NCBI RefSeq assembly: GCF_027604915.1
Contig: NZ_JAJAQC010000004.1
Coordinates: 1 to 64,000 of the forward strand
Source: Streptomonospora mangrovi
GTDB lineage: Bacteria; Actinomycetota; Actinomycetes; Streptosporangiales; Streptosporangiaceae
Direction: 5' to 3'
Length of the DNA: 64,000 nucleotides
In this document: in pieces, positions 1 through 64,000 of the stretch
How positions within the stretch are numbered: the stretch's first letter is position 1
Layout of the letters: the number at the start of each line of letters is the position of its first letter
The notes under the pieces: generated by a model
Told to the model about the DNA's origin: nothing
Databases searched by the model: none
What the model saw: only the letters and a program-made list of their open reading frames with translations
Program-made: the position numbers and the translations under genes

Positions 1-11
1 TCTCCAACGGC

Positions 12-87
12 GCCTTTCGGGCCCGGTGACACCACCCCCCAGGTCATTGGTTCGACAGGGGGGAACAGTCATGCCGGGCCCGAAGGC
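12..87. other. Nested stem-loop at the window edge
   Basis: Bases 12-26 (GCCTTTCGGGCCCGG) pair with 74-87 (CCGGGCCCGAAGGC) with one bulged T. Inside them six C (35-40) face six G (58-63). This is a strong nested hairpin of about 76 nt downstream of whatever gene lies to the left. It could be a factor-independent terminator or a structured RNA; no T-run follows. Confidence 0.5.
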
Positions 88-161
88 CAGCGGCCCTCTT
101 GCAGGACCGCGAAGAAGATAACGGGGGAGCGGGGCGCGGCCGGGGCGGGCGGGCGCCGTGC

Positions 162-761
162 TCAGTCGCGGGTGCGGGCGCGGTGGGCGGCGACCTTGTG
201 CCGGTTGCCGCAGCGCTCCATCGAGCACCACCGGCGGCTGCCCGGCCGGGAGGTGTCCAGGAACAGCAGGCGGCAGTCGCTGGCGGCGCACTCGCGCACG
301 CGCTCGGCGCGGGCCGAGGCCACCACGTCGATGGCGTCGCGCGCCAGCGCCCCCAGCACCTGGGTGCCGCTGATGGGCAGCTCCCAGGCGCGGGCGCGGG
401 TGGCGGGGTCGATGCGCGGGCGGGGCGCGGCCCCGGCGGCGTCGTTGAGCGCGCGCAGGTGCTCGGGCCGCGCGGGGAGGTCGGCGGCCAGGTCGCGCGC
501 CAGGGGGTGCAGGGTGTCGCGCAGCCGCTTGACCTCGCGCAGCTCCATGGGGCTGATGCGCAGGTGGGCGGGCACCAGGCGCACCGGCGCGCCCAGGCGG
601 CTGCGCGGCAGCCAGGCGGCGAGGTCGGCCGGGGCGTGCAGGATCTCGAAGCGCTCGTAGGGGCCGGGGCCGCCGGTGAGCAGGATCTCCAGGAACAGGG
701 TTCCGGCGTCGAAGCGGTAACGCGCACCGTCGGAGGAGGTGAGGAGTATGCCGGCGGCCAT
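162..761 (-). CDS. CGNR zinc-finger (ABATE-domain) putative transcription regulator
   Basis: A 199-aa protein with the two-part layout of the actinobacterial CGNR family. The N-terminal ABATE-like region (about 10-140) is a presumed ligand- or stress-binding domain. The C-terminal zinc finger has C158-x4-C163 and C179-x4-C184 followed directly by the diagnostic G-N-R. Family members are presumed DNA-binding regulators. The ATG at 761 lies about 7 nt from a good -10 hexamer, so the message is probably leaderless. It is divergent from the SRPBCC gene at 843, with 81 bp between them. The family call is firm; the regulated genes are unknown. Confidence 0.9.
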   Translation of the reverse strand: MAAGILLTSSDGARYRFDAGTLFLEILLTGGPGPYERFEILHAPADLAAWLPRSRLGAPVRLVPAHLRISPMELREVKRLRDTLHPLARDLAADLPARPEHLRALNDAAGAAPRPRIDPATRARAWELPISGTQVLGALARDAIDVVASARAERVRECAASDCRLLFLDTSRPGSRRWCSMERCGNRHKVAAHRARTRD

Positions 762-767
762 GTAACC

Positions 768-795
768 ACTATAGTCGGTGTCGGTAACCGGTTAA
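768..795 (-). promoter_or_regulatory. Leaderless promoter of the CGNR gene with TAACCGGTTA palindrome
   Basis: On the minus strand TTAACC (790-795), a 16-nt spacer and TATAGT (768-773) form a plausible -35/-10 pair whose start point would fall on or next to the ATG at 761. The -35 region overlaps a perfect 10-bp palindrome TAACCGGTTA (785-794). GTAACC also occurs at 762-767 and 784-789. The site sits in the divergent gap and could serve both genes. Confidence 0.5.
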
Positions 796-842
796 GGCGG
801 TAGCGGGCGGCCGGCCCGGCCGCCGCAGGAGGGGAGGACGCC

Positions 843-1349
843 ATGGCGCCCGTGGGCAAGACGCGCGACGCGGGGTACCAGATCGGCGTGTCCACCACAC
901 TGGACGTGCCCGCGGAGGCGGTCCTGCGCGTGCTGGCGGGCGCGCGGGGCCAGGAGTGCTGGCTGGGCGCGGGCGCCCGCCTGGAACTGGAGGTGGGCGC
1001 CGCCTTCCGCGCCGCCGACGGCTCCACCGGCGAGGTGCGGGGACTGGGCCGCGGCGAGCGGATCCGGGTGCGCCGCCACTGGCCCGACGGGCGCTGGACC
1101 ACCCAGCAGGTCGCCGTGGGGCGGCGCGGGGCGCGCACGGTCATGGTGCTGCACGAGGAGGGGCTGGCCTCGGGCGAGGAGCGCGAACTGCGCCGCGACC
1201 ACTGGCGGGCGGTGGCCCGGGAACTGGTGCGCCTGGCCGAGAAGGAGGCGGCGCGGGGGGCGGGGACTGAAGAGTGCGGGCCGGTGCGGCGGTCGCCTCA
1301 CGGCGCAGGGCACAACGCGGCTCCATGGTCCGCCCGCGAAGCCGGGTGA
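843..1349 (+). CDS. SRPBCC (AHSA1-like) domain protein
   Basis: 168 aa. The pattern of START-like SRPBCC/AHSA1 proteins is visible: an N-terminal strand (VSTTLDVPAEAV, about 16-27), a region rich in G/E turns (VGAAFRAADGSTGEVRGL, 51-68), then a basic W-rich strand (IRVRRHWPDGRWTTQ), and a C-terminal helix (RDHWRAVARELVRLAEKEA). SRPBCC folds hold a hydrophobic ligand. Several stand-alone actinobacterial members sit beside regulators, as here. The ATG follows a strong purine-rich ribosome site (AGGAGGGGAGGACGCC). The last 30 residues look unstructured. The ligand is unknown. Confidence 0.8.
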   Translation: MAPVGKTRDAGYQIGVSTTLDVPAEAVLRVLAGARGQECWLGAGARLELEVGAAFRAADGSTGEVRGLGRGERIRVRRHWPDGRWTTQQVAVGRRGARTVMVLHEEGLASGEERELRRDHWRAVARELVRLAEKEAARGAGTEECGPVRRSPHGAGHNAAPWSAREAG

Positions 1350-1566
1350 CCCGGCCGCGCGGACGCGGTATTCCGCGAAGGCGATATGTGGAGCCCGGGG
1401 GACACTTCTACCGCACCGGCCCGCACCCCGCACAACACCCCGCCGACCGGCCATTATTCCCGCGCGCGCCGGGAAGTCGCCCGAGTCCGGCCGGGGCGGC
1501 CGCGCGGCCGTGGGGTGCGGATCCGCGCGGAATTCGCGAGACTCGCGGTCTCCGGTTTCCCGTGCA

Positions 1567-2025
1567 ATGCCGCAACCTGTGATGATTCACAGTGTGTGGC
1601 GTGAACTGATCCGTGAACTGTACCCGGAGGCCGAACCGGCCGACCCGGCAGAAGAGGCCGCCATCGCCGAGATCGAGAAGGCGCTGGCCCTGCCGCTGCC
1701 CTTCGAACTGGCCTCCCTGCTGCGCGAGTGCGACGGGGTGTACAACGAGTACGGCGACGCGGTGGTGTGGACCGCCGAGCGGCTGGTGGAGGACAACCTC
1801 GCCATGCGCGGCGAGCCCGACTACCTGGAGCTGTACGCCCCCTTCGACGAGATGATCTTCTTCGGCGACTCCGACATGGGGCCGCAGTTCGCCTACGTCC
1901 ACACCGACTACGGCCCCGGGATCGTGGTGTGGGACCACGAGACCGACCGCCGCCGCCTGGTCGCGGTCTCCCTGCGCGACTACCTGGTGCGCTGCCTGAC
2001 CCAGGGCAACGGCTGGTTCCGCTAG
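1567..2025 (+). CDS. SMI1/KNR4 family protein
   Basis: 152 aa from ATG 1567 (a second in-frame ATG is at 1582). Acidic residues and the pattern AEIEKALALPLPFELASLLRE, then DGVYNEYGDAVVWTAERLVEDN, match the SMI1/KNR4 (SUKH) fold, including the W-strand (GIVVWDHETD) near the C-terminus. In bacteria SUKH proteins are often immunity proteins for contact-dependent or polymorphic toxins, but no toxin gene is adjacent, so an orphan immunity or housekeeping role cannot be told apart. No Shine-Dalgarno is visible. The preceding 217 bp (1350-1566) hold no other recognisable gene. Confidence 0.85.
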   Translation: MPQPVMIHSVWRELIRELYPEAEPADPAEEAAIAEIEKALALPLPFELASLLRECDGVYNEYGDAVVWTAERLVEDNLAMRGEPDYLELYAPFDEMIFFGDSDMGPQFAYVHTDYGPGIVVWDHETDRRRLVAVSLRDYLVRCLTQGNGWFR

Positions 2026-2085
2026 CCGCGCCGCCCCGCCCGCGCCCGCGCGCACCGTGCCCGGGCGCCCGCTCTCACGGAATCG

Positions 2086-2117
2086 GTTTGACCTGCGACT
2101 TTGTGCTATTTTGCGAA
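2086..2117 (+). promoter_or_regulatory. Candidate promoter upstream of def
   Basis: A short AT-richer patch in otherwise very GC-rich DNA contains TTTGACC and, 13-14 nt later, TATTTT, about 70 nt before the def start. The spacing is shorter than the usual 16-18 nt, so the hexamers are only suggestive. Confidence 0.3.
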
Positions 2118-2184
2118 GGCCGCCCCGCGCAGCCGGGGCACCACAGCACACCGCAGCCCCACCAAGAGCGAGAATCCCAAGACC

Positions 2185-2889
2185 ATGCCTGAGCCCTCCA
2201 CCCCCCAGGAGCCCGCCGACCAGCGCGTGCGCGTCCAGGGCCACCCCGTCGACTCCTTCCCCGAGATGGCCCCCGAGGCCCTGCGCGGGCGGGCGCGCGC
2301 CATCACGGTCGTGGGCGAGGAGGTGCTGCACCGGCGCAACCGCGACGTCGCCCTCGAGCAGTTCGGCACCCCCGAGTTGGCCGCGCTCGTGGACGACATG
2401 TTCGCCACCATGTACGTCGCCGAGGGCGTGGGGCTGGCCGGCAACCAGGTCGGCGTGGACCTGCGGCTGTTCGTCTACGACTGCCACGACGACGACGGCG
2501 TGCGCCATGTGGGCCACGTGTGCAACCCCGTGCTGGCCGAGCGCGACCCCGAGGACAGCCCCCTGGTGGTGGACAACGAGGGCTGCCTGTCGGTGCCCGG
2601 CCCCCACGCCGAGGTCCCCCGCGCCGAGTACGCCCGCGTCAGCGGGTTCGACCGCGACGGCAATGCCGTGGAGATCGACGGCACCGGCTACTTCGCCCGC
2701 TGCCTCCAGCACGAGACCGACCACACCCTGGGCCGCCTCTACATCGACCGCCTCGGCAAGCGCCCGCGCCGCAAGGTCCTCAAGCAGATGGAGGAGATGC
2801 GCGAGGACGTGTTCGCCCGCCGCGAGGCCAACGCCGCCAAGCTCGCCGAGCAGCAGGCCGCGGCCGGCGCCCCCACCGCCGAGTCCTGA
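2185..2889 (+). CDS. def: Peptide deformylase
   Basis: 234 aa. Removes the N-formyl group from nascent proteins in the cytosol using a metal ion. All three family motifs are present: GVGLAGNQVG (81-90), EGCLS (132-136; C134 is a metal ligand) and QHETDH (175-180; H176 and H180 are metal ligands, E177 is catalytic). The ~35-residue N-terminal extension and the charged C-terminal tail (about 190-234) make it longer than the ~170-aa minimal enzyme, a common actinobacterial form. ATG 2185 is chosen because the domain begins soon after it; upstream in-frame residues look non-coding. It converges on the methyltransferase gene at 2957. It may be one of several paralogues. Confidence 0.95.
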   Translation: MPEPSTPQEPADQRVRVQGHPVDSFPEMAPEALRGRARAITVVGEEVLHRRNRDVALEQFGTPELAALVDDMFATMYVAEGVGLAGNQVGVDLRLFVYDCHDDDGVRHVGHVCNPVLAERDPEDSPLVVDNEGCLSVPGPHAEVPRAEYARVSGFDRDGNAVEIDGTGYFARCLQHETDHTLGRLYIDRLGKRPRRKVLKQMEEMREDVFARREANAAKLAEQQAAAGAPTAES

Positions 2890-2956
2890 CACCGGCACCG
2901 CGACCGCCGCCGCGATGCCGGGCGGCGGCCGGTCCACCGGCCGGTCAGCCGCCCGG

Positions 2957-3733
2957 TCAGCGCCGGGCGGTGGCGATGTAGTAGTCGACCAGCCCCTCCT
3001 CATAGGCGCGCAGCCAGTTGCGGCTCCACACGTCGCGGTACTCGGTCCGGGCGATCCAGGCGTCGAAGCGGTGCCACACGCGCGGGCCGATGGACTCCGC
3101 GGCGACGTCGGTGAACCCGGCCGCGCGCAGCACGGCGGTGAAGTCGTCCACCGCCACCACCACGTCGACGCCGTTGCCGAAGGTCTCCAGCAGGGTCGTG
3201 GCGCGCGCCCGGGCGGACTCGGCGGTGAGGAAGAACACCGCCACCGCCAGCCGACCCCCGGGGCGCAGCACGCGGCGGGCCTCGGCGGCGAACGCCGGCA
3301 GGTCCTCGAAGTGCTGGGCGGCCTCGACGGAGTACACGGCGTCCAGGGCGGCCTCGGCCAGCGGCAGGCGGTCGGCGTCGGCCTGGACGAAGCGCAGCGG
3401 CGCCGCCGCGCCCGGTCGGGCCTGGGGCACCCGCTCGCGCGCCCGGCCCAACTGCTCGGCCGAGAGGTCAAGAGCCACCAGCGCGGCGGGGGAGAACTCG
3501 GCGGCCACCAGGGCGGCGCCCACCCCCAGCCCGCAGCCGACCTCGGCCGCGCGCTGCCCCGCACCCAGGTCCAGGCGGCGGGCGACCTGGCGGTACATCT
3601 CCTGCTGGCTGGCGGTGCGCTCGGCCACGGTGGGCGCGGAGTCGGGGCCGCCGGGCGGGTCGGCCCAGTAGCCGAAGTTGATGAAGCCGCCGGAGAACAG
3701 GGTCAGCGACGACAGGTCGTTGGCGCCGTACAT
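2957..3733 (-). CDS. Class I SAM-dependent methyltransferase
   Basis: 258 aa from ATG 3733. The Rossmann SAM-binding motif I is AEVGCGLGVGAAL (about 63-75), followed by the acidic motif LVALDLSAEQL, motif IV with DAVYSVEAAQHF, and LRPGGRLAVAVFF. The N-terminus FINFGYWAD and the helix TASQQEMYRQVARRL resemble small-molecule C- or O-methyltransferases of the UbiE/Gpp-methyltransferase group. The substrate cannot be told. No good ribosome site precedes the ATG; instead a large perfect hairpin ends about 7 nt upstream of it. An upstream start is possible, but those residues look like random Pro/Arg/Ala sequence. Confidence 0.85.
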   Translation of the reverse strand: MYGANDLSSLTLFSGGFINFGYWADPPGGPDSAPTVAERTASQQEMYRQVARRLDLGAGQRAAEVGCGLGVGAALVAAEFSPAALVALDLSAEQLGRARERVPQARPGAAAPLRFVQADADRLPLAEAALDAVYSVEAAQHFEDLPAFAAEARRVLRPGGRLAVAVFFLTAESARARATTLLETFGNGVDVVVAVDDFTAVLRAAGFTDVAAESIGPRVWHRFDAWIARTEYRDVWSRNWLRAYEEGLVDYYIATARR

Positions 3734-3739
3734 GGCGGA

Positions 3740-3772
3740 GCGCCGGGCGCGCCGATCGGCGGCGCCCGGCGC
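3740..3772 (-). promoter_or_regulatory. 33-nt perfect hairpin at the methyltransferase start
   Basis: GCGCCGGGCGC (3740-3750) and GCGCCCGGCGC (3762-3772) are perfect inverted arms around GCCGATCGGC, itself a palindrome. Read on the minus strand, it lies just before the ATG at 3733. It could terminate the YdcF-like message or mask the translation start. The rest of 3773-4006 holds nothing recognised. Confidence 0.45.
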
Positions 3773-4006
3773 CTGCCCGTCGGCGCGCGGAGGGTCGGGT
3801 TCCACGACAGGGGCTGTGCCCGTCCCCGCTCCGCCCGAAACCGCGCCCTGCGGGGTGGGGAGGAGTGCGGGAGAGGTGTGTGCGGCGGCCCTGGCCGCCA
3901 CGGGGGTCGGCGGGCTCGGCCGGCCGCTCCTGGCCGCCGCGTGCGCGGGGCGGAGGGGGCGCGTCCGAGGTGCGCCGCCCATGGCGGCCTGCGGACGCCC
4001 CCGGCC

Positions 4007-4741
4007 TCAGCGGGAAAGGGGGCGCACGGGTTCGCCGGGGACGAGGTGGTCGGTGAACCCGAGGGCGGCCAGGCGCTCGGCGGCCCGCCACGCCTCCTCG
4101 GGCACCTCGACGGGGGCGCTCCAGCCCCGGCCGGCGTAGACCGCCAGGCGTTGCAGGTCGCCCACCAGGAAGTGCACCAGCTCCTCGGCGGTGTGCTCGG
4201 GGTCGGCGCAGTAGCCGGTGTAGCCGCCGCCGAAGCAGGCGAAGGTCCAGTCCGCCGAGGGCCAGTGCACGGCGGCGGTGGCCAGCGCCCGCTGGGCCAT
4301 GTAGGGCTTGGCGGTGACCACGGCCCGCCGCACCGGGATCCCGGCCGCCTCCACCAGGGCGCGGCTGCGGGTGAAGTTCTCCCCGGTGTTGGTGGCGCCG
4401 GTCTCCAGCAACAGCGCGGAGTCGGGGATGGGCGCGGCGGCGCGGGCGGCGTCGGCGAACACGTGGGCCTCGGAACGCTCCCAGCGCGGGGCGCGCCCGT
4501 CGCCGCCGGTGCGCCGCCCCCGGTCGCCGGAGATCACCACGAGCGGGGCCACCCCCTGCCGCCACATCCGCGCGGCGTGTCCGGCCACCCGCACGTCGTG
4601 GCTGCCCAGCACCAGGATGAGGTCGTTGCCCGCGCCGGGCACCGGATCGCACACCGGCCGGGTGTGGAAGTCCCACAGCACCCGCGCCAGGGCGTGCACC
4701 TCGCCGCCTAGTTCCTCCAGGTTTTCCAGCACCTCGCTCAC
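4007..4741 (-). CDS. YdcF/DUF218-like protein
   Basis: 244 aa from GTG 4741. The DUF218 pattern is present: DLILVLGSHDVRVAGHAARM with a central LVVISGDRGRR, the E-rich ERSEAHVFADAA, the conserved TGATNTGENF (about 140-149), then RRAVVTAKPYMAQRALAT. DUF218 proteins include YdcF (binds S-adenosylmethionine) and SanA/ElyC envelope proteins. This one has no membrane segment, so it is the soluble YdcF type. It lies 273 bp upstream of the methyltransferase on the same strand. A link through SAM is possible but unproven. The gene-free DNA to its right leads into the repeat element. Confidence 0.85.
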   Translation of the reverse strand: MSEVLENLEELGGEVHALARVLWDFHTRPVCDPVPGAGNDLILVLGSHDVRVAGHAARMWRQGVAPLVVISGDRGRRTGGDGRAPRWERSEAHVFADAARAAAPIPDSALLLETGATNTGENFTRSRALVEAAGIPVRRAVVTAKPYMAQRALATAAVHWPSADWTFACFGGGYTGYCADPEHTAEELVHFLVGDLQRLAVYAGRGWSAPVEVPEEAWRAAERLAALGFTDHLVPGEPVRPLSR

Positions 4742-4922
4742 GCCCGCCAGCCTAGATCTTCGAGGGGGGTTCGGTGGCCTTCGGGGCGGGCGGCCACCGG
4801 GCCGCTTGGGGGTGGTTGAGGCGGGCAACGAAGCGGCGGCGGGTGGTCCGGGCGGGCGGGTCCGGCGCGGCTTGGTGGCGGCCGCCCGCGCGAGTACGGC
4901 CTCAAGGTGAGGAGGGTGTCGG

Positions 4923-5322
4923 GGCTCCTGGCCGCTGGTCTCGCCGTTCCTCTGCGGTTGGGCGAGACCGCCTCATTCCCGAACCGGACAAGAGGGGCGC
5001 CGGGTGCCTGAAATCTCACATGGTAAGACGAAAACGGCCCCCTTTCACCACGAGATGCGCCTACGGATCGCCAGGGCGAAGGAGAAGGCACTTTCGTCGC
5101 CCTTGGAAACGGAGAGGGGGACAAAAGGGTACGGCGGGCACTTCGATCGTCTCACCATGCGGACGCTTTGGCCCTCATGGGGCCACTTCGGTGCAGTCAT
5201 GGCCCATTCTGTAAGCGACAAACAGGGCAAAACATCATGAAACGCCGCGCCGAGTCCAGACGAGATGCGGATTCGCCCCGCCCACCCGCTCCGCCGAGCC
5301 ACCTGAACGCGGAAACGGCCAT
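4923..5322 (+). repeat. Dispersed ~400-bp intergenic element, copy A
   Basis: This segment aligns along its whole length with the reverse complement of 25434-25830. The two edges are nearly identical: 38 of 40 bases at 4923-4962 versus 25791-25830, and 34 of 36 at 5239-5274 versus 25480-25515. Between them single-base indels break every reading frame, so conservation is at the nucleotide level. Near one edge copy A has a hairpin with 9-bp arms, GGTCTCGCC (4937-4945) and GGCGAGACC (4961-4969). The element is AT-richer than its surroundings. No transposase, terminal repeat or known RNA family is recognised. The DNA from 4742 to 4922 shows nothing. Confidence 0.8.
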
Positions 5323-5690
5323 CGGCGCCGCCGCGCCCGTCGCGTCGCCGCCTCGGCCGTCCACCCTGGGTACCGATGGCCGCCCCGCCGGACCACCCGC
5401 CGCCGTCGCCGCCCCGTTGCCACCTCGCCCATCCGCCCGGCTGGTCGGTGGCCGCACGCGCGGACCCGCGTCCCGCCTCGGCGCCCCGTCGCCCCCTCAC
5501 CATCCGCCCAGGTGATCGGTGAACGCATGCCCGGACTCCCGCTTCGCGTCGGCGCCCCGTCGCCACCCCACCCATCCGCGGTGGTCGCGGCCCCGGACCC
5601 CCCTCGCATCGGTGCTCCGTCACCACCCTCGCCACTTGCCCAGGCGACCGCTGAACGCACGCCAAGACCAGGGCGCCGGGCGCCGCATTC
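5323..5690. repeat. Degenerate ~72-bp GC-rich repeat array next to element A
   Basis: The core CCCCGTNGCC followed by CATCCGCC-like sequence recurs at about 5412, 5484, 5555 and 5615 (spacings 72, 71 and 60). The units have diverged, so this is not a CRISPR array (no constant repeat, no unique spacers). A related array abuts element copy B. On the minus strand the period keeps a reading frame rich in G, D, E, A and R, but no confident gene is seen. Bases 5691-5801 hold only the leader of the exonuclease gene. Confidence 0.6.
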
Positions 5691-5801
5691 GCGGCGCCTT
5701 CGCCGGTTTCGGCCCGGACGGTGGGGCGGCGGCGGTAGTCTGCCTGCTGCGGTGCGGCGCCGAGTCGTGGCGGCCGCGCGGTAGGAGAGGGGGCGCATCC
5801 G

Positions 5802-6761
5802 ATGAGCCGGGCCTGGACCGCCGTGGACTTCGAGACCGCCAACCCCGACCGTGGCAGCGTGTGCGCCGTGGGGCTGGTGCGGGTGGTCGACGGCGCGGTC
5901 GTGGAGCGCTACTCCACCCTGGTGCGCCCGCCCGAGCCGGTGCGGTTCTTCTCGGCCCGCCACACCGCCATCCACGGCATCACCGCCGCCGACGTCGCCC
6001 AGGCGCCGCAGTGGCCCGAGGTGCTGGAGCGAATCACCGCCGTGGCCGGCGACGACCCGCTGGTGGCCCACAACGCCGCCTTCGACGTGGGCGTGCTGCG
6101 CGCGGCCTGTGCCCACACCGGGCTGGCCCGCCCCGCGATCTCCTACGCGTGCACGCTGGCGCTGGCCCGGCGCGCCTGGGCCGAGCTGCCCGACCACCGG
6201 CTGCCGACCGTGTGCGGGCGCATCGGCTGGGACATGGCCGGGCGCCACCACCGCGCCGACGCCGACGCCGAGGCCGCCGCCCGCATCGTGCTGGCCGCCA
6301 TGGAGGCCACCGCCGCCGCGTCCCTCAGCGCGCTGGCGGCGGCGCTGAGCTGGCCGCTGACCCGGCTGGCCGGCGGCCTGGACCCCCGTCCGGCCGCCAC
6401 CGGTGGCGCGGCCCGCCCCGGCGACCGGTTCGCCGCCTGGCAGGAGGCGGCGCGCGCCGAACTGCCCGAGGCCGACCCCGACGCCGACCCCTCCGGCCCT
6501 TTCTACGGCCGCACCGTGTGCATCAGCGGCGACCTCGACGGCATCCCCAAGCCCGACGCCTGGCGGCGCATCGCCGAGGCCGGCGGGCACCCGGCCAAGA
6601 ACGTCACCCGCGCCACCGACGTGCTGGTGGTGGCCGACTCCACCACGAGCGCGCCTACCGCCAAGCAGCGCCGCGCCGAGGACTACCGCGCCCGGGGCCA
6701 GGCCATCGAGATCATCGGCGAGCGCGAGTTCACCGCCCGCCTGGCCCTGGCCGGCGGCTGA
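5802..6761 (+). CDS. DnaQ-like 3'-5' exonuclease with C-terminal BRCT domain
   Basis: 319 aa. Residues 1-170 form a DEDDh exonuclease: VDFETAN supplies the first D/E pair (8-14), LVAHNAAFDVGVL the second motif, and H-R-A-D-A-D (about 147-152) the last His/Asp motif. A linker leads to a BRCT domain (about 235-315; GRTVCISGDLDGIPK, then LVVADSTTSAPTAKQRRAEDY), as in the C-terminal part of NAD-dependent ligases. Such proteins trim DNA 3' ends in repair or proofreading. A clear ribosome site (GGAGAGGGGG) precedes the ATG. Confidence 0.92.
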   Translation: MSRAWTAVDFETANPDRGSVCAVGLVRVVDGAVVERYSTLVRPPEPVRFFSARHTAIHGITAADVAQAPQWPEVLERITAVAGDDPLVAHNAAFDVGVLRAACAHTGLARPAISYACTLALARRAWAELPDHRLPTVCGRIGWDMAGRHHRADADAEAAARIVLAAMEATAAASLSALAAALSWPLTRLAGGLDPRPAATGGAARPGDRFAAWQEAARAELPEADPDADPSGPFYGRTVCISGDLDGIPKPDAWRRIAEAGGHPAKNVTRATDVLVVADSTTSAPTAKQRRAEDYRARGQAIEIIGEREFTARLALAGG

Positions 6762-6817
6762 GCCGCACCGCGCCCCGTCCCGTCCTCTCCCACTCCCCGC
6801 CCGCCGCCCCCGGGACC

Positions 6818-6846
6818 GCCGTCCAACGCCCCGGGCGGCGTGTTTG
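6818..6846. terminator. Possible bidirectional terminator region
   Basis: GC-rich inverted sequence (CGCC to GGCG around 6818-6842) followed by GTGTTT lies between the convergent exonuclease and exporter genes. A second small hairpin, TGCCG-CTT-CGGCA, lies at 6905-6917 before CCTTTT. Both are weak. The rest of the 310-bp gap 6762-7071 shows nothing else. Confidence 0.3.
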
Positions 6847-7071
6847 CACGCGGCCGGCGAGGGGTAGAGCACAGGCGCTCCGCCGGGTCGCGCGACCGGG
6901 CCAATGCCGCTTCGGCAGCGCCTTTTCCATGCCTGCGAGGGTGCCACTGCCCTCGATTGGCCCTTGTCTGGCCCTGGTTTCGGCTCTCCGTCGCCCCGAC
7001 GCGGCCGACCACCCCCCAGTTCCGGGCGTCGTTCAGGCCGGCGGCCGGCAGGTCGCGGACGTCCCGAAGGG

Positions 7072-8265
7072 TCAGCCGGATTTGGGAGTCGGCTCCCCGG
7101 CCGGTGCGGCGGCGCGGCGGGCCGCCCTGCGGTCGCCCGCGGCCGAGGCCGCCACCAGGAGCAGGCCCACCACCCCCAGCCCGGCGCCGAGCAGGCTGGG
7201 CGCGGCGAACCCGTAGCCCGCGGCGATGACCAGCCCGCCCAGCCAGGCGCCGCTGGCGTTTGCGAAGTTGAGCGCGGAGTGGTTGAGGGCGGCCGCCAGC
7301 GAGGGGGCGTCCTCGGCCTTGTCCATCAGCCGCGTCTGCAACGACGGCACCAGGGCGCTGCTGGTGAAGCCCAGCAGGAACACCATGGCCACCGCGCCCA
7401 CCGGCGAGGCCGCCAGCAGGTGCAGCAGGAGCAGCGCCAGCGTCATGGCGCCCATGGCCAGGTACATGGTGGGCATCAGCGCGCGGTCGGCCGCCCGGCC
7501 CCCGGCCAGGGTGCCGCAGGTCATGCCCACGCCGTAGAGGGCCAGCACGTAGGGCACCGCGCCCAGCGGCAGGCCGGCGACCTCGGTCATCATGGGGGAG
7601 ATGTAGCTGTAGGAGGCGAACATGCCGCCGAACCCCAGCGCGCCCACCGCCAGCGCCAGCCACACCTGGCCGCGCGCCAGCGCCCCGAACTCCGAGCGCA
7701 TGGAGGCCCCCGGCCGGGGCCGCTGGTTGGGCACCAGCAGGGCGATGGCGATCACGGTGAGCACGCCCACCCCGGCCACCAGGGCGAACGCGGCGCGCCA
7801 GCCGAACTCCTGGGCGGCCATCGTGCCCAGCGGCACGCCCACGATGTTGGCCACGGTCAGCCCGGCGATCATCAGCGCGACCGCCTGGGAGCGCTTGTTG
7901 AACGGCACCAGCGCCGCCGACAGCACCGCGCCGACCCCGAAGAACGTGCCGTGGGGCAGGGCGGTGGCCACGCGGGCGGCCAGCAGCAGCCCGAAGTTGG
8001 GCGCCAGCGCCGAGGCGAGGTTGCCCAGGGTGAACATGGCGGCCAGCCCGATGAGCAGGTGCTTGCGGTCGACGCGGGCGCTGAGCGGCGCCAGCAGCGG
8101 GGCGCCCACCACCACGCCCAGGGCGTAGCAGGAGATGACGTATCCGGCGGTGGGGATGGAGACCCCGAAGGCGTCGGCGACGTTGGGCAGAATGCCCATC
8201 GCGACGAATTCGGTGGTTCCTATGCAAAAGGCGCCGACGGCCAGAGCGAGCAGGGCGATGGGCAC
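7072..8265 (-). CDS. MFS exporter, DHA1 family
   Basis: 397 aa from GTG 8265, chosen because AGGAC lies 7 nt upstream and the protein then begins MPIALLALAVGAFCIGTTEF, as in the AraJ/YdhP/chloramphenicol-exporter group of drug:H+ antiporters. Twelve hydrophobic segments are visible, with LSARVDRKHLL as the motif-A loop between TM2 and TM3 and RVATALPHGTFFGVGAVLS in TM4. The family exports arabinose-like sugars, purines or drugs; the substrate is unknown. It is divergent from a VOC-family gene with a 17-bp palindrome between them. It converges on the exonuclease gene. Confidence 0.9.
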   Translation of the reverse strand: MPIALLALAVGAFCIGTTEFVAMGILPNVADAFGVSIPTAGYVISCYALGVVVGAPLLAPLSARVDRKHLLIGLAAMFTLGNLASALAPNFGLLLAARVATALPHGTFFGVGAVLSAALVPFNKRSQAVALMIAGLTVANIVGVPLGTMAAQEFGWRAAFALVAGVGVLTVIAIALLVPNQRPRPGASMRSEFGALARGQVWLALAVGALGFGGMFASYSYISPMMTEVAGLPLGAVPYVLALYGVGMTCGTLAGGRAADRALMPTMYLAMGAMTLALLLLHLLAASPVGAVAMVFLLGFTSSALVPSLQTRLMDKAEDAPSLAAALNHSALNFANASGAWLGGLVIAAGYGFAAPSLLGAGLGVVGLLLVAASAAGDRRAARRAAAPAGEPTPKSG

Positions 8266-8400
8266 GGCAGCCGTCCTCACTGGTGGGTGGTGCGGGAAGC
8301 GTCGCGGCGGAGGCCCCGGCCGCGCGCGCCGGGTGCCGGGGCTCGTGCGGGTCCGCCCGTCGACCGGGTGCACGGCGCCGGGGCGGCGGATACGGTCGCC

Positions 8401-8417
8401 GATCCCATGATGGGATC
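8401..8417. promoter_or_regulatory. 17-bp perfect palindrome, candidate operator
   Basis: GATCCCATGATGGGATC (arms GATCCCAT and ATGGGATC around one G) lies in the 306-bp divergent gap between the MFS exporter (start 8265) and the VOC gene (start 8572). The size and perfect symmetry fit a dimeric repressor site. No regulator gene is adjacent. The rest of the gap shows no other feature. Confidence 0.55.
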
Positions 8418-8571
8418 AAGAAGGCCGTCCGCCGCGCGGTGTTTCGTCCCCATCCTAACCAGGGCGTTCCGGTCTGTACGGTCTCACTGATGTTCGCTCC
8501 GCCACGCCGACCGCGCACGCCGCCCCGCGCCGCGCACGTCCGCACCGGGTTCACCCGGGCGGCGCCGGGGC

Positions 8572-8973
8572 ATGGATCCGACCATGGTGAACGTCCTCAG
8601 CAGCCGCGTCCTGCTGCACCCCCGCGACCTCGCCGCCAGCCGCGCCTTCTACCGCGACGTGCTCGGCCTCGCCGTCTTCCGCGAGTTCGGCACCCCGCCC
8701 GACCACGGCACGGTGTTCTTCCTGGGCGGGGGCTTCCTGGAGGTCTCGGGCACCGGCGAGCCCGCCGCCGACCCCGCCGCGCTGCGGCTGTGGCTCCAGG
8801 TGCCCGACATCGCCCAGGCCCACGCGGAGCTGGCCGAGCGCGGCGCGCCCATCCTGCGCTCGCCCCAGCGCGAGCCCTGGGGGCTGCTGGAGATGTGGAT
8901 CGCCGATCCGGATGGCGTCAAGATCTGCGTGGTGGAGGTGCCGGCCGACCACCCCATGCGCTACCGCCCCTGA
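8572..8973 (+). CDS. VOC (glyoxalase/bleomycin-resistance) family protein
   Basis: 133 aa in a single VOC fold: SSRVLLHPRDLAASRAFYRDVLGL (beta-alpha unit, 10-33), an acidic/hydrophobic middle, and the C-terminal WIADPDGVKICVVE strand (about 111-124) that usually carries the last metal-ligand Glu. Such proteins bind or convert small molecules (methylglyoxal, fosfomycin, bleomycin-like drugs). ATG 8572 or the in-frame ATG 8584 could be the start; neither has a strong ribosome site. Its pairing with a divergent drug-type exporter hints at a resistance role, which is inference. Confidence 0.85.
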   Translation: MDPTMVNVLSSRVLLHPRDLAASRAFYRDVLGLAVFREFGTPPDHGTVFFLGGGFLEVSGTGEPAADPAALRLWLQVPDIAQAHAELAERGAPILRSPQREPWGLLEMWIADPDGVKICVVEVPADHPMRYRP

Positions 8974-9219
8974 GGAGGGCGGCTGGGCGCCCGAAGCGTG
9001 CGGAAAACGGTCGATCGCCGAACGCCGGAGTCCGTCCCGCGCAAGGGGTTCAGCGTGTCCTACGCTCCCGGTAGTGTTCCCCCAGCCGGCGAACACGCTT
9101 TCGATCAGGGCGGCCACATATCCGGCTCGGCGGCCGTGGTCGGGCGTCCGGGTGCACGCGCCGCCCGGCGGCCGCACCGTGGCGGGCACCGCCGCCGACG
9201 ACGAGTACAAGGAGCGAGC

Positions 9220-9483
9220 ATGTCCGAGCCGACGCCCCCCACCCCGGGCTACACCCCCGCCGACAAGGAGACGGTCCTCGGCGTACTGCGTCGCCTGGGC
9301 ACGGCCGCCGCCCAGGCCCAGCGCGAGGCCGCCGCCGCGCCGAACGAGGCAGCGGCCGCCGAGCATCTGCGCCGGTCCCGGGAGGCGGTGGCCGAGCAGG
9401 CCCGCAGGGACATGCTCGCCATCCGCCCCGAGGCCATCGCGGCGCTGCACGCCGACATGGACGCCGACGACGACGAGAAGTGA
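9220..9483 (+). CDS. Small conserved-looking protein of unknown function
   Basis: 87 aa from ATG 9220, preceded by a good AAGGAGCG ribosome site. The sequence is Ala/Glu/Arg-rich and predicted helical (KETVLGVLRRLGTAAAQAQREA, then EHLRRSREAVAEQARRDML), ending in an acidic tail (DMDADDDEK). There is no signal peptide, membrane segment or known motif. The long upstream gap (8974-9219) may hold its promoter, with TAGTGT near 9072 as a possible -10. I do not recognise it. Confidence 0.65.
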   Translation: MSEPTPPTPGYTPADKETVLGVLRRLGTAAAQAQREAAAAPNEAAAAEHLRRSREAVAEQARRDMLAIRPEAIAALHADMDADDDEK

Positions 9484-9673
9484 GCTTCATGCCGCCGGAT
9501 GATCCGCCGGCCTAGGCGGCGGTGGACCTCGACCGCTCACCCCCGGGGGTGCCGGTGCCAAGCGGATCCGGTGGCGGTCGCCCCCCGCCGGACGTGGCCC
9601 CGCGGATCGGTTCAACCAGCCTTAGCGCGCCCTTCACCGGCGCCCCGGCCCCCCGCCGCGCACGCGCACCACG

Positions 9674-10765
9674 ATGGGGCGCATGCTCCTGCGCTCCCTC
9701 ACCACCCTGCTGGTGGCGGCCGGGCTGGCCGCCGCCTCGCTCACCCCCGCCGCCGCCGACACCACCGACGGCCGCGACCACGACCGCCACCGCCCCGGCC
9801 GCTCCTTCGACCTCCAGGCCCACCGCGGCGGCCTCGGCCTGGTCGTGGAGAGCACCCTGCCCGCCTTCGCCAACGCCCTGGAACTGGGCGTGAGCACGCT
9901 CGAACTCGACGTCCAGATCACCCGCGACGGCGAGGCCGTGGTCACCCACGACCGCCGCATCAGCGACCGCAAGTGCCGCGACACCCAGCCCGTCACCCCC
10001 GGCGACCCCCAGTACCCCTACGTCGGCTCCTACATCAAGGACCTGACGCTGGCGCAGGTGCGCACCCTGGACTGCGGCTCCCAGACCCTGCCGGAGTACC
10101 CCGGCCAGCGGGCCGCCCCCGGCGAGCGCATGCCGCTGCTGCGCGAGGTGTTCGACCTGGTGCACCGCTACCGCGCCCACGGGGTGGGGCTCAACATCGA
10201 GACCAAGGTCGAGGCGGGCGCCCCGCACGAGACCGCGCCGCGCGAGGAGTTCGTCCAAGTGGTGGTGGCCGAGATCCGCCGGGCGCGGCTGCTGCGCCAG
10301 GCCACCGTCCAGAGCTTCGACTGGGGCGCGCTGATGCGGGTGCGCGAGGTGGAGCCGCGGCTGCCGATCGTGGCGCTGACCAACCACGACTTCCTCCAGA
10401 CCGGGCAGCCCGGCGCCTCGCCCTGGCTGGGCGGCATCGACATCGACGACTTCGACGGCGACCCGGTCGCCGCGGTCGACTCCTTCGGCGCCGACGCCTT
10501 CTCCCCGGTGCACGGGTTCCCGCAGAACGGCACGGTGGGCGATCCCGACTACCGGCTCTACGTGGACGCCGCCATGGTGGCCCGCGCCCACCGCCGCGGC
10601 ATCGAGGTGGTGCCCTGGACCGTCAACGACCCCGCAACCATGCACGCCGTGCTGGACACCGGGGTGGACGGGCTGATCACCGACTACCCCGACCGGCTGC
10701 GCACGGTGATGCAGGAGCGCGGGCTCAAGCTCCCCAAGCCCTACCGCCCGCGCGGCCGGGCCTGA
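9674..10765 (+). CDS. Secreted glycerophosphodiester phosphodiesterase
   Basis: 363 aa. The signal peptide (basic start, LLRSLTTLLVAAGLAAASL, cleavage near AAA-D29) targets it outside the membrane. The GDPD TIM barrel follows: catalytic HRGG at 50-53, E59/N-terminal loop, ELDV with metal-binding E77 and D79, THDR with the second catalytic His at 92, and the C-terminal VPWTVNDP and GVDGLITDYP signatures. It hydrolyses deacylated phospholipids or teichoic-acid-type diesters to glycerol-3-phosphate, scavenging phosphate and glycerol. It is monocistronic and converges on an SDR gene across a strong hairpin. Confidence 0.95.
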   Translation: MGRMLLRSLTTLLVAAGLAAASLTPAAADTTDGRDHDRHRPGRSFDLQAHRGGLGLVVESTLPAFANALELGVSTLELDVQITRDGEAVVTHDRRISDRKCRDTQPVTPGDPQYPYVGSYIKDLTLAQVRTLDCGSQTLPEYPGQRAAPGERMPLLREVFDLVHRYRAHGVGLNIETKVEAGAPHETAPREEFVQVVVAEIRRARLLRQATVQSFDWGALMRVREVEPRLPIVALTNHDFLQTGQPGASPWLGGIDIDDFDGDPVAAVDSFGADAFSPVHGFPQNGTVGDPDYRLYVDAAMVARAHRRGIEVVPWTVNDPATMHAVLDTGVDGLITDYPDRLRTVMQERGLKLPKPYRPRGRA

Positions 10766-10786
10766 GCCCCAGCCCCACGTCACGTG

Positions 10787-10826
10787 GGTTGGTGCGCCCG
10801 TCCCGGGCGGGGCGGGCACACCAACC
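10787..10826. terminator. Strong bidirectional terminator hairpin
   Basis: GGTTGGTGCGCCCG (10787-10800) pairs with CGGGCACACCAACC (10813-10826) with one C-A mismatch, around a GC loop. It lies just past the glycerophosphodiesterase stop and before the 3' end of the convergent SDR gene. There is no T-run, as is common in actinomycetes. Confidence 0.75.
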
Positions 10827-10850
10827 GTCCGCGCGTCGGCCTTCCGCACG

Positions 10851-11801
10851 CTAGCGCGGCGCGGCCTCGGCGCTGTCGACGCTCCCGGCGTCGCCGGCTC
10901 CCTCGGGCGCGCGGGCGGCGCGGGCCCGCTGGTCGGCCGCCCCGCCCGCGCCCACCGCCGCGGCGCGCCGGTCGCGGGTGGCCTCCAGCCGGGCGTCCAG
11001 CCGGCTGATCTCGCGCGGCCCGAACGCGCCGATGAACCCCGGCAGCGCCCCGCGCACCCCTTGCAGCGCGCGCAGCCACGGCTGGCCGTAGACATGGGCG
11101 CGGCGGCGCGCGATCCCGGCCACGATGTGGTCCACCGCCGGCTCCAGGGGGAAGGTGCGGTTGAGCGGCCAGGGCAGCCGCGAGCGCATCTCGCGCAGCT
11201 CGTCGTCGGCGTCGGCCCCGCGCACCATGTCGGTGTCGGTCCAGGTCAGGTAGGCCACGCCCACGTCGACGCCCTTGTAGGCGACCTCGGGGCGCAGGCA
11301 GTGCGCGAACGCCTCCACCCCCGACTTGCTCGCGCAGTAGGCGGCCATCAGCGGCGCCGGGGTGATCGCCGCCAGCGAGGCGATCTGGAGCAGGTAGCCC
11401 CGGCTCTCCAGCAGCGCCGGCAGGAACGCGCGCGCGGTGGCGATGCTGCCGAGTAGGTTGACCTCGATGACGCGGTCGAAGGACGCGGCCCGGGTGTGGG
11501 CGAAGGGGCCGCCGGTGGCGATCCCGGCGTTGGCCACGACGATGTCGATGCGGCCGTAGCGCTCGGTGATCGCGGCCGCGGCCGCCTCCAGGGCGGCGGC
11601 GTCGGTGACGTCGGCCTGCCACCAGTCGGACTCGGCGCCGCAGTCCTTGGCGGTGGCGGCCAGTTCGTCGGGCTCCAGCCCCACCAGGGCGGTGCGCACG
11701 CCCTGGTCGGCCAGGCGGCGCGCCAGCAGCGCGCCCACCCCGCGCGCGGCGCCGGTGATCACGGCGGTGCGGCCGGCCAGGCGCGGATAGCGGCGGGTCA
11801 T
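10851..11801 (-). CDS. Short-chain dehydrogenase/reductase
   Basis: 316 aa. Cofactor motif TGAARGVG (about 16-23), VVANAG, the catalytic Ser in LLQIASLAAITP and the YCASK motif (Y-x3-K) are all present, so it should be an active NAD(P)-dependent oxidoreductase. The C-terminal ~60 residues are Ala/Arg-rich and probably disordered. Its ATG overlaps the stop of the upstream hydrolase gene by ATGA, so the two are translationally coupled. The pairing of an alpha/beta hydrolase with an SDR suggests sequential work on an ester or lipid substrate, which is inference. Confidence 0.92.
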   Translation of the reverse strand: MTRRYPRLAGRTAVITGAARGVGALLARRLADQGVRTALVGLEPDELAATAKDCGAESDWWQADVTDAAALEAAAAAITERYGRIDIVVANAGIATGGPFAHTRAASFDRVIEVNLLGSIATARAFLPALLESRGYLLQIASLAAITPAPLMAAYCASKSGVEAFAHCLRPEVAYKGVDVGVAYLTWTDTDMVRGADADDELREMRSRLPWPLNRTFPLEPAVDHIVAGIARRRAHVYGQPWLRALQGVRGALPGFIGAFGPREISRLDARLEATRDRRAAAVGAGGAADQRARAARAPEGAGDAGSVDSAEAAPR

Positions 11802-12703
11802 GCGGTCTCCTCCCGATGGGCGACGGGTGTGCGCAGGTGGGCGGCTGCGAGGTCGGCCAGCGCCCCGGCCACCGTCTCCGGCGCCTCCAACGGTGTCATA
11901 TGGCCGGCGCCCGCGACCTCGATAAACCGCTCGCAGTTGGGCAGCAGGTCGCGGATGTGGCGGGCCTGGGCGATGGGGGTGAGGCGGTCGCGGGTTCCGG
12001 CCAGCACCACCGAGGGCATCTCCAGGTGCGCCAGGCCCCGGTCCAGTTCCAGGTGGGCCAGCACCCGGCCCCAGCGCCCGCGCGGCAGCCGGGCGCAGCC
12101 GTGCACGATGCGCACGCAGTAGTCGACCATCGCGGGGTCGGCGTCGGGGGCCATCGTGACGTAGTGCAGGGCCGCGCGGGTCAGCGGGGTCAGCGGCCCC
12201 AGGGGCAGCGTGGAGCCCAGCAGCAGCCGGTGGGCGGCGGCGCCCAGGCGGGGGAAGCGGGCGGCACCGGGCAGCACGCGCGAGGAGCCGGGCAGTGCGG
12301 TGCTGCCGGTGCTGGCCAGCAGGACGGCGGCGGCGCGGCGGGCGAACCGGGGCCGGTCGGCGGCGGCCATCACGGTCATGGCGCCCATGCTGTGGCCGCC
12401 CACCACCGCGCGCTCCTCGGGAGCGAGGACGGCCTCCAGCACGGCGCACAGGTCGTCGGCGAGGGCGGCGACGCTGTAGCCGTGGCGGGCGGGGTGGGAG
12501 CTGGCGCCGTGGCCGCGCTGGTCGTAGCAGATGACGCGGTGGTCGGCGCCCAGGTGCTCGACCACGGGCCGCCAGAAGTGGGTGGAGCAGGTCCAGCCGT
12601 GGCTGAGGACGATAGCGGGGGCGTCCTCGGGGCCGTGGGTCTCGACGTTGATGCGGGTGCCGTCGGGGGAGAGGACGGTGGTGCGGCGCGGGGCGGCGGT
12701 CAT
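11798..12703 (-). CDS. Alpha/beta hydrolase
   Basis: 301 aa from ATG 12703 (ribosome site GGGAGGCGAG). The oxyanion loop HGWTC, the strand YDQRGHGASS, the nucleophile elbow GGHSMGA (catalytic Ser), the late acid in AGTRDRLTP and the final GAGHM (catalytic His) define the fold, close to haloperoxidase/epoxide-hydrolase-like serine hydrolases. It is the first gene of the operon with the SDR at 10851 (4-nt overlap). A 12-bp palindrome lies upstream in the leader. Confidence 0.92.
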   Translation of the reverse strand: MTAAPRRTTVLSPDGTRINVETHGPEDAPAIVLSHGWTCSTHFWRPVVEHLGADHRVICYDQRGHGASSHPARHGYSVAALADDLCAVLEAVLAPEERAVVGGHSMGAMTVMAAADRPRFARRAAAVLLASTGSTALPGSSRVLPGAARFPRLGAAAHRLLLGSTLPLGPLTPLTRAALHYVTMAPDADPAMVDYCVRIVHGCARLPRGRWGRVLAHLELDRGLAHLEMPSVVLAGTRDRLTPIAQARHIRDLLPNCERFIEVAGAGHMTPLEAPETVAGALADLAAAHLRTPVAHREETA

Positions 12704-12860
12704 CTCGCCTCCCGGAGGGTGGTTCGGGGGCGGCGGCCGGAGGGGGCGCGGGGATCGCTGGAGGTGGGGCGGGAGGAGGGACGGAGGGTGCTCATGGGGG
12801 CCTCGACTCGCTCGGAGGTTACCGGTGAGTTCAGTAGTGGTGCCCGAGCGTAGACCATGA

Positions 12861-12872
12861 CAATGATCATTG
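12861..12872. promoter_or_regulatory. Perfect 12-bp palindrome upstream of the hydrolase operon
   Basis: CAATGATCATTG is a perfect dyad in an AT-richer patch about 158 bp before the hydrolase start and 139 bp before the divergent gene at 13011. A TTACCGGTGA near-palindrome lies nearby (about 12820). It is a candidate operator with no adjacent regulator gene. Confidence 0.45.
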
Positions 12873-13010
12873 GAAGGGTTGGTGCGCGGCGGGACGGGTC
12901 CACCGCCCACGGCGGCGCTTCCGGGCACCGTCCGGCGGCCAGGCCTCTAGGATCGGGGCCAGGTCCGAGGCGCGCGGGGGGCGCGCCCGCGAGGGGAGAG
13001 GCGGCGGCGC

Positions 13011-13535
13011 GTGGACGAGGGAGCGGGCCTGGCCCACATCCTGGCGGGGGTGCCGCTGTACGCGCCCGTGGACGAGCCCCGCCGGGGGCGCGTCAGCTCC
13101 ACCACCCTGGAGCCGGGCGGCGGGCGGCTGCTCAAGGCTGTCGTGGACTTCGGGTCCACGCCCGAGGGCGCCGACCTCGGCCCCGACCTGGAGATCGCCA
13201 CGCGGCTGTGGGAGCGCGCCGAACCGCCCGCCGAGCGCGACCTGCGCGCCTTCTGCGCCGAACGCGACCTTATGGAGCGGCGCGCCCGCGACCCCCTGGC
13301 CGCGCAGTCCTTCACCCTGGGCGAGGACGCGCGGTGGTCGGAGCAGACACTGGCCGTCGAGGGCCGCGACCACCCCTGCGCCGTGCTCACCACCGACCGC
13401 TCCTGGGTGGCCGCCGCGGTGGTGGAGGGCGGGGCCATGGTGCGGGTGTTCACCCCGGCCCCGGGCCCCGGCCCGCGCGCGCTGCGCCGTCTCACCGACC
13501 CCGCCGAACTGGAGCCCCTGCGCGGACGCGGCTGA
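13011..13535 (+). CDS. Protein of unknown function
   Basis: 174 aa from GTG 13011, preceded by a purine-rich GGGGAGAGG. The protein is soluble, with alternating charged helices and strands (TRLWERAEPPAERDLRAFCAE; DHPCAVLTTDRSWVAAAVVEG) and no signal peptide, membrane segment or family motif I can name. It stands alone, divergent from the hydrolase operon and convergent with the soxR region. Codon use looks like its neighbours, so I take it as real. Confidence 0.7.
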   Translation: MDEGAGLAHILAGVPLYAPVDEPRRGRVSSTTLEPGGGRLLKAVVDFGSTPEGADLGPDLEIATRLWERAEPPAERDLRAFCAERDLMERRARDPLAAQSFTLGEDARWSEQTLAVEGRDHPCAVLTTDRSWVAAAVVEGGAMVRVFTPAPGPGPRALRRLTDPAELEPLRGRG

Positions 13536-13547
13536 GGGGGCGGGCGG

Positions 13548-13679
13548 TCATCGACGTGCCCGCCGGCGGTCGAGGCGGGCGACCAGGGCGGCGTCGGCAG
13601 CGCTCACCGGGTCGCGGGTCGGATGGCCGGCGTGGGCGGCTTGTTCGCGAGCCCGGACACGCCAGTCATCGGCACTCAT
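13548..13679 (-). CDS. Possible 43-aa small protein downstream of soxR
   Basis: An ATG at 13679 opens a 43-codon frame with a plausible composition (MSADDWRVRAREQAAHAG, then AADAALVARLDRR). It lies 77 bp downstream of soxR on the same strand. No ribosome site is evident and no family is recognised, so it may be chance. Confidence 0.3.
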   Translation of the reverse strand: MSADDWRVRAREQAAHAGHPTRDPVSAADAALVARLDRRRARR

Positions 13680-13756
13680 CGGTGTCGCGGCGCCCCGGTC
13701 GCAGCGGTCCCCCGCCGTCTCCCCGTCCGCCGCCGCCGGCCAGGGCGAGCGCCCGG

Positions 13757-14257
13757 CTAGCCGCCGCACTCCGCGCCGATCCCCGAGCAGCCGCGCGGGG
13801 TGAGCAGGCGGCGCGGACCGGGGCCGTCCTGGGCGAGTTGGTCGTAGGGGTTGGACAGCGCGCAGCGCTCCAGCGACAGGCAGCCGCAGCCGATGCAGTC
13901 GGTGAGGTTGTCGCGCAGCCGCTCCAGTTGCAGGATGCGGTCCTGCAACTCGTCGCGCCAGCGCTCCGACAGCCGCGCCCAGTCCTCGCGGGTGGGCGTG
14001 CGGTTGTCGGGCAGGCACTCCAGCGCCTCGCGGATCTCACTCAGCGGGATCCCCACGCGCTGGGCGGTGCGGATGAACGCCACCCGCCGCAGCGTGTCGC
14101 GGCGGTAGCGGCGCTGGTTGCCCGCCGTGCGGCGGCTGGTGATCAAGCCCTTGCGCTCGTAGAAGTGCAGCGCGGACACGGCCACGCCGCTGCGCTCGGC
14201 GACCTGGCCAACGGTCAGTTCCTTGGACTTCCACGACGCCTGGGTGGCGGTGGGCAT
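13757..14257 (-). CDS. soxR: Redox-sensitive MerR-family regulator SoxR
   Basis: 166 aa from ATG 14257. The MerR winged helix occupies about 14-80 (LTVGQVAERSGVAVSALHFY). A dimerisation helix (about 90-118) leads to the [2Fe-2S] cluster motif C121-x2-C124-x-C126-x5-C132, which defines SoxR. The oxidised cluster distorts the target promoter and turns it on in response to redox-cycling compounds. A perfect SoxR-type dyad lies 20 bp upstream of its own start. In actinomycetes SoxR usually answers endogenous coloured redox metabolites and controls oxidoreductases, SDRs and exporters. No divergent target gene is present here. Confidence 0.95.
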   Translation of the reverse strand: MPTATQASWKSKELTVGQVAERSGVAVSALHFYERKGLITSRRTAGNQRRYRRDTLRRVAFIRTAQRVGIPLSEIREALECLPDNRTPTREDWARLSERWRDELQDRILQLERLRDNLTDCIGCGCLSLERCALSNPYDQLAQDGPGPRRLLTPRGCSGIGAECGG

Positions 14258-14277
14258 CACGCATCCCTCCCCATCGA

Positions 14278-14295
14278 CCTCAACGGCCCTTGAGG
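14278..14295. promoter_or_regulatory. SoxR box
   Basis: CCTCAA-cggccc-TTGAGG is a perfect 18-bp dyad with the same outer arms as the enterobacterial soxS operator (CCTCAA...TTGAGG). It sits 20-38 bp before the soxR ATG, implying autoregulation. The DNA from 14296 to 14514 holds no other recognisable feature. Confidence 0.8.
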
Positions 14296-14514
14296 TTAAC
14301 CCACCGGGGGCGGCCGGGGCGCCGCGCCCCCGGGGCCGGTCCCCGCGTCCGCGCCGGGCGGAGGGGGACCGGCCCCGGGGACCGGGCGAAACCGGAGCTT
14401 CGGGGCACCACGGCGAATTCGCCGTCAATTCCCGAAACCAGCCCACAGGGTCAGGAAAAGGCTGGACGGCGCGTAGAACCGCAACGCGTCGTTTTCAGCG
14501 CATTTTCGTCGCTT

Positions 14515-15378
14515 TCAGGGTGAGCGCGGAATGTCGGAGAGGACGCCCTCGATGAGTTCGGCCGAGCGGAGGGGGTCGAGCGCCTTTACGGTCAGGTCGT
14601 CGAAAAGCAGGTCGTAGGATTCCAGTTCCTCGGGCTCCTCCAGGTACACCGCACCGGTGCGGTACTCCACGTAGGCCAGGTCGCGGTCGCGCGGGTCGGG
14701 GAAGCGCAGCATGACGAACGCGCCGTCGGTGCCGGCGTGGGCCCCGGCCGCGAACGGTAAGACCTGGAGTGTCACGTTGGCCAGGTCGGCGGCCCGCAGC
14801 AGGTGGCGCAACTGGGCGCGCATGACCTCGTCGCCGCCGACGCTGCGGTACAGGGCGCCCTCGCCCATGATCGCGCGCAGCCGCACGGGGTCCTCCTCCC
14901 ACACCCGGTGCTGGCGCCGCTGGCGCACGTCCACCCGGCGGAACACCGCCTCCTCCGGGCGCGGGGCGGGCTCGCTCTCGATCAGCGCGCGGCTGTACTC
15001 GGGGGTCTGGAGCAGGTCGGGGACCTGCTCGACCTCGTAGACGCACATCTGCGACGCCTCGGCCTCCAGGCCGACGTAGACGCTGAACCACGAGGGCATG
15101 TCCTTGGAGTAGCGCTGCCACCACCCCCGCCGCCGCGCCGAGCGGGCCAGGTCGATGAAGTAGCCGCGGTCCTCCGGGGGCACCTCGTAGAGTTCGAGCA
15201 GCATCGCCACGGTGCCGACCTCGGCCCGCACCTCGGCGTTCTCCAGGCGGGTGATGGTAACCGGGTTCTTGCCGACGTACTGGCCCACGCGCTCGCGCGG
15301 GATGCCCGCCGCGCGGCGGCGCTCACGGAGGAACCGTGCCAGGCTCCGGCGCGCGGCGGTGGGGCTGTTGCGTGGCAC
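14515..15378 (-). CDS. XRE/Scr1-type regulator with DUF5753
   Basis: 287 aa from GTG 15378, chosen for GGAGG 6 nt upstream (an in-frame GTG at 15396 is also possible). The N-terminal helix-turn-helix (about 10-65; LARFLRERRRAAGIPRERVG, VTITRLENAE) is followed by the DUF5753 domain (about 95-280; YVGLEAEASQMCVYE, VPDLLQTPEYSRAL, LQVLPFAAGAHAG, VYLEEPEELESYDLLFDDL). These Scr1-like proteins abound in actinomycetes and often act with a small DUF397 partner and a Ser-kinase-like ATPase. The ATPase is divergent here; no DUF397 gene is next to it. Confidence 0.92.
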   Translation of the reverse strand: MPRNSPTAARRSLARFLRERRRAAGIPRERVGQYVGKNPVTITRLENAEVRAEVGTVAMLLELYEVPPEDRGYFIDLARSARRRGWWQRYSKDMPSWFSVYVGLEAEASQMCVYEVEQVPDLLQTPEYSRALIESEPAPRPEEAVFRRVDVRQRRQHRVWEEDPVRLRAIMGEGALYRSVGGDEVMRAQLRHLLRAADLANVTLQVLPFAAGAHAGTDGAFVMLRFPDPRDRDLAYVEYRTGAVYLEEPEELESYDLLFDDLTVKALDPLRSAELIEGVLSDIPRSP

Positions 15379-15424
15379 GGGGCACCTCCGAAACACGGCG
15401 AAATGAGGGGACGAAAAGGTATTC

Positions 15425-15434
15425 GCACTTGTGC
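15425..15434. promoter_or_regulatory. GCACTTGTGC palindrome in the DUF5753/ATPase gap
   Basis: A 10-bp perfect dyad (arms GCAC/GTGC) lies about 47 bp upstream of the DUF5753 gene in an unusually AT-rich gap (15379-15600) that must also hold the ATPase promoter. It is a candidate binding site for the XRE regulator. Confidence 0.4.
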
Positions 15435-15624
15435 TTTTCCAACGGGTTCTTTAATACAGCTTGCACGCCATACACGCGTGAGTGATATTGGAAGCGTAGC
15501 GAGGCGCCGCCGGGCCGGGATGCAAAACCGGACATGCGGCGCCAGCGCGAAAGTGCGCTGACCGGGTCGGGAGCGCCCGGTCACAGCCGCTTCCACCACC
15601 TTGCGGGATTCGGGGAGTCGTCTC

Positions 15625-16119
15625 GTGCACCACATCACCGCCAGCCCTGACCCGTCCTGTCCGGGCGCTCGGCGGCGCGACCCCGACCACCAGCTCACCT
15701 TCGCCGGCCAGCCCGCCAGCGTGGGCGTCATGCGCGACTGGGTGGCCCAGCACCTGCGGCGCGGGCCCTACGCCTACCCGTCCGGCCTGATCGACGACCT
15801 GCTGGTGTGCGCCAGCGAGATCGGCACCAACGCGGTGCGCCACTCCCGCTCGGGCCTGCCCGGCGGGGTGTTCACCGCCTCCCTGTGGCAGGCGCCGGCC
15901 GGGGTGTGCCTGGAGGTCCGCGACATGGGGCCGCGCCCGGGGCGCCCCAGCGTGCCGCGCATCAACGGCATCGCCCTGGACGACCCCGCCGCCGAGAACG
16001 GTCGGGGGCTGGGCTTCGTGTTCGCCCTGTGCGGTGGCAACTGCGGCTCCACCGCGCCGCCCCACCCGCGCGGCCACACCGTCTGGTGCGAACTGGAGGT
16101 CGGCGCCGACACCTCCTAG
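15625..16119 (+). CDS. ATP-binding protein, anti-sigma/Ser-kinase-like HATPase
   Basis: 164 aa from GTG 15625 (GGGGAG about 8 nt upstream; a TTG at 15601 is an alternative). The Bergerat fold is marked by the N-box CASEIGTNAVRHS, the G1 box VRDMGP and the G2 box NGRGLGFVFAL. It lacks a His-phosphotransfer domain, as in RsbW/SpoIIAB-like proteins and the stand-alone ATPases coded beside Scr1/DUF5753 regulators. It probably binds or phosphorylates a partner protein. It is divergently transcribed from the DUF5753 regulator, the usual arrangement. Confidence 0.9.
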   Translation: MHHITASPDPSCPGARRRDPDHQLTFAGQPASVGVMRDWVAQHLRRGPYAYPSGLIDDLLVCASEIGTNAVRHSRSGLPGGVFTASLWQAPAGVCLEVRDMGPRPGRPSVPRINGIALDDPAAENGRGLGFVFALCGGNCGSTAPPHPRGHTVWCELEVGADTS

Positions 16120-16322
16120 CCGGCCCGCGCCGGGGCCTGGCCCCCGGCACGTCGCGCCCGCCCGCCGCCGCCCCGCGCGGGTAGATTGGGCACACGGCGC
16201 CCGGCGCGCCCGGCGGCCTCCCCGCCCGGGTCCGCGCCTCCTCCCGCCCCTCTCGTCCCTCCCGCCCCCTGCACCGGCCCGCAGACCGCACCGTTTCGAC
16301 AAGCCGAACCAGGGAGCAGGAC

Positions 16323-16787
16323 ATGATCACCAGATTGGGCGTGGCCGGCGTCTACGTGCTCGACCACGACGAGGCCAAGCGGTTCTTCATCGACCGGCTG
16401 GGCTTCGAGGAGCGCTTCGACCTCACGATGGACAACGGCATGCGGTGGCTGACCGTGGGGCCGCCGGCCGACCCGCGCTTCCAGCTCAGCCTCACCGTGC
16501 CCGGCTCGCCGATGCACGACGAGGAGACCGCCGCCGCCATCCGCGACCTGCTGGCCCGGGGCGCGCTCAGCGGCGGCGCGTGGAACACCGACGACTGCCG
16601 CGCCACCTACGCCGAGTACACCGCCCGGGGCGTGGAGTTCGTCCAGGAGCCGCACGAGGTCCCCTACGGCGTCGAGGCGGTCTTCCGCGACCCGTGGGGC
16701 AACTGGTACAGCCTCAACGAGGTGCCCGACTCCGCCTTCGACACCGAGGAGATGGCGCGCCACTACCGGCGGGGCGACTCCGCCTGA
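16323..16787 (+). CDS. VOC family protein
   Basis: 154 aa in the VOC fold: GVAGVYVLDHDEAKRFFIDRLGFEERFDL (6-34) as the first beta-alpha unit and EAVFRDPWGNWYSLNEV near the C-terminus, where the G-N-W-Y-S-L strand is a typical dioxygenase/glyoxalase signature. A clean GGGAGCAGGAC ribosome site precedes the ATG. Its last 25 bp overlap the 3' end of the convergent TPR-like gene. The substrate is unknown. Confidence 0.88.
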   Translation: MITRLGVAGVYVLDHDEAKRFFIDRLGFEERFDLTMDNGMRWLTVGPPADPRFQLSLTVPGSPMHDEETAAAIRDLLARGALSGGAWNTDDCRATYAEYTARGVEFVQEPHEVPYGVEAVFRDPWGNWYSLNEVPDSAFDTEEMARHYRRGDSA

Positions 16788-17755
16788 GCCGCCTGAGCGG
16801 CCCGGTCCGGCCGCGGCGACTGGGGCGGCTGAGCCGGTCCGGCCGGGCGCGCGGCGCGGGGCAGGCGCCGCGCGGTGTGGCGGGCCAGCTCCACCAGCGG
16901 CGCGGGCGCGCCGGGCGCGCGTTCCACCCGCAGCAGCGCGGTGCGCAGCCGGCGGCGGTTGCGGGCCGACTCCACACCGGCCGCCGCCTCGGGCAGCCCC
17001 GCCAGCGCGGCGGCGCACTCGGGCCAGGCGCGGGCCGCCGCCGCGGCGCCCACCGCCGAAACGCGGTGGAACAGGGCGCCGCGCGCACCGGCGGGCTGGG
17101 CCGCCACCGTCTCGGCCGCGCCCAGCAGCGCCTCCAGGGCCGCGCCCGGGCGCCCCAGCGCCAGCAGGACCAGCCCGCGGTGGCCCAGCACCTCGCCCTC
17201 GTCCACCCACCACGTCCACGCCGGGTCGCGGGCGGTGCGGGAGTCCTCCAGCGCCGCCTCGGCCCGGCCCAGGGCCGCCAGCGCCGCGCCGGTAGAACCG
17301 CCGCGCGCCAGCGCGCGGGCCAGCCGCACCCGCGCGAGCAGGGCGGTGCGCCCCGGCAGCCGGGGCCGCTCCAGGAGTTCGGCGGCGGCCGCGCGGGCCG
17401 CGCCGGCGCGCCCGGCCTCCAGCTCCTGGAGCGCCAGGTTGGTCAGCGCGAACGCGGCCATGGCGGAGTCGCCGGCCTCGGCCGCCAGCGCGTGGGCCTC
17501 GCGCGTGGCCAGGCGGGCGCCCGGGTGGCCGGCGTCGAACAGCACCCATCCGGCCACCTCGGCCGCCTCGGCGCGCGCGGCGGCCAAATCGCGCTCCACG
17601 CGGGCGGGCGCCGGAGGTCCCGGGCGGCGCGCGCAGCGCCACGCGGCCAGGGCCGCGCCGGCGACGGCGTCGCCGCCGCGGCGGGTGTCGTGGGCGACCA
17701 GCCGGCGGGAGCGGGCGCGCAGCTCTTCGGCGCGCTCGCGTGCGGGCGCGGCCAC
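16763..17755 (-). CDS. TPR-like repeat protein
   Basis: 330 aa from GTG 17755, 2 nt after the stop of the HxlR regulator gene, so the two are probably coupled. It is all-helical and Ala/Arg-rich, with TPR-like units (GARLATREAHALAAEAGD, ALTNLALQELEAGRAGAAR, GHRGLVLLALGRPGAALEAL). The layout resembles the C-terminal TPR half of actinobacterial XRE-TPR regulators, but there is no helix-turn-helix. The final ~40 residues are Pro/Arg-rich. Its tail overlaps the VOC gene. Function unknown; likely a protein-binding scaffold. Confidence 0.7.
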   Translation of the reverse strand: MAAPARERAEELRARSRRLVAHDTRRGGDAVAGAALAAWRCARRPGPPAPARVERDLAAARAEAAEVAGWVLFDAGHPGARLATREAHALAAEAGDSAMAAFALTNLALQELEAGRAGAARAAAAELLERPRLPGRTALLARVRLARALARGGSTGAALAALGRAEAALEDSRTARDPAWTWWVDEGEVLGHRGLVLLALGRPGAALEALLGAAETVAAQPAGARGALFHRVSAVGAAAAARAWPECAAALAGLPEAAAGVESARNRRRLRTALLRVERAPGAPAPLVELARHTARRLPRAARPAGPAQPPQSPRPDRAAQAAQAESPRR

Positions 17756-17757
17756 GC

Positions 17758-18180
17758 TCAGCCCCGGCGGGCGGGCCGGTGCTCGGTCGCGTCGTAGGCG
17801 CGGCGGGCGTCCTCGACCCGGTCCAGGTTGTCGGCGGCCCAGTGGGCGAGGCCGGCGAACAGCGGCGCCAGGCTGAGTCCCAGGTCGCTGATCTCATACT
17901 CCACGCGCGGAGGGACCTCGGGGTGGTAGGTGCGGACGACCAGGCCGTCGCGTTCGAGCTGGCGCAGCCGCTGGGTGAGCACCTTGGGCGTGACGGCGGG
18001 GATGCGGCGGTGCAGCTCCACGAACCGCTGCCGACCGAAGCGGTGCAGGCACCACAGGATGGGCGTGGTCCAGCGGCTGAAGACGATGTCGACCACGGGC
18101 GCGATCGGGCAGGCCGCGGCGGGGTCGGCCGGCGCGGCGGGCCGCCGCCCGACGGTGGTCTCGCTCACAGTGCCCCCCAT
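17758..18180 (-). CDS. HxlR-family winged-helix regulator
   Basis: 140 aa. The HxlR signature CPIAPVVDIVFSRWTTPILWCL (C24 conserved), then FVELHRRIPAVTPKVLTQRL as the recognition region and the wing GLVVRTYHPEVPPRVEYEIS. Family members with the conserved Cys often sense electrophiles or quinones and control a divergent reductase, which matches the NmrA-like gene at 18277. ATG 18180 is given; a GTG at 18168 with GGGGGG upstream is an equally good start. Confidence 0.92.
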   Translation of the reverse strand: MGGTVSETTVGRRPAAPADPAAACPIAPVVDIVFSRWTTPILWCLHRFGRQRFVELHRRIPAVTPKVLTQRLRQLERDGLVVRTYHPEVPPRVEYEISDLGLSLAPLFAGLAHWAADNLDRVEDARRAYDATEHRPARRG

Positions 18181-18276
18181 TTCCCAATACTTTCTTCTAG
18201 GAACCTACTATCCCGCCGAATGTAGCCTCCTGGCGACCCCCGCGGAAACACCGCGGGCGTAGGCGAGGAGCGGGAC

Positions 18277-19116
18277 ATGATCGTGGTGACCGGAGCCACC
18301 GGCAACGTGGGGCGGCCGCTGGTGCGGGCGCTGGCCGAGGCGGGCGAGCGGGTGACGGCGGTGTCGCGCGGCCCCGGGGACGCGGGGTCCGCGCCCGGCG
18401 TCACCACACTGCGCGCCGATCTGACCGCCCCTGACGCGCCCGAGGTGCTGGCGCCCGCCCTGGCGGGGGCCTCGGCGCTGTTCCTGCTGACGGCCGCCTC
18501 GGTGCTGCCGCTGGGCGGGGCCGGGGTGGCGGGCGTCCTGGCGGCGGCCCGGGCCGCCGGGGTGGGCCGGGTGGTGCTGCTGTCGTCCCAGGGCGTCGGC
18601 ACCGGCCGCCACCCCTCCGACATCGAGGACGCCGTGCGGGCGGCCGGAGTGGAGTGGACGGTGCTGCGGCCGGGCGGGTTCCACTCCAACGCCGGGCAGT
18701 GGGCGCCGGGCGTGCGGGCCGAGCGGACGGTGGCCGCGCCCTTCGGCGACGTCGCGCTGCCCACCGTGGACCCCGCCGACATCGCCGCCATGGCCGCCGA
18801 GGCGCTGACCGGCGAGGGCCACGCCGGCGCCACCTACGTGCTCACCGGCCCCGAACCCGTCTCGCCGCGCGGCCAGGCGGCGGCGATCGGCGCGGCGCTG
18901 GGCGAACCGGTGCGCTTCGTGGAGTTGAGCCGGGAGCAGGCCCGCGAGCGGATGCTGGGCTTCATGCCAGCCCCGGTCGTGGCGGCCACCCTGTCCGTGC
19001 TGGGCGAGCCCACGCCCGAGGAGGTCCGCGTCAGCCCCGACGTGGAGCGCGTCTTGGGCCGGCGCCCCCGCGCCTTCGCCGAGTGGGCCGCCGACAACGC
19101 CGCCCTGTTCCGCTGA
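18277..19116 (+). CDS. NmrA-like NAD(P)-binding oxidoreductase
   Basis: 279 aa. An atypical SDR: the cofactor motif TGATGNVG (5-12) starts the protein, with VVLLSSQGVG and WTVLRPGGFHSNAGQW typical of NmrA/QorB-like NADPH:quinone reductases. It lacks the Y-x3-K pair of classical SDRs. The divergent HxlR regulator (gap 18181-18276) is probably its repressor. A role in quinone or electrophile detoxification is inferred from this pairing. Confidence 0.9.
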   Translation: MIVVTGATGNVGRPLVRALAEAGERVTAVSRGPGDAGSAPGVTTLRADLTAPDAPEVLAPALAGASALFLLTAASVLPLGGAGVAGVLAAARAAGVGRVVLLSSQGVGTGRHPSDIEDAVRAAGVEWTVLRPGGFHSNAGQWAPGVRAERTVAAPFGDVALPTVDPADIAAMAAEALTGEGHAGATYVLTGPEPVSPRGQAAAIGAALGEPVRFVELSREQARERMLGFMPAPVVAATLSVLGEPTPEEVRVSPDVERVLGRRPRAFAEWAADNAALFR

Positions 19117-19153
19117 GCGCGCGCCCCGGCGGCGGGGGCGCCGGGGCGGCGGG

Positions 19154-19420
19154 CTAGCGGGCCGGTGCGGGTGCGGCGTGGGCGCCGGCAGCCGCCGCGC
19201 TCGCCCAGGTCCCGGCGGGGATGGTGAAGTAGGACGGCCACTCCTCGTGGCGGTCGTCGGCGTCCAGGCGCACCAGGTAGCGGTAGGTGCCGTCGCCGCT
19301 GGGGGTGGCGTCCAGCACGCTGGCGGTGCCGCGGACCATGGCGCCGCGGTCGGTCTCGCCGACATCGTGGACGCGGGTGTGCGGCGCGTAGGGGTGGGCG
19401 GGCAGCGGCTGGCGCGTCAC
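19154..19420 (-). CDS. Small protein of unknown function
   Basis: 88 aa from GTG 19420, with GGAGG five nt upstream. It has beta-strand-like sequence (GAMVRGTASVLDATPSGDGTYRYLVRLD, 27-54) and an Ala-rich tail. No signal, membrane segment or recognised family; the HTRVHDVGETDRGAMVRG stretch looks like an SH3/OB-type strand pair. It sits between the NmrA-like gene and a TetR gene. The 213-bp stretch 19421-19633 shows nothing else. Confidence 0.65.
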   Translation of the reverse strand: MTRQPLPAHPYAPHTRVHDVGETDRGAMVRGTASVLDATPSGDGTYRYLVRLDADDRHEEWPSYFTIPAGTWASAAAAGAHAAPAPAR

Positions 19421-19633
19421 GGGGGCCTCCGAGGGCGGGGGTCAGGGGATGTGCCCGGCGCCCGCGCCGGGGCGGGGCCGGTGCGGGTCGCGCTACCCCG
19501 CCCCCTCCCGGCAAACGCGGCGCACGGCCCGCGCCCGCCGGGTCGGCGGGGGCCGCGCCCGCGACCTGCGCCGATGCCCGGCGCAGCGGCCGCGGAGTGA
19601 CACAGGCCACGCGGCCGTGCGGCGGGCCGGCGG

Positions 19634-20323
19634 TCAGCCGGTGGATTCGGCGGGCGGGGGGGAGTCGGCGCGGGCGGGGGCGGCGAAGGAGAGCGCGCCG
19701 GGCAGGGCGTCGAAGGCGGCGTCCAACCGGGCGGCGAGGGCGCCGCGGGTGTGGCCGCCCTCCTGGGCGGTCCAGGTCTCCAGCGCGTGGTGCCAGGCCG
19801 CGACCACCAGGTCGATGGCCAGGCGCGGCCGGGGGTCGGCGGGGTCCACGTCGAGGCGGCGGTGCAGGTCGGCCACGATCCGCGCGCTGGTGCGGTTGCA
19901 GAAGTGCAGGCCGTGGGCGTCCATGGACGGCGTTGCCGCCGCGAGCCTGCGGCTGAGCAGCATGCGGTGCTCCCACCCCTCGTCGGGCATGGCCGCCACG
20001 GTTTCGCGCAGCACGGCCCGGAGTTCGGCCGCCACCGGCCGCCCGCCGAGGTCGCGGCCGGCCAGGCGGTCGGCGAAGGCCCGCCACATGTCCTCGGCCG
20101 GCGCCATGGCGACGTCCTCCTTGCTGGCGAAGGTGCGGAAGAAGGTGCGCTTGGACACCTCCACCGCGTCGCACAACTCGTCCAGGGTGGCGCCGTCGAA
20201 GCCCCGCTCGGTGAACATCCGCAGCGCGGTGTCGATGAGGGCGTGCCGGGTGCGCAGCTTCTTGCGTTCGCGCAGCGGCAGGCCGGAGGGCGGGGCGGCG
20301 GCCGGGGGCGGAGATGGGGTCAC
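19634..20323 (-). CDS. TetR-family regulator
   Basis: 229 aa from GTG 20323. The N-terminal DNA-binding domain (about 20-65) reads RTRHALIDTALRMFTERGF with the helix-turn-helix TLDELCDAVEVSKRTFFRTF. The C-terminal domain is typical of TetR but of unknown ligand. There is no ribosome site, and a -10-like sequence lies close, so the mRNA may be leaderless. It is divergent from a quinone-reductase gene with a perfect 15-bp operator between them. Confidence 0.9.
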   Translation of the reverse strand: MTPSPPPAAAPPSGLPLRERKKLRTRHALIDTALRMFTERGFDGATLDELCDAVEVSKRTFFRTFASKEDVAMAPAEDMWRAFADRLAGRDLGGRPVAAELRAVLRETVAAMPDEGWEHRMLLSRRLAAATPSMDAHGLHFCNRTSARIVADLHRRLDVDPADPRPRLAIDLVVAAWHHALETWTAQEGGHTRGALAARLDAAFDALPGALSFAAPARADSPPPAESTG

Positions 20324-20366
20324 GCAGAGGAGTGTACTCGGAGCGCTTTTGCCTCTTGTAGGTTTA

Positions 20367-20381
20367 TGCCACTTAGTGGCA
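20367..20381. promoter_or_regulatory. 15-bp TetR operator
   Basis: TGCCACT-T-AGTGGCA is a perfect dyad in the TetR/quinone-reductase gap. On the minus strand TTGCCA overlapping it could be a -35 with TACAAG 16 nt on. Binding would block both promoters. Confidence 0.75.
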
Positions 20382-20451
20382 AAGTCGTCCGGGTGGCGCC
20401 CGCTCCGGGCGTCCGCACCGTCTACCCATCCAACGCAGAAAAAGGTCCGCC

Positions 20452-21381
20452 ATGCGCGCACTGCTCATCGACCACTCCGCCCCCGGCGGCCTGCGGCCGG
20501 GCGAGGCCCCGGCCCCCGACCCCGCCCCGCACCAGGCGCTGGTCCGGGTGGCGGCCACGTCGCTGAACTTCGGCGAGGTCAGCACCGGCATCGCCGGGGC
20601 GCCCGAGGGCAGCGTCCTGGGCTGGGACGCGGCGGGGGTGGTGGAGCGCGCCGCCGCCGACGGCTCCGGCCCCGCCGAAGGCACCCCCGTGGTCACCCTG
20701 GGACTCGACGGCGGGTGGGCCGAGCTGCGCGCGGTGGACACCGCCCTCCTGGGAACCGTGCCCGGCGGCGCCGACCTCGGCGCGGTGTCCACCGTCCCCG
20801 TCGCCGCCACCAGCGCCCTGCGCGCCCTGCGCCGGCTCGGCCCGCTGCTGGGCGCCCGCGTCTTGATCACCGGCGCCACCGGCGGCGCGGGCCGCTACGC
20901 CGTGCAGCTCGCCCGCCGGGCCGGCGCGCACGTGGTCGCCTCCACCGGCGACCCCGACACCCACGGCGCGGGGCTGCGCGCCCTGGGCGCCCACGAGGTG
21001 GTGCGGGGTCCGGGCGCCTACGGCGGGCAGGTCGACGGCGTGATCGACCTGGTGGGCGGCCCCCAGATGGTGGCGGCGTTCGAGCGCCTGGCGGCGGACG
21101 GCACGCTCGTGTCGGTGGGCCACAGCACCGGCGAGCCCGTGGTGTTCCCCATCGAGGCACTGCTGGCCACCGAGGGCCGCCACAACCGCTCCGTCACCAC
21201 GTTCTACCTGCTGGGCGAGTCCGACCTGGCGCCCGACCTGACGTGGCTGGCCGAGCGGGTCGCCGCCGGCGAACTGGACCCCGCCGTCTCCTGGCGGGGC
21301 GGCTGGGAGCGGGCCGCCGAGGCGGTCGGCGCGCTGGTCGAGCGCCGCCTGCACGGCAAGGCGGTGCTCGACCTGTCCTGA
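20452..21381 (+). CDS. Quinone-oxidoreductase-like (zinc-independent MDR) protein
   Basis: 309 aa of the medium-chain dehydrogenase/reductase family. The GroES-like N-terminal half includes [14 protein letters not shown] and [13 protein letters not shown]; the cofactor domain has [20 protein letters not shown] (about 141-160), the A-G-G-A-G nucleotide loop. The structural zinc Cys cluster is absent, as in NADPH:quinone reductases. The C-terminal GKAVLDL is typical. Its divergent TetR neighbour and operator suggest induction by a small toxic or quinone-like ligand. Confidence 0.92.
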
Positions 21382-21545
21382 GCGAGGCGCCGGGCGAACG
21401 CCGCATCGACCGCTCCGGCGTGGGTAGCCGGAGCAGCACGTTCACCTCCGGGGCCGCCGCCCCGCCCCCGGGCACCGCCGGCCGGCGCGGTGGCCCGGCG
21501 GGGGCGGTGCGGCGGCCCCGCCGCCCGCACGACAGGTCACCGCCC

Positions 21546-22805
21546 ATGGTCTCGATCGAGGACTCCGCCCGCCTGCTGCACACCCTGCTGCGCAACAGCC
21601 ACCTGAGCGTTTTCGAGGAGCTGCCGGGACTGGTCACCAGCGCCGCCGCGGCCGCCGGCCTCGCCGACGTCCGCATCCTGCTGGCCGACATGCAGGAGGA
21701 GACGCTGCGCGAGGCCACCGGCCGGGGCGACGACGCCGGCGACGGCGGCCAGGAGGCGCGCATCGACACCACCCTGCCCGGCCGCGTATTCCGCGCCGCC
21801 CAGGCGCACTCGGCGCCGGGGGAGGGGCGGGTGCAGCACTGGCTGCCGATCCTGGACGGCACCGAACGCCTGGGCGTGCTGCACGTGAGCACCGCCGAGG
21901 AGCCCGACGACCCCACCTGGGCGGCGATGGAGGACCTCGCCTCGCTGGTGGGCATGCTTGTGGTGTCCAAGCGGCCGCACAGCGACTCCCACGCGCGGCT
22001 GACCCGGCTCCGCTCCATGTCGGTCTCCGCGGAGATGCAGTGGACGCTCATGCCGCCGCGCACGTTCGCCGACAAGCGGGTCACCATCGCGGCGGCGATG
22101 GAACCCGCCTACGCCACCGCCGGCGACGCCTACGACTACGCCCTGGCCGGCGACACCGTCCACCTCGCCCTCTTCGACGCCATGGGCCACGACACCTCGG
22201 CCGGCCTCACCGCCAACCTCGCCCTGGCCTCCTGCCGCCGGCAGCGGCGCGAGGGCGGCGGCCCGGTCCGCATCCGCGACGCCGTGGAGGCCACGCTGCT
22301 GGAGCAGTTCGAGGGGTCCCGCTACGCCACCGCCGTGCTCGCCGAGCTCGACCTGCGCACCGGCGTGCTGACCTGGCTGAGCTGCGGCCACCCGCCGCCC
22401 ATCCTGGTCCGCGCCGGGCGCTGGATCACCGGCCTGCCGTGCGAGCCCACCCATCCGATGGGCACCGATTTGGGGCTGCCCGCCGTGCTGTGCCGGGAGC
22501 ACCTGGAGCCCGGCGACCGCCTGCTGCTCTACACCGACGGCATCACCGAGGCCCGCGACGCGCGGGGGCGGGAGTTCGGGCGCGAGCGCTTCGTCAACTT
22601 CGTCATCCGCCACCAGGCCGACGGGCTGGCCGCGCCCGAGACCCTGCGCCGCCTGGTGGCCGCCGTGCTGGCCCACCACGACGGCCGGCTCAACGACGAC
22701 GCCACCGTGCTGATGTGCGAGTGGCACGGCGCCCCCGACGCCGACCCCCGGGCGCCGGTCCAGTACGGGGGCGGCCACGTCCCCGACGTCACCGGCCGGT
22801 CCTGA
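21546..22805 (+). CDS. GAF-domain SpoIIE/PP2C-type serine phosphatase
   Basis: 419 aa from ATG 21546. Residues 1-150 form a GAF-like sensor (LLRNSHLSVFEELPGLVTSA, ERLGVLHVSTAEEPDD). Residues about 180-400 are the SpoIIE phosphatase: VSAEMQWTLMPPR, then AGDAYDYALAGDTVHLALFDAMGHD with the metal-binding Asp pair, LTWLSCGHPPPILVR, LLLYTDGITEARD and the final LNDDATVLMCEW Asp pair. Such proteins dephosphorylate anti-anti-sigma factors. No partner is adjacent; the ATPase at 15625 is 6 kb away. The start lacks a strong ribosome site. Confidence 0.92.
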   Translation: MVSIEDSARLLHTLLRNSHLSVFEELPGLVTSAAAAAGLADVRILLADMQEETLREATGRGDDAGDGGQEARIDTTLPGRVFRAAQAHSAPGEGRVQHWLPILDGTERLGVLHVSTAEEPDDPTWAAMEDLASLVGMLVVSKRPHSDSHARLTRLRSMSVSAEMQWTLMPPRTFADKRVTIAAAMEPAYATAGDAYDYALAGDTVHLALFDAMGHDTSAGLTANLALASCRRQRREGGGPVRIRDAVEATLLEQFEGSRYATAVLAELDLRTGVLTWLSCGHPPPILVRAGRWITGLPCEPTHPMGTDLGLPAVLCREHLEPGDRLLLYTDGITEARDARGREFGRERFVNFVIRHQADGLAAPETLRRLVAAVLAHHDGRLNDDATVLMCEWHGAPDADPRAPVQYGGGHVPDVTGRS

Positions 22806-22832
22806 GTCCGCCTGAGCGGCGTTCCGGCGGAC

Positions 22833-23933
22833 TCAGGCGGGCTCGGCCGGCACGCGCACGCGGTCGGACTCCCCGTCGCTGAGGAAGGCCGCGAGCGCGG
22901 CGCCCTCCTCGGCCGCGGCGGCGCGCTCGGCGGGGGACAGGCGCCGCAGCGGGGCCACGGCCACGGCGCCCTCCTCCACCGTCCAGGTCGCGGCGACCCG
23001 GCCGTCCAGCAGGAGCACGCGCGCGCCCGCCACCGACAGGCCCCGGTGGGCGTCGTCGACGATCCGGCCGCGGTCGTGGTAGCCCAGCAGCGCGTTGTCG
23101 AACGCCGGCAGGAACCGCACCGGGGCGGGGGTGTCGGGGTCGGGGCGCGGGGCGTCGGGCAGGTCCAGCAGTTCCCGGCCGCGCTCGTCGCGGAAGGACA
23201 CCAGTTCGTCCCGGACCGCCGCGACGGCGGCGGGCAGCCCGGCGAGCCCGCACCAGGCGCGCAGGTCGGCGCTTGCGGCCGGCCCGAACGCGGCCAGGTA
23301 GCGGCGGACCAGGTGGGCGCCGACCGGGTCGGTGCCGTCGGGGGCGGGCGGGTCGGGCTCGCGGCCCAGCCATGAGGAGAGCAGGACGTTGCGCACCCCG
23401 GCCTTCTCGCGCCACAGCCCGCGCGGCGGGATCTGCACCACCGGGACCAGGGCCGCGACCACCAGCTCGCCCAGGGGGCGGCGGCCCGGTCGGGGCCAGC
23501 GGTCGGCCAGCGCGGCGGCGACCTCGGCCAGGGTGCGCGGCTCGCCGTCGGCCAGCAGGTCGCGGCCTGCCGCGGCGAGCGCGTCGAGGTCGAGGCCGCC
23601 GAATTGGTCACGGTAGACCCCGACGACGCGCTGGCGCAGCATGGCGTCGTGGCGGGAACGCCACGCCAGGGCGTCGGCGGCGGTGACGAGGTGGACGGTG
23701 CGCCGCATCAGGTGCATCCGCACCACGGCGCGCTTGCGGAGCAGGTCCGACAGGCGGGCCGGATCGAACGCCCGCAGCCGCGACCACAGTCCGGTGAACG
23801 GCTCCTGCGGCTCCTGGGCCTGCAAGCCGCACAGGTGGGCGACGGCGTCGAGGACGGGCAGGTCGGCGCGGTCGAGCAGGAGTTGGCGGGCGAGCGTGGC
23901 GCGGTTGAGGGCGCGGGTGCCCAGGACGGTCAC
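22833..23933 (-). CDS. AlkZ/YcaQ-like winged-helix DNA glycosylase family protein
   Basis: 366 aa from GTG 23933. The family pattern is clear: LNRATLARQLLLDR (9-22), GLQAQEPQEPFTGLWSRL with the conserved Q-A-Q catalytic motif, VVRMHLMRRTVHLV and the C-terminal FLPAFDNALLGYHDR. AlkZ unhooks DNA crosslinks and protects the azinomycin producer; the wider family is very common in actinomycetes with mostly unknown substrates. It is divergent from the WYL regulator at 24151 (217-bp gap), which may control it. Confidence 0.88.
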   Translation of the reverse strand: MTVLGTRALNRATLARQLLLDRADLPVLDAVAHLCGLQAQEPQEPFTGLWSRLRAFDPARLSDLLRKRAVVRMHLMRRTVHLVTAADALAWRSRHDAMLRQRVVGVYRDQFGGLDLDALAAAGRDLLADGEPRTLAEVAAALADRWPRPGRRPLGELVVAALVPVVQIPPRGLWREKAGVRNVLLSSWLGREPDPPAPDGTDPVGAHLVRRYLAAFGPAASADLRAWCGLAGLPAAVAAVRDELVSFRDERGRELLDLPDAPRPDPDTPAPVRFLPAFDNALLGYHDRGRIVDDAHRGLSVAGARVLLLDGRVAATWTVEEGAVAVAPLRRLSPAERAAAAEEGAALAAFLSDGESDRVRVPAEPA

Positions 23934-24121
23934 CGGGCACCGGCCCGTCGGCGGTGGTGCGTTCTCACGGTGCGGGTTCCTTCCTGTTCGCGCCGAGGGG
24001 AGGCGCGGAGGCGGGCGGGGGCGGGACGGCGGCTCGGCGGTGGGGCGGTCCGGGTGGCACGACCTGCGGGGGCGCCGTTGTCGGTGCGCACCCCACGGTG
24101 CCAGAAGAAGAGGCCAGGGAG

Positions 24122-24139
24122 TGTCCGCGTCAGCGGGCA
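24122..24139. promoter_or_regulatory. TGTCCGC inverted repeat at the WYL-regulator start
   Basis: TGTCCGC (24122-24128), four bases, then GCGGGCA (24133-24139) is an imperfect dyad reaching the start region. The 11-mer GGAGTGTCCGC here (from 24118) occurs exactly at 37181-37191, in front of the other WYL-regulator gene. It is a candidate autoregulatory site. Confidence 0.5.
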
Positions 24140-24150
24140 TGATGGATGCC

Positions 24151-25209
24151 ATGCCGAAGACCTCCGCGCGACTGCTGGCGCTGCTCTCCCTCCTCCAGGC
24201 GCGCCGGGACTGGCCGGGGGCGCTGCTGGCCGAGCGGTTGGACGTCAGCCCCCGCACCGTGCGCCGCGACGTGGACCGGCTGCGCGAGCTGGGCTACCCG
24301 ATCGCGGCCGTGAAGGGTCCCGACGGAGGCTACCGGCTGGACGCCGGCTCGCACCTGCCCCCGCTGCTGTTCGACGACGAGCAGGCCGTGGCCCTGGCCG
24401 TGGCGCTCCAGACCGCCGCCGCCACCGGGGCCGGCATCGGGGAGGCGGCGGCGCGCGCCCTGACCACCGTCCGCCAGGTGATGCCGGCCCGGCTGCGCCG
24501 CCGCGTCGACACCCTCCAGGTCACCGCCGTGGGGGCGCCCGGCGACGCGCCCCGCACCCGGGTCCGCGGCGAGGTGCTCACGGCGCTCAGCACCGCCGTG
24601 CACGCGCGCGAGGTGCTGCGGTTCGACTACGCCGCCGCCGCGCCGCCGGAGGCGGCCGGGGGCGGGGGTGGAGGCGAGAGCGGGGGTGGCGGTGACCGTG
24701 GGGCCGAGGGCGGCGCCGACCCGCTCCCGCCGCTCCCGCCGCGCCGGGTGGAGCCCCACCACCTCGTGACGTGGGGCGGGCGCTGGTACCTGGTGGCCTG
24801 GGACCTGGGCCGGGCGGACTGGCGCACGTTTCGCGCCGACCGGATCTCGCCGCGCACCCCCACCGGTCCGCGCTTCGCCCCCCGCGAGGTGCCCGGCGGC
24901 GACGTGGCCGCGTTCGTCGCCTCCCGGTTCCGCGGCGGCGCGGAGGGCGTTCCGGACTGGCCCTGCCGCGGCGAGGTGGTCCTGGACCTGCCCGCCGCGG
25001 CGGTGTCCCCCCACGCCCGCGACGGGGTGGTGGAGGCGCTGGGCCCCCACCGCTGCCGACTCGTCCTGGGTTCGTGGTCGTGGGTCGGCCTGGCCGCCGC
25101 CATAGGCGCCTTCGACGCCGACGTGGAGGTGGTCGGCCCACCCGAGTTGGCGGACGCGTTCGCCCGCCTGGCCCGCCGCTACGGCCGCGCGGGCGCGGGG
25201 GATGAGTAG
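24151..25209 (+). CDS. YafY-type HTH/WYL-domain regulator
   Basis: 352 aa from ATG 24151 (an in-frame ATG at 24139 is an alternative). The HTH_11 winged helix spans 1-60 (LLALLSLLQARRDWPGALLA, VSPRTVRRDVDRLRELGYPI), the WYL domain about 150-260 with GGRWYLVAWDLGRADWRTF, and a WCX extension ends the protein. A Gly/Glu-rich low-complexity insert (about 170-182) splits the WYL region. WYL domains bind nucleic acids or nucleotides, and these regulators often answer DNA damage, which fits the divergent AlkZ-like gene. Confidence 0.92.
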   Translation: MPKTSARLLALLSLLQARRDWPGALLAERLDVSPRTVRRDVDRLRELGYPIAAVKGPDGGYRLDAGSHLPPLLFDDEQAVALAVALQTAAATGAGIGEAAARALTTVRQVMPARLRRRVDTLQVTAVGAPGDAPRTRVRGEVLTALSTAVHAREVLRFDYAAAAPPEAAGGGGGGESGGGGDRGAEGGADPLPPLPPRRVEPHHLVTWGGRWYLVAWDLGRADWRTFRADRISPRTPTGPRFAPREVPGGDVAAFVASRFRGGAEGVPDWPCRGEVVLDLPAAAVSPHARDGVVEALGPHRCRLVLGSWSWVGLAAAIGAFDADVEVVGPPELADAFARLARRYGRAGAGDE

Positions 25210-25261
25210 GAAGTCAGCGGCCGACCGGCTGGGAGGTCGCGGCATCAATCAGCCCATCAGG

Positions 25262-25433
25262 GCTCAAGGGCGGCAAGGGGGCACCGAGGACAAGCACGGC
25301 GTCAGGAGCGCGACCACCCCATCCGGGGCGGATGGTGAGGGTGGAGACGGGGCACCGAGGCGGGGCGCGGGTCCTGGTCCGCGGTCACCGGTCGGCAGGG
25401 CGGATGGTCGGGGTGGCGGCGCGGCGCGGGGCC
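25262..25433. repeat. Degenerate GC-rich repeat array next to element B
   Basis: Units matching the array beside copy A (GGTGCCCCGT-type cores followed by CATCCGCC, on the minus strand) occur here about 72 bp apart. Related sequence, including two GCGCGATCCGATG cores at about 25942 and 26012, lies on the other side of element B (25860-26050). The family is strongly diverged and shows no open gene. Confidence 0.5.
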
Positions 25434-25830
25434 ATGGCCTGTTTCCGCTCTCGGCGGCCCGGCGGAGGGGCGGTGAAGTGAACCCGCATCTCGTCGGGAC
25501 TCGGCGCGGCGTTTCCTTGTGATTTGACCTTTTAGTCTCTTGTAAAATGGGCTGCGGCGGCGCCGAAGTGACCCCATGAGGGCGAATATGTCCATATGGC
25601 GAGACAGCCGAGGTGCTCGCAATTCCTTTTTGTGTGCAATGCCCGTTTTCAACGGTGACGAAAGTGCTCTTTGCTTCGCAGTGGCGATCCGTAGGTGCAT
25701 CTCCTGGTGAAAGAGGCCACTTTCTTCTCACCATGTGAAATTTCAGGCGCCCAGCGTCCGGCTTGTCCGGTTTGTGAATTGGGGGGCTCTCCCAACCGCA
25801 GAGGAACGGCGAGATCAGCGGCCAGAAGCC
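25434..25830 (-). repeat. Dispersed ~400-bp intergenic element, copy B (inverted)
   Basis: Reverse-complement partner of 4923-5322, about 20.5 kb away and in opposite orientation. Both edges are almost identical to copy A while the middle has several indels. It lies in a 0.9-kb gene-free stretch between the WYL regulator (end 25209) and the LysR gene (end 26109). Like copy A it is locally AT-rich (for example TCTCTTGTAAAATGG) amid GC-rich DNA. No transposase or known RNA is recognised. Apart from the flanking arrays nothing else is seen in 25210-26108. Confidence 0.8.
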
Positions 25831-26108
25831 CCCGCGCCCGTTCCCCGGTACCGCGATCACCAGGGGCCGCCCCCCGAGCCGGTCCAGCTCGCCCGAGCCA
25901 CCCGCCGCCTTCGGCGCCCCGACGCTCACACCAACCCCCGGTGCGCGATCCGATGACCACCCGCGCGAACCATCCGCCGCCGTCGCCGCCTCGTCGGGGG
26001 CATCGGCCACTGGCGCGCGATCCGATGGCCGCCAGCCCCGAGCGCCTGCCGCCGTCGGTCTGTCCCGTCTCCCACCTCAGCGACCCATAAGAGCGGGCGG
26101 CGCACGCT

Positions 26109-26984
26109 CTAGGGGGTGAGCGCCGGGGCGGCGTGCGGGTGGTGTTCGGCGGCGCGTACCGCGCAGGCGACGAACGCGGCCACCTCGCGTGAGCGGCTCC
26201 CGGCCGACCACACCACACCCAGGGTGGTCGGGGAGGCGTCGGTCACCGGTACGCACACCACTCCACCCCAGGCGTGGGCGCGCACCGACTCCGGGGCCAC
26301 CGCGATCATCCGGCCCACCGACACCAGGTGCATGAGGTGGCCGATGTCGGCGACCGGGGCGCCGCCCGGCGCCGCGCCGGGTTCCGGGGTCCAGCGCGGC
26401 AGCGGCTCATCGGCCAGGTCGGCCGTGCTCAGCCGCTCGCGCCCGGCCAGGCGGTGGCCGCGCGGCAGCATCGCCACCTGCGGCTCCACCAGCAGCTCCT
26501 CGGTCTCCAGCCCGCGCGCGTCGGCCAAGGGCAGGTGCGCCAGCGCCAGGTCGGCGCGGCCGTCGCGCACCCGCGCGGGCAACTCGCCGGGCCGCGCGGC
26601 GGAGATCTCCACGGGGGCGAGGCCGGGCTCGGCCTCGTAGGCGGCCAGGACCGCGCCGAGCAGGCCGCCGTCGCCGCCCGGCTTCACGGCCAGGACCAGC
26701 GCGGCGCCGGGGCGGGCGGCCCGCCGGGTGCGCCGGGTGGCCGCCGCCACCGCGTCCAGGGCGGTGCGCGCCTCGTGCAGCAGCACCAGTCCGGCCTCGG
26801 TCAGCTCCACCCGGCGGTTGCCGCCGCGCTCCAGCAGCGGCCCGCCCATGCGGCGCTCCAGGCGCTGGATGGCGCGGGAGAGCGGCGGCTGGGCGATGCC
26901 CAGGCGCTCGGCCGCCCGGCCGAAGTGCAGTTCCTCGGCGACCGCCACGAAGTAGCGCAGCTCCCGCACGTCCGCAGCGTCCAT
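26109..26984 (-). CDS. LysR-family regulator
   Basis: 291 aa. The N-terminal winged helix (1-62) reads VRELRYFVAVAEELHFGRAAERLGIAQPPLSRAIQRLE, a textbook LysR sequence. The effector domain follows (about 90-285). It is divergent, with a 70-bp gap, from an SDR gene that is its likely target. The ligand cannot be told. Confidence 0.93.
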   Translation of the reverse strand: MDAADVRELRYFVAVAEELHFGRAAERLGIAQPPLSRAIQRLERRMGGPLLERGGNRRVELTEAGLVLLHEARTALDAVAAATRRTRRAARPGAALVLAVKPGGDGGLLGAVLAAYEAEPGLAPVEISAARPGELPARVRDGRADLALAHLPLADARGLETEELLVEPQVAMLPRGHRLAGRERLSTADLADEPLPRWTPEPGAAPGGAPVADIGHLMHLVSVGRMIAVAPESVRAHAWGGVVCVPVTDASPTTLGVVWSAGSRSREVAAFVACAVRAAEHHPHAAPALTP

Positions 26985-27054
26985 ACCCGCACGGTATCAA
27001 CGGCCACCCAGGCGGTGTTGGCGCCGCCGGGACGGCACCTGGTGGAGTCGCGGC

Positions 27055-27966
27055 ATGAGCGAGACGACTCCCACCGGCGCCTCCGGCGCCCGCACCCCCC
27101 GCGACAGCGGCCGCACCGCGAACCCCGAGAACGGCGCGGCGCCCGCCCCCACCGACACCCCCGCGACCACCGTGACCAGCGAGAACGTCGAGACCACCGA
27201 GAACGCCCAGCACGCCCCCGCCGGCGGCACCGCGCCCGTCGCCCTCGTCAGCGGCGCCACCCGGGGGATCGGCCGGCAGATCGCCGAGCAGTTGGCGCTG
27301 CGCGGCATGACCGTGCTCGTGGGCGCCCGCGACGCCGCGGCGGGCGAGCGCGCCGCCGCCGAGATCCGCGACGCGGGCGGCAGCGCCTACGCCGTGCCGC
27401 TGGACGTCACCGACGCCGCCTCGGTGGCCGCCGCCCGCGCCTGGATCGACGACCGGATCGGGCGCCTGGACGTGCTCGTCAACAACGCCGGGATCGCCGG
27501 GGACCCGGCCGCCCAGGCCCCCGGGTCGGCCGACCTGGCGGTCGTGCGCGACGTCTTCGACACCAACGTCTTCGGCGCCGTCGCCCTCACCGAGGCGGTC
27601 TGGGACCTGCTCGTGCGCTCCCCGGCCGCCCGCGTAGTCAACCTCTCCAGCGACGTCGGCTCCCTGACCCAGGCCCGGGACCCCGGCCACTACCTGTCCC
27701 GGCTGCCGGGCTTCCTGGCCTACGGCCCGTCCAAGACCGCGCTCAACGCCGTCACCGTGCAGTACGCCAAGGCGCTGGCCCGGCACGGCGGCCTGGTCAA
27801 CGCCGCCGCGCCCGGCGCCTGCGACACCGACCTCACGCGCGGCACCGGGATGCCCGCGCCGCGCACCGCCGCACAGGGCGCGGAGGTGGCGGTGCGCCTG
27901 GCCACCCTGCCCGACGGCGGCCCCACCGGCGGCTGCTTCGGCGAGGACCGCGAGGTCCCCTGGTAG
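27055..27966 (+). CDS. Short-chain dehydrogenase with disordered N-terminal extension
   Basis: 303 aa. After a ~58-residue Thr/Pro/Ala-rich leader comes a classical SDR: SGATRGIG (about 65-72), VLVNNAGIAG, NLSSDVGSL with the catalytic Ser, and YGPSK for Tyr/Lys. It ends in GEDREVPW, very like the SDR at 56584 (SSAGPVPW); both belong to the carbonyl-reductase-like C-subfamily. The GGTGGAG ribosome site before ATG 27055 supports the long start, so the extension is probably real. Divergent LysR regulation is likely. Confidence 0.92.
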   Translation: MSETTPTGASGARTPRDSGRTANPENGAAPAPTDTPATTVTSENVETTENAQHAPAGGTAPVALVSGATRGIGRQIAEQLALRGMTVLVGARDAAAGERAAAEIRDAGGSAYAVPLDVTDAASVAAARAWIDDRIGRLDVLVNNAGIAGDPAAQAPGSADLAVVRDVFDTNVFGAVALTEAVWDLLVRSPAARVVNLSSDVGSLTQARDPGHYLSRLPGFLAYGPSKTALNAVTVQYAKALARHGGLVNAAAPGACDTDLTRGTGMPAPRTAAQGAEVAVRLATLPDGGPTGGCFGEDREVPW

Positions 27967-28065
27967 GCGCCCGGGGGCCGCGCGGCCGGTGCGGGTGGCG
28001 TGGTCGGCACAGGTGGCGCCGCCGTGTCCCCGTGTCCGCGACGCGGTGGGCGGCGCCCCTGCCCC

Positions 28066-30198
28066 TCAGGCGGGGACCGAGGCGACCTCGCGGTCCCACA
28101 CGCGGTGGCCGGCCAGGATGCGGCGGAACTCTCCGTACAGTTCGGCGGCGCCGGCGCCCCGGCAGGTGACCACGCCCTGGTCCACCACCGCCCCGGTGTC
28201 GCCGGGCCGCGCGGTGCGCAGTTGCGGCAGCGGGGCGCGGACGAGTACGTCCACGCCCTCGTCCAGGGCGGCCACCGGCTTGGCGTGCTTGAACGCCTCG
28301 GCCACGAAGAACAGCGCGAGGCCGTCGGTGGCCAGGGTGGCGGCGCTCGATGCGCCGCCGGCCACCACCACCGCGTCGTAGAGCACCGAGGCCATGGTGT
28401 TCATGGCGCGGTCGGCGGCCAGGCGCGCCCCGTCCTCGGTGGTCAGCGCGCCGTCGTGGGGCGCCAGCACCTCCACCAGGGCGCCGTGCTCGGCCATGGC
28501 CGCGCGGAAGCGCTCGACGCCCCCGGCGTTGACCCCGTCGGCGGCCAGCACCGCGATCTGGCGCGAGTGGACGGAGTCCAGCACGGTGTTGGCCTGGCTG
28601 AGCGCGGGGGAGGACCGTCCGTGGTTGGGCACGGCCTCCTGGGCGGGCGGGGTGACGCCGATCCCCTGGGCGACCTCGACGGCCAGCGCGTGGTCGACGT
28701 GGTTGAGCCGTTCGACCACCCGCTCGCGCACGGCGACCTCCTCGCACTTGCCCAGCTCGAACCGGAACGCCGCCACCAGGTGCTCGCGCTCCCAGTCGGC
28801 CAGGCTGTTGAGGAACAGGGTGGCCTGGCTGTAGTGCTCCTTGAAGCTCTCGCTGCGCTTGCGGATCTTGGCGCCCTCCACCTTCTCCTGGTAGTGGGTG
28901 TAGGGGTTGTCGCCCAGGAAGGGGCAGCCGGCGCCCAGCGAGTTGGGGAAGTAGCTGGTGCGGCCCCGGTGCACCTTCTGCTGGCCGTAGCCGTCGCGCT
29001 GGTTGTTGCTGACCTCGGCCACCGGCCGGTTCACCGGGATCTGCTGGAAGTTGGGGCCGCCCAGGCGGATGAGCTGGGTGTCCAGGTAGGAGAAGTTGCG
29101 GGCCTGCAACAGCGGGTCGTTGGTGAAGTCGATGCCCGGCACCACGTGGGCGGTGTGGAAGGCCACCTGCTCGGTCTCGGCGAAGAAGTTGTCGGGGTTG
29201 CGGTCCAGCACCATCCTGCCGACCGGGGTGACCGGGACGACCTCCTCGGGGATGATCTTGGTGGCGTCGAGCAGGTCGAAGTCGAACGCGAACTCGTCGG
29301 ACTCCGGCACCAGTTGCACGCCCAGTTCGTACTCGGGGTACTGCCCCCGCTCGATGGCGTCCCACAGGTCGCGCCGGTTGTAGTCGGGGTCCTTGCCGGC
29401 GATCTTCTGGGTCTCGTCCCACACCAGGGAGTGGGTGCCCAGCAGCGGCTTCCAGTGGAACTTGACGAACGTGCCCTCGCCGCGCGCGTTGACCAGGCGG
29501 AAGGTGTGCACGCCGAAGCCCTGCATCATCCGGTAGCTGCGTGGGATGGCGCGGTCCGACATCAGCCACATCATCATGTGCAGGGTCTCGGGCTGGAGGC
29601 CGACGAAGTCCCACAGGGTGTCGTGCGCCGACTGGGCCTGGGGGATCTCGTTGTCGGGCTCGGGCTTGACCGCGTGCACGAAATCGGGAAATTTAATGCC
29701 GTCCTGAATGAAGAAAACCGGCATATTGTTGCCGACCAGGTCGTAATTGCCCTCGCGGGTGTAGAACTTCGTGGCGAACCCCCGCACGTCGCGCACGGTG
29801 TCGGCCGAGCCGCGCGAGCCCGCCACCGTCGAGAACCGCACGAACACCGGGGTGCGCAGCGCTGGGTCGCACAGGAAGTCGGCGCGGGTGTAGCGGCTCA
29901 ACGACTCATAGACCTGGAAGTGGCCGTAGGCGCCCGCGCCGCGCGCGTGCACCACCCGCTCGGGGATCCGCTCGTGGTCGAAGTGGGTGATCTTCTCGCG
30001 GAAGTGGAAGTCCTCCAGCAGTGTCGGCCCGCGTTCGCCCACGGTCAGCGAGTTGTCGGTGTCGTCGACCCGGACCCCGGTGTTGGTGGTGAGCGCGCCG
30101 GCGGAGTCGTCGCGGCGCTCCTGGAGTTGGCGGTCCTTGGCGTCGCCGCCCTCGGCACGGGAGTCGCCGTCGACGCGGGCACGGGAGAAGTCGGACAT
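28066..30198 (-). CDS. katE: Large-subunit catalase (HPII type)
   Basis: 710 aa from ATG 30198. Degrades hydrogen peroxide in the cytosol. Catalytic H84 lies in [15 protein letters not shown]157 in [10 protein letters not shown], and the proximal haem Tyr371 in RNFSYLDTQ. The extra C-terminal domain (about 550-710; [35 protein letters not shown]) is the flavodoxin/DJ-1-like module typical of clade II catalases; it lacks an obvious Cys nucleophile. The N-terminal arm is 40-60 residues, usual for HPII. It is followed at a distance by the SDR and preceded by a DUF6968-like gene on the same strand 176 bp upstream. Confidence 0.97.
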
Positions 30199-30374
30199 GG
30201 CGGTGGCCCTTCTGCGGTCTCGCACGGGGCGTGCGCGCCGCGAGGCGCGCGGCGGCGCACACCGGTCCCGCGCGGCCGCTGACCGCGCGGGTGTGGGCCC
30301 AAACCCCCGCGAGCGCCAAGACCGGATCCCGCGGTGCCCCGGTGGATGAACCGCCGGGGCCGCGCCTCCCGGTG

Positions 30375-30794
30375 TCAGTCGGCGGGCGCCTCGGCGGGTG
30401 GTGCCCCGGCGGGCGCGACGGCCGACAGGTCGGGTTCGAGGGTCAGCCCGAGGCCGGCCATGCCCAGCCAGTCCAGCCGCACCCCGGCGCGCCGCGCCCG
30501 CTCCTCCAGGCGCAGCCGCAGCCCGTAGACGCCCAGCAGCAGCGCCTGGAGTGAGTCGACCCCGAAGGAGGAGTCGGTCTCGGTGGCGCCCAGACCCTCG
30601 ACCTGCCAGGGGCAGCACCAGTCCGTGCCGGTGCCCTCGGGATGGGTGTCGGGCCTCGGCCGTCCGAGCCGTACGCGCACGGGTGTGCGGGTGCCGTCGG
30701 CCGCGACGGCCTCGACCACGCGTTCGGCCACCACCTCGCCCAGGTCGGGGCCGGCGGGGGCGCCGGTCGCCGGGGGAGTGGGGGGTACTGCCAT
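30375..30794 (-). CDS. DUF6968-like small protein
   Basis: 139 aa from ATG 30794 (GAAGGGAACGG upstream; an ATG at 30830 is also in frame). After a Pro/Ala-rich start, the core has strands (VVAERVVEAVAADGTRTPVRV), a WCCPWQVEGL patch with two adjacent Cys, a GVDSLQALLLGVYGLRLRLE helix and a C-terminal LGLTLEPDL. This resembles actinobacterial proteins of DUF6968 type, function unknown. It lies directly upstream of katE on the same strand and may share its message. Confidence 0.65.
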   Translation of the reverse strand: MAVPPTPPATGAPAGPDLGEVVAERVVEAVAADGTRTPVRVRLGRPRPDTHPEGTGTDWCCPWQVEGLGATETDSSFGVDSLQALLLGVYGLRLRLEERARRAGVRLDWLGMAGLGLTLEPDLSAVAPAGAPPAEAPAD

Positions 30795-30904
30795 GGGTGC
30801 CGTTCCCTTCTCCGGTTGCGGGCTGCCCACCCTAGTCGGCCCGGTACGGGAGTTGCGGGGGCGCGGACATCACCAGGCCCGGGCCGGTCGCCTCCGCCAT
30901 AGGT

Positions 30905-31531
30905 CTACTCGCGATCGGCGCCATCGGCCCCCGCCCGGGGGGCCGCCCCTTTGAGCAGGGTCTGGACGAATCCGGCGGCCACCCGCTCGGCGGGCTCCTC
31001 GGCGCGGTCGCGCGGGCCGGGGAACTTGCCCAGGAAGGCGTGGTTGAGGCAGGCCCCGATGAGCAGGTCGGCGGCCGACTCCGGGTCCAGGTCGGGGGCC
31101 AGGCGTCCGGCGTCGCGCTCGGCGGCCAGGTAGCGGGCCAGGGCGGTGGTGATGGCGGACGGCCCCGCCCGGCGCTCGCGCAGCGCGGCGCGGTGCGCCT
31201 CCAGGAGGGTGGGCTCGGAGAACACCGAGGCGGCGATCGGGAAGGTGTCGGTGTAGAAGGCGATGGCCGCGCGCGCCACCTCCTCCAGGGTGGCGCGGAC
31301 CGATCCCTGCCCCACACGGTCGGGCAGGCCGGCCAGCAGCGGCTGGAGGTTGCTGGGCAGGCCCTCGCGCAGCACCGCGACGAACAGGTCGGTCTTGTCG
31401 CGGAAGTGCTTGTAGAGGGTGGCCTCGGAGAACCCGGCGGCCTTGGCGATCTCCTTGGTGGTGGAGCGGGCCAGTCCCCGCGTGCGCATGACGTGCGCGG
31501 CGGCGTTCACGATCCGGTCGCGGGTCTCCAC
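30905..31531 (-). CDS. TetR-family regulator
   Basis: 208 aa. METRDRIVNAAAHVMRTRGL then TTKEIAKAAGFSEATLYKHF (22-41) is a canonical TetR DNA-binding domain. The C-terminal ligand domain contains AAIAFYTDTFPIAASVFSE. It is divergent from an NAD(P)-binding gene at 31737, and two tandem copies of an 18-bp dyad lie in the gap, so repression of both genes is likely. Confidence 0.93.
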   Translation of the reverse strand: METRDRIVNAAAHVMRTRGLARSTTKEIAKAAGFSEATLYKHFRDKTDLFVAVLREGLPSNLQPLLAGLPDRVGQGSVRATLEEVARAAIAFYTDTFPIAASVFSEPTLLEAHRAALRERRAGPSAITTALARYLAAERDAGRLAPDLDPESAADLLIGACLNHAFLGKFPGPRDRAEEPAERVAAGFVQTLLKGAAPRAGADGADRE

Positions 31532-31602
31532 GGTGCCTCCCTGCTCGGTGCCTGTGCGGTGCCTGCTGGCCTCGATGCCTGCCCGGCGGCGCCCGCTTGA
31601 CA

Positions 31603-31646
31603 GGTTAGTAAGTACTCACCCACACTGTGGTTAGTGGGCACTCACC
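31603..31646. promoter_or_regulatory. Tandem TetR operators
   Basis: GGTTAGTAAGTACTCACC (31603-31620) and GGTTAGTGGGCACTCACC (31629-31646) differ at only three of 18 positions and are each imperfect dyads (GGT-x-AGT...ACT-x-ACC). Their centres are 26 bp apart. TTGACA (31597-31602) abuts the first, a probable -35 on the plus strand. Confidence 0.8.
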
Positions 31647-31736
31647 AACCTAGCAGTCCCCTGGCAGCCCACCCGATGGCCCCTGGCGGGCCCCGAAGAC
31701 CCTTAACCAAAACCGCATGAGCACATGGGAGTGGAA

Positions 31737-32366
31737 ATGAAGTTCACGCTGTTCGGCGCCACCGGCGGGGTCGGCGCCCAGTTCGCGCGGCAGGCGTGCG
31801 AAGCCGGGCACGGCGTCACCGCCGTGGTCCGCGACCCCGCGCGCATGGCCTACGCCCACCCCGGCCTCACCGTCACCCGGGCCGACGTCATGGACCCCGA
31901 CGCCATCGGCCCGCTCATCGCCGGCCGCGACGCCGTGGTCTCGGCCCTGGGCCACCGGGGTCCCGGCCCCGCCACCGTCTGCGCCCAGAGCGCCCGCAGC
32001 ATCACCGCCGCCATGGCCGCCCACGACGTGCGCCGGCTGGTGGTGGTCAGCGCCGCGGGCATGTTCACCGAGGGCGACGGCCCCTTCACCCGCTTCGTCG
32101 TCAAGCCGATCCTCCAGCGGGTGCTGCGCGACAGCTTCGCCGACATGCTCGCCATGGAGCAGACCGTGCGGGCCAGCGGCCTGGACTGGACGATCGTGCG
32201 CCCTCCCCAGTTGCTGGACCGGCCCCGCACCGGCACCTACCGCACCTCGGTGGACCGCACCGTCCCGCGCGGCATGCGGGTGGCCCGCGCCGACGTCGCC
32301 GACCTCATGCTGCGCAGCCTGGAGCGCGCCGAGCCGCTGCGGAAGGCCGTCTACCTCGCCAACTGA
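31737..32366 (+). CDS. NAD(P)-binding SDR-like (NmrA/flavin-reductase type) protein
   Basis: 209 aa from ATG 31737 (GGGAG 6-8 nt before it; ATG 31725 is in frame too). An atypical SDR: FTLFGATGGVGAQF for cofactor, ADVMDPDAIGPLIAGRDAVVSALG, then LVVVSAAGMF and WTIVRPPQLLDRP, as in biliverdin/flavin-reductase-like NAD(P)H-binding proteins. It is controlled, by context, by the divergent TetR. The substrate is unknown. Confidence 0.9.
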   Translation: MKFTLFGATGGVGAQFARQACEAGHGVTAVVRDPARMAYAHPGLTVTRADVMDPDAIGPLIAGRDAVVSALGHRGPGPATVCAQSARSITAAMAAHDVRRLVVVSAAGMFTEGDGPFTRFVVKPILQRVLRDSFADMLAMEQTVRASGLDWTIVRPPQLLDRPRTGTYRTSVDRTVPRGMRVARADVADLMLRSLERAEPLRKAVYLAN

Positions 32367-32550
32367 ACCCGGCGCCGCCCCGAACGCCGCACCACCGCCC
32401 CCGTTTCCCCGCCCATCGCCCCACCTGCGGCGACGCCGCGCTTACGCCGGGGGAGAACGCTATGCCCGCTTAGTCGGCGATGTGCCATGCTGAGCGGCGA
32501 GCGCCCCCCGGTGGCGGCGGCGCGGGCACCGAGGAGCGGGGATTTCGGCC

Positions 32551-34223
<1,673 letters not shown>

Positions 34224-34227
<4 letters not shown>

Positions 34228-35633
34228 TCGACGAACTGCGGCGGCTGTTCCTGTTCGAGCGGCTCGACGACGACCAGTTGCGGTGGCTCGCCGACCACGG
34301 CGAGGTCCGCTCCTTCGCCGAGGGCGACTACATCGTGCGCCAGGGCGACCCCGCCGACACCTTCGCGGTGCTCATGGAGGGCGAGGTCGTCATGGTCACC
34401 GACACCCCCACCGGCGAGGTCGGGCGCACGCCCACCTCCCAGCCCGGGGTCTACGCCGGGGCCACCGCCGCCTACCTGGGCGACCGCGCACCCGACACCT
34501 ACGGCCACTCCCTGCGCGCCACCCGGCCCTCGCGGATGTTCCTGCTGCCGGCCGAGCGGTTCGCCCACATCATCGCCGAGTGGTTCCCCATGGCCGTCCA
34601 CCTGCTGGACGGCATGCGGCTGGGCGGCCTGGCCCAGCGCGAGCTGATCGACCGCCGCCAGCGCCTGGCCGCGCTGGGCACCATCACCGCCGGCCTCACC
34701 CACGAGCTGAACAACCCGGCCGCCGCGGCGGCGCGGGCGGTGGGCGAGCTGCGCGGCCGGGTGGAATCCACCCGGCGCCGCCTGGCCGAACTGGCCGCCG
34801 CCGGGGTCGACCCCGCCGGGATGCTGGCCCTGGTGGAGTTGCAGGCCCGCTACGCCGCCGGCGCCGGCGCGGCGCCCCAGCGCGGTCCGCTGGAGGCCGC
34901 CGACGCCGAGGACGCGCTGGCCGAGGCCCTGGAGGAGCACGGGGTCGAGGACGGCTGGGACATCGCGCCCGCCCTGGTGGGCGCCGGACTCGACGCCGCG
35001 GCGGTGGAGGAGGTCGGGGCGGCCGTGGGCGCCGGCCACGTCGGCGCGGCGGTGCGCTGGCTGGCCGAGACCATGGAGATCGCCGAGCTGATGGACGAGG
35101 TCGCCGACGCCACCGGGCGCATCACCTCGCTGCTGGCCTCGGCCAAGCAGTACTCCCAGATGGACCGCGCCCCCTACCGCACCGTGGACCTGCGCGAACT
35201 GCTCGACAGCACGCTGGCGATGTTCCGCGGCAAGATCCCGCCGGGGATCAGCGTGGCCACCGACTACGACCCCGAGTTGGGCACCGTGCCCGCCTACGCC
35301 GGCGAGCTGAACCAGGTCTGGACCAACCTCATCCACAACGCCCTGGACGCCATGGGCGACACCGGCACGCTGACCGTGCGAACCCGCCGCGAGCACGACA
35401 CCGCGCTGGTGGAGATCGCCGACACCGGCCCCGGCGTGCCCGAGGAGCTGCGCGAGCGCATCTTCGAGCCGTTCTTCACCACCAAGGGAGTGGGCCGGGG
35501 CACCGGGCTGGGGCTCGACATCAGCTACCGCATCGTCGCCGGGCGCCACGGCGGCGACCTGCGGGTGGAGTCGGTGCCCGGCGACACCCGGTTCCAGGTG
35601 CGGCTGCCGCTGAGCGAGCGCGTCGCGGTGTGA
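34224..35633 (+). CDS. Cyclic-nucleotide-binding-domain histidine kinase
   Basis: 469 aa from GTG 34224, overlapping the previous gene. Residues 1-130 are a cNMP/CRP-like sensor (LFERLDDDQLRWLA, EGDYIVRQGDPADTFAVLMEG). H160 in LTHELNNP is the phosphoacceptor. The ATPase domain has NQVWTNLIHNALDAM (N-box), IADTGPGVPEELRERIFEPF (G1 and F-box) and GRGTGLGLDISYRIV (G2). There are no membrane segments, so it senses a cytosolic signal. Together with the receiver-TrxR fusion it forms a two-gene redox phosphorelay. Confidence 0.94.
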
Positions 35634-35756
35634 GGGCGGGGGGCGGCGCGCCGCACCCACCGCGGTGACCGCGCGCACGCGCACCGTCACCGCGTGTCGC
35701 AGCCTGTCCGCCCGCCGGCGCCTGGTCTCATGGGCGGGGGAGAGGGGTGAGCCGGT

Positions 35757-36164
35757 ATGCGCCGCGAGACCGCCAACGCCGACACCGCCGTGCGCGCCGT
35801 GGCGGCCGCCGCGGCACTGTTCATGGTCGGGATCGGCTGCTGGGCCTGGTGGGACCCCGAGGGGTTCGCGGGCTGGGCGAACTGGCCCGTCCACGTGCAC
35901 TTCATCCGCGACGGCGCGGTCTTCCAGATCACCATCGGTTTGATGATGCTGTTCGCGCTGCGCTGGCGCGACGTGCTCGCCGTCGTGCTGGCGGGCTTCA
36001 CCCTGGCCAACGGGCTGCACGCCTTCAACCACTTCCTCGACGTGCACGCCGGCGGCCGGGCGTCCCACCCCTGGATCCTGCTGGGCGCCACCCTCCTGGG
36101 GCTGGCGGCGTGGGCGGCGCGCATGCGCGTCCTGCGGTCGCGCCGCCACCACCGCCGCGCCTGA
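35757..36164 (+). CDS. Small integral membrane protein
   Basis: 135 aa with four hydrophobic segments: AVAAAAALFMVGIGCWAWW (about 14-32), VFQITIGLMMLFALRW (55-70), VLAVVLAGFTLANGLHAF (73-90) and WILLGATLLGLAAWAARM (107-124), then a basic tail (RSRRHHRR) facing the cytosol. No family is assigned with confidence. GAGGGGTGAGCCGGT lies before the ATG. It follows the kinase operon by 123 bp and converges on the WYL gene at 36175. Confidence 0.8.
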   Translation: MRRETANADTAVRAVAAAAALFMVGIGCWAWWDPEGFAGWANWPVHVHFIRDGAVFQITIGLMMLFALRWRDVLAVVLAGFTLANGLHAFNHFLDVHAGGRASHPWILLGATLLGLAAWAARMRVLRSRRHHRRA

Positions 36165-36174
36165 GCGGGCCGGC

Positions 36175-37152
36175 TCACCCCGCCAGGCGCCGGCCCAGCT
36201 CCCGCACCCGCTCGGCGACCTCCGCCGTGGCCTCCTCGACGGAGAAGGGCGCGGCCAGCGCCGCGACCGCCGCCACGAATCGCACCACCAATTCGGGCTC
36301 CTCGGCGCTCAGGTGCACCGCGCAGTCGGCGGGGCCGCGCTCCTCCACCCACCCCGGCAGGGAGGTGAACAGCCGCTCGCCCAGTTCCCGCGCGGGGACC
36401 CCCACCGCGACCACGGCGCGGTGAGGGTAGACGGCGCCGGCCATGGACGCCGTCAGGTAGGCGGCGGGGTCGCCGCCGGGCAGTTCGCGCGGGGCGAAGC
36501 GGCGGCGGGTGGGCGAGGCGCGCTCGATCCGGTCCACCCGGAAGGTGCGCCAGTCGGCGCGGTCGGGGTCGAAGGCGATGAGGTACCACCGGCCGTGCAC
36601 GGTGACCAGGCTGTGCGGTTCGACCCGGCGCTCACCGCGCCGGCCCGAACGGTCGCGGTAGTCCAGGGCCAGCGCCTCGTGCTCGCGGCAGCAGGCGGCC
36701 AGCCGGGCGAGCACGGAGGGGTCCACGGGCGGGGCGTCGGGCCGGACCACGGCGGCGGTGGCCGTGCCCAGCGCGGCCAGCCGGGGGCGCAGCCGGGCGG
36801 GCAGCAGCCGCTCCAGCTTGGCCAGCGCGCGCAGGGCGCTGTCGGCGATCCCGGCCGGGCCGGTGCCGCCCACGGTGGCCAGGCCCAGCGCCACGGCGGC
36901 GGCCTCCTCGTCCTCCAGCAGCAGCGGCGGCATGTCGCGGCCGGAGGCCATACGGTAGCCGCCGGCGGTGCCGGGGACCCCCTCGACCAGGTAGCCCAGC
37001 GCGCGCAGCCGCTCGACGTCGCGGCGCACGGTGCGGTCGGTGACCTCCAGACGCGCGGCCAGTTCGGCGCCCGACCACTCCCGGCGCGCCTGGAGGAGCG
37101 ACAGCAGCCGCAGCAGCCGGCCCGGCGCGCCGCTCCCCGGTTCCCTGGCCAT
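36175..37152 (-). CDS. YafY-type HTH/WYL-domain regulator
   Basis: 325 aa from ATG 37152. HTH_11 winged helix at 10-60 (LLRLLSLLQARREWSGAELA, VTDRTVRRDVERLRALGYL), WYL domain about 145-215 (HGRWYLIAFDPDRADWRTF) and a C-terminal WCX region. It is similar throughout to the WYL regulator at 24151 but lacks the Gly-rich insert. It is divergent from an FAD oxidoreductase at 37213 with a perfect 19-bp dyad in the 60-bp gap. Confidence 0.93.
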   Translation of the reverse strand: MAREPGSGAPGRLLRLLSLLQARREWSGAELAARLEVTDRTVRRDVERLRALGYLVEGVPGTAGGYRMASGRDMPPLLLEDEEAAAVALGLATVGGTGPAGIADSALRALAKLERLLPARLRPRLAALGTATAAVVRPDAPPVDPSVLARLAACCREHEALALDYRDRSGRRGERRVEPHSLVTVHGRWYLIAFDPDRADWRTFRVDRIERASPTRRRFAPRELPGGDPAAYLTASMAGAVYPHRAVVAVGVPARELGERLFTSLPGWVEERGPADCAVHLSAEEPELVVRFVAAVAALAAPFSVEEATAEVAERVRELGRRLAG

Positions 37153-37172
37153 GCCCCCACCCTGCCACACTC

Positions 37173-37191
37173 GCGGACAAGGAGTGTCCGC
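37173..37191. promoter_or_regulatory. WYL-regulator operator
   Basis: GCGGACA-aggag-TGTCCGC is a perfect 19-bp inverted repeat midway in the 60-bp divergent gap. TAGCCT (37200-37205) may be the -10 of the oxidoreductase gene, whose ATG at 37213 would then be leaderless. Confidence 0.75.
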
Positions 37192-37212
37192 AAGGCTTCC
37201 TAGCCTGGCCGC

Positions 37213-38607
37213 ATGAGCGAAACGACAATCGACTCCGCCGCCGTGGCGCGCGCCCTGGAGGGGCGCGTGGCCGCCCCCGTCCACCTGCCCGGCACCGACG
37301 CCTACACCGCCGCGTGCACCGGCTACCAACTGCTCGCCCCGCACCGCCCGGCCGCCGTGGTGGCCGCGCGCGACGCCGAGGACGTCCGCGCCGCCGTGGC
37401 GGCCGCCGCGTCGCTGGGGGTGCCGGTCGCGGTGCAGGCCACCGGCCACGGCCGGGGCGCCCCGCTGGAGGGCGGGGTGCTGATCAGCACCGCCGCCATG
37501 GACGAGGTGCGGGTGGACCCGGAGGCGGGCACCGCCTGGGTCGCGGCGGGCGCGCCGTGGCGCCGGGTCATCGCGGAGGCCGCGCCGCACGGCCTGGCCC
37601 CGCTGTCGGGCAGCATGCCCGGGGTCGGCGCGGTCGCCTACACCCTGGGCGGGGGCGTGGGCCTGCTCTCCCGCCGCCACGGGTTCGCCGCCGACCACGT
37701 GCGGCGGCTGGAGGTGGTCACCCCCGACGGGGTCGCGCGCACCGCCACCGCGCGCAGCGAGCCGGAGCTGTTCTGGGCGCTGCGCGGCGGCGGGGGCGGC
37801 TTCGGCGTGGTCACCGGCATGGAGATCGGCCTGGTCCCGGTGGAGCGGATCTACGGCGGCGCACTGTACTTCGACACCGCCCACGTGCCCGGCGTGGTGG
37901 ACGCCTGGCGGCGGTGGACCGCGACCGTGCCCGAGGAGTTGACCTCGGCGGTGACGATGCTGCCCTTCCCCGACATCCCCGCGCTGCCCGAGCCGCTGCG
38001 CGGCCGGCACGTGGCCCAGGTGCAGATCGCGTTCGCCGGGCCGGCCGAGGAGGGGGCGCGCCTGGTGGCGCCGCTGCGCGGGATGGGTGAGCCGCTGCTG
38101 GAGACCCTGCGCGACCTGCCCTACGCGGAGTCGGGCGCGGTGTTCGACGAGCCCGAGCAGCCGCACGGCTACCGCTCCCGCGCCCTGCTGCTGAAGGGGG
38201 TGGACCCCGGCGCGGCGGCCGCGCTGACCGAGGGCGCCGGCCGCAAAGCGCCGCTGATGTGCGTGGTGGGACTGCGCCACCTGGGCGGGGCGCTGGACCG
38301 GGCGCCGCGCGTGCCCAACGCGGTGCGGCGCGGCGGGGCCGCCTACGCGGTGAGCGTGCTGTCGCCGGTGGAGCCGGGCCAGGAGGACGCCGCCCGCGAC
38401 CTGCACGCCGGCCTGCTCGCGCCGTTCGCGCCGCAGGCGGTGGGCACACCGCTCAACTTCTCCTTCGGCCCCAGCGACGCCGCGACCGTGCGCTCCGCGT
38501 TCACCCCCGAGGACCACCGGCGACTGGCCGCGCTGCGCGCGCGGCTGGACCCGCACGGGCTGCTGCGCACCAATCACCCGGTCGCCCCCGCGCCCGAGGC
38601 CGGCTGA
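37213..38607 (+). CDS. FAD-linked oxidoreductase (PCMH/berberine-bridge type)
   Basis: 464 aa. FAD_binding_4 domain (about 45-215): VAVQATGHGRGAPLEGG, with H79 placed for covalent FAD attachment, and PGVGAVAYTLGGGVGLLSRRHG. The C-terminal berberine-bridge-like part ends in RRLAALRARLDPHGLLRTNHPV. No second (Cys) flavin anchor is visible and there is no signal peptide. Such enzymes oxidise sugars, alcohols or specialised metabolites. The WYL regulator is divergent and probably controls it. Confidence 0.92.
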   Translation: MSETTIDSAAVARALEGRVAAPVHLPGTDAYTAACTGYQLLAPHRPAAVVAARDAEDVRAAVAAAASLGVPVAVQATGHGRGAPLEGGVLISTAAMDEVRVDPEAGTAWVAAGAPWRRVIAEAAPHGLAPLSGSMPGVGAVAYTLGGGVGLLSRRHGFAADHVRRLEVVTPDGVARTATARSEPELFWALRGGGGGFGVVTGMEIGLVPVERIYGGALYFDTAHVPGVVDAWRRWTATVPEELTSAVTMLPFPDIPALPEPLRGRHVAQVQIAFAGPAEEGARLVAPLRGMGEPLLETLRDLPYAESGAVFDEPEQPHGYRSRALLLKGVDPGAAAALTEGAGRKAPLMCVVGLRHLGGALDRAPRVPNAVRRGGAAYAVSVLSPVEPGQEDAARDLHAGLLAPFAPQAVGTPLNFSFGPSDAATVRSAFTPEDHRRLAALRARLDPHGLLRTNHPVAPAPEAG

Positions 38608-38645
38608 GGCGGCCGGGCGGTGCCGGGACGGTGCCGCGCGCGGGG

Positions 38646-39101
38646 TCAGCGCGCGGCACCACCGGGCGCGGGCGCCGCCCGCCGGGGCGACCAGCCGCCC
38701 CAGGCCAGCAGCACGCCGACCAGCGCCAGGGCGCCGAAGAACACGCGGGCGGCGGCGAGGGCGGCGGGGGAGTCCATCGTGGCCTGGACCCCGGCCTCCA
38801 TCGCCCCGGGCGCGGCGATGAGCGCCAAGCCCCGCAGCGCCACGAACCAGCCGAACAGGGACACGGCCACGGCCAGGGGGCCGCGCCAGTGGCGGTGGCC
38901 GCCGATGACGGTCAACCCGCCGGCCAGCATCAGGGCGCCCAGCATCCACACCATGAGCGGCTGGGCGAAGAGGTCGCCGGTCAGCCCGGCGAGGTCGGGC
39001 AGGCGGACGGCGATGACGGCGGTGAAGACGGCGACGTAGGGGCCGATGACGCGGGCGTAGGCGCGGGTGCGCTCCTGGGCGGCGGAGTCGGTGGACGGCA
39101 T
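38646..39101 (-). CDS. Membrane protein, four predicted helices
   Basis: 151 aa with hydrophobic segments at about 18-34 (VIGPYVAVFTAVIAVRL), 45-65 (AQPLMVWMLGALMLAGGLTVI), 72-92 and 118-137. A clear AGAGGAGAGG ribosome site precedes the ATG. It starts 43 bp after the stop of a TetR gene on the same strand, so the two form an operon and the TetR probably controls it. No functional family is recognised. Confidence 0.85.
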   Translation of the reverse strand: MPSTDSAAQERTRAYARVIGPYVAVFTAVIAVRLPDLAGLTGDLFAQPLMVWMLGALMLAGGLTVIGGHRHWRGPLAVAVSLFGWFVALRGLALIAAPGAMEAGVQATMDSPAALAAARVFFGALALVGVLLAWGGWSPRRAAPAPGGAAR

Positions 39102-39144
39102 GGCGGGTTCCTCTCCTCTGCGGTCCGCCCCGGCGGGGCGGCGG

Positions 39145-39756
39145 TCAGGGGGCGTCGGCGTCGGGCGGGTGCGCGGCCGGCCGGTACCCGGCCTGGCGCA
39201 GCACGGCGCGCAGGTACTCCCGCGCCTCGGCCGCGGTGGTGGTGTCGGGACGGGTGGCCAGGTGCTGCCAGACGGCGCCGGTCAGCAGGTCCAGCACGAC
39301 GGCGGGGTCGGTGTGGCCGGGGAGTTCGCCGCGCTGTCGGGCGCGTTCGAGGACGTCGCGGCGGACGCGGTCGCGCTCGGCGCCCAGCCGCGCCTGGTAG
39401 GCCCCTGCGACCTCGGGGAAGTCGTCAATGGCGCCGTAGAGGCGGCGAAGCAGCCGGCGCCAGCGGGGCTCGGCCAGCGCGAGGGCCCAGCCGTCCAGCA
39501 GGTGCTCGACGTCGCGGATATCAGGCGCGGCCGGCGGATCGCCGAACGCCGACTCGACGGCGGCCAGCAGCAGCCGGGTCTTGTCGGGGAACCGCCGGTA
39601 GACCGTGGCCCGGGTGACGCCGGCGCGCCGCGCCACCTGCTCGACGCTGGCGGCCTCGGCCCCCCGCTCGATCAGCAGGTCCAGGGCGGCGGCGAGGATG
39701 GCGGCGTCGGCGTCGGCGCTGCGGGGCCGACCGGGCGGGCGCGGAACGGTGCTCAC
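39145..39756 (-). CDS. TetR-family regulator
   Basis: 203 aa from GTG 39756. DNA-binding domain: AILAAALDLLIERGAEAASVEQVARRAGVTRATVYRRF (about 18-55). The ligand domain is unremarkable. No ribosome site is seen, so the mRNA may be leaderless. A perfect 19-bp dyad begins 10 bp upstream of the start, so it is probably autoregulated together with the membrane-protein gene behind it. Confidence 0.93.
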   Translation of the reverse strand: MSTVPRPPGRPRSADADAAILAAALDLLIERGAEAASVEQVARRAGVTRATVYRRFPDKTRLLLAAVESAFGDPPAAPDIRDVEHLLDGWALALAEPRWRRLLRRLYGAIDDFPEVAGAYQARLGAERDRVRRDVLERARQRGELPGHTDPAVVLDLLTGAVWQHLATRPDTTTAAEAREYLRAVLRQAGYRPAAHPPDADAP

Positions 39757-39766
39757 CCGATTAACG

Positions 39767-39785
39767 ATACAGGGCAGACCTGTAT
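39767..39785. promoter_or_regulatory. 19-bp TetR operator
   Basis: ATACAGG-gcaga-CCTGTAT is a perfect inverted repeat just upstream of the TetR start, in an AT-rich patch. The remaining gap to 40169 (384 bp) has no gene, but includes the 14-bp palindrome GACCGCATGCGGTC at 40011-40024. Confidence 0.8.
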
Positions 39786-40010
39786 TGAAAAAGGGGCAGG
39801 CGCCCGCACCGTGCGGTTCTTCGAGCATGCGGGCTTGACCTGGCCGCCGTAAGGTCGTCCGCACCGGGGCCGTGGTGACCTTCTAGCTCGACCACGTGCG
39901 GGGTCGTGGCCGTCCGCCCCCGCACCTGAGCGGCCCCCGCCGGGCGCGGCCGCGCCCTGATCCTGACCCACCGATAGGGCGGATCGTTCTCGCGTCAATA
40001 CCCCGTGCGC

Positions 40011-40024
40011 GACCGCATGCGGTC
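40011..40024. promoter_or_regulatory. 14-bp palindrome upstream of the secreted-protein gene
   Basis: GACCGCATGCGGTC is a perfect dyad 146 bp before the start at 40170. A protein-binding site is possible; no regulator gene lies on this side. Confidence 0.35.
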
Positions 40025-40169
40025 AGGGCCGCGCCTGGCCCCGTGGACTGTGCGGCAGCACCGCGTCCGGTCATGGCCATACATGGACGCCCCTGGGGCC
40101 TGGCTGCGCCGGCCAGGGAACGGCACGCTGTCCTCGCCCTACTTCCCCTTGACACGAGGAGTCTCCGCC

Positions 40170-40631
40170 ATGCTCTTGAAGAAGGCCGCCGCGGCGGTGG
40201 CCGCCGCCTCCGTCGCACTCGGTCTGAGCCTGGCCACCGCCCCACCCGCCGCGGCCGCGAGCGGTCAGTTGGTGCGGTACGGCAACACGAACCCGATCAC
40301 CTCCAGTTCCAGCACATGGCGCTGCGGCGGCAGTGAGGCCATCGCCACCAACATGGTGGCGCAGGTGTGCGCGGTCAGATCGGCCAACGGGACGGGGGTA
40401 CAGGCGGCGGTGATCTTGCGGAACAACGCCAGCTACAGCCGGAGCGTCAATGTCTCGGTGAATCTTCTCAACAGAACCGACGGCACTGTAGGCAACTGGA
40501 CCTGCGACTCCGCAGGCGTCTCGTCGAATTCCTGGTCGGTGTGCTTCGGGAGGACCCTCAGCCGCACCAGTGACCACTCGGCCTGGGGCTTCGCCAACGG
40601 CACAGACCTCGGGTCCTCACCGTTTGTCTGA
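40170..40631 (+). CDS. Secreted protein of unknown function
   Basis: 153 aa from ATG 40170 (GAGGAG upstream). A signal peptide (LLKKAAAAVAAASVALGLSL, cleavage after APPAAAA near 31) is followed by a ~120-residue Ser/Asn/Thr-rich beta-type domain with four Cys (TWRCGGS, AQVCAVR, NWTCDSA, WSVCFGR) that could form two disulfides. Base composition is visibly lower in GC than neighbours, and a transposase remnant follows, so it may be transferred. I recognise no family; a small exported carbohydrate-binding or inhibitor-type fold is only a guess. Confidence 0.85.
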   Translation: MLLKKAAAAVAAASVALGLSLATAPPAAAASGQLVRYGNTNPITSSSSTWRCGGSEAIATNMVAQVCAVRSANGTGVQAAVILRNNASYSRSVNVSVNLLNRTDGTVGNWTCDSAGVSSNSWSVCFGRTLSRTSDHSAWGFANGTDLGSSPFV

Positions 40632-40754
40632 GTATCCCCAGTGGCACCGTGCTCAGTTCGCGACATCGGACGGGGGCAGGGCCGGCTTGCCGGCGGCCGC
40701 GAGCGCGACCCGAGGGAAGCGGGAACGGGCGGCATGCTGATCCGGACCGGCGGC

Positions 40755-40886
40755 GGTGATGCCCGGTGTCGCGGATCTGCCAGGCGTGCTCGTAGGCGCT
40801 CTTCTCCCGGGCCCGGTACCAGGCAGGCACCCCGGGTCGACGTCGAGCTGGTCGGCGACGAACGCGACCGCGCGTTTCCTCCTCGA
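40755..40886 (-). pseudogene. Remnant of a Tn3-family transposase (DUF4158 region)
   Basis: On the minus strand one frame reads KRAVAFVADQLDVDPGCL and the next frame continues WYRAREKSAYEHAWQIRD, which together match the N-terminal DUF4158 region of Tn3-family transposases (VAFVADQL-x-VDP, then a Tyr/Arg-rich stretch and YEHAWEIRD). The frame change at about 40830 and the loss of everything else mark it as dead. No terminal inverted repeats are recognised nearby. The rest of 40632-40917 shows nothing else. Confidence 0.5.
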
Positions 40887-40917
40887 CCCCCTGACGCGCG
40901 CGGACGCGACGGGCGCC

Positions 40918-41946
40918 TCAGCGCGGCGCGCCCGACCCCGCCGCCTCGGCGTCGGGGTCGGGGGCGGCCAGCCAGGTGTCGACGCGGCGCAGCAGGTCGG
41001 CCTTGAGGTCATCGGGGGCGAAGGAGGCGGCCACGCTCGCGCGGGCCAACTCCGCCAGGTCGGCGTCGTCCCAGCCGAAGGCCGCCCGCACGCGCGCGTA
41101 CTCCCGCGCCAGCGTGGTGCCGGCCACGTCGGGCACGTCGGTGTTCAGGGTCACCGCCAGCCCGGCCGCGCGCAGGCGCGGCAGCGGGTGCTCGGGCAGG
41201 GAGGGGGCGAACCCCAGCGCCACGTTGGAGGAAGGGCAGACCTCCAGCGCGATGCCGCGCTCGCGGACCTCGGCGACCAGGTCGGGATCGTCCAGGACGC
41301 GGATCCCGTGGCCCAGCCGCTCGGCGCGGCCGAGCCCGACCGCCTCGCGGACGCTGGCGGCCCCGGCCGCCTCCCCGGCGTGGTGCACCAGGTGGACGCC
41401 GGCCTCGGCGGCCTCGCGCAGCACGCCGGCGAAGGGCGCCAGGGGGTAGGTCTCCTCGCCGGCCATGCCCATCGCCACCACACCGTGGTCGCGGTAGCGC
41501 ACGGCGAGGTCGAGCGTGCGGCGGGCGCGCTCCACCGACCGGCGGCGGGAGTGGTCCAGGATCACCCGGCACCGGACACCGTACGCCTCACCGCCCTCGG
41601 CCAGCCCGCGCAGCACCGCCTCCAGCGGCATCTCCGGCTGCCCCAGCCGCTCGCCGTGGGAGGCGGCGGTGAAGGTGACCTCGGCGTAGGCGGTGCCGTT
41701 GGCGGCCTCGTCGGCGCAGAACTCCCGCGCGATCCGGGTGAAGTCCTCGGGGCGGCGCAGGCAGGCGCGCACCAGGGCGTTGTGGTCGGCGAACGCGCGG
41801 AACCCCGCGAAGGCGCCGCCGCCCACCGGCCGGTCCGGCACCTCCACCCCGGCCCCCGCGCAGATCTCCCGCAGCGTGCCGGGGCGGATCGTGCTCTCCA
41901 AGTGGACGTGCAGGTGAGCCTTTGGCAGGCGGACCGGATCGCGCAT
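40918..41946 (-). CDS. add: Adenosine deaminase
   Basis: 342 aa. Converts adenosine to inosine in purine salvage, in the cytosol. Zinc ligands H11 and H13 lie in KAHLHVHLE, a further His in LVHHAGEAAG with the catalytic Glu, and late Asp in TLNTDVPDVAG; LGHGIRVLDDPDL carries another active-site His. The usual K-x-E-x-H-x-H-L-x-G start has E to H and G to S changes (KAHLHVHLES), so it may be an adenosine-deaminase-like enzyme with another substrate. It is monocistronic. Confidence 0.88.
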   Translation of the reverse strand: MRDPVRLPKAHLHVHLESTIRPGTLREICAGAGVEVPDRPVGGGAFAGFRAFADHNALVRACLRRPEDFTRIAREFCADEAANGTAYAEVTFTAASHGERLGQPEMPLEAVLRGLAEGGEAYGVRCRVILDHSRRRSVERARRTLDLAVRYRDHGVVAMGMAGEETYPLAPFAGVLREAAEAGVHLVHHAGEAAGAASVREAVGLGRAERLGHGIRVLDDPDLVAEVRERGIALEVCPSSNVALGFAPSLPEHPLPRLRAAGLAVTLNTDVPDVAGTTLAREYARVRAAFGWDDADLAELARASVAASFAPDDLKADLLRRVDTWLAAPDPDAEAAGSGAPR

Positions 41947-42021
41947 GCGGGCCAGGATAGGGACGCGCCATATCGGCCCGCACCCGGATTTCCGCGCCGA
42001 CCGGAGCGCGCGCCCGGCCGC

Positions 42022-42501
42022 TCAGGCGCCGTGGGAGGCGCCCGGCCGCACGATCATCAGCACCGTCACCACCGCCCACAGCAGGTTGAACACCCCCGTC
42101 CACATCGCCAGGCGGGCGCGGGCGCGGCGGGCGTCGAAGCCCGCGGCCGCCGCCCCGCCGGCCGACAGCGCGGCCAGCGCGCGCTCCTGGCCCGGCAGGA
42201 CGAGCGCCACCAGCACGGCGGCGGCCAGCGCGGTCAGGCCGATGGAGACCATCAGCCACGGGTCACCCAAAACGCCCATGCTGATGGCCGTGGCGAACCC
42301 GAACATCGGCACCAGCGCGCCCAGCACGGCGTAGACCCGGCAGATGCGGGCCAGCAGCCGCATGGCGGTCAGGCGCGGGCCGGTGTCCTCCTCGGCGCCG
42401 GCCGCGCGCACGTAGGGCGGGAACATGCTGGCGGCCACCGCCACCGGGCCGACGGCGAGGATGGCCGCCAGGACATGGACGCTGAGCAGGAAGTCGTTCA
42501 C
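42022..42501 (-). CDS. DUF2269-like integral membrane protein
   Basis: 159 aa from GTG 42501. Four hydrophobic helices: FLLSVHVLAAILAVGPVAVA (4-23), VYAVLGALVPMFGFATAI (about 54-71), WLMVSIGLTALAAAVLVALV (78-97) and MWTGVFNLLWAVVTVLMIV (about 130-148). The first helix with its His matches the DUF2269 pattern. Function unknown. The next 450 bp upstream (42502-42954) contain no convincing gene, only GC-rich DNA and a weak TTCAAC-N17-TAGGGT promoter near 42714. Confidence 0.8.
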   Translation of the reverse strand: MNDFLLSVHVLAAILAVGPVAVAASMFPPYVRAAGAEEDTGPRLTAMRLLARICRVYAVLGALVPMFGFATAISMGVLGDPWLMVSIGLTALAAAVLVALVLPGQERALAALSAGGAAAAGFDARRARARLAMWTGVFNLLWAVVTVLMIVRPGASHGA

Positions 42502-42954
42502 GGCCAAGGCTTCCCGTACACGTGGGGAGGAGGGACGCGGCCGCCGCCACCCCGGCCGCCGGTCGGGCGGCGGGGGTTGGGGGCGGGCCACCACGACCCT
42601 AGGAACCCGCCGGATCCCCCACCAGCGGCGGAAACGCCACACACCCGCGAATTCGTGCCATGGCCGCTCCCGGTCGCCGCCCGAGCCGGGGCGCGAGTGG
42701 TCTTTCAACGCGCGAACAGGGCAGGATAGGGTGCGCGCCCCGCCGGCGGGCGCCCGCGCGCGGGCGTCGGAGGGTCGTGTGGCGCGTGCCATGCTGGAAG
42801 CGGACCCCTTCGCCGCACTCCGGCGGGCGAACCGTTAACCCGCAGGCCACCGCCGGTTGAGCAAGACCCTGTACACCGGCAGTAGGCGCAGCCCCGGCCG
42901 GCAACGGCAGCCAGCAACCGTCCACCACAACGACAACAACAATGAGGCAGTCCC

Positions 42955-43803
42955 GTGAGGATTTCGGTGATCGTCCCGGCCTACAACGAGGAAGCGGTCA
43001 TCGGCCGCTGCCTGGAAGCCCTCGTGACCCAGACGGTACCGGCTGACGAGATCATCGTGGTCGACAACAACTCCTCCGACCGCACGGTCGAGGTCGCCGA
43101 GCAGTTCAGCGAGCACGGCGTGCGGGTGGTCCGCGAGACCCGGCAGGGTGTGGTGTACGCGCGCAACCGCGGGTTCGACGAGGCCACCGGCGACATCCTG
43201 GGCCGCATCGACTCCGACACCATGGTCGGCCCCGAGTGGGTGGGCCGCCTCGCCGAGGCGTTCGCCACCGACCCCAAGGGGATGCCCGCCGCCGTCACCG
43301 GGCCCTCCTGGTTCTACGACATCCCCATGCGCCGCTTCGGGCTGTTCGCCCACCGCCTGTTCTGCCACCAGGTCAACCGGCTGATCTCGGGGCACCCGAT
43401 GCTGTGGGGCTCCAACATGGCCGTCAGCCGCGAGTGCTGGGCCAAGGTGCGCGACCACGCCTGCACCGGGACCGGGCTGTGGGAGGACCTCGACCTCGCC
43501 GTCCACCTGCACCGGCTGGGGCTGCGGGTGCGCTACGTCGACAGGCTGCGGGTGCCGGTGTCGGCCCGGCGCATCGGCGCCACCACCCGCGACCTCTACT
43601 CCTACCTCAAGGCGTGGCCGCAGACCTACCGCCGCCACGGCCAGCGCCGCGCCGCCGGCGGCGCCATGGTGTTCCTGCTGTTCGGCCTGGTGGCGCTGCG
43701 GCCGTTCTCGCTGCTGGTGCGCGCCCACACCCCCTACGACGGCACGCTGTCGCTGGGCCGGCTGTTCTCGCGCTCCTCCTCGGCCAGCCGCCCGCTGCCC
43801 TAG
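42955..43803 (+). CDS. Family 2 glycosyltransferase
   Basis: 282 aa from GTG 42955. GT-A fold: VIVPAYNEEAVIGRCLEALVTQ (6-27), IVVDNNSSDRT, ARNRGFDEATGDIL and the metal-binding D86-S-D88. GTGLWEDLDLAVHLHRLG is the ED acceptor motif. A C-terminal hydrophobic segment (AMVFLLFGLVALRPFSLLV) probably docks it on the membrane. Sugar and acceptor are unknown; it stands alone. Confidence 0.93.
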   Translation: MRISVIVPAYNEEAVIGRCLEALVTQTVPADEIIVVDNNSSDRTVEVAEQFSEHGVRVVRETRQGVVYARNRGFDEATGDILGRIDSDTMVGPEWVGRLAEAFATDPKGMPAAVTGPSWFYDIPMRRFGLFAHRLFCHQVNRLISGHPMLWGSNMAVSRECWAKVRDHACTGTGLWEDLDLAVHLHRLGLRVRYVDRLRVPVSARRIGATTRDLYSYLKAWPQTYRRHGQRRAAGGAMVFLLFGLVALRPFSLLVRAHTPYDGTLSLGRLFSRSSSASRPLP

Positions 43804-43842
43804 CCGCGAGCCCGGCGGGCGGGGTGCGGGGGCCGGCGGCGC

Positions 43843-44793
43843 TCAGCGCGCCACGCCGCCGGCGAAGGGCGTCGTCCGCCAGTGGTCCAGGGCGGGGCGC
43901 AGGAAGTCCGCCGCCGAGGGCAGTTGCGGCACGAGCGTCAGGTAGGCCACCACCCGCAGCATGCCCACGGCGTTGACGAACCCCAGGACGTCGGCGTCCA
44001 GTTCGCGCAGGCCGTTGCGCCGCGCGCCGCGGTTGTAGGCGGCCTCCAGGTCGGGGCCCAGGGCCGCCATGTCCCACTCCACCGGCCCCAGGGTGACCAG
44101 TTCGAAGTCGGCGTGGCGGTCCCCGGCCGCGCCGGGGAACACGTTGGCGGCGGGGGAGTCGCCGTGCACGGGCTGGAGGCCGATCCCGGGGAAGCGCGCC
44201 TCGAACGCCGCGCGCGAGCGCACCCACGGCTCCAGAACCGCCCACTCACGGCGCGCGCGGTCCAGGTCGGCGGCGCCGATGAGGTCGGGGCGGCGGCCGA
44301 GCCGCTCCAGGCTCCCCGCCACGAAGTCGGGTTCGGCCGCCGACAGGAAGGACAGCCGGCCCGGGTAGCCGCGCAGCGCGGCGTGCAGGTCGGCGACGGA
44401 CTCGGAGTTCGCCGCGTAGTCGGGCACGGCGTCGGCGTCCTCCTCCACGAACTGCCAGAACGTCATGGAGAACCCGCCGCGCTGGACGGGCTCGGGCGGC
44501 ACCAGCGGGCTGGGCGGGATCACGGGCGTGCCCTGGTCGGCGAGCCAGCGGGTGACGTCGAGTTCGGCCCGCTGGCGGCGGGCCAGGGCGGGGAGGTCGT
44601 CGGGGTCGGGCAGCACGGTGGGGATCCGGGCCACCACGGGCGCGGGCGCCAGGTGGACCACGACGGAGAACAGGTCGTGGAGCACCCGGGCGTCGGTGAC
44701 GGTGAGCCCGTGCTCGCGCCCGGCCGTGACCGCCGCGTCGACGGCGGCGGAGGTGCGGCGGGCGGTGTCCTGGTGCGTAGCGAATCCGCTCAT
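43843..44793 (-). CDS. Aminoglycoside phosphotransferase-like (APH) family kinase
   Basis: 316 aa from ATG 44793. The APH kinase-like fold is marked by the catalytic loop VHGDSPAANVF (H210-G-D212...N217), with the second metal site near ELVTLGPVEWDMAALG. The N-lobe is short. These enzymes phosphorylate diverse small molecules, not only antibiotics. An 18-bp dyad lies in the gap shared with the divergent RidA gene. Confidence 0.88.
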   Translation of the reverse strand: MSGFATHQDTARRTSAAVDAAVTAGREHGLTVTDARVLHDLFSVVVHLAPAPVVARIPTVLPDPDDLPALARRQRAELDVTRWLADQGTPVIPPSPLVPPEPVQRGGFSMTFWQFVEEDADAVPDYAANSESVADLHAALRGYPGRLSFLSAAEPDFVAGSLERLGRRPDLIGAADLDRARREWAVLEPWVRSRAAFEARFPGIGLQPVHGDSPAANVFPGAAGDRHADFELVTLGPVEWDMAALGPDLEAAYNRGARRNGLRELDADVLGFVNAVGMLRVVAYLTLVPQLPSAADFLRPALDHWRTTPFAGGVAR

Positions 44794-44861
44794 GCCCTGA
44801 TGGTTCCATGCCGCGCCCCGGGCGCGCGGGCGGATGAAGAGCGGAGCGCCGACCGCATTCC

Positions 44862-44879
44862 ATAGCATTGCACTGCTAT
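44862..44879. promoter_or_regulatory. 18-bp dyad in the APH/RidA gap
   Basis: ATAGCA-ttgcac-TGCTAT is a perfect inverted repeat in an AT-rich patch between divergent starts 44793 and 44943; TATAGT (44877-44882) may be a -10. It is a candidate operator for a regulator not encoded here. Confidence 0.55.
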
Positions 44880-44942
44880 AGTTTGCTGGCTGGACCGCGC
44901 GGCACACGGCCGCGCGGGCGGCCGCGACGCGAAGGAGTCGGC

Positions 44943-53518: not shown

Positions 53519-54106
53519 TCACTCCGTGCGGCGCAGCCCCGTGATGAGGAGCCCGGCGAGGCGGCGGGCGTCGTAGTCGGGGTCCTTGTCGGCGCCGATG
53601 CACAGGTTGCCCACGCCGCGCATCAGCTCCAGGGCCGCCACGTCGGAGCGGATCTCGCCGGCGGCGGCAGCGGCGTCGAGCAGACGGGTGCACACGGGCA
53701 CGAGGCGGTCGAGGAAGTAGGCGTGCAGCGTCTCGAAGCCCGCGCTGTCGGACTGGAGCACGGCGGCCAGGCCGTGCTTGGTGACCAGGAAGTCGACGAA
53801 GAGGTCGATCCAGCGCGCGAGCGCGGCGTGGGGGGTGGGGCTGCTCGCCAGCAGGGCCGGTCCGGCCTCGGCGCAGGACTCGACCTGGTGCCGGTAGACG
53901 GCGACGATGAGGTCGGCGCGGGTGGGGAAGTGCCGGTAGATGGTGCCCACCCCGACACCGGCCTTGGCCGCGATGTCGCGCACCGGCGCCTCCACGCCCG
54001 AGGCGACGAACACCGCCGCCGCGGCGTCGAGCAGGGCCTCCTTGTTGCGCCGGGCGTCCGCCCGCTGGGAGCGGGCGGGCCGCCCCGCGTTCCCGCCGTC
54101 GTCCAC
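53519..54106 (-). CDS. TetR-family regulator
   Basis: 195 aa from GTG 54106 (GGGAGGGCGCG upstream). DNA-binding domain: NKEALLDAAAAVFVASGVEAPVRDIAAKAGVGVGTIYRHF (about 21-60). The C-terminal domain (SADFV-type, ALARWIDLFVDFLVTKHGLAAVL) is of the TetR_C_33/SbtR-like group. It is probably monocistronic; the target is unknown. Confidence 0.92.
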   Translation of the reverse strand: MDDGGNAGRPARSQRADARRNKEALLDAAAAVFVASGVEAPVRDIAAKAGVGVGTIYRHFPTRADLIVAVYRHQVESCAEAGPALLASSPTPHAALARWIDLFVDFLVTKHGLAAVLQSDSAGFETLHAYFLDRLVPVCTRLLDAAAAAGEIRSDVAALELMRGVGNLCIGADKDPDYDARRLAGLLITGLRRTE

Positions 54107-54229
54107 CGCGCCCTCCCGCTTCCCGGTTCCGCTGGTTGGACCCTAGCAAACGGAACAAAGTTCCCCTTGGTCGCCGTGCGCGTGCGCCCGGCGAGGCCGG
54201 TGCCGTCGGCCCGCCCGGAGCCGCGGCCC

Positions 54230-54688
54230 TCAGGAGGCGGCGCGCTCGGCGGCGGACGCGCCGGCCAGCAGCCGCTCCAAGAGCGCCTTGAGCAGGTCGG
54301 CGTCGTCGGCGCCCAGTTCGGCGGTCAGCGCCTCCAGGCCGGCCATCACGTCGCGGTGGGTGGCCACGGCGACCCGCTGCCCCTCCTCGGTGAGGCCCAC
54401 CCGCCACATGCGGCGGTCGCGGGGGTCGCGCACCCGCTCGACCAGGCCGCGCCGCTCCACGCGGTCGACGAGGCCGCTGAGGCCGGGCTTCTCCAGGTGG
54501 AGCATGCGCCCCAGGGCGGCCATGTACACCGGTCCGCCCACCAGGCGGCACATCAGGTGCGCCTGCTGGGAGGTGAGGCCGTGGCGGCGGGCGACGCCCC
54601 CGAACAGCTCCTCGACGGTGCCGGACAGGCGGATCAGCAGGTAGGGCGTGCTCTCGGTGTGGTCGGGGGAGTCCGTGACCGCTGCCAT
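54230..54688 (-). CDS. MarR-family regulator
   Basis: 152 aa. Winged helix: HGLTSQQAHLMCRLVGGPVYMAALGRMLHLEKPGLSGLVDRVERRGLVERVRDPRDRRMWRV, with the D-x-R-D-R-R wing. It is divergent from an FAD oxidoreductase and four GTTC/CGAAC half-sites fill the 79-bp gap, so it likely represses both genes until a phenolic, quinone or oxidant ligand releases it. Confidence 0.94.
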   Translation of the reverse strand: MAAVTDSPDHTESTPYLLIRLSGTVEELFGGVARRHGLTSQQAHLMCRLVGGPVYMAALGRMLHLEKPGLSGLVDRVERRGLVERVRDPRDRRMWRVGLTEEGQRVAVATHRDVMAGLEALTAELGADDADLLKALLERLLAGASAAERAAS

Positions 54689-54710
54689 ACCCGCAGCCTA
54701 GTTGACGAAG

Positions 54711-54746
54711 GTTCACGCCACGAACTAATTTGTTCGCGACACGAAC
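54711..54746. promoter_or_regulatory. MarR operator cluster
   Basis: Half-sites GTTC (54711), CGAAC (54721), GTTCG (54732) and CGAAC (54742) alternate. The central pair forms CGAACTAATTTGTTCG (54721-54736), a 16-bp dyad with one mismatch. TATTGC/CAAACT just downstream may be the -10 of the oxidoreductase gene. Confidence 0.75.
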
Positions 54747-54767
54747 CATTCGTATTGCAAACTAGGA

Positions 54768-55856
54768 GTGCCCATGCCCAGCACCGTGGCGGTTGTGGGA
54801 GGCGGGTACGGCGGCATCGGCGCGGCCCGGGAACTGGACGCGGCGGCCGACGTCGTCCTCATCGAGCCCCGCGACACCTTCGTGCACCACGTCGCCGCAC
54901 TGCGCGGCCTGGTCGACCCCGCGTGGGTGGACCGGATCTTCCTGCCCTACGACCGGCTCCTGGAGCGGGGCCGCGTCGTGCGCGACCGGGCGGCGGCCGT
55001 CGACCCGGGCGGGGTCGTGCTCGGGTCGGGCGAGCGGATCGACGCCGACTTCGTGGTCCTGGCCACCGGCGCGTCCTACCCCTTCCCGGCCAAGTTCGCC
55101 GAGGCCGACAGCGCCGAGGCCAAGGCCCGGCTGCGCGACGCCCACGCCGAACTCGCCGCGGCCGACGCCGTGCTGCTGCTGGGCGCCGGTCCGGTCGGCC
55201 TGGAGTTCGCCGGCGAGATCAAGGCGGCCTGGCCCGGCACCGCCGTCACCGTGGTCGACCCGGCCGACGACATCCTCGCCGGCGCCTTCCCCGAGGAGTT
55301 CCGCGCGGAGGTGCGCCGCCAACTCGCGGACCTGGGGGTGGAGCTGGTGCTGGGCACCGCGCTCACCGCCGAGCCGGCCACCCCGCCGGGCAAGACCGCC
55401 CCGCTGACCGCCGCCACGGAGTCGGGCCGCGCCATAAGCGCCGACATCTGGTTCCGCTGCCACGGCGTCGCGCCCGCCACCGACTACGCCTTCGACGGCG
55501 GCCTGGCCGCGGCGCGGCAGGTCGGCGGCGGCCTCCAGGTCACCGCCGACCTGCGGCTGCCCGGCCACGGCACCGTGTTCGCCATCGGCGACGTCACCGC
55601 CCTGCCCGAGGCCAAGACCGCCCGGAACGCCTCGGCCCAGGCGCGGGCCGCCGCCGCCGGCGTCCGCGCCCTCATCGAGGGCCGCGAACCCGCCCCCTAC
55701 GAGCCGATGCCGCCCGGCATCATGCTGCCGCTGGGCCCCGCCCGCGGCGCCGGCTTCAGCCCCGCGACGGGCGTGCTCGACGCCGCCACGACCGCGCAGT
55801 TCAAGGGCTCGGAGATGATGGTCGGCCACTACCGCGAACTGCTCGGCCTGGACTGA
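54768..55856 (+). CDS. FAD-dependent NAD(P)H oxidoreductase (NDH-2/FSP1-like)
   Basis: 362 aa. Two nucleotide-binding folds: VAVVGGGYGGIGAARELD (FAD, about 8-25) and AVLLLGAGPVGLEFAGEI (NAD(P)H, about 136-153), plus VFAIGDVTALPEAK for FAD. LATGASYPFPAKF is the second FAD-contact motif. No redox Cys pair, as in NDH-2 and the AIF/FSP1 group of quinone reductases. There is no membrane anchor. MarR control by the divergent gene suggests a role against quinone or oxidant stress. Confidence 0.93.
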   Translation: MPMPSTVAVVGGGYGGIGAARELDAAADVVLIEPRDTFVHHVAALRGLVDPAWVDRIFLPYDRLLERGRVVRDRAAAVDPGGVVLGSGERIDADFVVLATGASYPFPAKFAEADSAEAKARLRDAHAELAAADAVLLLGAGPVGLEFAGEIKAAWPGTAVTVVDPADDILAGAFPEEFRAEVRRQLADLGVELVLGTALTAEPATPPGKTAPLTAATESGRAISADIWFRCHGVAPATDYAFDGGLAAARQVGGGLQVTADLRLPGHGTVFAIGDVTALPEAKTARNASAQARAAAAGVRALIEGREPAPYEPMPPGIMLPLGPARGAGFSPATGVLDAATTAQFKGSEMMVGHYRELLGLD

Positions 55857-55924
55857 GCCGAGTCCTCGGCCGCCCGTCCGCCCACCGGCCGGCCGCCGCG
55901 CGGCGGCCGGCCGGGGCCGGCGGA

Positions 55925-56530
55925 TCACCCGGTGAGCGCGGCCAGCAGCGCCTCCTCGCTCTGCTCACCGTTGAGCACCCGCCCGCCGTCGAAGCGGAAG
56001 CCCGGCACGGCCTCCGCCACGAAGTCCAGGCCCCGCACCCGCTCCAGCTCCCGCCGCAGCTCCTCCTCGCCGCCGGGACCGGGGTCCACCCCGACTTCGG
56101 CGGCGAGCCGCGCCAGCACGGCGGGATCGGCCACGTTGACGCCGTCGGTGAAGTAGGCGCGGAACAACCGCTCGGCCATGGCCTCGCCCCGGTTCAGCGG
56201 CGCGGCCCGAGCGATGAGGCGGTGGGCCTCGAAGGTGTTGGTCGAGACCACCCGCGTGAAGTCGACGCGCAGGCCGTCGGCGGCGCCGAAGCCGGTGGTG
56301 GCCTGTACCGCGCGGGCCGCCTCCTCGCCGCGGTCGCGCAGGTGGGTCACGAAGAGGGGCTCTCCGGCGGGGTCGGCGTCGGGCCGGAACCGGTAGGGCA
56401 GCAGCACCGTCTCGACCTCGCCGCCGGCCGCGCGGAACCGCTGCTTCGCCCGGCGGTAGCGGGTGAACATCTGGTAGGAGAAGACGCAGGCGAGGTCGAA
56501 GACGAACTCGACTCGGCGCGGGGACGCCAT
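55925..56530 (-). CDS. DsbA/FrnE-like thioredoxin-fold protein without CxxC
   Basis: 201 aa from ATG 56530. The fold of the DSBA oxidoreductase (FrnE) family is seen: VEFVFDLACVFSYQMFTRYRRA at the N-terminus, the helical insert FRAYFTDGVNVADPAVLARL, and the end GFRFDGGRVLNGEQSEEALLAAL. Where FrnE has C-P-W-C it has A-C-V-F-S, so only one Cys remains and disulfide exchange is unlikely. It may act as an isomerase or GST-kappa-like enzyme. It lies 53 bp downstream of an SDR on the same strand, probably one transcript. Confidence 0.88.
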   Translation of the reverse strand: MASPRRVEFVFDLACVFSYQMFTRYRRAKQRFRAAGGEVETVLLPYRFRPDADPAGEPLFVTHLRDRGEEAARAVQATTGFGAADGLRVDFTRVVSTNTFEAHRLIARAAPLNRGEAMAERLFRAYFTDGVNVADPAVLARLAAEVGVDPGPGGEEELRRELERVRGLDFVAEAVPGFRFDGGRVLNGEQSEEALLAALTG

Positions 56531-56583
56531 CGCGGATACCGCCCTTCCGTGGCGGGTCGGGGACTGGGCGGGGCGTGCGGCGC

Positions 56584-57291
56584 TCACCAGGGCACCGGCC
56601 CGGCGCTGGAGAAGAAGCCGCCGGTGGGCCCGCCGGGTCCGGCCGCCGCCATGCGCACGATGATCTCGGCCCCCTCCTCCACGGTCTGCGGACCGCTGTG
56701 GCCGTTGAGGTCGGTGGCGGTGTGGCCGGGGTCCACGGCGTTGACGCGCAGGCGCGGGAAGGCTTGGGCGTACTGGGCGGTGACCATGTTGAGGGCGGCC
56801 TTGGCCGCGGCGTAGTCGAGCGCGGGCAGCCACGTGGGCACGTGCGCGGCGCGGACGTCCGGGTCGGTGGTCACGGCCAGCGACCCCAGGCCGCTGCTGA
56901 CGTTGACCACGAGGGGCGCGGCGCCGCGCTCCAAGAGGGGCAGGAACGCCCGCAGCACGCGGACCGCGCCGAACAGGTTGGTGTCGAAGCAGGCGCGCAT
57001 GTCCTCGGCGGTGGTGTCGGCGACCGGCTTGCGCGCGCCCACGATTCCGGCGTTGTTGACCAGGACGTCGAGGTGCCCGGCCTCCTCGGCGACCCGGGCG
57101 GCTGCGCGCGCCACCGACGCGGGGTCGGTGACGTCCAGGAGCAGCGGCCGGGCGCCCAGCGCGCGGGCCGCCGCCGTGCCCCGGGCGGCGTCGCGGGCCC
57201 CGGCGTAGACGGTGTGCCCGGCCGCCACCAGTTGGCGCGCGGTCTCATATCCGAGCCCTTTGTTGGCCCCGGTGATCAGTGTGGTGGTCAT
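56584..57291 (-). CDS. Short-chain dehydrogenase (carbonyl-reductase-like)
   Basis: 235 aa. TLITGANKGLGYETARQL (4-21), VLVNNAGIVG, NVSSGLGSL and YAAAKAALN give the full SDR catalytic set. The start and the end (GPVPW) match the SDR at 27055, so these are paralogues. It heads an operon with the DsbA-like gene and is divergent from the frameshifted MmyB-type regulator, which in other actinomycetes controls just such an SDR. Confidence 0.94.
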   Translation of the reverse strand: MTTTLITGANKGLGYETARQLVAAGHTVYAGARDAARGTAAARALGARPLLLDVTDPASVARAAARVAEEAGHLDVLVNNAGIVGARKPVADTTAEDMRACFDTNLFGAVRVLRAFLPLLERGAAPLVVNVSSGLGSLAVTTDPDVRAAHVPTWLPALDYAAAKAALNMVTAQYAQAFPRLRVNAVDPGHTATDLNGHSGPQTVEEGAEIIVRMAAAGPGGPTGGFFSSAGPVPW

Positions 57292-57392
57292 GGCCGCCAG
57301 CCTCGCCGCACGCGGCCGGGGCGGGCAGTACCCGGCTCTTCCTGGGAAACGCTGTACCCCCCTGGCGCCCGCCCCGGCCCGGGGCGCCCTCC

Positions 57393-57405
57393 TATAGTGG
57401 GCACA
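57393..57405 (+). promoter_or_regulatory. Leaderless promoter of the MmyB-type regulator
   Basis: TATAGT (57393-57398) lies 6 nt before the ATG at 57405, so transcription would start on or next to the start codon. No Shine-Dalgarno sequence is present. A -35 is not obvious. Confidence 0.5.
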
Positions 57406-58279
57406 TGACGGGAGAGGACCGGGCGACCGAACGGCGCGCCGGCGGCGAACTCGGCGCCGCCCTGCGCCAGTGGCGCGACCGCGTCCGCCCCGCCGACGTC
57501 GGGCTGCCCGCCGACCGGCCGCGGCGGGCGGCGGGACTGCGCCGCGAGGAACTGGCGCGGCTGGCCGGCATCTCCGTGGACTACGTGGTGCGCCTGGAGC
57601 AGGGGCGGGCGTCCTCGCCCTCGGTGCAGGTGCTCGCCGCCCTGGCGCGGGCGCTGCGCCTCACCGACGAGGAGCGGCGCCACCTGTTCCTCCTGGCCGG
57701 GCGGCTCGAACCCGCCCGGGACCGGGTGGCGGCGCACCTGACCCCCGGCGTGCTGCGGCTGGTGGACCGGTGGGAGGGCTCCGCGGTCGCCGTGTTCGAC
57801 GCCGCCTGGACCTTGACCGCCTGGAACCGGTTGTACGCCGCGCTGGCCGGGGACCCCTCAGGCGAGACCGGGCGCGGCCGCAACCTGCTGTGGCGGCACT
57901 TCACCGGCATGCTCAGCCGGGTCAGCCACACGCCCGAGCAGAACGAGCGCTTCGAGCGCGCGGCGGTCGCCGACCTGCGTGCCGCCACCGCGCGCTACCC
58001 CGGCGACACCCGGCTGCGTCGCTGGCCGCCGACCTGCGGCGGCACAGCCCGCGCTTCGCCGAACTGTGGGCCGCCCACGCCGTGGGCGCGCACGTCACGG
58101 ACACCAAGACCGTGCACCACCCCGAGGTGGGCGTGCTGGAGCTGGACTGCGACGTGCTGGCCGTACCCGGCGGCGACATGCACGTGGTCGCGCACACCGC
58201 CGCGCCCGGCTCGGTGTCCGCCGAGCGGCTCCGCCGGCTCGGCGACATCGGCACCCGGTACACGGCCTGCGCGCTGTAG
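57405..58279 (+). pseudogene. XRE regulator with MmyB-like ligand domain, single-base frameshift
   Basis: From ATG 57405 the frame encodes the helix-turn-helix (ELGAALRQWRDRVRP, LRREELARLAGISVDYVVRL) and the first half of the MmyB-like domain (WEGSAVAVFDAAWTLTAWNRLYAAL). At about 58018 the homology jumps to the next frame, which continues SLAADLRRHSPRFAELWAAH, KTVHHPEVGVLELDCDVLAV and VVAHTAAPG to a stop at 58279. Inserting one base between 58018 and 58019 rejoins them into a normal ~290-aa protein. In the original frame the tail is Pro/Arg nonsense. Either a recent real mutation or a sequencing error. Confidence 0.88.
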
Positions 58280-58335
58280 TGCCGTTTCGGCAACAGGGTT
58301 TGCCGGAACCGCGCCCGCCGGGTGAGGATGAACGG

Positions 58336-58974
58336 ATGGAACAGGCGGAGCAGCCGGAACAAGCGGAGCGGACGGGTCGGCAGCCGGACCCCATGGTGCG
58401 GGTGCTCAACGAGGTCGGGCCGCGGCTCAAGCGGCTGCGCGCCGAACGCGGCGTCACCCTGTCGGCGCTGTCGGAGGCCACCGGCATCTCCGCGAGCACC
58501 CTGTCGCGGCTGGAGTCGGGCCGGCGGCGGCCCAGCCTGGAACTGCTGCTGCCGATCTCGCGCGCCCACCAGGTGCCCCTGGACGAACTGGTCGGCGCGC
58601 CGGAGGTGGGCGACCCCCGGGTGCGCCTGACACCGCACCGCTCCAACGGCGCCACGGTGGTGCCGCTGACCCGCCAGCCCGGCCCGCTTCAGGCGTACAA
58701 GATGGTGCTCCCGGCCGGACGCTGCACGCCCGAGCCCCGCACCCACGAGGGCTACGAGTGGCTGTACGTGCTGGCCGGGCGCCTGCGCCTGGTGCTGGCC
58801 GACCACGACCTCGTGCTGGGCACCGGCGAGGTCGCGGAGTTCGACACCCGCCTGCCGCACTGGTTCGGCAGCACCGGCGAGGCGCCGGTGGAGATCCTCA
58901 GCCTCTTCGGCCGCCAGGGCGAGCGCATGCACGTCCGCGCCAAGCCCCGCCGAGCGGAGCAGGCCGAGGAGTAG
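58336..58974 (+). CDS. XRE-cupin transcription regulator
   Basis: 212 aa from ATG 58336. Helix-turn-helix (about 25-80; VGPRLKRLRAERGVTLSALSEATGISASTLSRLESG) followed by a cupin sensor (about 110-200; EGYEWLYVLAGRLRLVLADHDLVLGTGEVAEF, LPHWFGSTGEAPVEILSLFG). Such proteins regulate amino-acid, polyamine or drug-export genes. It starts 57 bp after the frameshifted regulator on the same strand. Its own target is not evident. Confidence 0.92.
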   Translation: MEQAEQPEQAERTGRQPDPMVRVLNEVGPRLKRLRAERGVTLSALSEATGISASTLSRLESGRRRPSLELLLPISRAHQVPLDELVGAPEVGDPRVRLTPHRSNGATVVPLTRQPGPLQAYKMVLPAGRCTPEPRTHEGYEWLYVLAGRLRLVLADHDLVLGTGEVAEFDTRLPHWFGSTGEAPVEILSLFGRQGERMHVRAKPRRAEQAEE

Positions 58975-59139
58975 GCCGGTCGGGCGCTCCTCGGCCCCGT
59001 CCTCCCACGGCTGCGGCCCAGGGCCGTGCGGCGCCGCGTGACGGGGAGCCGGCGGGAACCGCGGCACCGGCCGCAGACGGTGGTGACCACTCCGCGGACC
59101 GTGGTCTTCCCGGGCCGGGCGGCTCCTACACTGACGAAA

Positions 59140-59976
59140 ATGGGGGACCACACGGCCACCGAAGTCCGTGCCCGTCCGGCGCCCGTCTTGCGGGAGTACG
59201 TCGACTCCTATGTCGGCTTCGACCTCCGCGGGCTCCCGACGGGTGTGCACTGCGGCCCGCCGGGCCGCGCGCTGACCGCGGTGATCAGCCTGTCCGATCC
59301 GCTGGAGGTGGCGGCGGGCGTTGACGACGGTTCACCGGTCACCCGGTTCGGCAGCGTGGCCGGCGGCCTGATGTGCCGTTCCGTCGCGATCCACCACGGC
59401 GGACGCCTGCAAGGTGTGCAGGTGGCGCTGACACCGCTGGGGGCCCGGGCCGTCTACGGCATGCCGTCCGCCGAACTGGCCCACCGACTGGTCCCCCTTG
59501 ACGAGCTTCTCGGCGCGCTCGCCGGCGAGCTGGTCGACCGGCTCCGGTCGGCGACGACGTGGGCGGCGCGGTTCACCGCGCTGGACGAACTGCTCCTCCG
59601 GGCCGTCGGCCGTGGCGCCCGCGGCGACCAGGTGAGTCGGGTGCGCCCCGAGGTGGCCGAGGCGTGGCGCCGCCTCGTCGCCGCGCGCGGGTGCGTCCAG
59701 GTGGGTGCGGTCGCCGCTGAGCTCGGCTGGAGCCGCCGGTACCTCACCGAGCGGTTCCGCGGTGAGGTCGGCCTGTCGCCGAAGACCTTCGCCCGCGTCC
59801 TGCGCTTCGAGCACGCGCACGAACTGGCGGCGGCGCGGGACCCGCTCCCGTGGGGCGATGTGGCCGCCGCCTCCGGCTACGCCGACCAGGCCCACCTCGT
59901 TCGGGACTGGCGCGAGTTCACGGGCCGGTCACCGACGGCCTGGCGCCGCGGCGAAGTCCTCCTCGGAGCCGGGTAG
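59140..59976 (+). CDS. AraC-family regulator with DUF6597-like domain
   Basis: 278 aa from ATG 59140. TACACT (59127-59132) lies 8 nt before the ATG, so the message is probably leaderless. The N-terminal DUF6597-like sensor (LREYVDSYVGFDL, GVQVALTPLGARAVYGMP) is followed by the AraC helix-turn-helix pair (about 185-275; CVQVGAVAAELGWSRRYLTERFRGEVGLSPKTFARVLRFEHA). It is followed on the same strand by a cupin and an SGNH-hydrolase gene that may be its targets. Confidence 0.92.
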   Translation: MGDHTATEVRARPAPVLREYVDSYVGFDLRGLPTGVHCGPPGRALTAVISLSDPLEVAAGVDDGSPVTRFGSVAGGLMCRSVAIHHGGRLQGVQVALTPLGARAVYGMPSAELAHRLVPLDELLGALAGELVDRLRSATTWAARFTALDELLLRAVGRGARGDQVSRVRPEVAEAWRRLVAARGCVQVGAVAAELGWSRRYLTERFRGEVGLSPKTFARVLRFEHAHELAAARDPLPWGDVAAASGYADQAHLVRDWREFTGRSPTAWRRGEVLLGAG

Positions 59977-60058
59977 CCGCCGACCGTCCGCCCGTCGCCT
60001 CGGCCGCTCTTCCCTTTTCTTCAAGACCGCCCGAGCGCGGCCGTGGAAGATCATCGGC

Positions 60059-60532
60059 ATGAGACTCCTCAATCACGAACGCAACGCCGTGGACCTGCGG
60101 ACCACCCCCGTGCACCTCGGACTGGGATCGACGGCGCGACCCGTCGAGGGATTCGCCTGGGAGCCGGAGGTGCTCCGGGCCTACAGCGCCGCGGTCGCGG
60201 CGGACGGCGCCGAGGGCCGGATGGTGATGGTCTTCGACGGAGAGGGGCCCGGCGACCACTGGGAAAGCCACACCGCGGGCGACGAACTGGTCATCTGCCT
60301 CAGCGGGTCCGTGACGGTCACCCGCGACGTGGACGGGGCGCCCGAGCACGTCCGGCTCGGACCGGGCGAGGCCACCGTCAACCCGGCCGGGGTGTGGCAC
60401 GCGGTCGACATGGAGGGGCCGACGTCCATCCTGGCCATCACCCCGACCCTCGGCACCGAGCACCGTCCCCGGACCGCCGACACCCGCCCGGCCGAACGCG
60501 TCGGCACCCCCGGCCCGGAGGAAGCGCCGTGA
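60059..60532 (+). CDS. Cupin-domain protein
   Basis: 157 aa from ATG 60059. A single cupin barrel: DHWESHTAGDELVICLSGSVTVTRDV (about 66-91) with metal-ligand His/Glu positions, and LGPGEATVNPAGVWHAVD with the last His. It starts 82 bp after the AraC gene and its stop overlaps the next gene by GTGA. Possibly an isomerase or a small-molecule-binding protein; unknown substrate. Confidence 0.88.
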   Translation: MRLLNHERNAVDLRTTPVHLGLGSTARPVEGFAWEPEVLRAYSAAVAADGAEGRMVMVFDGEGPGDHWESHTAGDELVICLSGSVTVTRDVDGAPEHVRLGPGEATVNPAGVWHAVDMEGPTSILAITPTLGTEHRPRTADTRPAERVGTPGPEEAP

Positions 60533-61248
60533 CGACACGCATCGCGTGCCTCGGCGACAGCCTCACCCGCGCGCGGTTCAGCGCCGACTACCTGGACCTC
60601 CTCCGAGGGCGCCACCCCTCCGGTGACGTGCAGTTCACCCGGTTCGGCGTCAACGGCGACTTCGCCTACAACCTTTTGCAGCGCCTCGACGTTGTCGTCG
60701 CGGACCCGCCCGACGTGGTCACCGTGCTGATCGGGACCAACGACGCCCGAGCGAGCCTGCCCGGCTACCCCGTCGAGCAGGCCATGAGGCGAAAGAAGCT
60801 CCCCGAGCGCCCGTCGGCGGGCTGGTTCCACGAGTGCCTGGGAGCCGTCGTCGCACGGCTGCGAGCGGAGACCGACGCGGCGATCGGTCTGCTGTCGCTG
60901 CCGGTACTCGGCCAAGAACTCGACGGAGCGGCGGCGCGGGCGTCGCAGGCGTACAGCCGGATGATCGCCGAGGTCGCCGCCGCCAACGAGGTGGCCTACC
61001 TTCCGCTCCACGAGCGCCAGGTCGAGGAACTGCGCCGAGCGGACCCGCCGCCGACCCCCTACCGGGAGGCGACGCCCGCGGTGGTCATCGGCGTCCTCCT
61101 CCAGCAGGCAGTGCTGCGCCGCAGCCTCGACACGATCTCGCGGCGGCGAGGTCTCGTGCTCACGACCGACCAGATCCACCAGAACAGCCGGGGCGCCGCC
61201 CTTATCGCTGAGGTGATCGACGCCGGTCTGCTGACCCCGAGCGCGTAA
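60529..61248 (+). CDS. SGNH/GDSL hydrolase
   Basis: 239 aa from GTG 60529, overlapping the cupin gene by 4 nt. Block I IACLGDSLTRARF (catalytic Ser), block II FGVNGDFAYNLL with Gly, block III VLIGTNDARASLPG with Asn, and block V TTDQIHQNSRGAALIAEV with Asp/His; all four SGNH positions are there. There is no signal peptide, so it is a cytosolic esterase. The operon AraC-cupin-SGNH suggests uptake or processing of an acylated metabolite, which is inference. Confidence 0.93.
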   Translation: MTTRIACLGDSLTRARFSADYLDLLRGRHPSGDVQFTRFGVNGDFAYNLLQRLDVVVADPPDVVTVLIGTNDARASLPGYPVEQAMRRKKLPERPSAGWFHECLGAVVARLRAETDAAIGLLSLPVLGQELDGAAARASQAYSRMIAEVAAANEVAYLPLHERQVEELRRADPPPTPYREATPAVVIGVLLQQAVLRRSLDTISRRRGLVLTTDQIHQNSRGAALIAEVIDAGLLTPSA

Positions 61249-61410
61249 CCGGTTCCGGCGCCCGGCCCGTCCGATGCCGTCTCCCGCGAGGAGTCGGCGA
61301 ATCCGGGGGCCGGGGCGCGCGATCGTCGGCGGGCGGGAAGCGGGCTGCGCGACCTGCGGGGGCGCCGCCAACCGCCCTCGCCCCCGCTTCCCGGTCTCCC
61401 GCCCCACCGC

Positions 61411-62973
61411 TCAGTCGGCGTCGGTGTCGGTGTCGGCGGTGGCCTCCGCCAGTGCCTCGCGGGCCGCCGAGTGCAGGGCGGCGCCGTGCTCGGCGACCAG
61501 GGCCGCGCGGGTGCGGCGTTCCAGCAGGTCGGATACCTCAAGCGCGCCCTCCCGGCGCACCGCCCAGCGCAGTTCCGCGCCCGTGACCCCCGCCGCCAGC
61601 GGCTCAAGCAGCTCCGGGCGCCCCTCCGCTTCGGCGAGCACGGCCGGGGCCTCGGCGCCGTAGCGCGCCACCAGGCGGCGCGGCGCGCGGACGCGGCGCA
61701 GTTCGGCGGGCGAGGCCGCGCCCACCAGCGGCAGCGCGCGGGTGCGGCAGGGCCCGGCGCGCAGTCCGGCGCGGGCCAGCGCGGTGTCCACGGCGTCCTG
61801 CGCCATGCGCCGATACGTCGTCAGCTTCCCGCCGACCACCGTCACCACGCCCTCCGGTGAGGTCAGCACGGCGTGGCGGCGGGAGAGGTCGGCGCTGGGG
61901 CCCGACCCGGTGTCCAGCAGGGGCCGCAGCCCGGCGAACGCCCCGGCCACGTCGGCGCGGCCGGGCGGGGTGCGCAGCGCCCGCCCCGCCGTGGCCAGCA
62001 GGAACGCGATGTCGTCCTCGGTCGGCTCGGGGACGTCGGGCACCGGCCCCTCCACGGGCTCGTCGGTCAGTCCGAGGTAGACCCCGCCGTCGAGCTGGGG
62101 GAGCACCAGCGCGAACCGGGCGCGGTGGCCGGGCACCGGCAGGGTCAGCGCGGTGCGCAGGCCGGGGAACAGCCGACCGGGCAGCACCAGGTGGGTGCCG
62201 CGGCTGGGGCGCAGCCGCACCTCGGGCGCCAGGCCGGCGGCCCACACGCCCGTGGCGTTGACGACCGCCCGCGCCCGCACGCGCAGCGCGGCACCGCTGA
62301 GGCCGTCGCGCAGCAGGGCGCCGCCGCCGTCGGCCTCCTCCACCGCGCACCGGGTGAGGACGGCGGCGCCGCGCGCGGCGGCGGTGCGGGCCAGGGCCAC
62401 CACCAGGCGGGCGTCGTCGACGAGCTGGCCGTCGTAGGAGAGCTGGCCGCCGCGCAGCCCCTCGGGCCGCAGCCCCGGGGCCAGTTCCAGCGCGCGGGCG
62501 CGCGACACGCGCCGGGAGGCGGGCAGCAGGGCGCCCGGGGTGCCGGCCGACACCCGCAGCGCGTCGCCCATCAGCAGCCCGGCGCGGGTCACGGCGGCCT
62601 GGAGGCGGCCGGTCTCGGCGTGCAGGGGCAGCAGCATCGGCAGCGCCCGCACCAGGTGCGGGGCGGTGCGCGCGATGAGGATGTGGCGCTCGCGCGCGCT
62701 CTCGCGGGCGATGCCGACCTGGCCGGCGGCCAGGTAGCGCAGCCCGCCGTGGACCAGCTTGGAACTCCACCGGCTGGTGCCGAAGGCGAGGTCGTGCTTT
62801 TCGGCGAGGACGACGCGCAGGCCGCGCGCCGCGGCGTCCAGCGCGATCCCGGCGCCGGTGACCCCGCCGCCGGCCACCACCAGGTCCACGTCGGGGTCCT
62901 CGGCGAGCCGGTCCAGGTCGCGGGCGCGGCGCGCGGCGTTGAGGGAGGAGCCGGGTGCGGGCGCGGGGCTCAC
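61411..62973 (-). CDS. glpD: Glycerol-3-phosphate dehydrogenase, FAD-dependent
   Basis: 520 aa from GTG 62973. FAD fold: DLVVAGGGVTGAGIALDAAARGLRVVLAE (about 30-58), FGTSRWSSKLVHGGLRYLAAG, the GlpD signature, and late VTVVGGKLTTYRRMAQDAVD. The C-terminal DAO_C region runs from about 385. It oxidises sn-glycerol-3-phosphate to dihydroxyacetone phosphate and passes electrons to quinone. It overlaps the upstream TetR gene by GTGA. A DHAP product fits the divergent alkyl-DHAP-synthase-like gene. Confidence 0.95.
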   Translation of the reverse strand: MSPAPAPGSSLNAARRARDLDRLAEDPDVDLVVAGGGVTGAGIALDAAARGLRVVLAEKHDLAFGTSRWSSKLVHGGLRYLAAGQVGIARESARERHILIARTAPHLVRALPMLLPLHAETGRLQAAVTRAGLLMGDALRVSAGTPGALLPASRRVSRARALELAPGLRPEGLRGGQLSYDGQLVDDARLVVALARTAAARGAAVLTRCAVEEADGGGALLRDGLSGAALRVRARAVVNATGVWAAGLAPEVRLRPSRGTHLVLPGRLFPGLRTALTLPVPGHRARFALVLPQLDGGVYLGLTDEPVEGPVPDVPEPTEDDIAFLLATAGRALRTPPGRADVAGAFAGLRPLLDTGSGPSADLSRRHAVLTSPEGVVTVVGGKLTTYRRMAQDAVDTALARAGLRAGPCRTRALPLVGAASPAELRRVRAPRRLVARYGAEAPAVLAEAEGRPELLEPLAAGVTGAELRWAVRREGALEVSDLLERRTRAALVAEHGAALHSAAREALAEATADTDTDAD

Positions 62974-63596
62974 TCCCGGCCCTCGGGGCGCAGGTAGGCG
63001 TCGAGCATCCGGCGCAGCTCGGCGGTCTGGCGCTCCAGCGGCAGGGTGTCCTCGACCAGCCGCCAGGACAGCGCCGCGCTTTGTGCGGCCAGCAGCATCA
63101 TGCGGGCCAGCTCGGCGGGGTCGCCCGCGCGCACCGAGCCGTCGGCCTGGCCGGCGCGGATCTGGCGCTCGGCCACGGCCAGCAGGCTGAGCTGGCTGGA
63201 GCCCAGCCGGTGGAAGGTGTAGGTGATCAGCGCCTCGGGCTCGGTGTCGATGATGCGGCCCAGCAGCGGGTGGCCGCGCAGTTCGGCGACGACGAGGACG
63301 GTCCCGGCCACCAGGCGGGCGCGTGCGTCGCCGCCCGCGACGGCGGCGCGCGGTGTGACGGCGTCGGCCACCGCGCGCATCTCGCGGGTGAGCAGGTCGG
63401 CCAGCAGGGTGCCGATGTCGCGCCAGCGCCGGTAGACGGTCGGGCGGCTGACCCCGGCGCGGCGGGCGACGTCGGTCAGTGTGAGCCGCCGCAGCCCGAA
63501 GAGGGCGATGGACTCATAGGCGGCGTCGAGGAGGGTGTCGGCCAGGGGGTCGGGGGAGGGGGAGCCGTCCCCGCCGTCCTCGTTACTGATTGACAT
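62970..63596 (-). CDS. TetR-family regulator of the glpD operon
   Basis: 208 aa from ATG 63596. DNA-binding domain: LADTLLDAAYESIALFGLRRLTLTDVARRAGVSRPTVYRRW (about 18-58). Its stop overlaps the glpD start by GTGA, and its own start is only 20 bp from the divergent ATG at 63617, so it probably controls both directions. Both transcripts are likely leaderless because the gap is too short for promoters plus leaders. Confidence 0.93.
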   Translation of the reverse strand: MSISNEDGGDGSPSPDPLADTLLDAAYESIALFGLRRLTLTDVARRAGVSRPTVYRRWRDIGTLLADLLTREMRAVADAVTPRAAVAGGDARARLVAGTVLVVAELRGHPLLGRIIDTEPEALITYTFHRLGSSQLSLLAVAERQIRAGQADGSVRAGDPAELARMMLLAAQSAALSWRLVEDTLPLERQTAELRRMLDAYLRPEGRE

Positions 63597-63616
63597 CACG
63601 TGCAAAACTGTAACGC

Positions 63617-64000
63617 ATGACGGCACCCACCCACCGTATCGGTGAACCCGCCTGGGACGCCTGGGGCGACCCCGCCCGCGCCCACCACCTCACCCCCGAC
63701 CAGCGCGCGCTCATCGCCCAGGTGCTGGGGGTGCCCGCCACCACCGCCGCGCCGCGCGCCGCCGAGACCGAGCTGCGGGTGGCGCGCAGCGCCCTGCCTC
63801 CGGCGGCGCGGGCCGCCCTGGCCGCCGCCGTGGGGCCGGCCCACGTCAACACCAACCCCGCCGCCCGCCTGCGCCGCGCCGGCGGCAAGAGCACCCCTGA
63901 CCTGCTGCGCCGGCGCGCCGGGGACGTCGCCCGCGCGCCCGACGCCGTCGTGTCCCCCGCCGACCACGACCAGGTGGCGGCGGTGCTGGCCGCCTGCGCC
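63617..64000 (+). CDS. FAD-binding oxidase, alkyl-dihydroxyacetone-phosphate-synthase-like (partial)
   Basis: 128 codons are present and the gene runs off the window. The protein begins MTAPTHRIGEPAWDAWGD and has LRRAGGKSTPDLLRRRAGDV (about 88-107) and PDAVVSPADHDQVAAVLAAC, the entry to an FAD_binding_4 domain. This N-terminal layout is seen in actinobacterial relatives of alkyl-DHAP synthase, which swap the acyl group of acyl-DHAP for an alcohol to make ether lipids. It is divergent from TetR-glpD, whose product DHAP would feed it. The catalytic half is not in view. Confidence 0.85.
   Translation, partial: MTAPTHRIGEPAWDAWGDPARAHHLTPDQRALIAQVLGVPATTAAPRAAETELRVARSALPPAARAALAAAVGPAHVNTNPAARLRRAGGKSTPDLLRRRAGDVARAPDAVVSPADHDQVAAVLAACA

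What the first reader, a model, noticed from the sequence alone, without database searches (positions are those of the whole stretch)
4923..25830. Pair of inverted ~400-bp elements 20.5 kb apart, with no known identity
4923-5322 and 25434-25830 are reverse-complement relatives across their full length in otherwise gene-free DNA. The edges are almost perfect (38/40 and 34/36 identities counted by hand) while the middle has indels that break all frames. That pattern suggests a non-coding mobile or structured element (MITE-like, or an RNA) rather than a gene. Both copies are AT-richer than the surroundings and are flanked by the same degenerate ~72-bp repeats. I cannot match it to any family I know.
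Basis: seen in the sequence. Interest (0 to 1): 0.75.

Follow-up and report, generated by a model that had tools for sequence, protein, structure and literature searches.

The report
Mobile non-coding islands flanked by repeats
The two inverted sequences belong to a large family of roughly one-kilobase non-coding DNA islands, each a central block between two outward-facing arrays of short repeats, that appear at different places in the chromosomes of two closely related bacteria; searches found no earlier description of them.

Summary
The two ~400-bp sequences are cores of ~1-kb intergenic islands. Their own genome (G000) has about 27 such cores and one relative (G003) at least 33; the four other genomes held for the genus have none detectable. 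Cores are non-coding, AT-richer, almost free of internal indels, and lie between arrays of ~72-bp repeats that always point outward (87 of 87 repeat hits beside cores, whatever the core's strand).

Of 24 G000 loci compared with G003, 7 are shared, 12 lack the core there (both window copies included), 1 is rearranged and 4 are unresolved. G003 has a 99%-identical inverted twin 23 kb away, at a site empty in G000. The six most similar same-contig pairs, the window pair included, are all inverted and 13-38 kb apart.

Two other species carry related outward arrays around different multi-copy cores. Conserved core positions are kept between orthologous copies far better than variable ones.

Best reading: a foldback-like, non-autonomous mobile element family. 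The agent of movement, target-site duplications and a partner gene were not found. Covariation for an RNA is borderline; Rfam has no match.

The parts
4756..5690 (.). Island 1: DNA present here and absent from the orthologous gap in G003 (left end at 4755/4756 by alignment; right end approximate)
   Evidence: G003 has about 144 bp between the same two genes and no core
4933..5292 (+). Core of island 1 (family-wide conserved part about 4976-5293)
   Evidence: nhmmer bit score 301; alignment
5388..5579 (+). Right arm of island 1: ~72-bp repeats pointing outward
   Evidence: Tandem Repeats Finder 2.7 copies; repeat search
4756..4932 (-). Left arm of island 1: degenerate G-rich repeats in the opposite orientation
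   Evidence: seen in the alignment; not reported as a separate repeat hit
5014..5028 (.). Palindromic site 1 of the core (TCTCACATGGTAAGA here; family TCTCACATGGTGAGA)
   Evidence: sequence and alignment
5150..5164 (.). Site 2 of the core (TCTCACCATGCGGAC), largely the reverse complement of site 1
   Evidence: sequence and alignment
25465..25820 (-). Core of island 2
   Evidence: nhmmer bit score 300; BLAST 78% to core 1
25326..25427 (-). Left arm of island 2: ~72-bp repeats on the minus strand, pointing outward
   Evidence: repeat search
25951..26057 (+). Right arm of island 2: weak repeat match on the plus strand, pointing outward
   Evidence: array part of the G002 profile, E 0.0042

Best explanation
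The pair is two copies of a non-coding, non-autonomous mobile element of foldback type: a ~318-bp core with conserved palindromic and repeated short sites, between two arms made of ~72-bp repeats that point outward. Shown: copy number, intergenic place, the fixed plan, presence or absence of whole islands between two related genomes, a near-identical inverted twin at a site empty in the relative, and better-than-background conservation of core sites in resident copies. Inferred: that the twin is a new copy rather than a loss elsewhere, that copies are made mostly to places within tens of kilobases, and the agent. The agent could be a recombinase acting in trans on the core sites, or replication-fork template switching at hairpin-prone arms; the latter would fit short distance, inversion and the lack of a visible target-site duplication. 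Inverted pairs would survive because direct pairs would delete the genes between them.
For: About 27 (G000) and 37 (G003) model hits, none in G001, G002, G004, G005. All 25 profile places in G000 lie between predicted genes. 87 of 87 repeat hits beside cores point outward whatever the core's strand. 12 of 24 G000 loci lack the core in G003, 8 of them as short gaps; 8 of 11 probed G003 loci lack it in G000, 4 as short gaps. L093/L094: 99% identical, 23 kb apart, inverted, L094 site empty in G000. L012/L014: 95%, 33 kb, inverted, L014 site empty in G003. Six most similar same-contig pairs all inverted, 13-38 kb apart.
Against: No target-site duplication or sharp end seen in 13 junction comparisons. 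No ORF in the islands and no transposase partner known; a search for one was not made. Loss in one genome plus gene conversion between close copies could mimic gain at any single locus; no outgroup was used for direction. Core positions are better conserved than expected for a mere parasite's dead copies. Single-strand foldback of the two window islands is mild (z -1.65 and -1.73; one gene control +0.75; 20 shuffles each). Spacing in G003 is slightly more even than random (gap CV 0.72; 3.5% of 5000 simulations as low).
Confidence: 0.55

Rival explanations
1. Host-maintained DNA sites: each island is a nucleoprotein platform for chromosome organisation or segregation; the core is a set of protein sites and the arms are phased repeats; turnover between species is replacement of equivalent sites.
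For: Columns at least 90% conserved agree in 251 of 287 orthologue cells against 97 of 219 for columns under 50%. Few internal indels. 33 cores spread over the G003 chromosome, slightly evenly. Related islands in G002 and G005.
Against: 12 of 24 loci not shared with a close relative; absent from four genomes of the genus in this form; no bound protein known. Helical phasing is not seen in type A (block-shuffle p 0.395) or type B (p 0.19), only in type C (0 of 2000 shuffles).
Confidence: 0.2
2. A multi-copy structured RNA: the core is transcribed and folds, with site 1 pairing site 2 and a second stem between core model positions 62-75 and 102-115.
For: Two stems with 29 and 22 two-sided changes at about 80% pairing; perfect 14-bp complement in two copies, L019 and L246. 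In 60 tree-simulated alignments 2 reach 29 and 1 reaches the observed number of stems. Five of 31 copies fold with z of about -3.5 to -5.
Against: No Rfam match; RNAalifold -5.8 kcal/mol on 20 cores and -2.1 on the 123-column part; mean z -1.13 and -0.87; most copies pair poorly in the inner part of the second stem. Paired sites can also covary because one protein reads both.
Confidence: 0.15
3. Relics: old repeats or a decayed gene or phage piece that drift without function, homogenised now and then by gene conversion.
For: Copies are widely diverged (mean same-genome pair identity 0.55); some are partial; arrays occur without a detectable core.
Against: Conserved columns are kept in orthologues and, in six twin pairs pooled, differ in 19 of 358 cells against 122 of 791 at variable ones (the L012/L014 pair alone shows little contrast, 3 of 61 against 9 of 137). 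No match in phage or plasmid collections.
Confidence: 0.05

Closest known systems
Foldback transposons, e.g. Tetris of Drosophila virilis (PMC4079207; abstract and the section 'Tetris Is a Foldback TE' read)
   Same: Non-coding, non-autonomous element with inverted arms that hold internal tandem repeats; repeats also found as separate arrays.
   Different: Eukaryotic; has 8-10-bp target-site duplications; repeats ~220 bp; middle part not described there as a conserved multi-site core.
Bacterial interspersed repeats BOX, RUP and SPRITE of Streptococcus pneumoniae (PMC3049150; abstract read)
   Same: Many dispersed non-coding copies, nearly limited to close relatives, thought by those authors to be parasitic and slow to move.
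   Different: No ~318-bp core between outward-pointing ~72-bp arrays; here whole islands of about 1 kb.
MITEs and other IS-derived non-autonomous elements (general knowledge)
   Same: Non-coding and multi-copy; movement would need a factor in trans.
   Different: No IS-type terminal inverted repeats, target-site duplication or parent IS was found; larger and modular.

Membership tests
MITE / IS-derived element | Short terminal inverted repeats shared with an autonomous element | tested here: inconclusive
   None seen by eye at 13 junctions; outer ends are not sharp. No search for an autonomous partner was made.
MITE / IS-derived element | Target-site duplication | tested here: inconclusive
   None visible in 13 filled/empty comparisons, but intergenic drift between the two genomes blurs the junctions.
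Foldback transposon | Long inverted arms holding tandem repeats | tested here: met
   87 of 87 repeat hits beside type-A cores point outward; 42 of 42 in G002 and 73 of 73 outside the core in G005.
Foldback transposon | Target-site duplication and a transposase in trans | tested here: inconclusive
   No duplication visible; transposase not searched for.
Mobile element in general | Filled and empty sites between related genomes | tested here: met
   8 short empty gaps in G003 and 4 in G000.
Known structured RNA family | Match to an Rfam model | tested here: not met
   No match at gathering score for the window nor at E up to 5 for 4700-5700.
Composite transposon bounded by the two copies | The 20-kb interval moves with its ends | tested here: not met
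   The genes beside both copies have the same order and strand in G003 (585-609 kb) without either core.
Protein-coding gene | Open frame conserved among copies | tested here: not met
   Only 1-4 of 31 cores are open in any frame; conservation equal in the three phases.

The most novel reading that the evidence does not exclude
A genus-wide class of bacterial element in which the outward repeat arms are the lasting part and the core is remodelled or replaced from species to species (type A in G000 and G003, B in G005, C in G002), multiplying without a transposase by local inverted template switching, much as satellite-like DNA does in eukaryotes, while its core sites stay under selection.
Probability: 0.25. 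Interest if true: 0.85.

Novelty: new variant of a known kind. Interest (0 to 1): 0.62.

Why it matters
If true, these very G+C-rich chromosomes carry about one unnamed ~1-kb mobile island per 170-240 kb (37 hits in 6.27 Mb and 27 in 6.36 Mb). The islands come and go between close relatives, form inverted pairs that could promote inversions, and have species-specific cores on related arms. They would make directly testable how non-coding repeats multiply in bacteria when no transposase is in sight, and whether such repeats are parasites or host DNA sites.

Tried and rejected
Considered and rejected: (a) a protein gene. (b) A known RNA. (c) A 20-kb composite transposon. (d) Helical phasing of the type-A core: a first spectrum had a peak near 11 bp, the fuller test did not (best 13.5 bp; column shuffle p 0.0155, block shuffle p 0.395). 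Type C does show a 10.4-bp period (0 of 2000 in both shuffles), type B does not reach significance (p 0.145 and 0.19). (e) Phage or plasmid origin: no match; the one viral-contig pattern hit (L258) shares only a 24-base stretch, E 0.089. (f) 'CCTAG|ATCTTCGAGG' as a fixed end: at the left junction of window copy 1 and L013 only.

Led nowhere: naming the organism (motif scan of genome contigs 0 hits, near records may be left out there; protein scan gave many actinomycete genera). Literature searches (open-access library only, listings seen) showed no description of this family. The relation among core types is weak: best profile cross-matches A to C E 1.9e-5, B to C E 1.3e-5 in the core's middle, A to B 0.25. 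A signature written after looking at the cores occurs in 9 of 61 A, 6 of 8 B and 11 of 15 C cores, 0 in 62 kb of window outside the islands and 0 in 169 kb of other actinomycete DNA; a looser form gives 14, 6 and 11 cores and 0 and 1 in the backgrounds. Copies within one type are not independent. G001 and G004 were not resolved beyond fragments. The short or cut copies L017, L021, L024, L026, L031 and L068 were left out of the 31-core alignment used for lengths, folding z and (with two partial orthologues added) constraint.
Full report
OBSERVATION. A search of the window's own genome (G000, 6.36 Mb, 121 contigs) with 4923-5322 gives 26 matches; the second window copy is the best after self (78%, E 7.8e-83). 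Iterated nhmmer on fetched stretches gives 25 places, 20 near full length. Two (L024, L031) are halves of one copy, since both match one G003 locus, L099, leaving 24 loci. The finding is real, but it is a family, not a pair.

ANATOMY. The core is about 318 bp; 27 of 31 aligned cores measure 317-319 bp (range 311-320), with ends set to the model's bounds and 0-3 deleted and 0-3 inserted bases inside each copy. All six frames hold stops in most copies and conservation shows no codon phase. Mean G+C is 60.8% over 61 cores. Conserved blocks include a palindrome (TCTCACATGGTGAGA), a second site largely its reverse complement (TCTCACCATGTGGAC), and recurrences of GGACAAAAGGG, GGGCAAA and ACGAGATGCG (read). 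Repeats of ~72 bp lie on both sides. In the profile search (92 repeat hits), 58 of 58 hits left of a core are on the minus strand and 29 of 29 right of a core on the plus strand, whichever way the core points; the other 5 hits lie in loci without a scored core. All 25 places lie between predicted genes, with mixed gene orientations (genes by a simple scorer of my own).

DISTRIBUTION. A sequence-only model of a 122-position part of the core finds 27 places in G000 and 37 in G003, and none in the four other genomes of the genus (150 of about 5000 first-look candidates scored per genome). Among 297 genomes of the family, 4 have a match: G000, G003 and two single weak hits (E 3.6e-4 and 8.2e-4, which I take as chance over 297 genomes; stricter filters applied). 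BLAST finds no match in the plasmid or phage collections. With more members in the profile, 28 core pieces in G000 and 33 in G003 score at least 70 bits among the loci fetched.

TURNOVER. G003 is a close relative: the stretches that align around the two window copies are 83-90% identical in DNA. At window copy 1, G003 has about 144 bp between the same two genes and no core; at copy 2 it has about 790 bp of other DNA and no core. Of the 24 G000 loci, 7 have a core, some partial, at the same place in G003 (L010, L012, L018, L024/L031, L028, L029, L030). In 12 the core is absent from G003: 8 as short gaps of 355 bp or less (window copy 1, L009, L013, L014, L015, L020, L025, L027) and 4 with other or array DNA in the place (window copy 2, L016, L022, L026). 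L011 is rearranged: its right flank is inverted in G003. L017, L019, L021 and L023 are unresolved. In reverse, of 11 G003 loci probed in G000, 2 are shared (L093, L099), 8 lack the core (L069, L070, L071, L094 as short gaps; L065, L095, L096, L098 with other or array DNA) and L064 matched on one side only. Place-sharing does not always mean close descent: L010/L066 (73%) and L018/L067 (70%) are each other's best relatives, but L030/L093 agree in only 173 of 317 columns (55%), no more than average copies.

COPYING. L093 and L094 in G003 have 99%-identical cores 23 kb apart and inverted; the near-identical block covers the core and inner parts of both arms. The L094 place in G000 is empty, 40 bp between the shared flanks. 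L012 and L014 (95%, 33 kb, inverted) tell the same the other way round: L012's place holds half a core in G003, L014's place is empty there. The six most similar same-contig pairs (99, 95, 93, 82, 78, 77%) are all inverted and 13-38 kb apart; the window pair is one (77%, 20.5 kb). The next same-contig pair (76%) is direct and 2.5 Mb apart. Three comparably close pairs lie on different contigs, so their distance is unknown (L027/L021, L013/L016, L021/L026). Of 10 same-contig pairs 2-60 kb apart, 8 are inverted; of the four with low identity (48-55%), two are inverted and two direct. Survivorship can explain the bias, and gene conversion between close inverted copies could raise their identity. 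Which member is the source, and loss plus conversion at any one locus, cannot be settled without an outgroup.

CONSTRAINT. Over five same-place pairs, columns at least 90% conserved in the rest of the family agree in 251 of 287 cells, columns at 75-90% in 204 of 295, at 50-75% in 305 of 547, and under 50% in 97 of 219. For the two pairs that are also best relatives (L010/L066, L018/L067) it is 115 of 131 against 60 of 107 (from the rows). In six twin pairs the most conserved class differs in 19 of 358 cells, the middle in 76 of 612 and the least conserved in 122 of 791. Resident copies are not drifting freely, which fits either a host role or copies that must stay competent to move.

OTHER CORES. 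Arrays related to the 72-bp repeat occur in G005 and G002, around other multi-copy cores. Type B in G005: about 780 bp, including a ~270-bp palindromic stretch that also occurs alone; copies 77-89% alike; 27 places match 711 or more bases of a 1,842-base query that includes the arms. Type C in G002: roughly 650 bp of core in 16 of 17 fetched loci, which were chosen for their arrays; pairs 73-86% alike. Their arms also point outward: 42 of 42 repeat hits beside G002 cores and 73 of 73 outside the core interval in G005, with 5 inside it (sides assigned with a 60-bp tolerance). Core types are linked only by weak matches (A-C E 1.9e-5, B-C E 1.3e-5, A-B 0.25) and by a signature written after inspection. 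I read them as one class with fast-changing cores, as a suggestion.

RNA. Rfam is silent. RNAalifold gives -5.8 kcal/mol for 20 cores and -2.1 for the 123-column part in 28 sequences. Mean single-sequence z is -1.13 (plus) and -0.87 (minus), with five of 31 copies at about -3.5 to -5 on the plus strand. Two stems have many two-sided changes, 29 and 22. Under column permutation the best of 12 controls is 12, but in 60 alignments simulated on the tree 2 reach 29, 4 reach 22, and 1 reaches the number of stems. The RNA reading stays open and unproven.

MECHANISM. My best account is a foldback-like element copied to nearby sites, mostly in inverted orientation. Shown: plan, copy number, filled and empty sites, recent inverted twins, constraint. 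Inferred: gain rather than loss, and the agent. Single-strand foldback is mild: z -1.65 and -1.73 for the two window islands, +0.75 for one gene control, 20 shuffles each.

KNOWN KINDS. Tetris of Drosophila (PMC4079207; abstract and one section read) has the same plan of inverted arms with internal tandem repeats and no conserved ORF, but has target-site duplications and is eukaryotic. BOX, RUP and SPRITE of pneumococcus (PMC3049150; abstract read) are the nearest bacterial kind in behaviour. Searches of open-access papers (listings) showed no description of this family. Because interspersed non-coding repeats are a known kind, I rate it a new variant; the arm-and-core plan with species-specific cores is what is new.

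Noticed in passing
L021:3238-3354, end of L024, L031:3184-3331 (G000 contigs C96, C62, C30): Two cores are cut at nearly the same place, site 2 (profile positions about 151-159), at contig ends that hold the ends of an insertion sequence. One end encodes an HTH_38 domain (PF13936, E 4.2e-9); that it is IS30-like, and that IS30 elements favour palindromic targets, is recalled.
   Followed up: partly
L011 (G000 C21:35800-42200) and L122 (G003 C1:4516300-4524000): At the place of the L011 island, G003 has the left flank, about 4.6 kb of other DNA, and the right flank inverted: a rearrangement breakpoint at an island.
   Followed up: no
   Followed up: no
G005 C2:601783-602554, C2:858366 and others; L277: A ~270-bp palindromic stretch of the type-B core also occurs alone, 86-92% identical, at several places; weaker matches in G002 and G004.
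   Followed up: no
L106, L079, L081, L084, L108, L109 (G000); L100 (G003): Some intergenic places carry 72-bp arrays, in L079, L081, L084, L108 and L109 in the outward plan, without a detectable type-A core; L100 had neither by this search.
   Followed up: partly
L095 (G003 C1:986200-990000), about 1511-2234: An island with one core and two partial cores in the opposite orientation on either side of it.
   Followed up: no
window 4936-4971: The left edge of copy 1 holds a 9-bp inverted repeat, GGTCTCGCC ... GGCGAGACC, seen in the sequence; not a family-wide feature.
   Followed up: no
window 29001-30000: Lowest G+C kilobase of the window, 66.4%.
   Followed up: no
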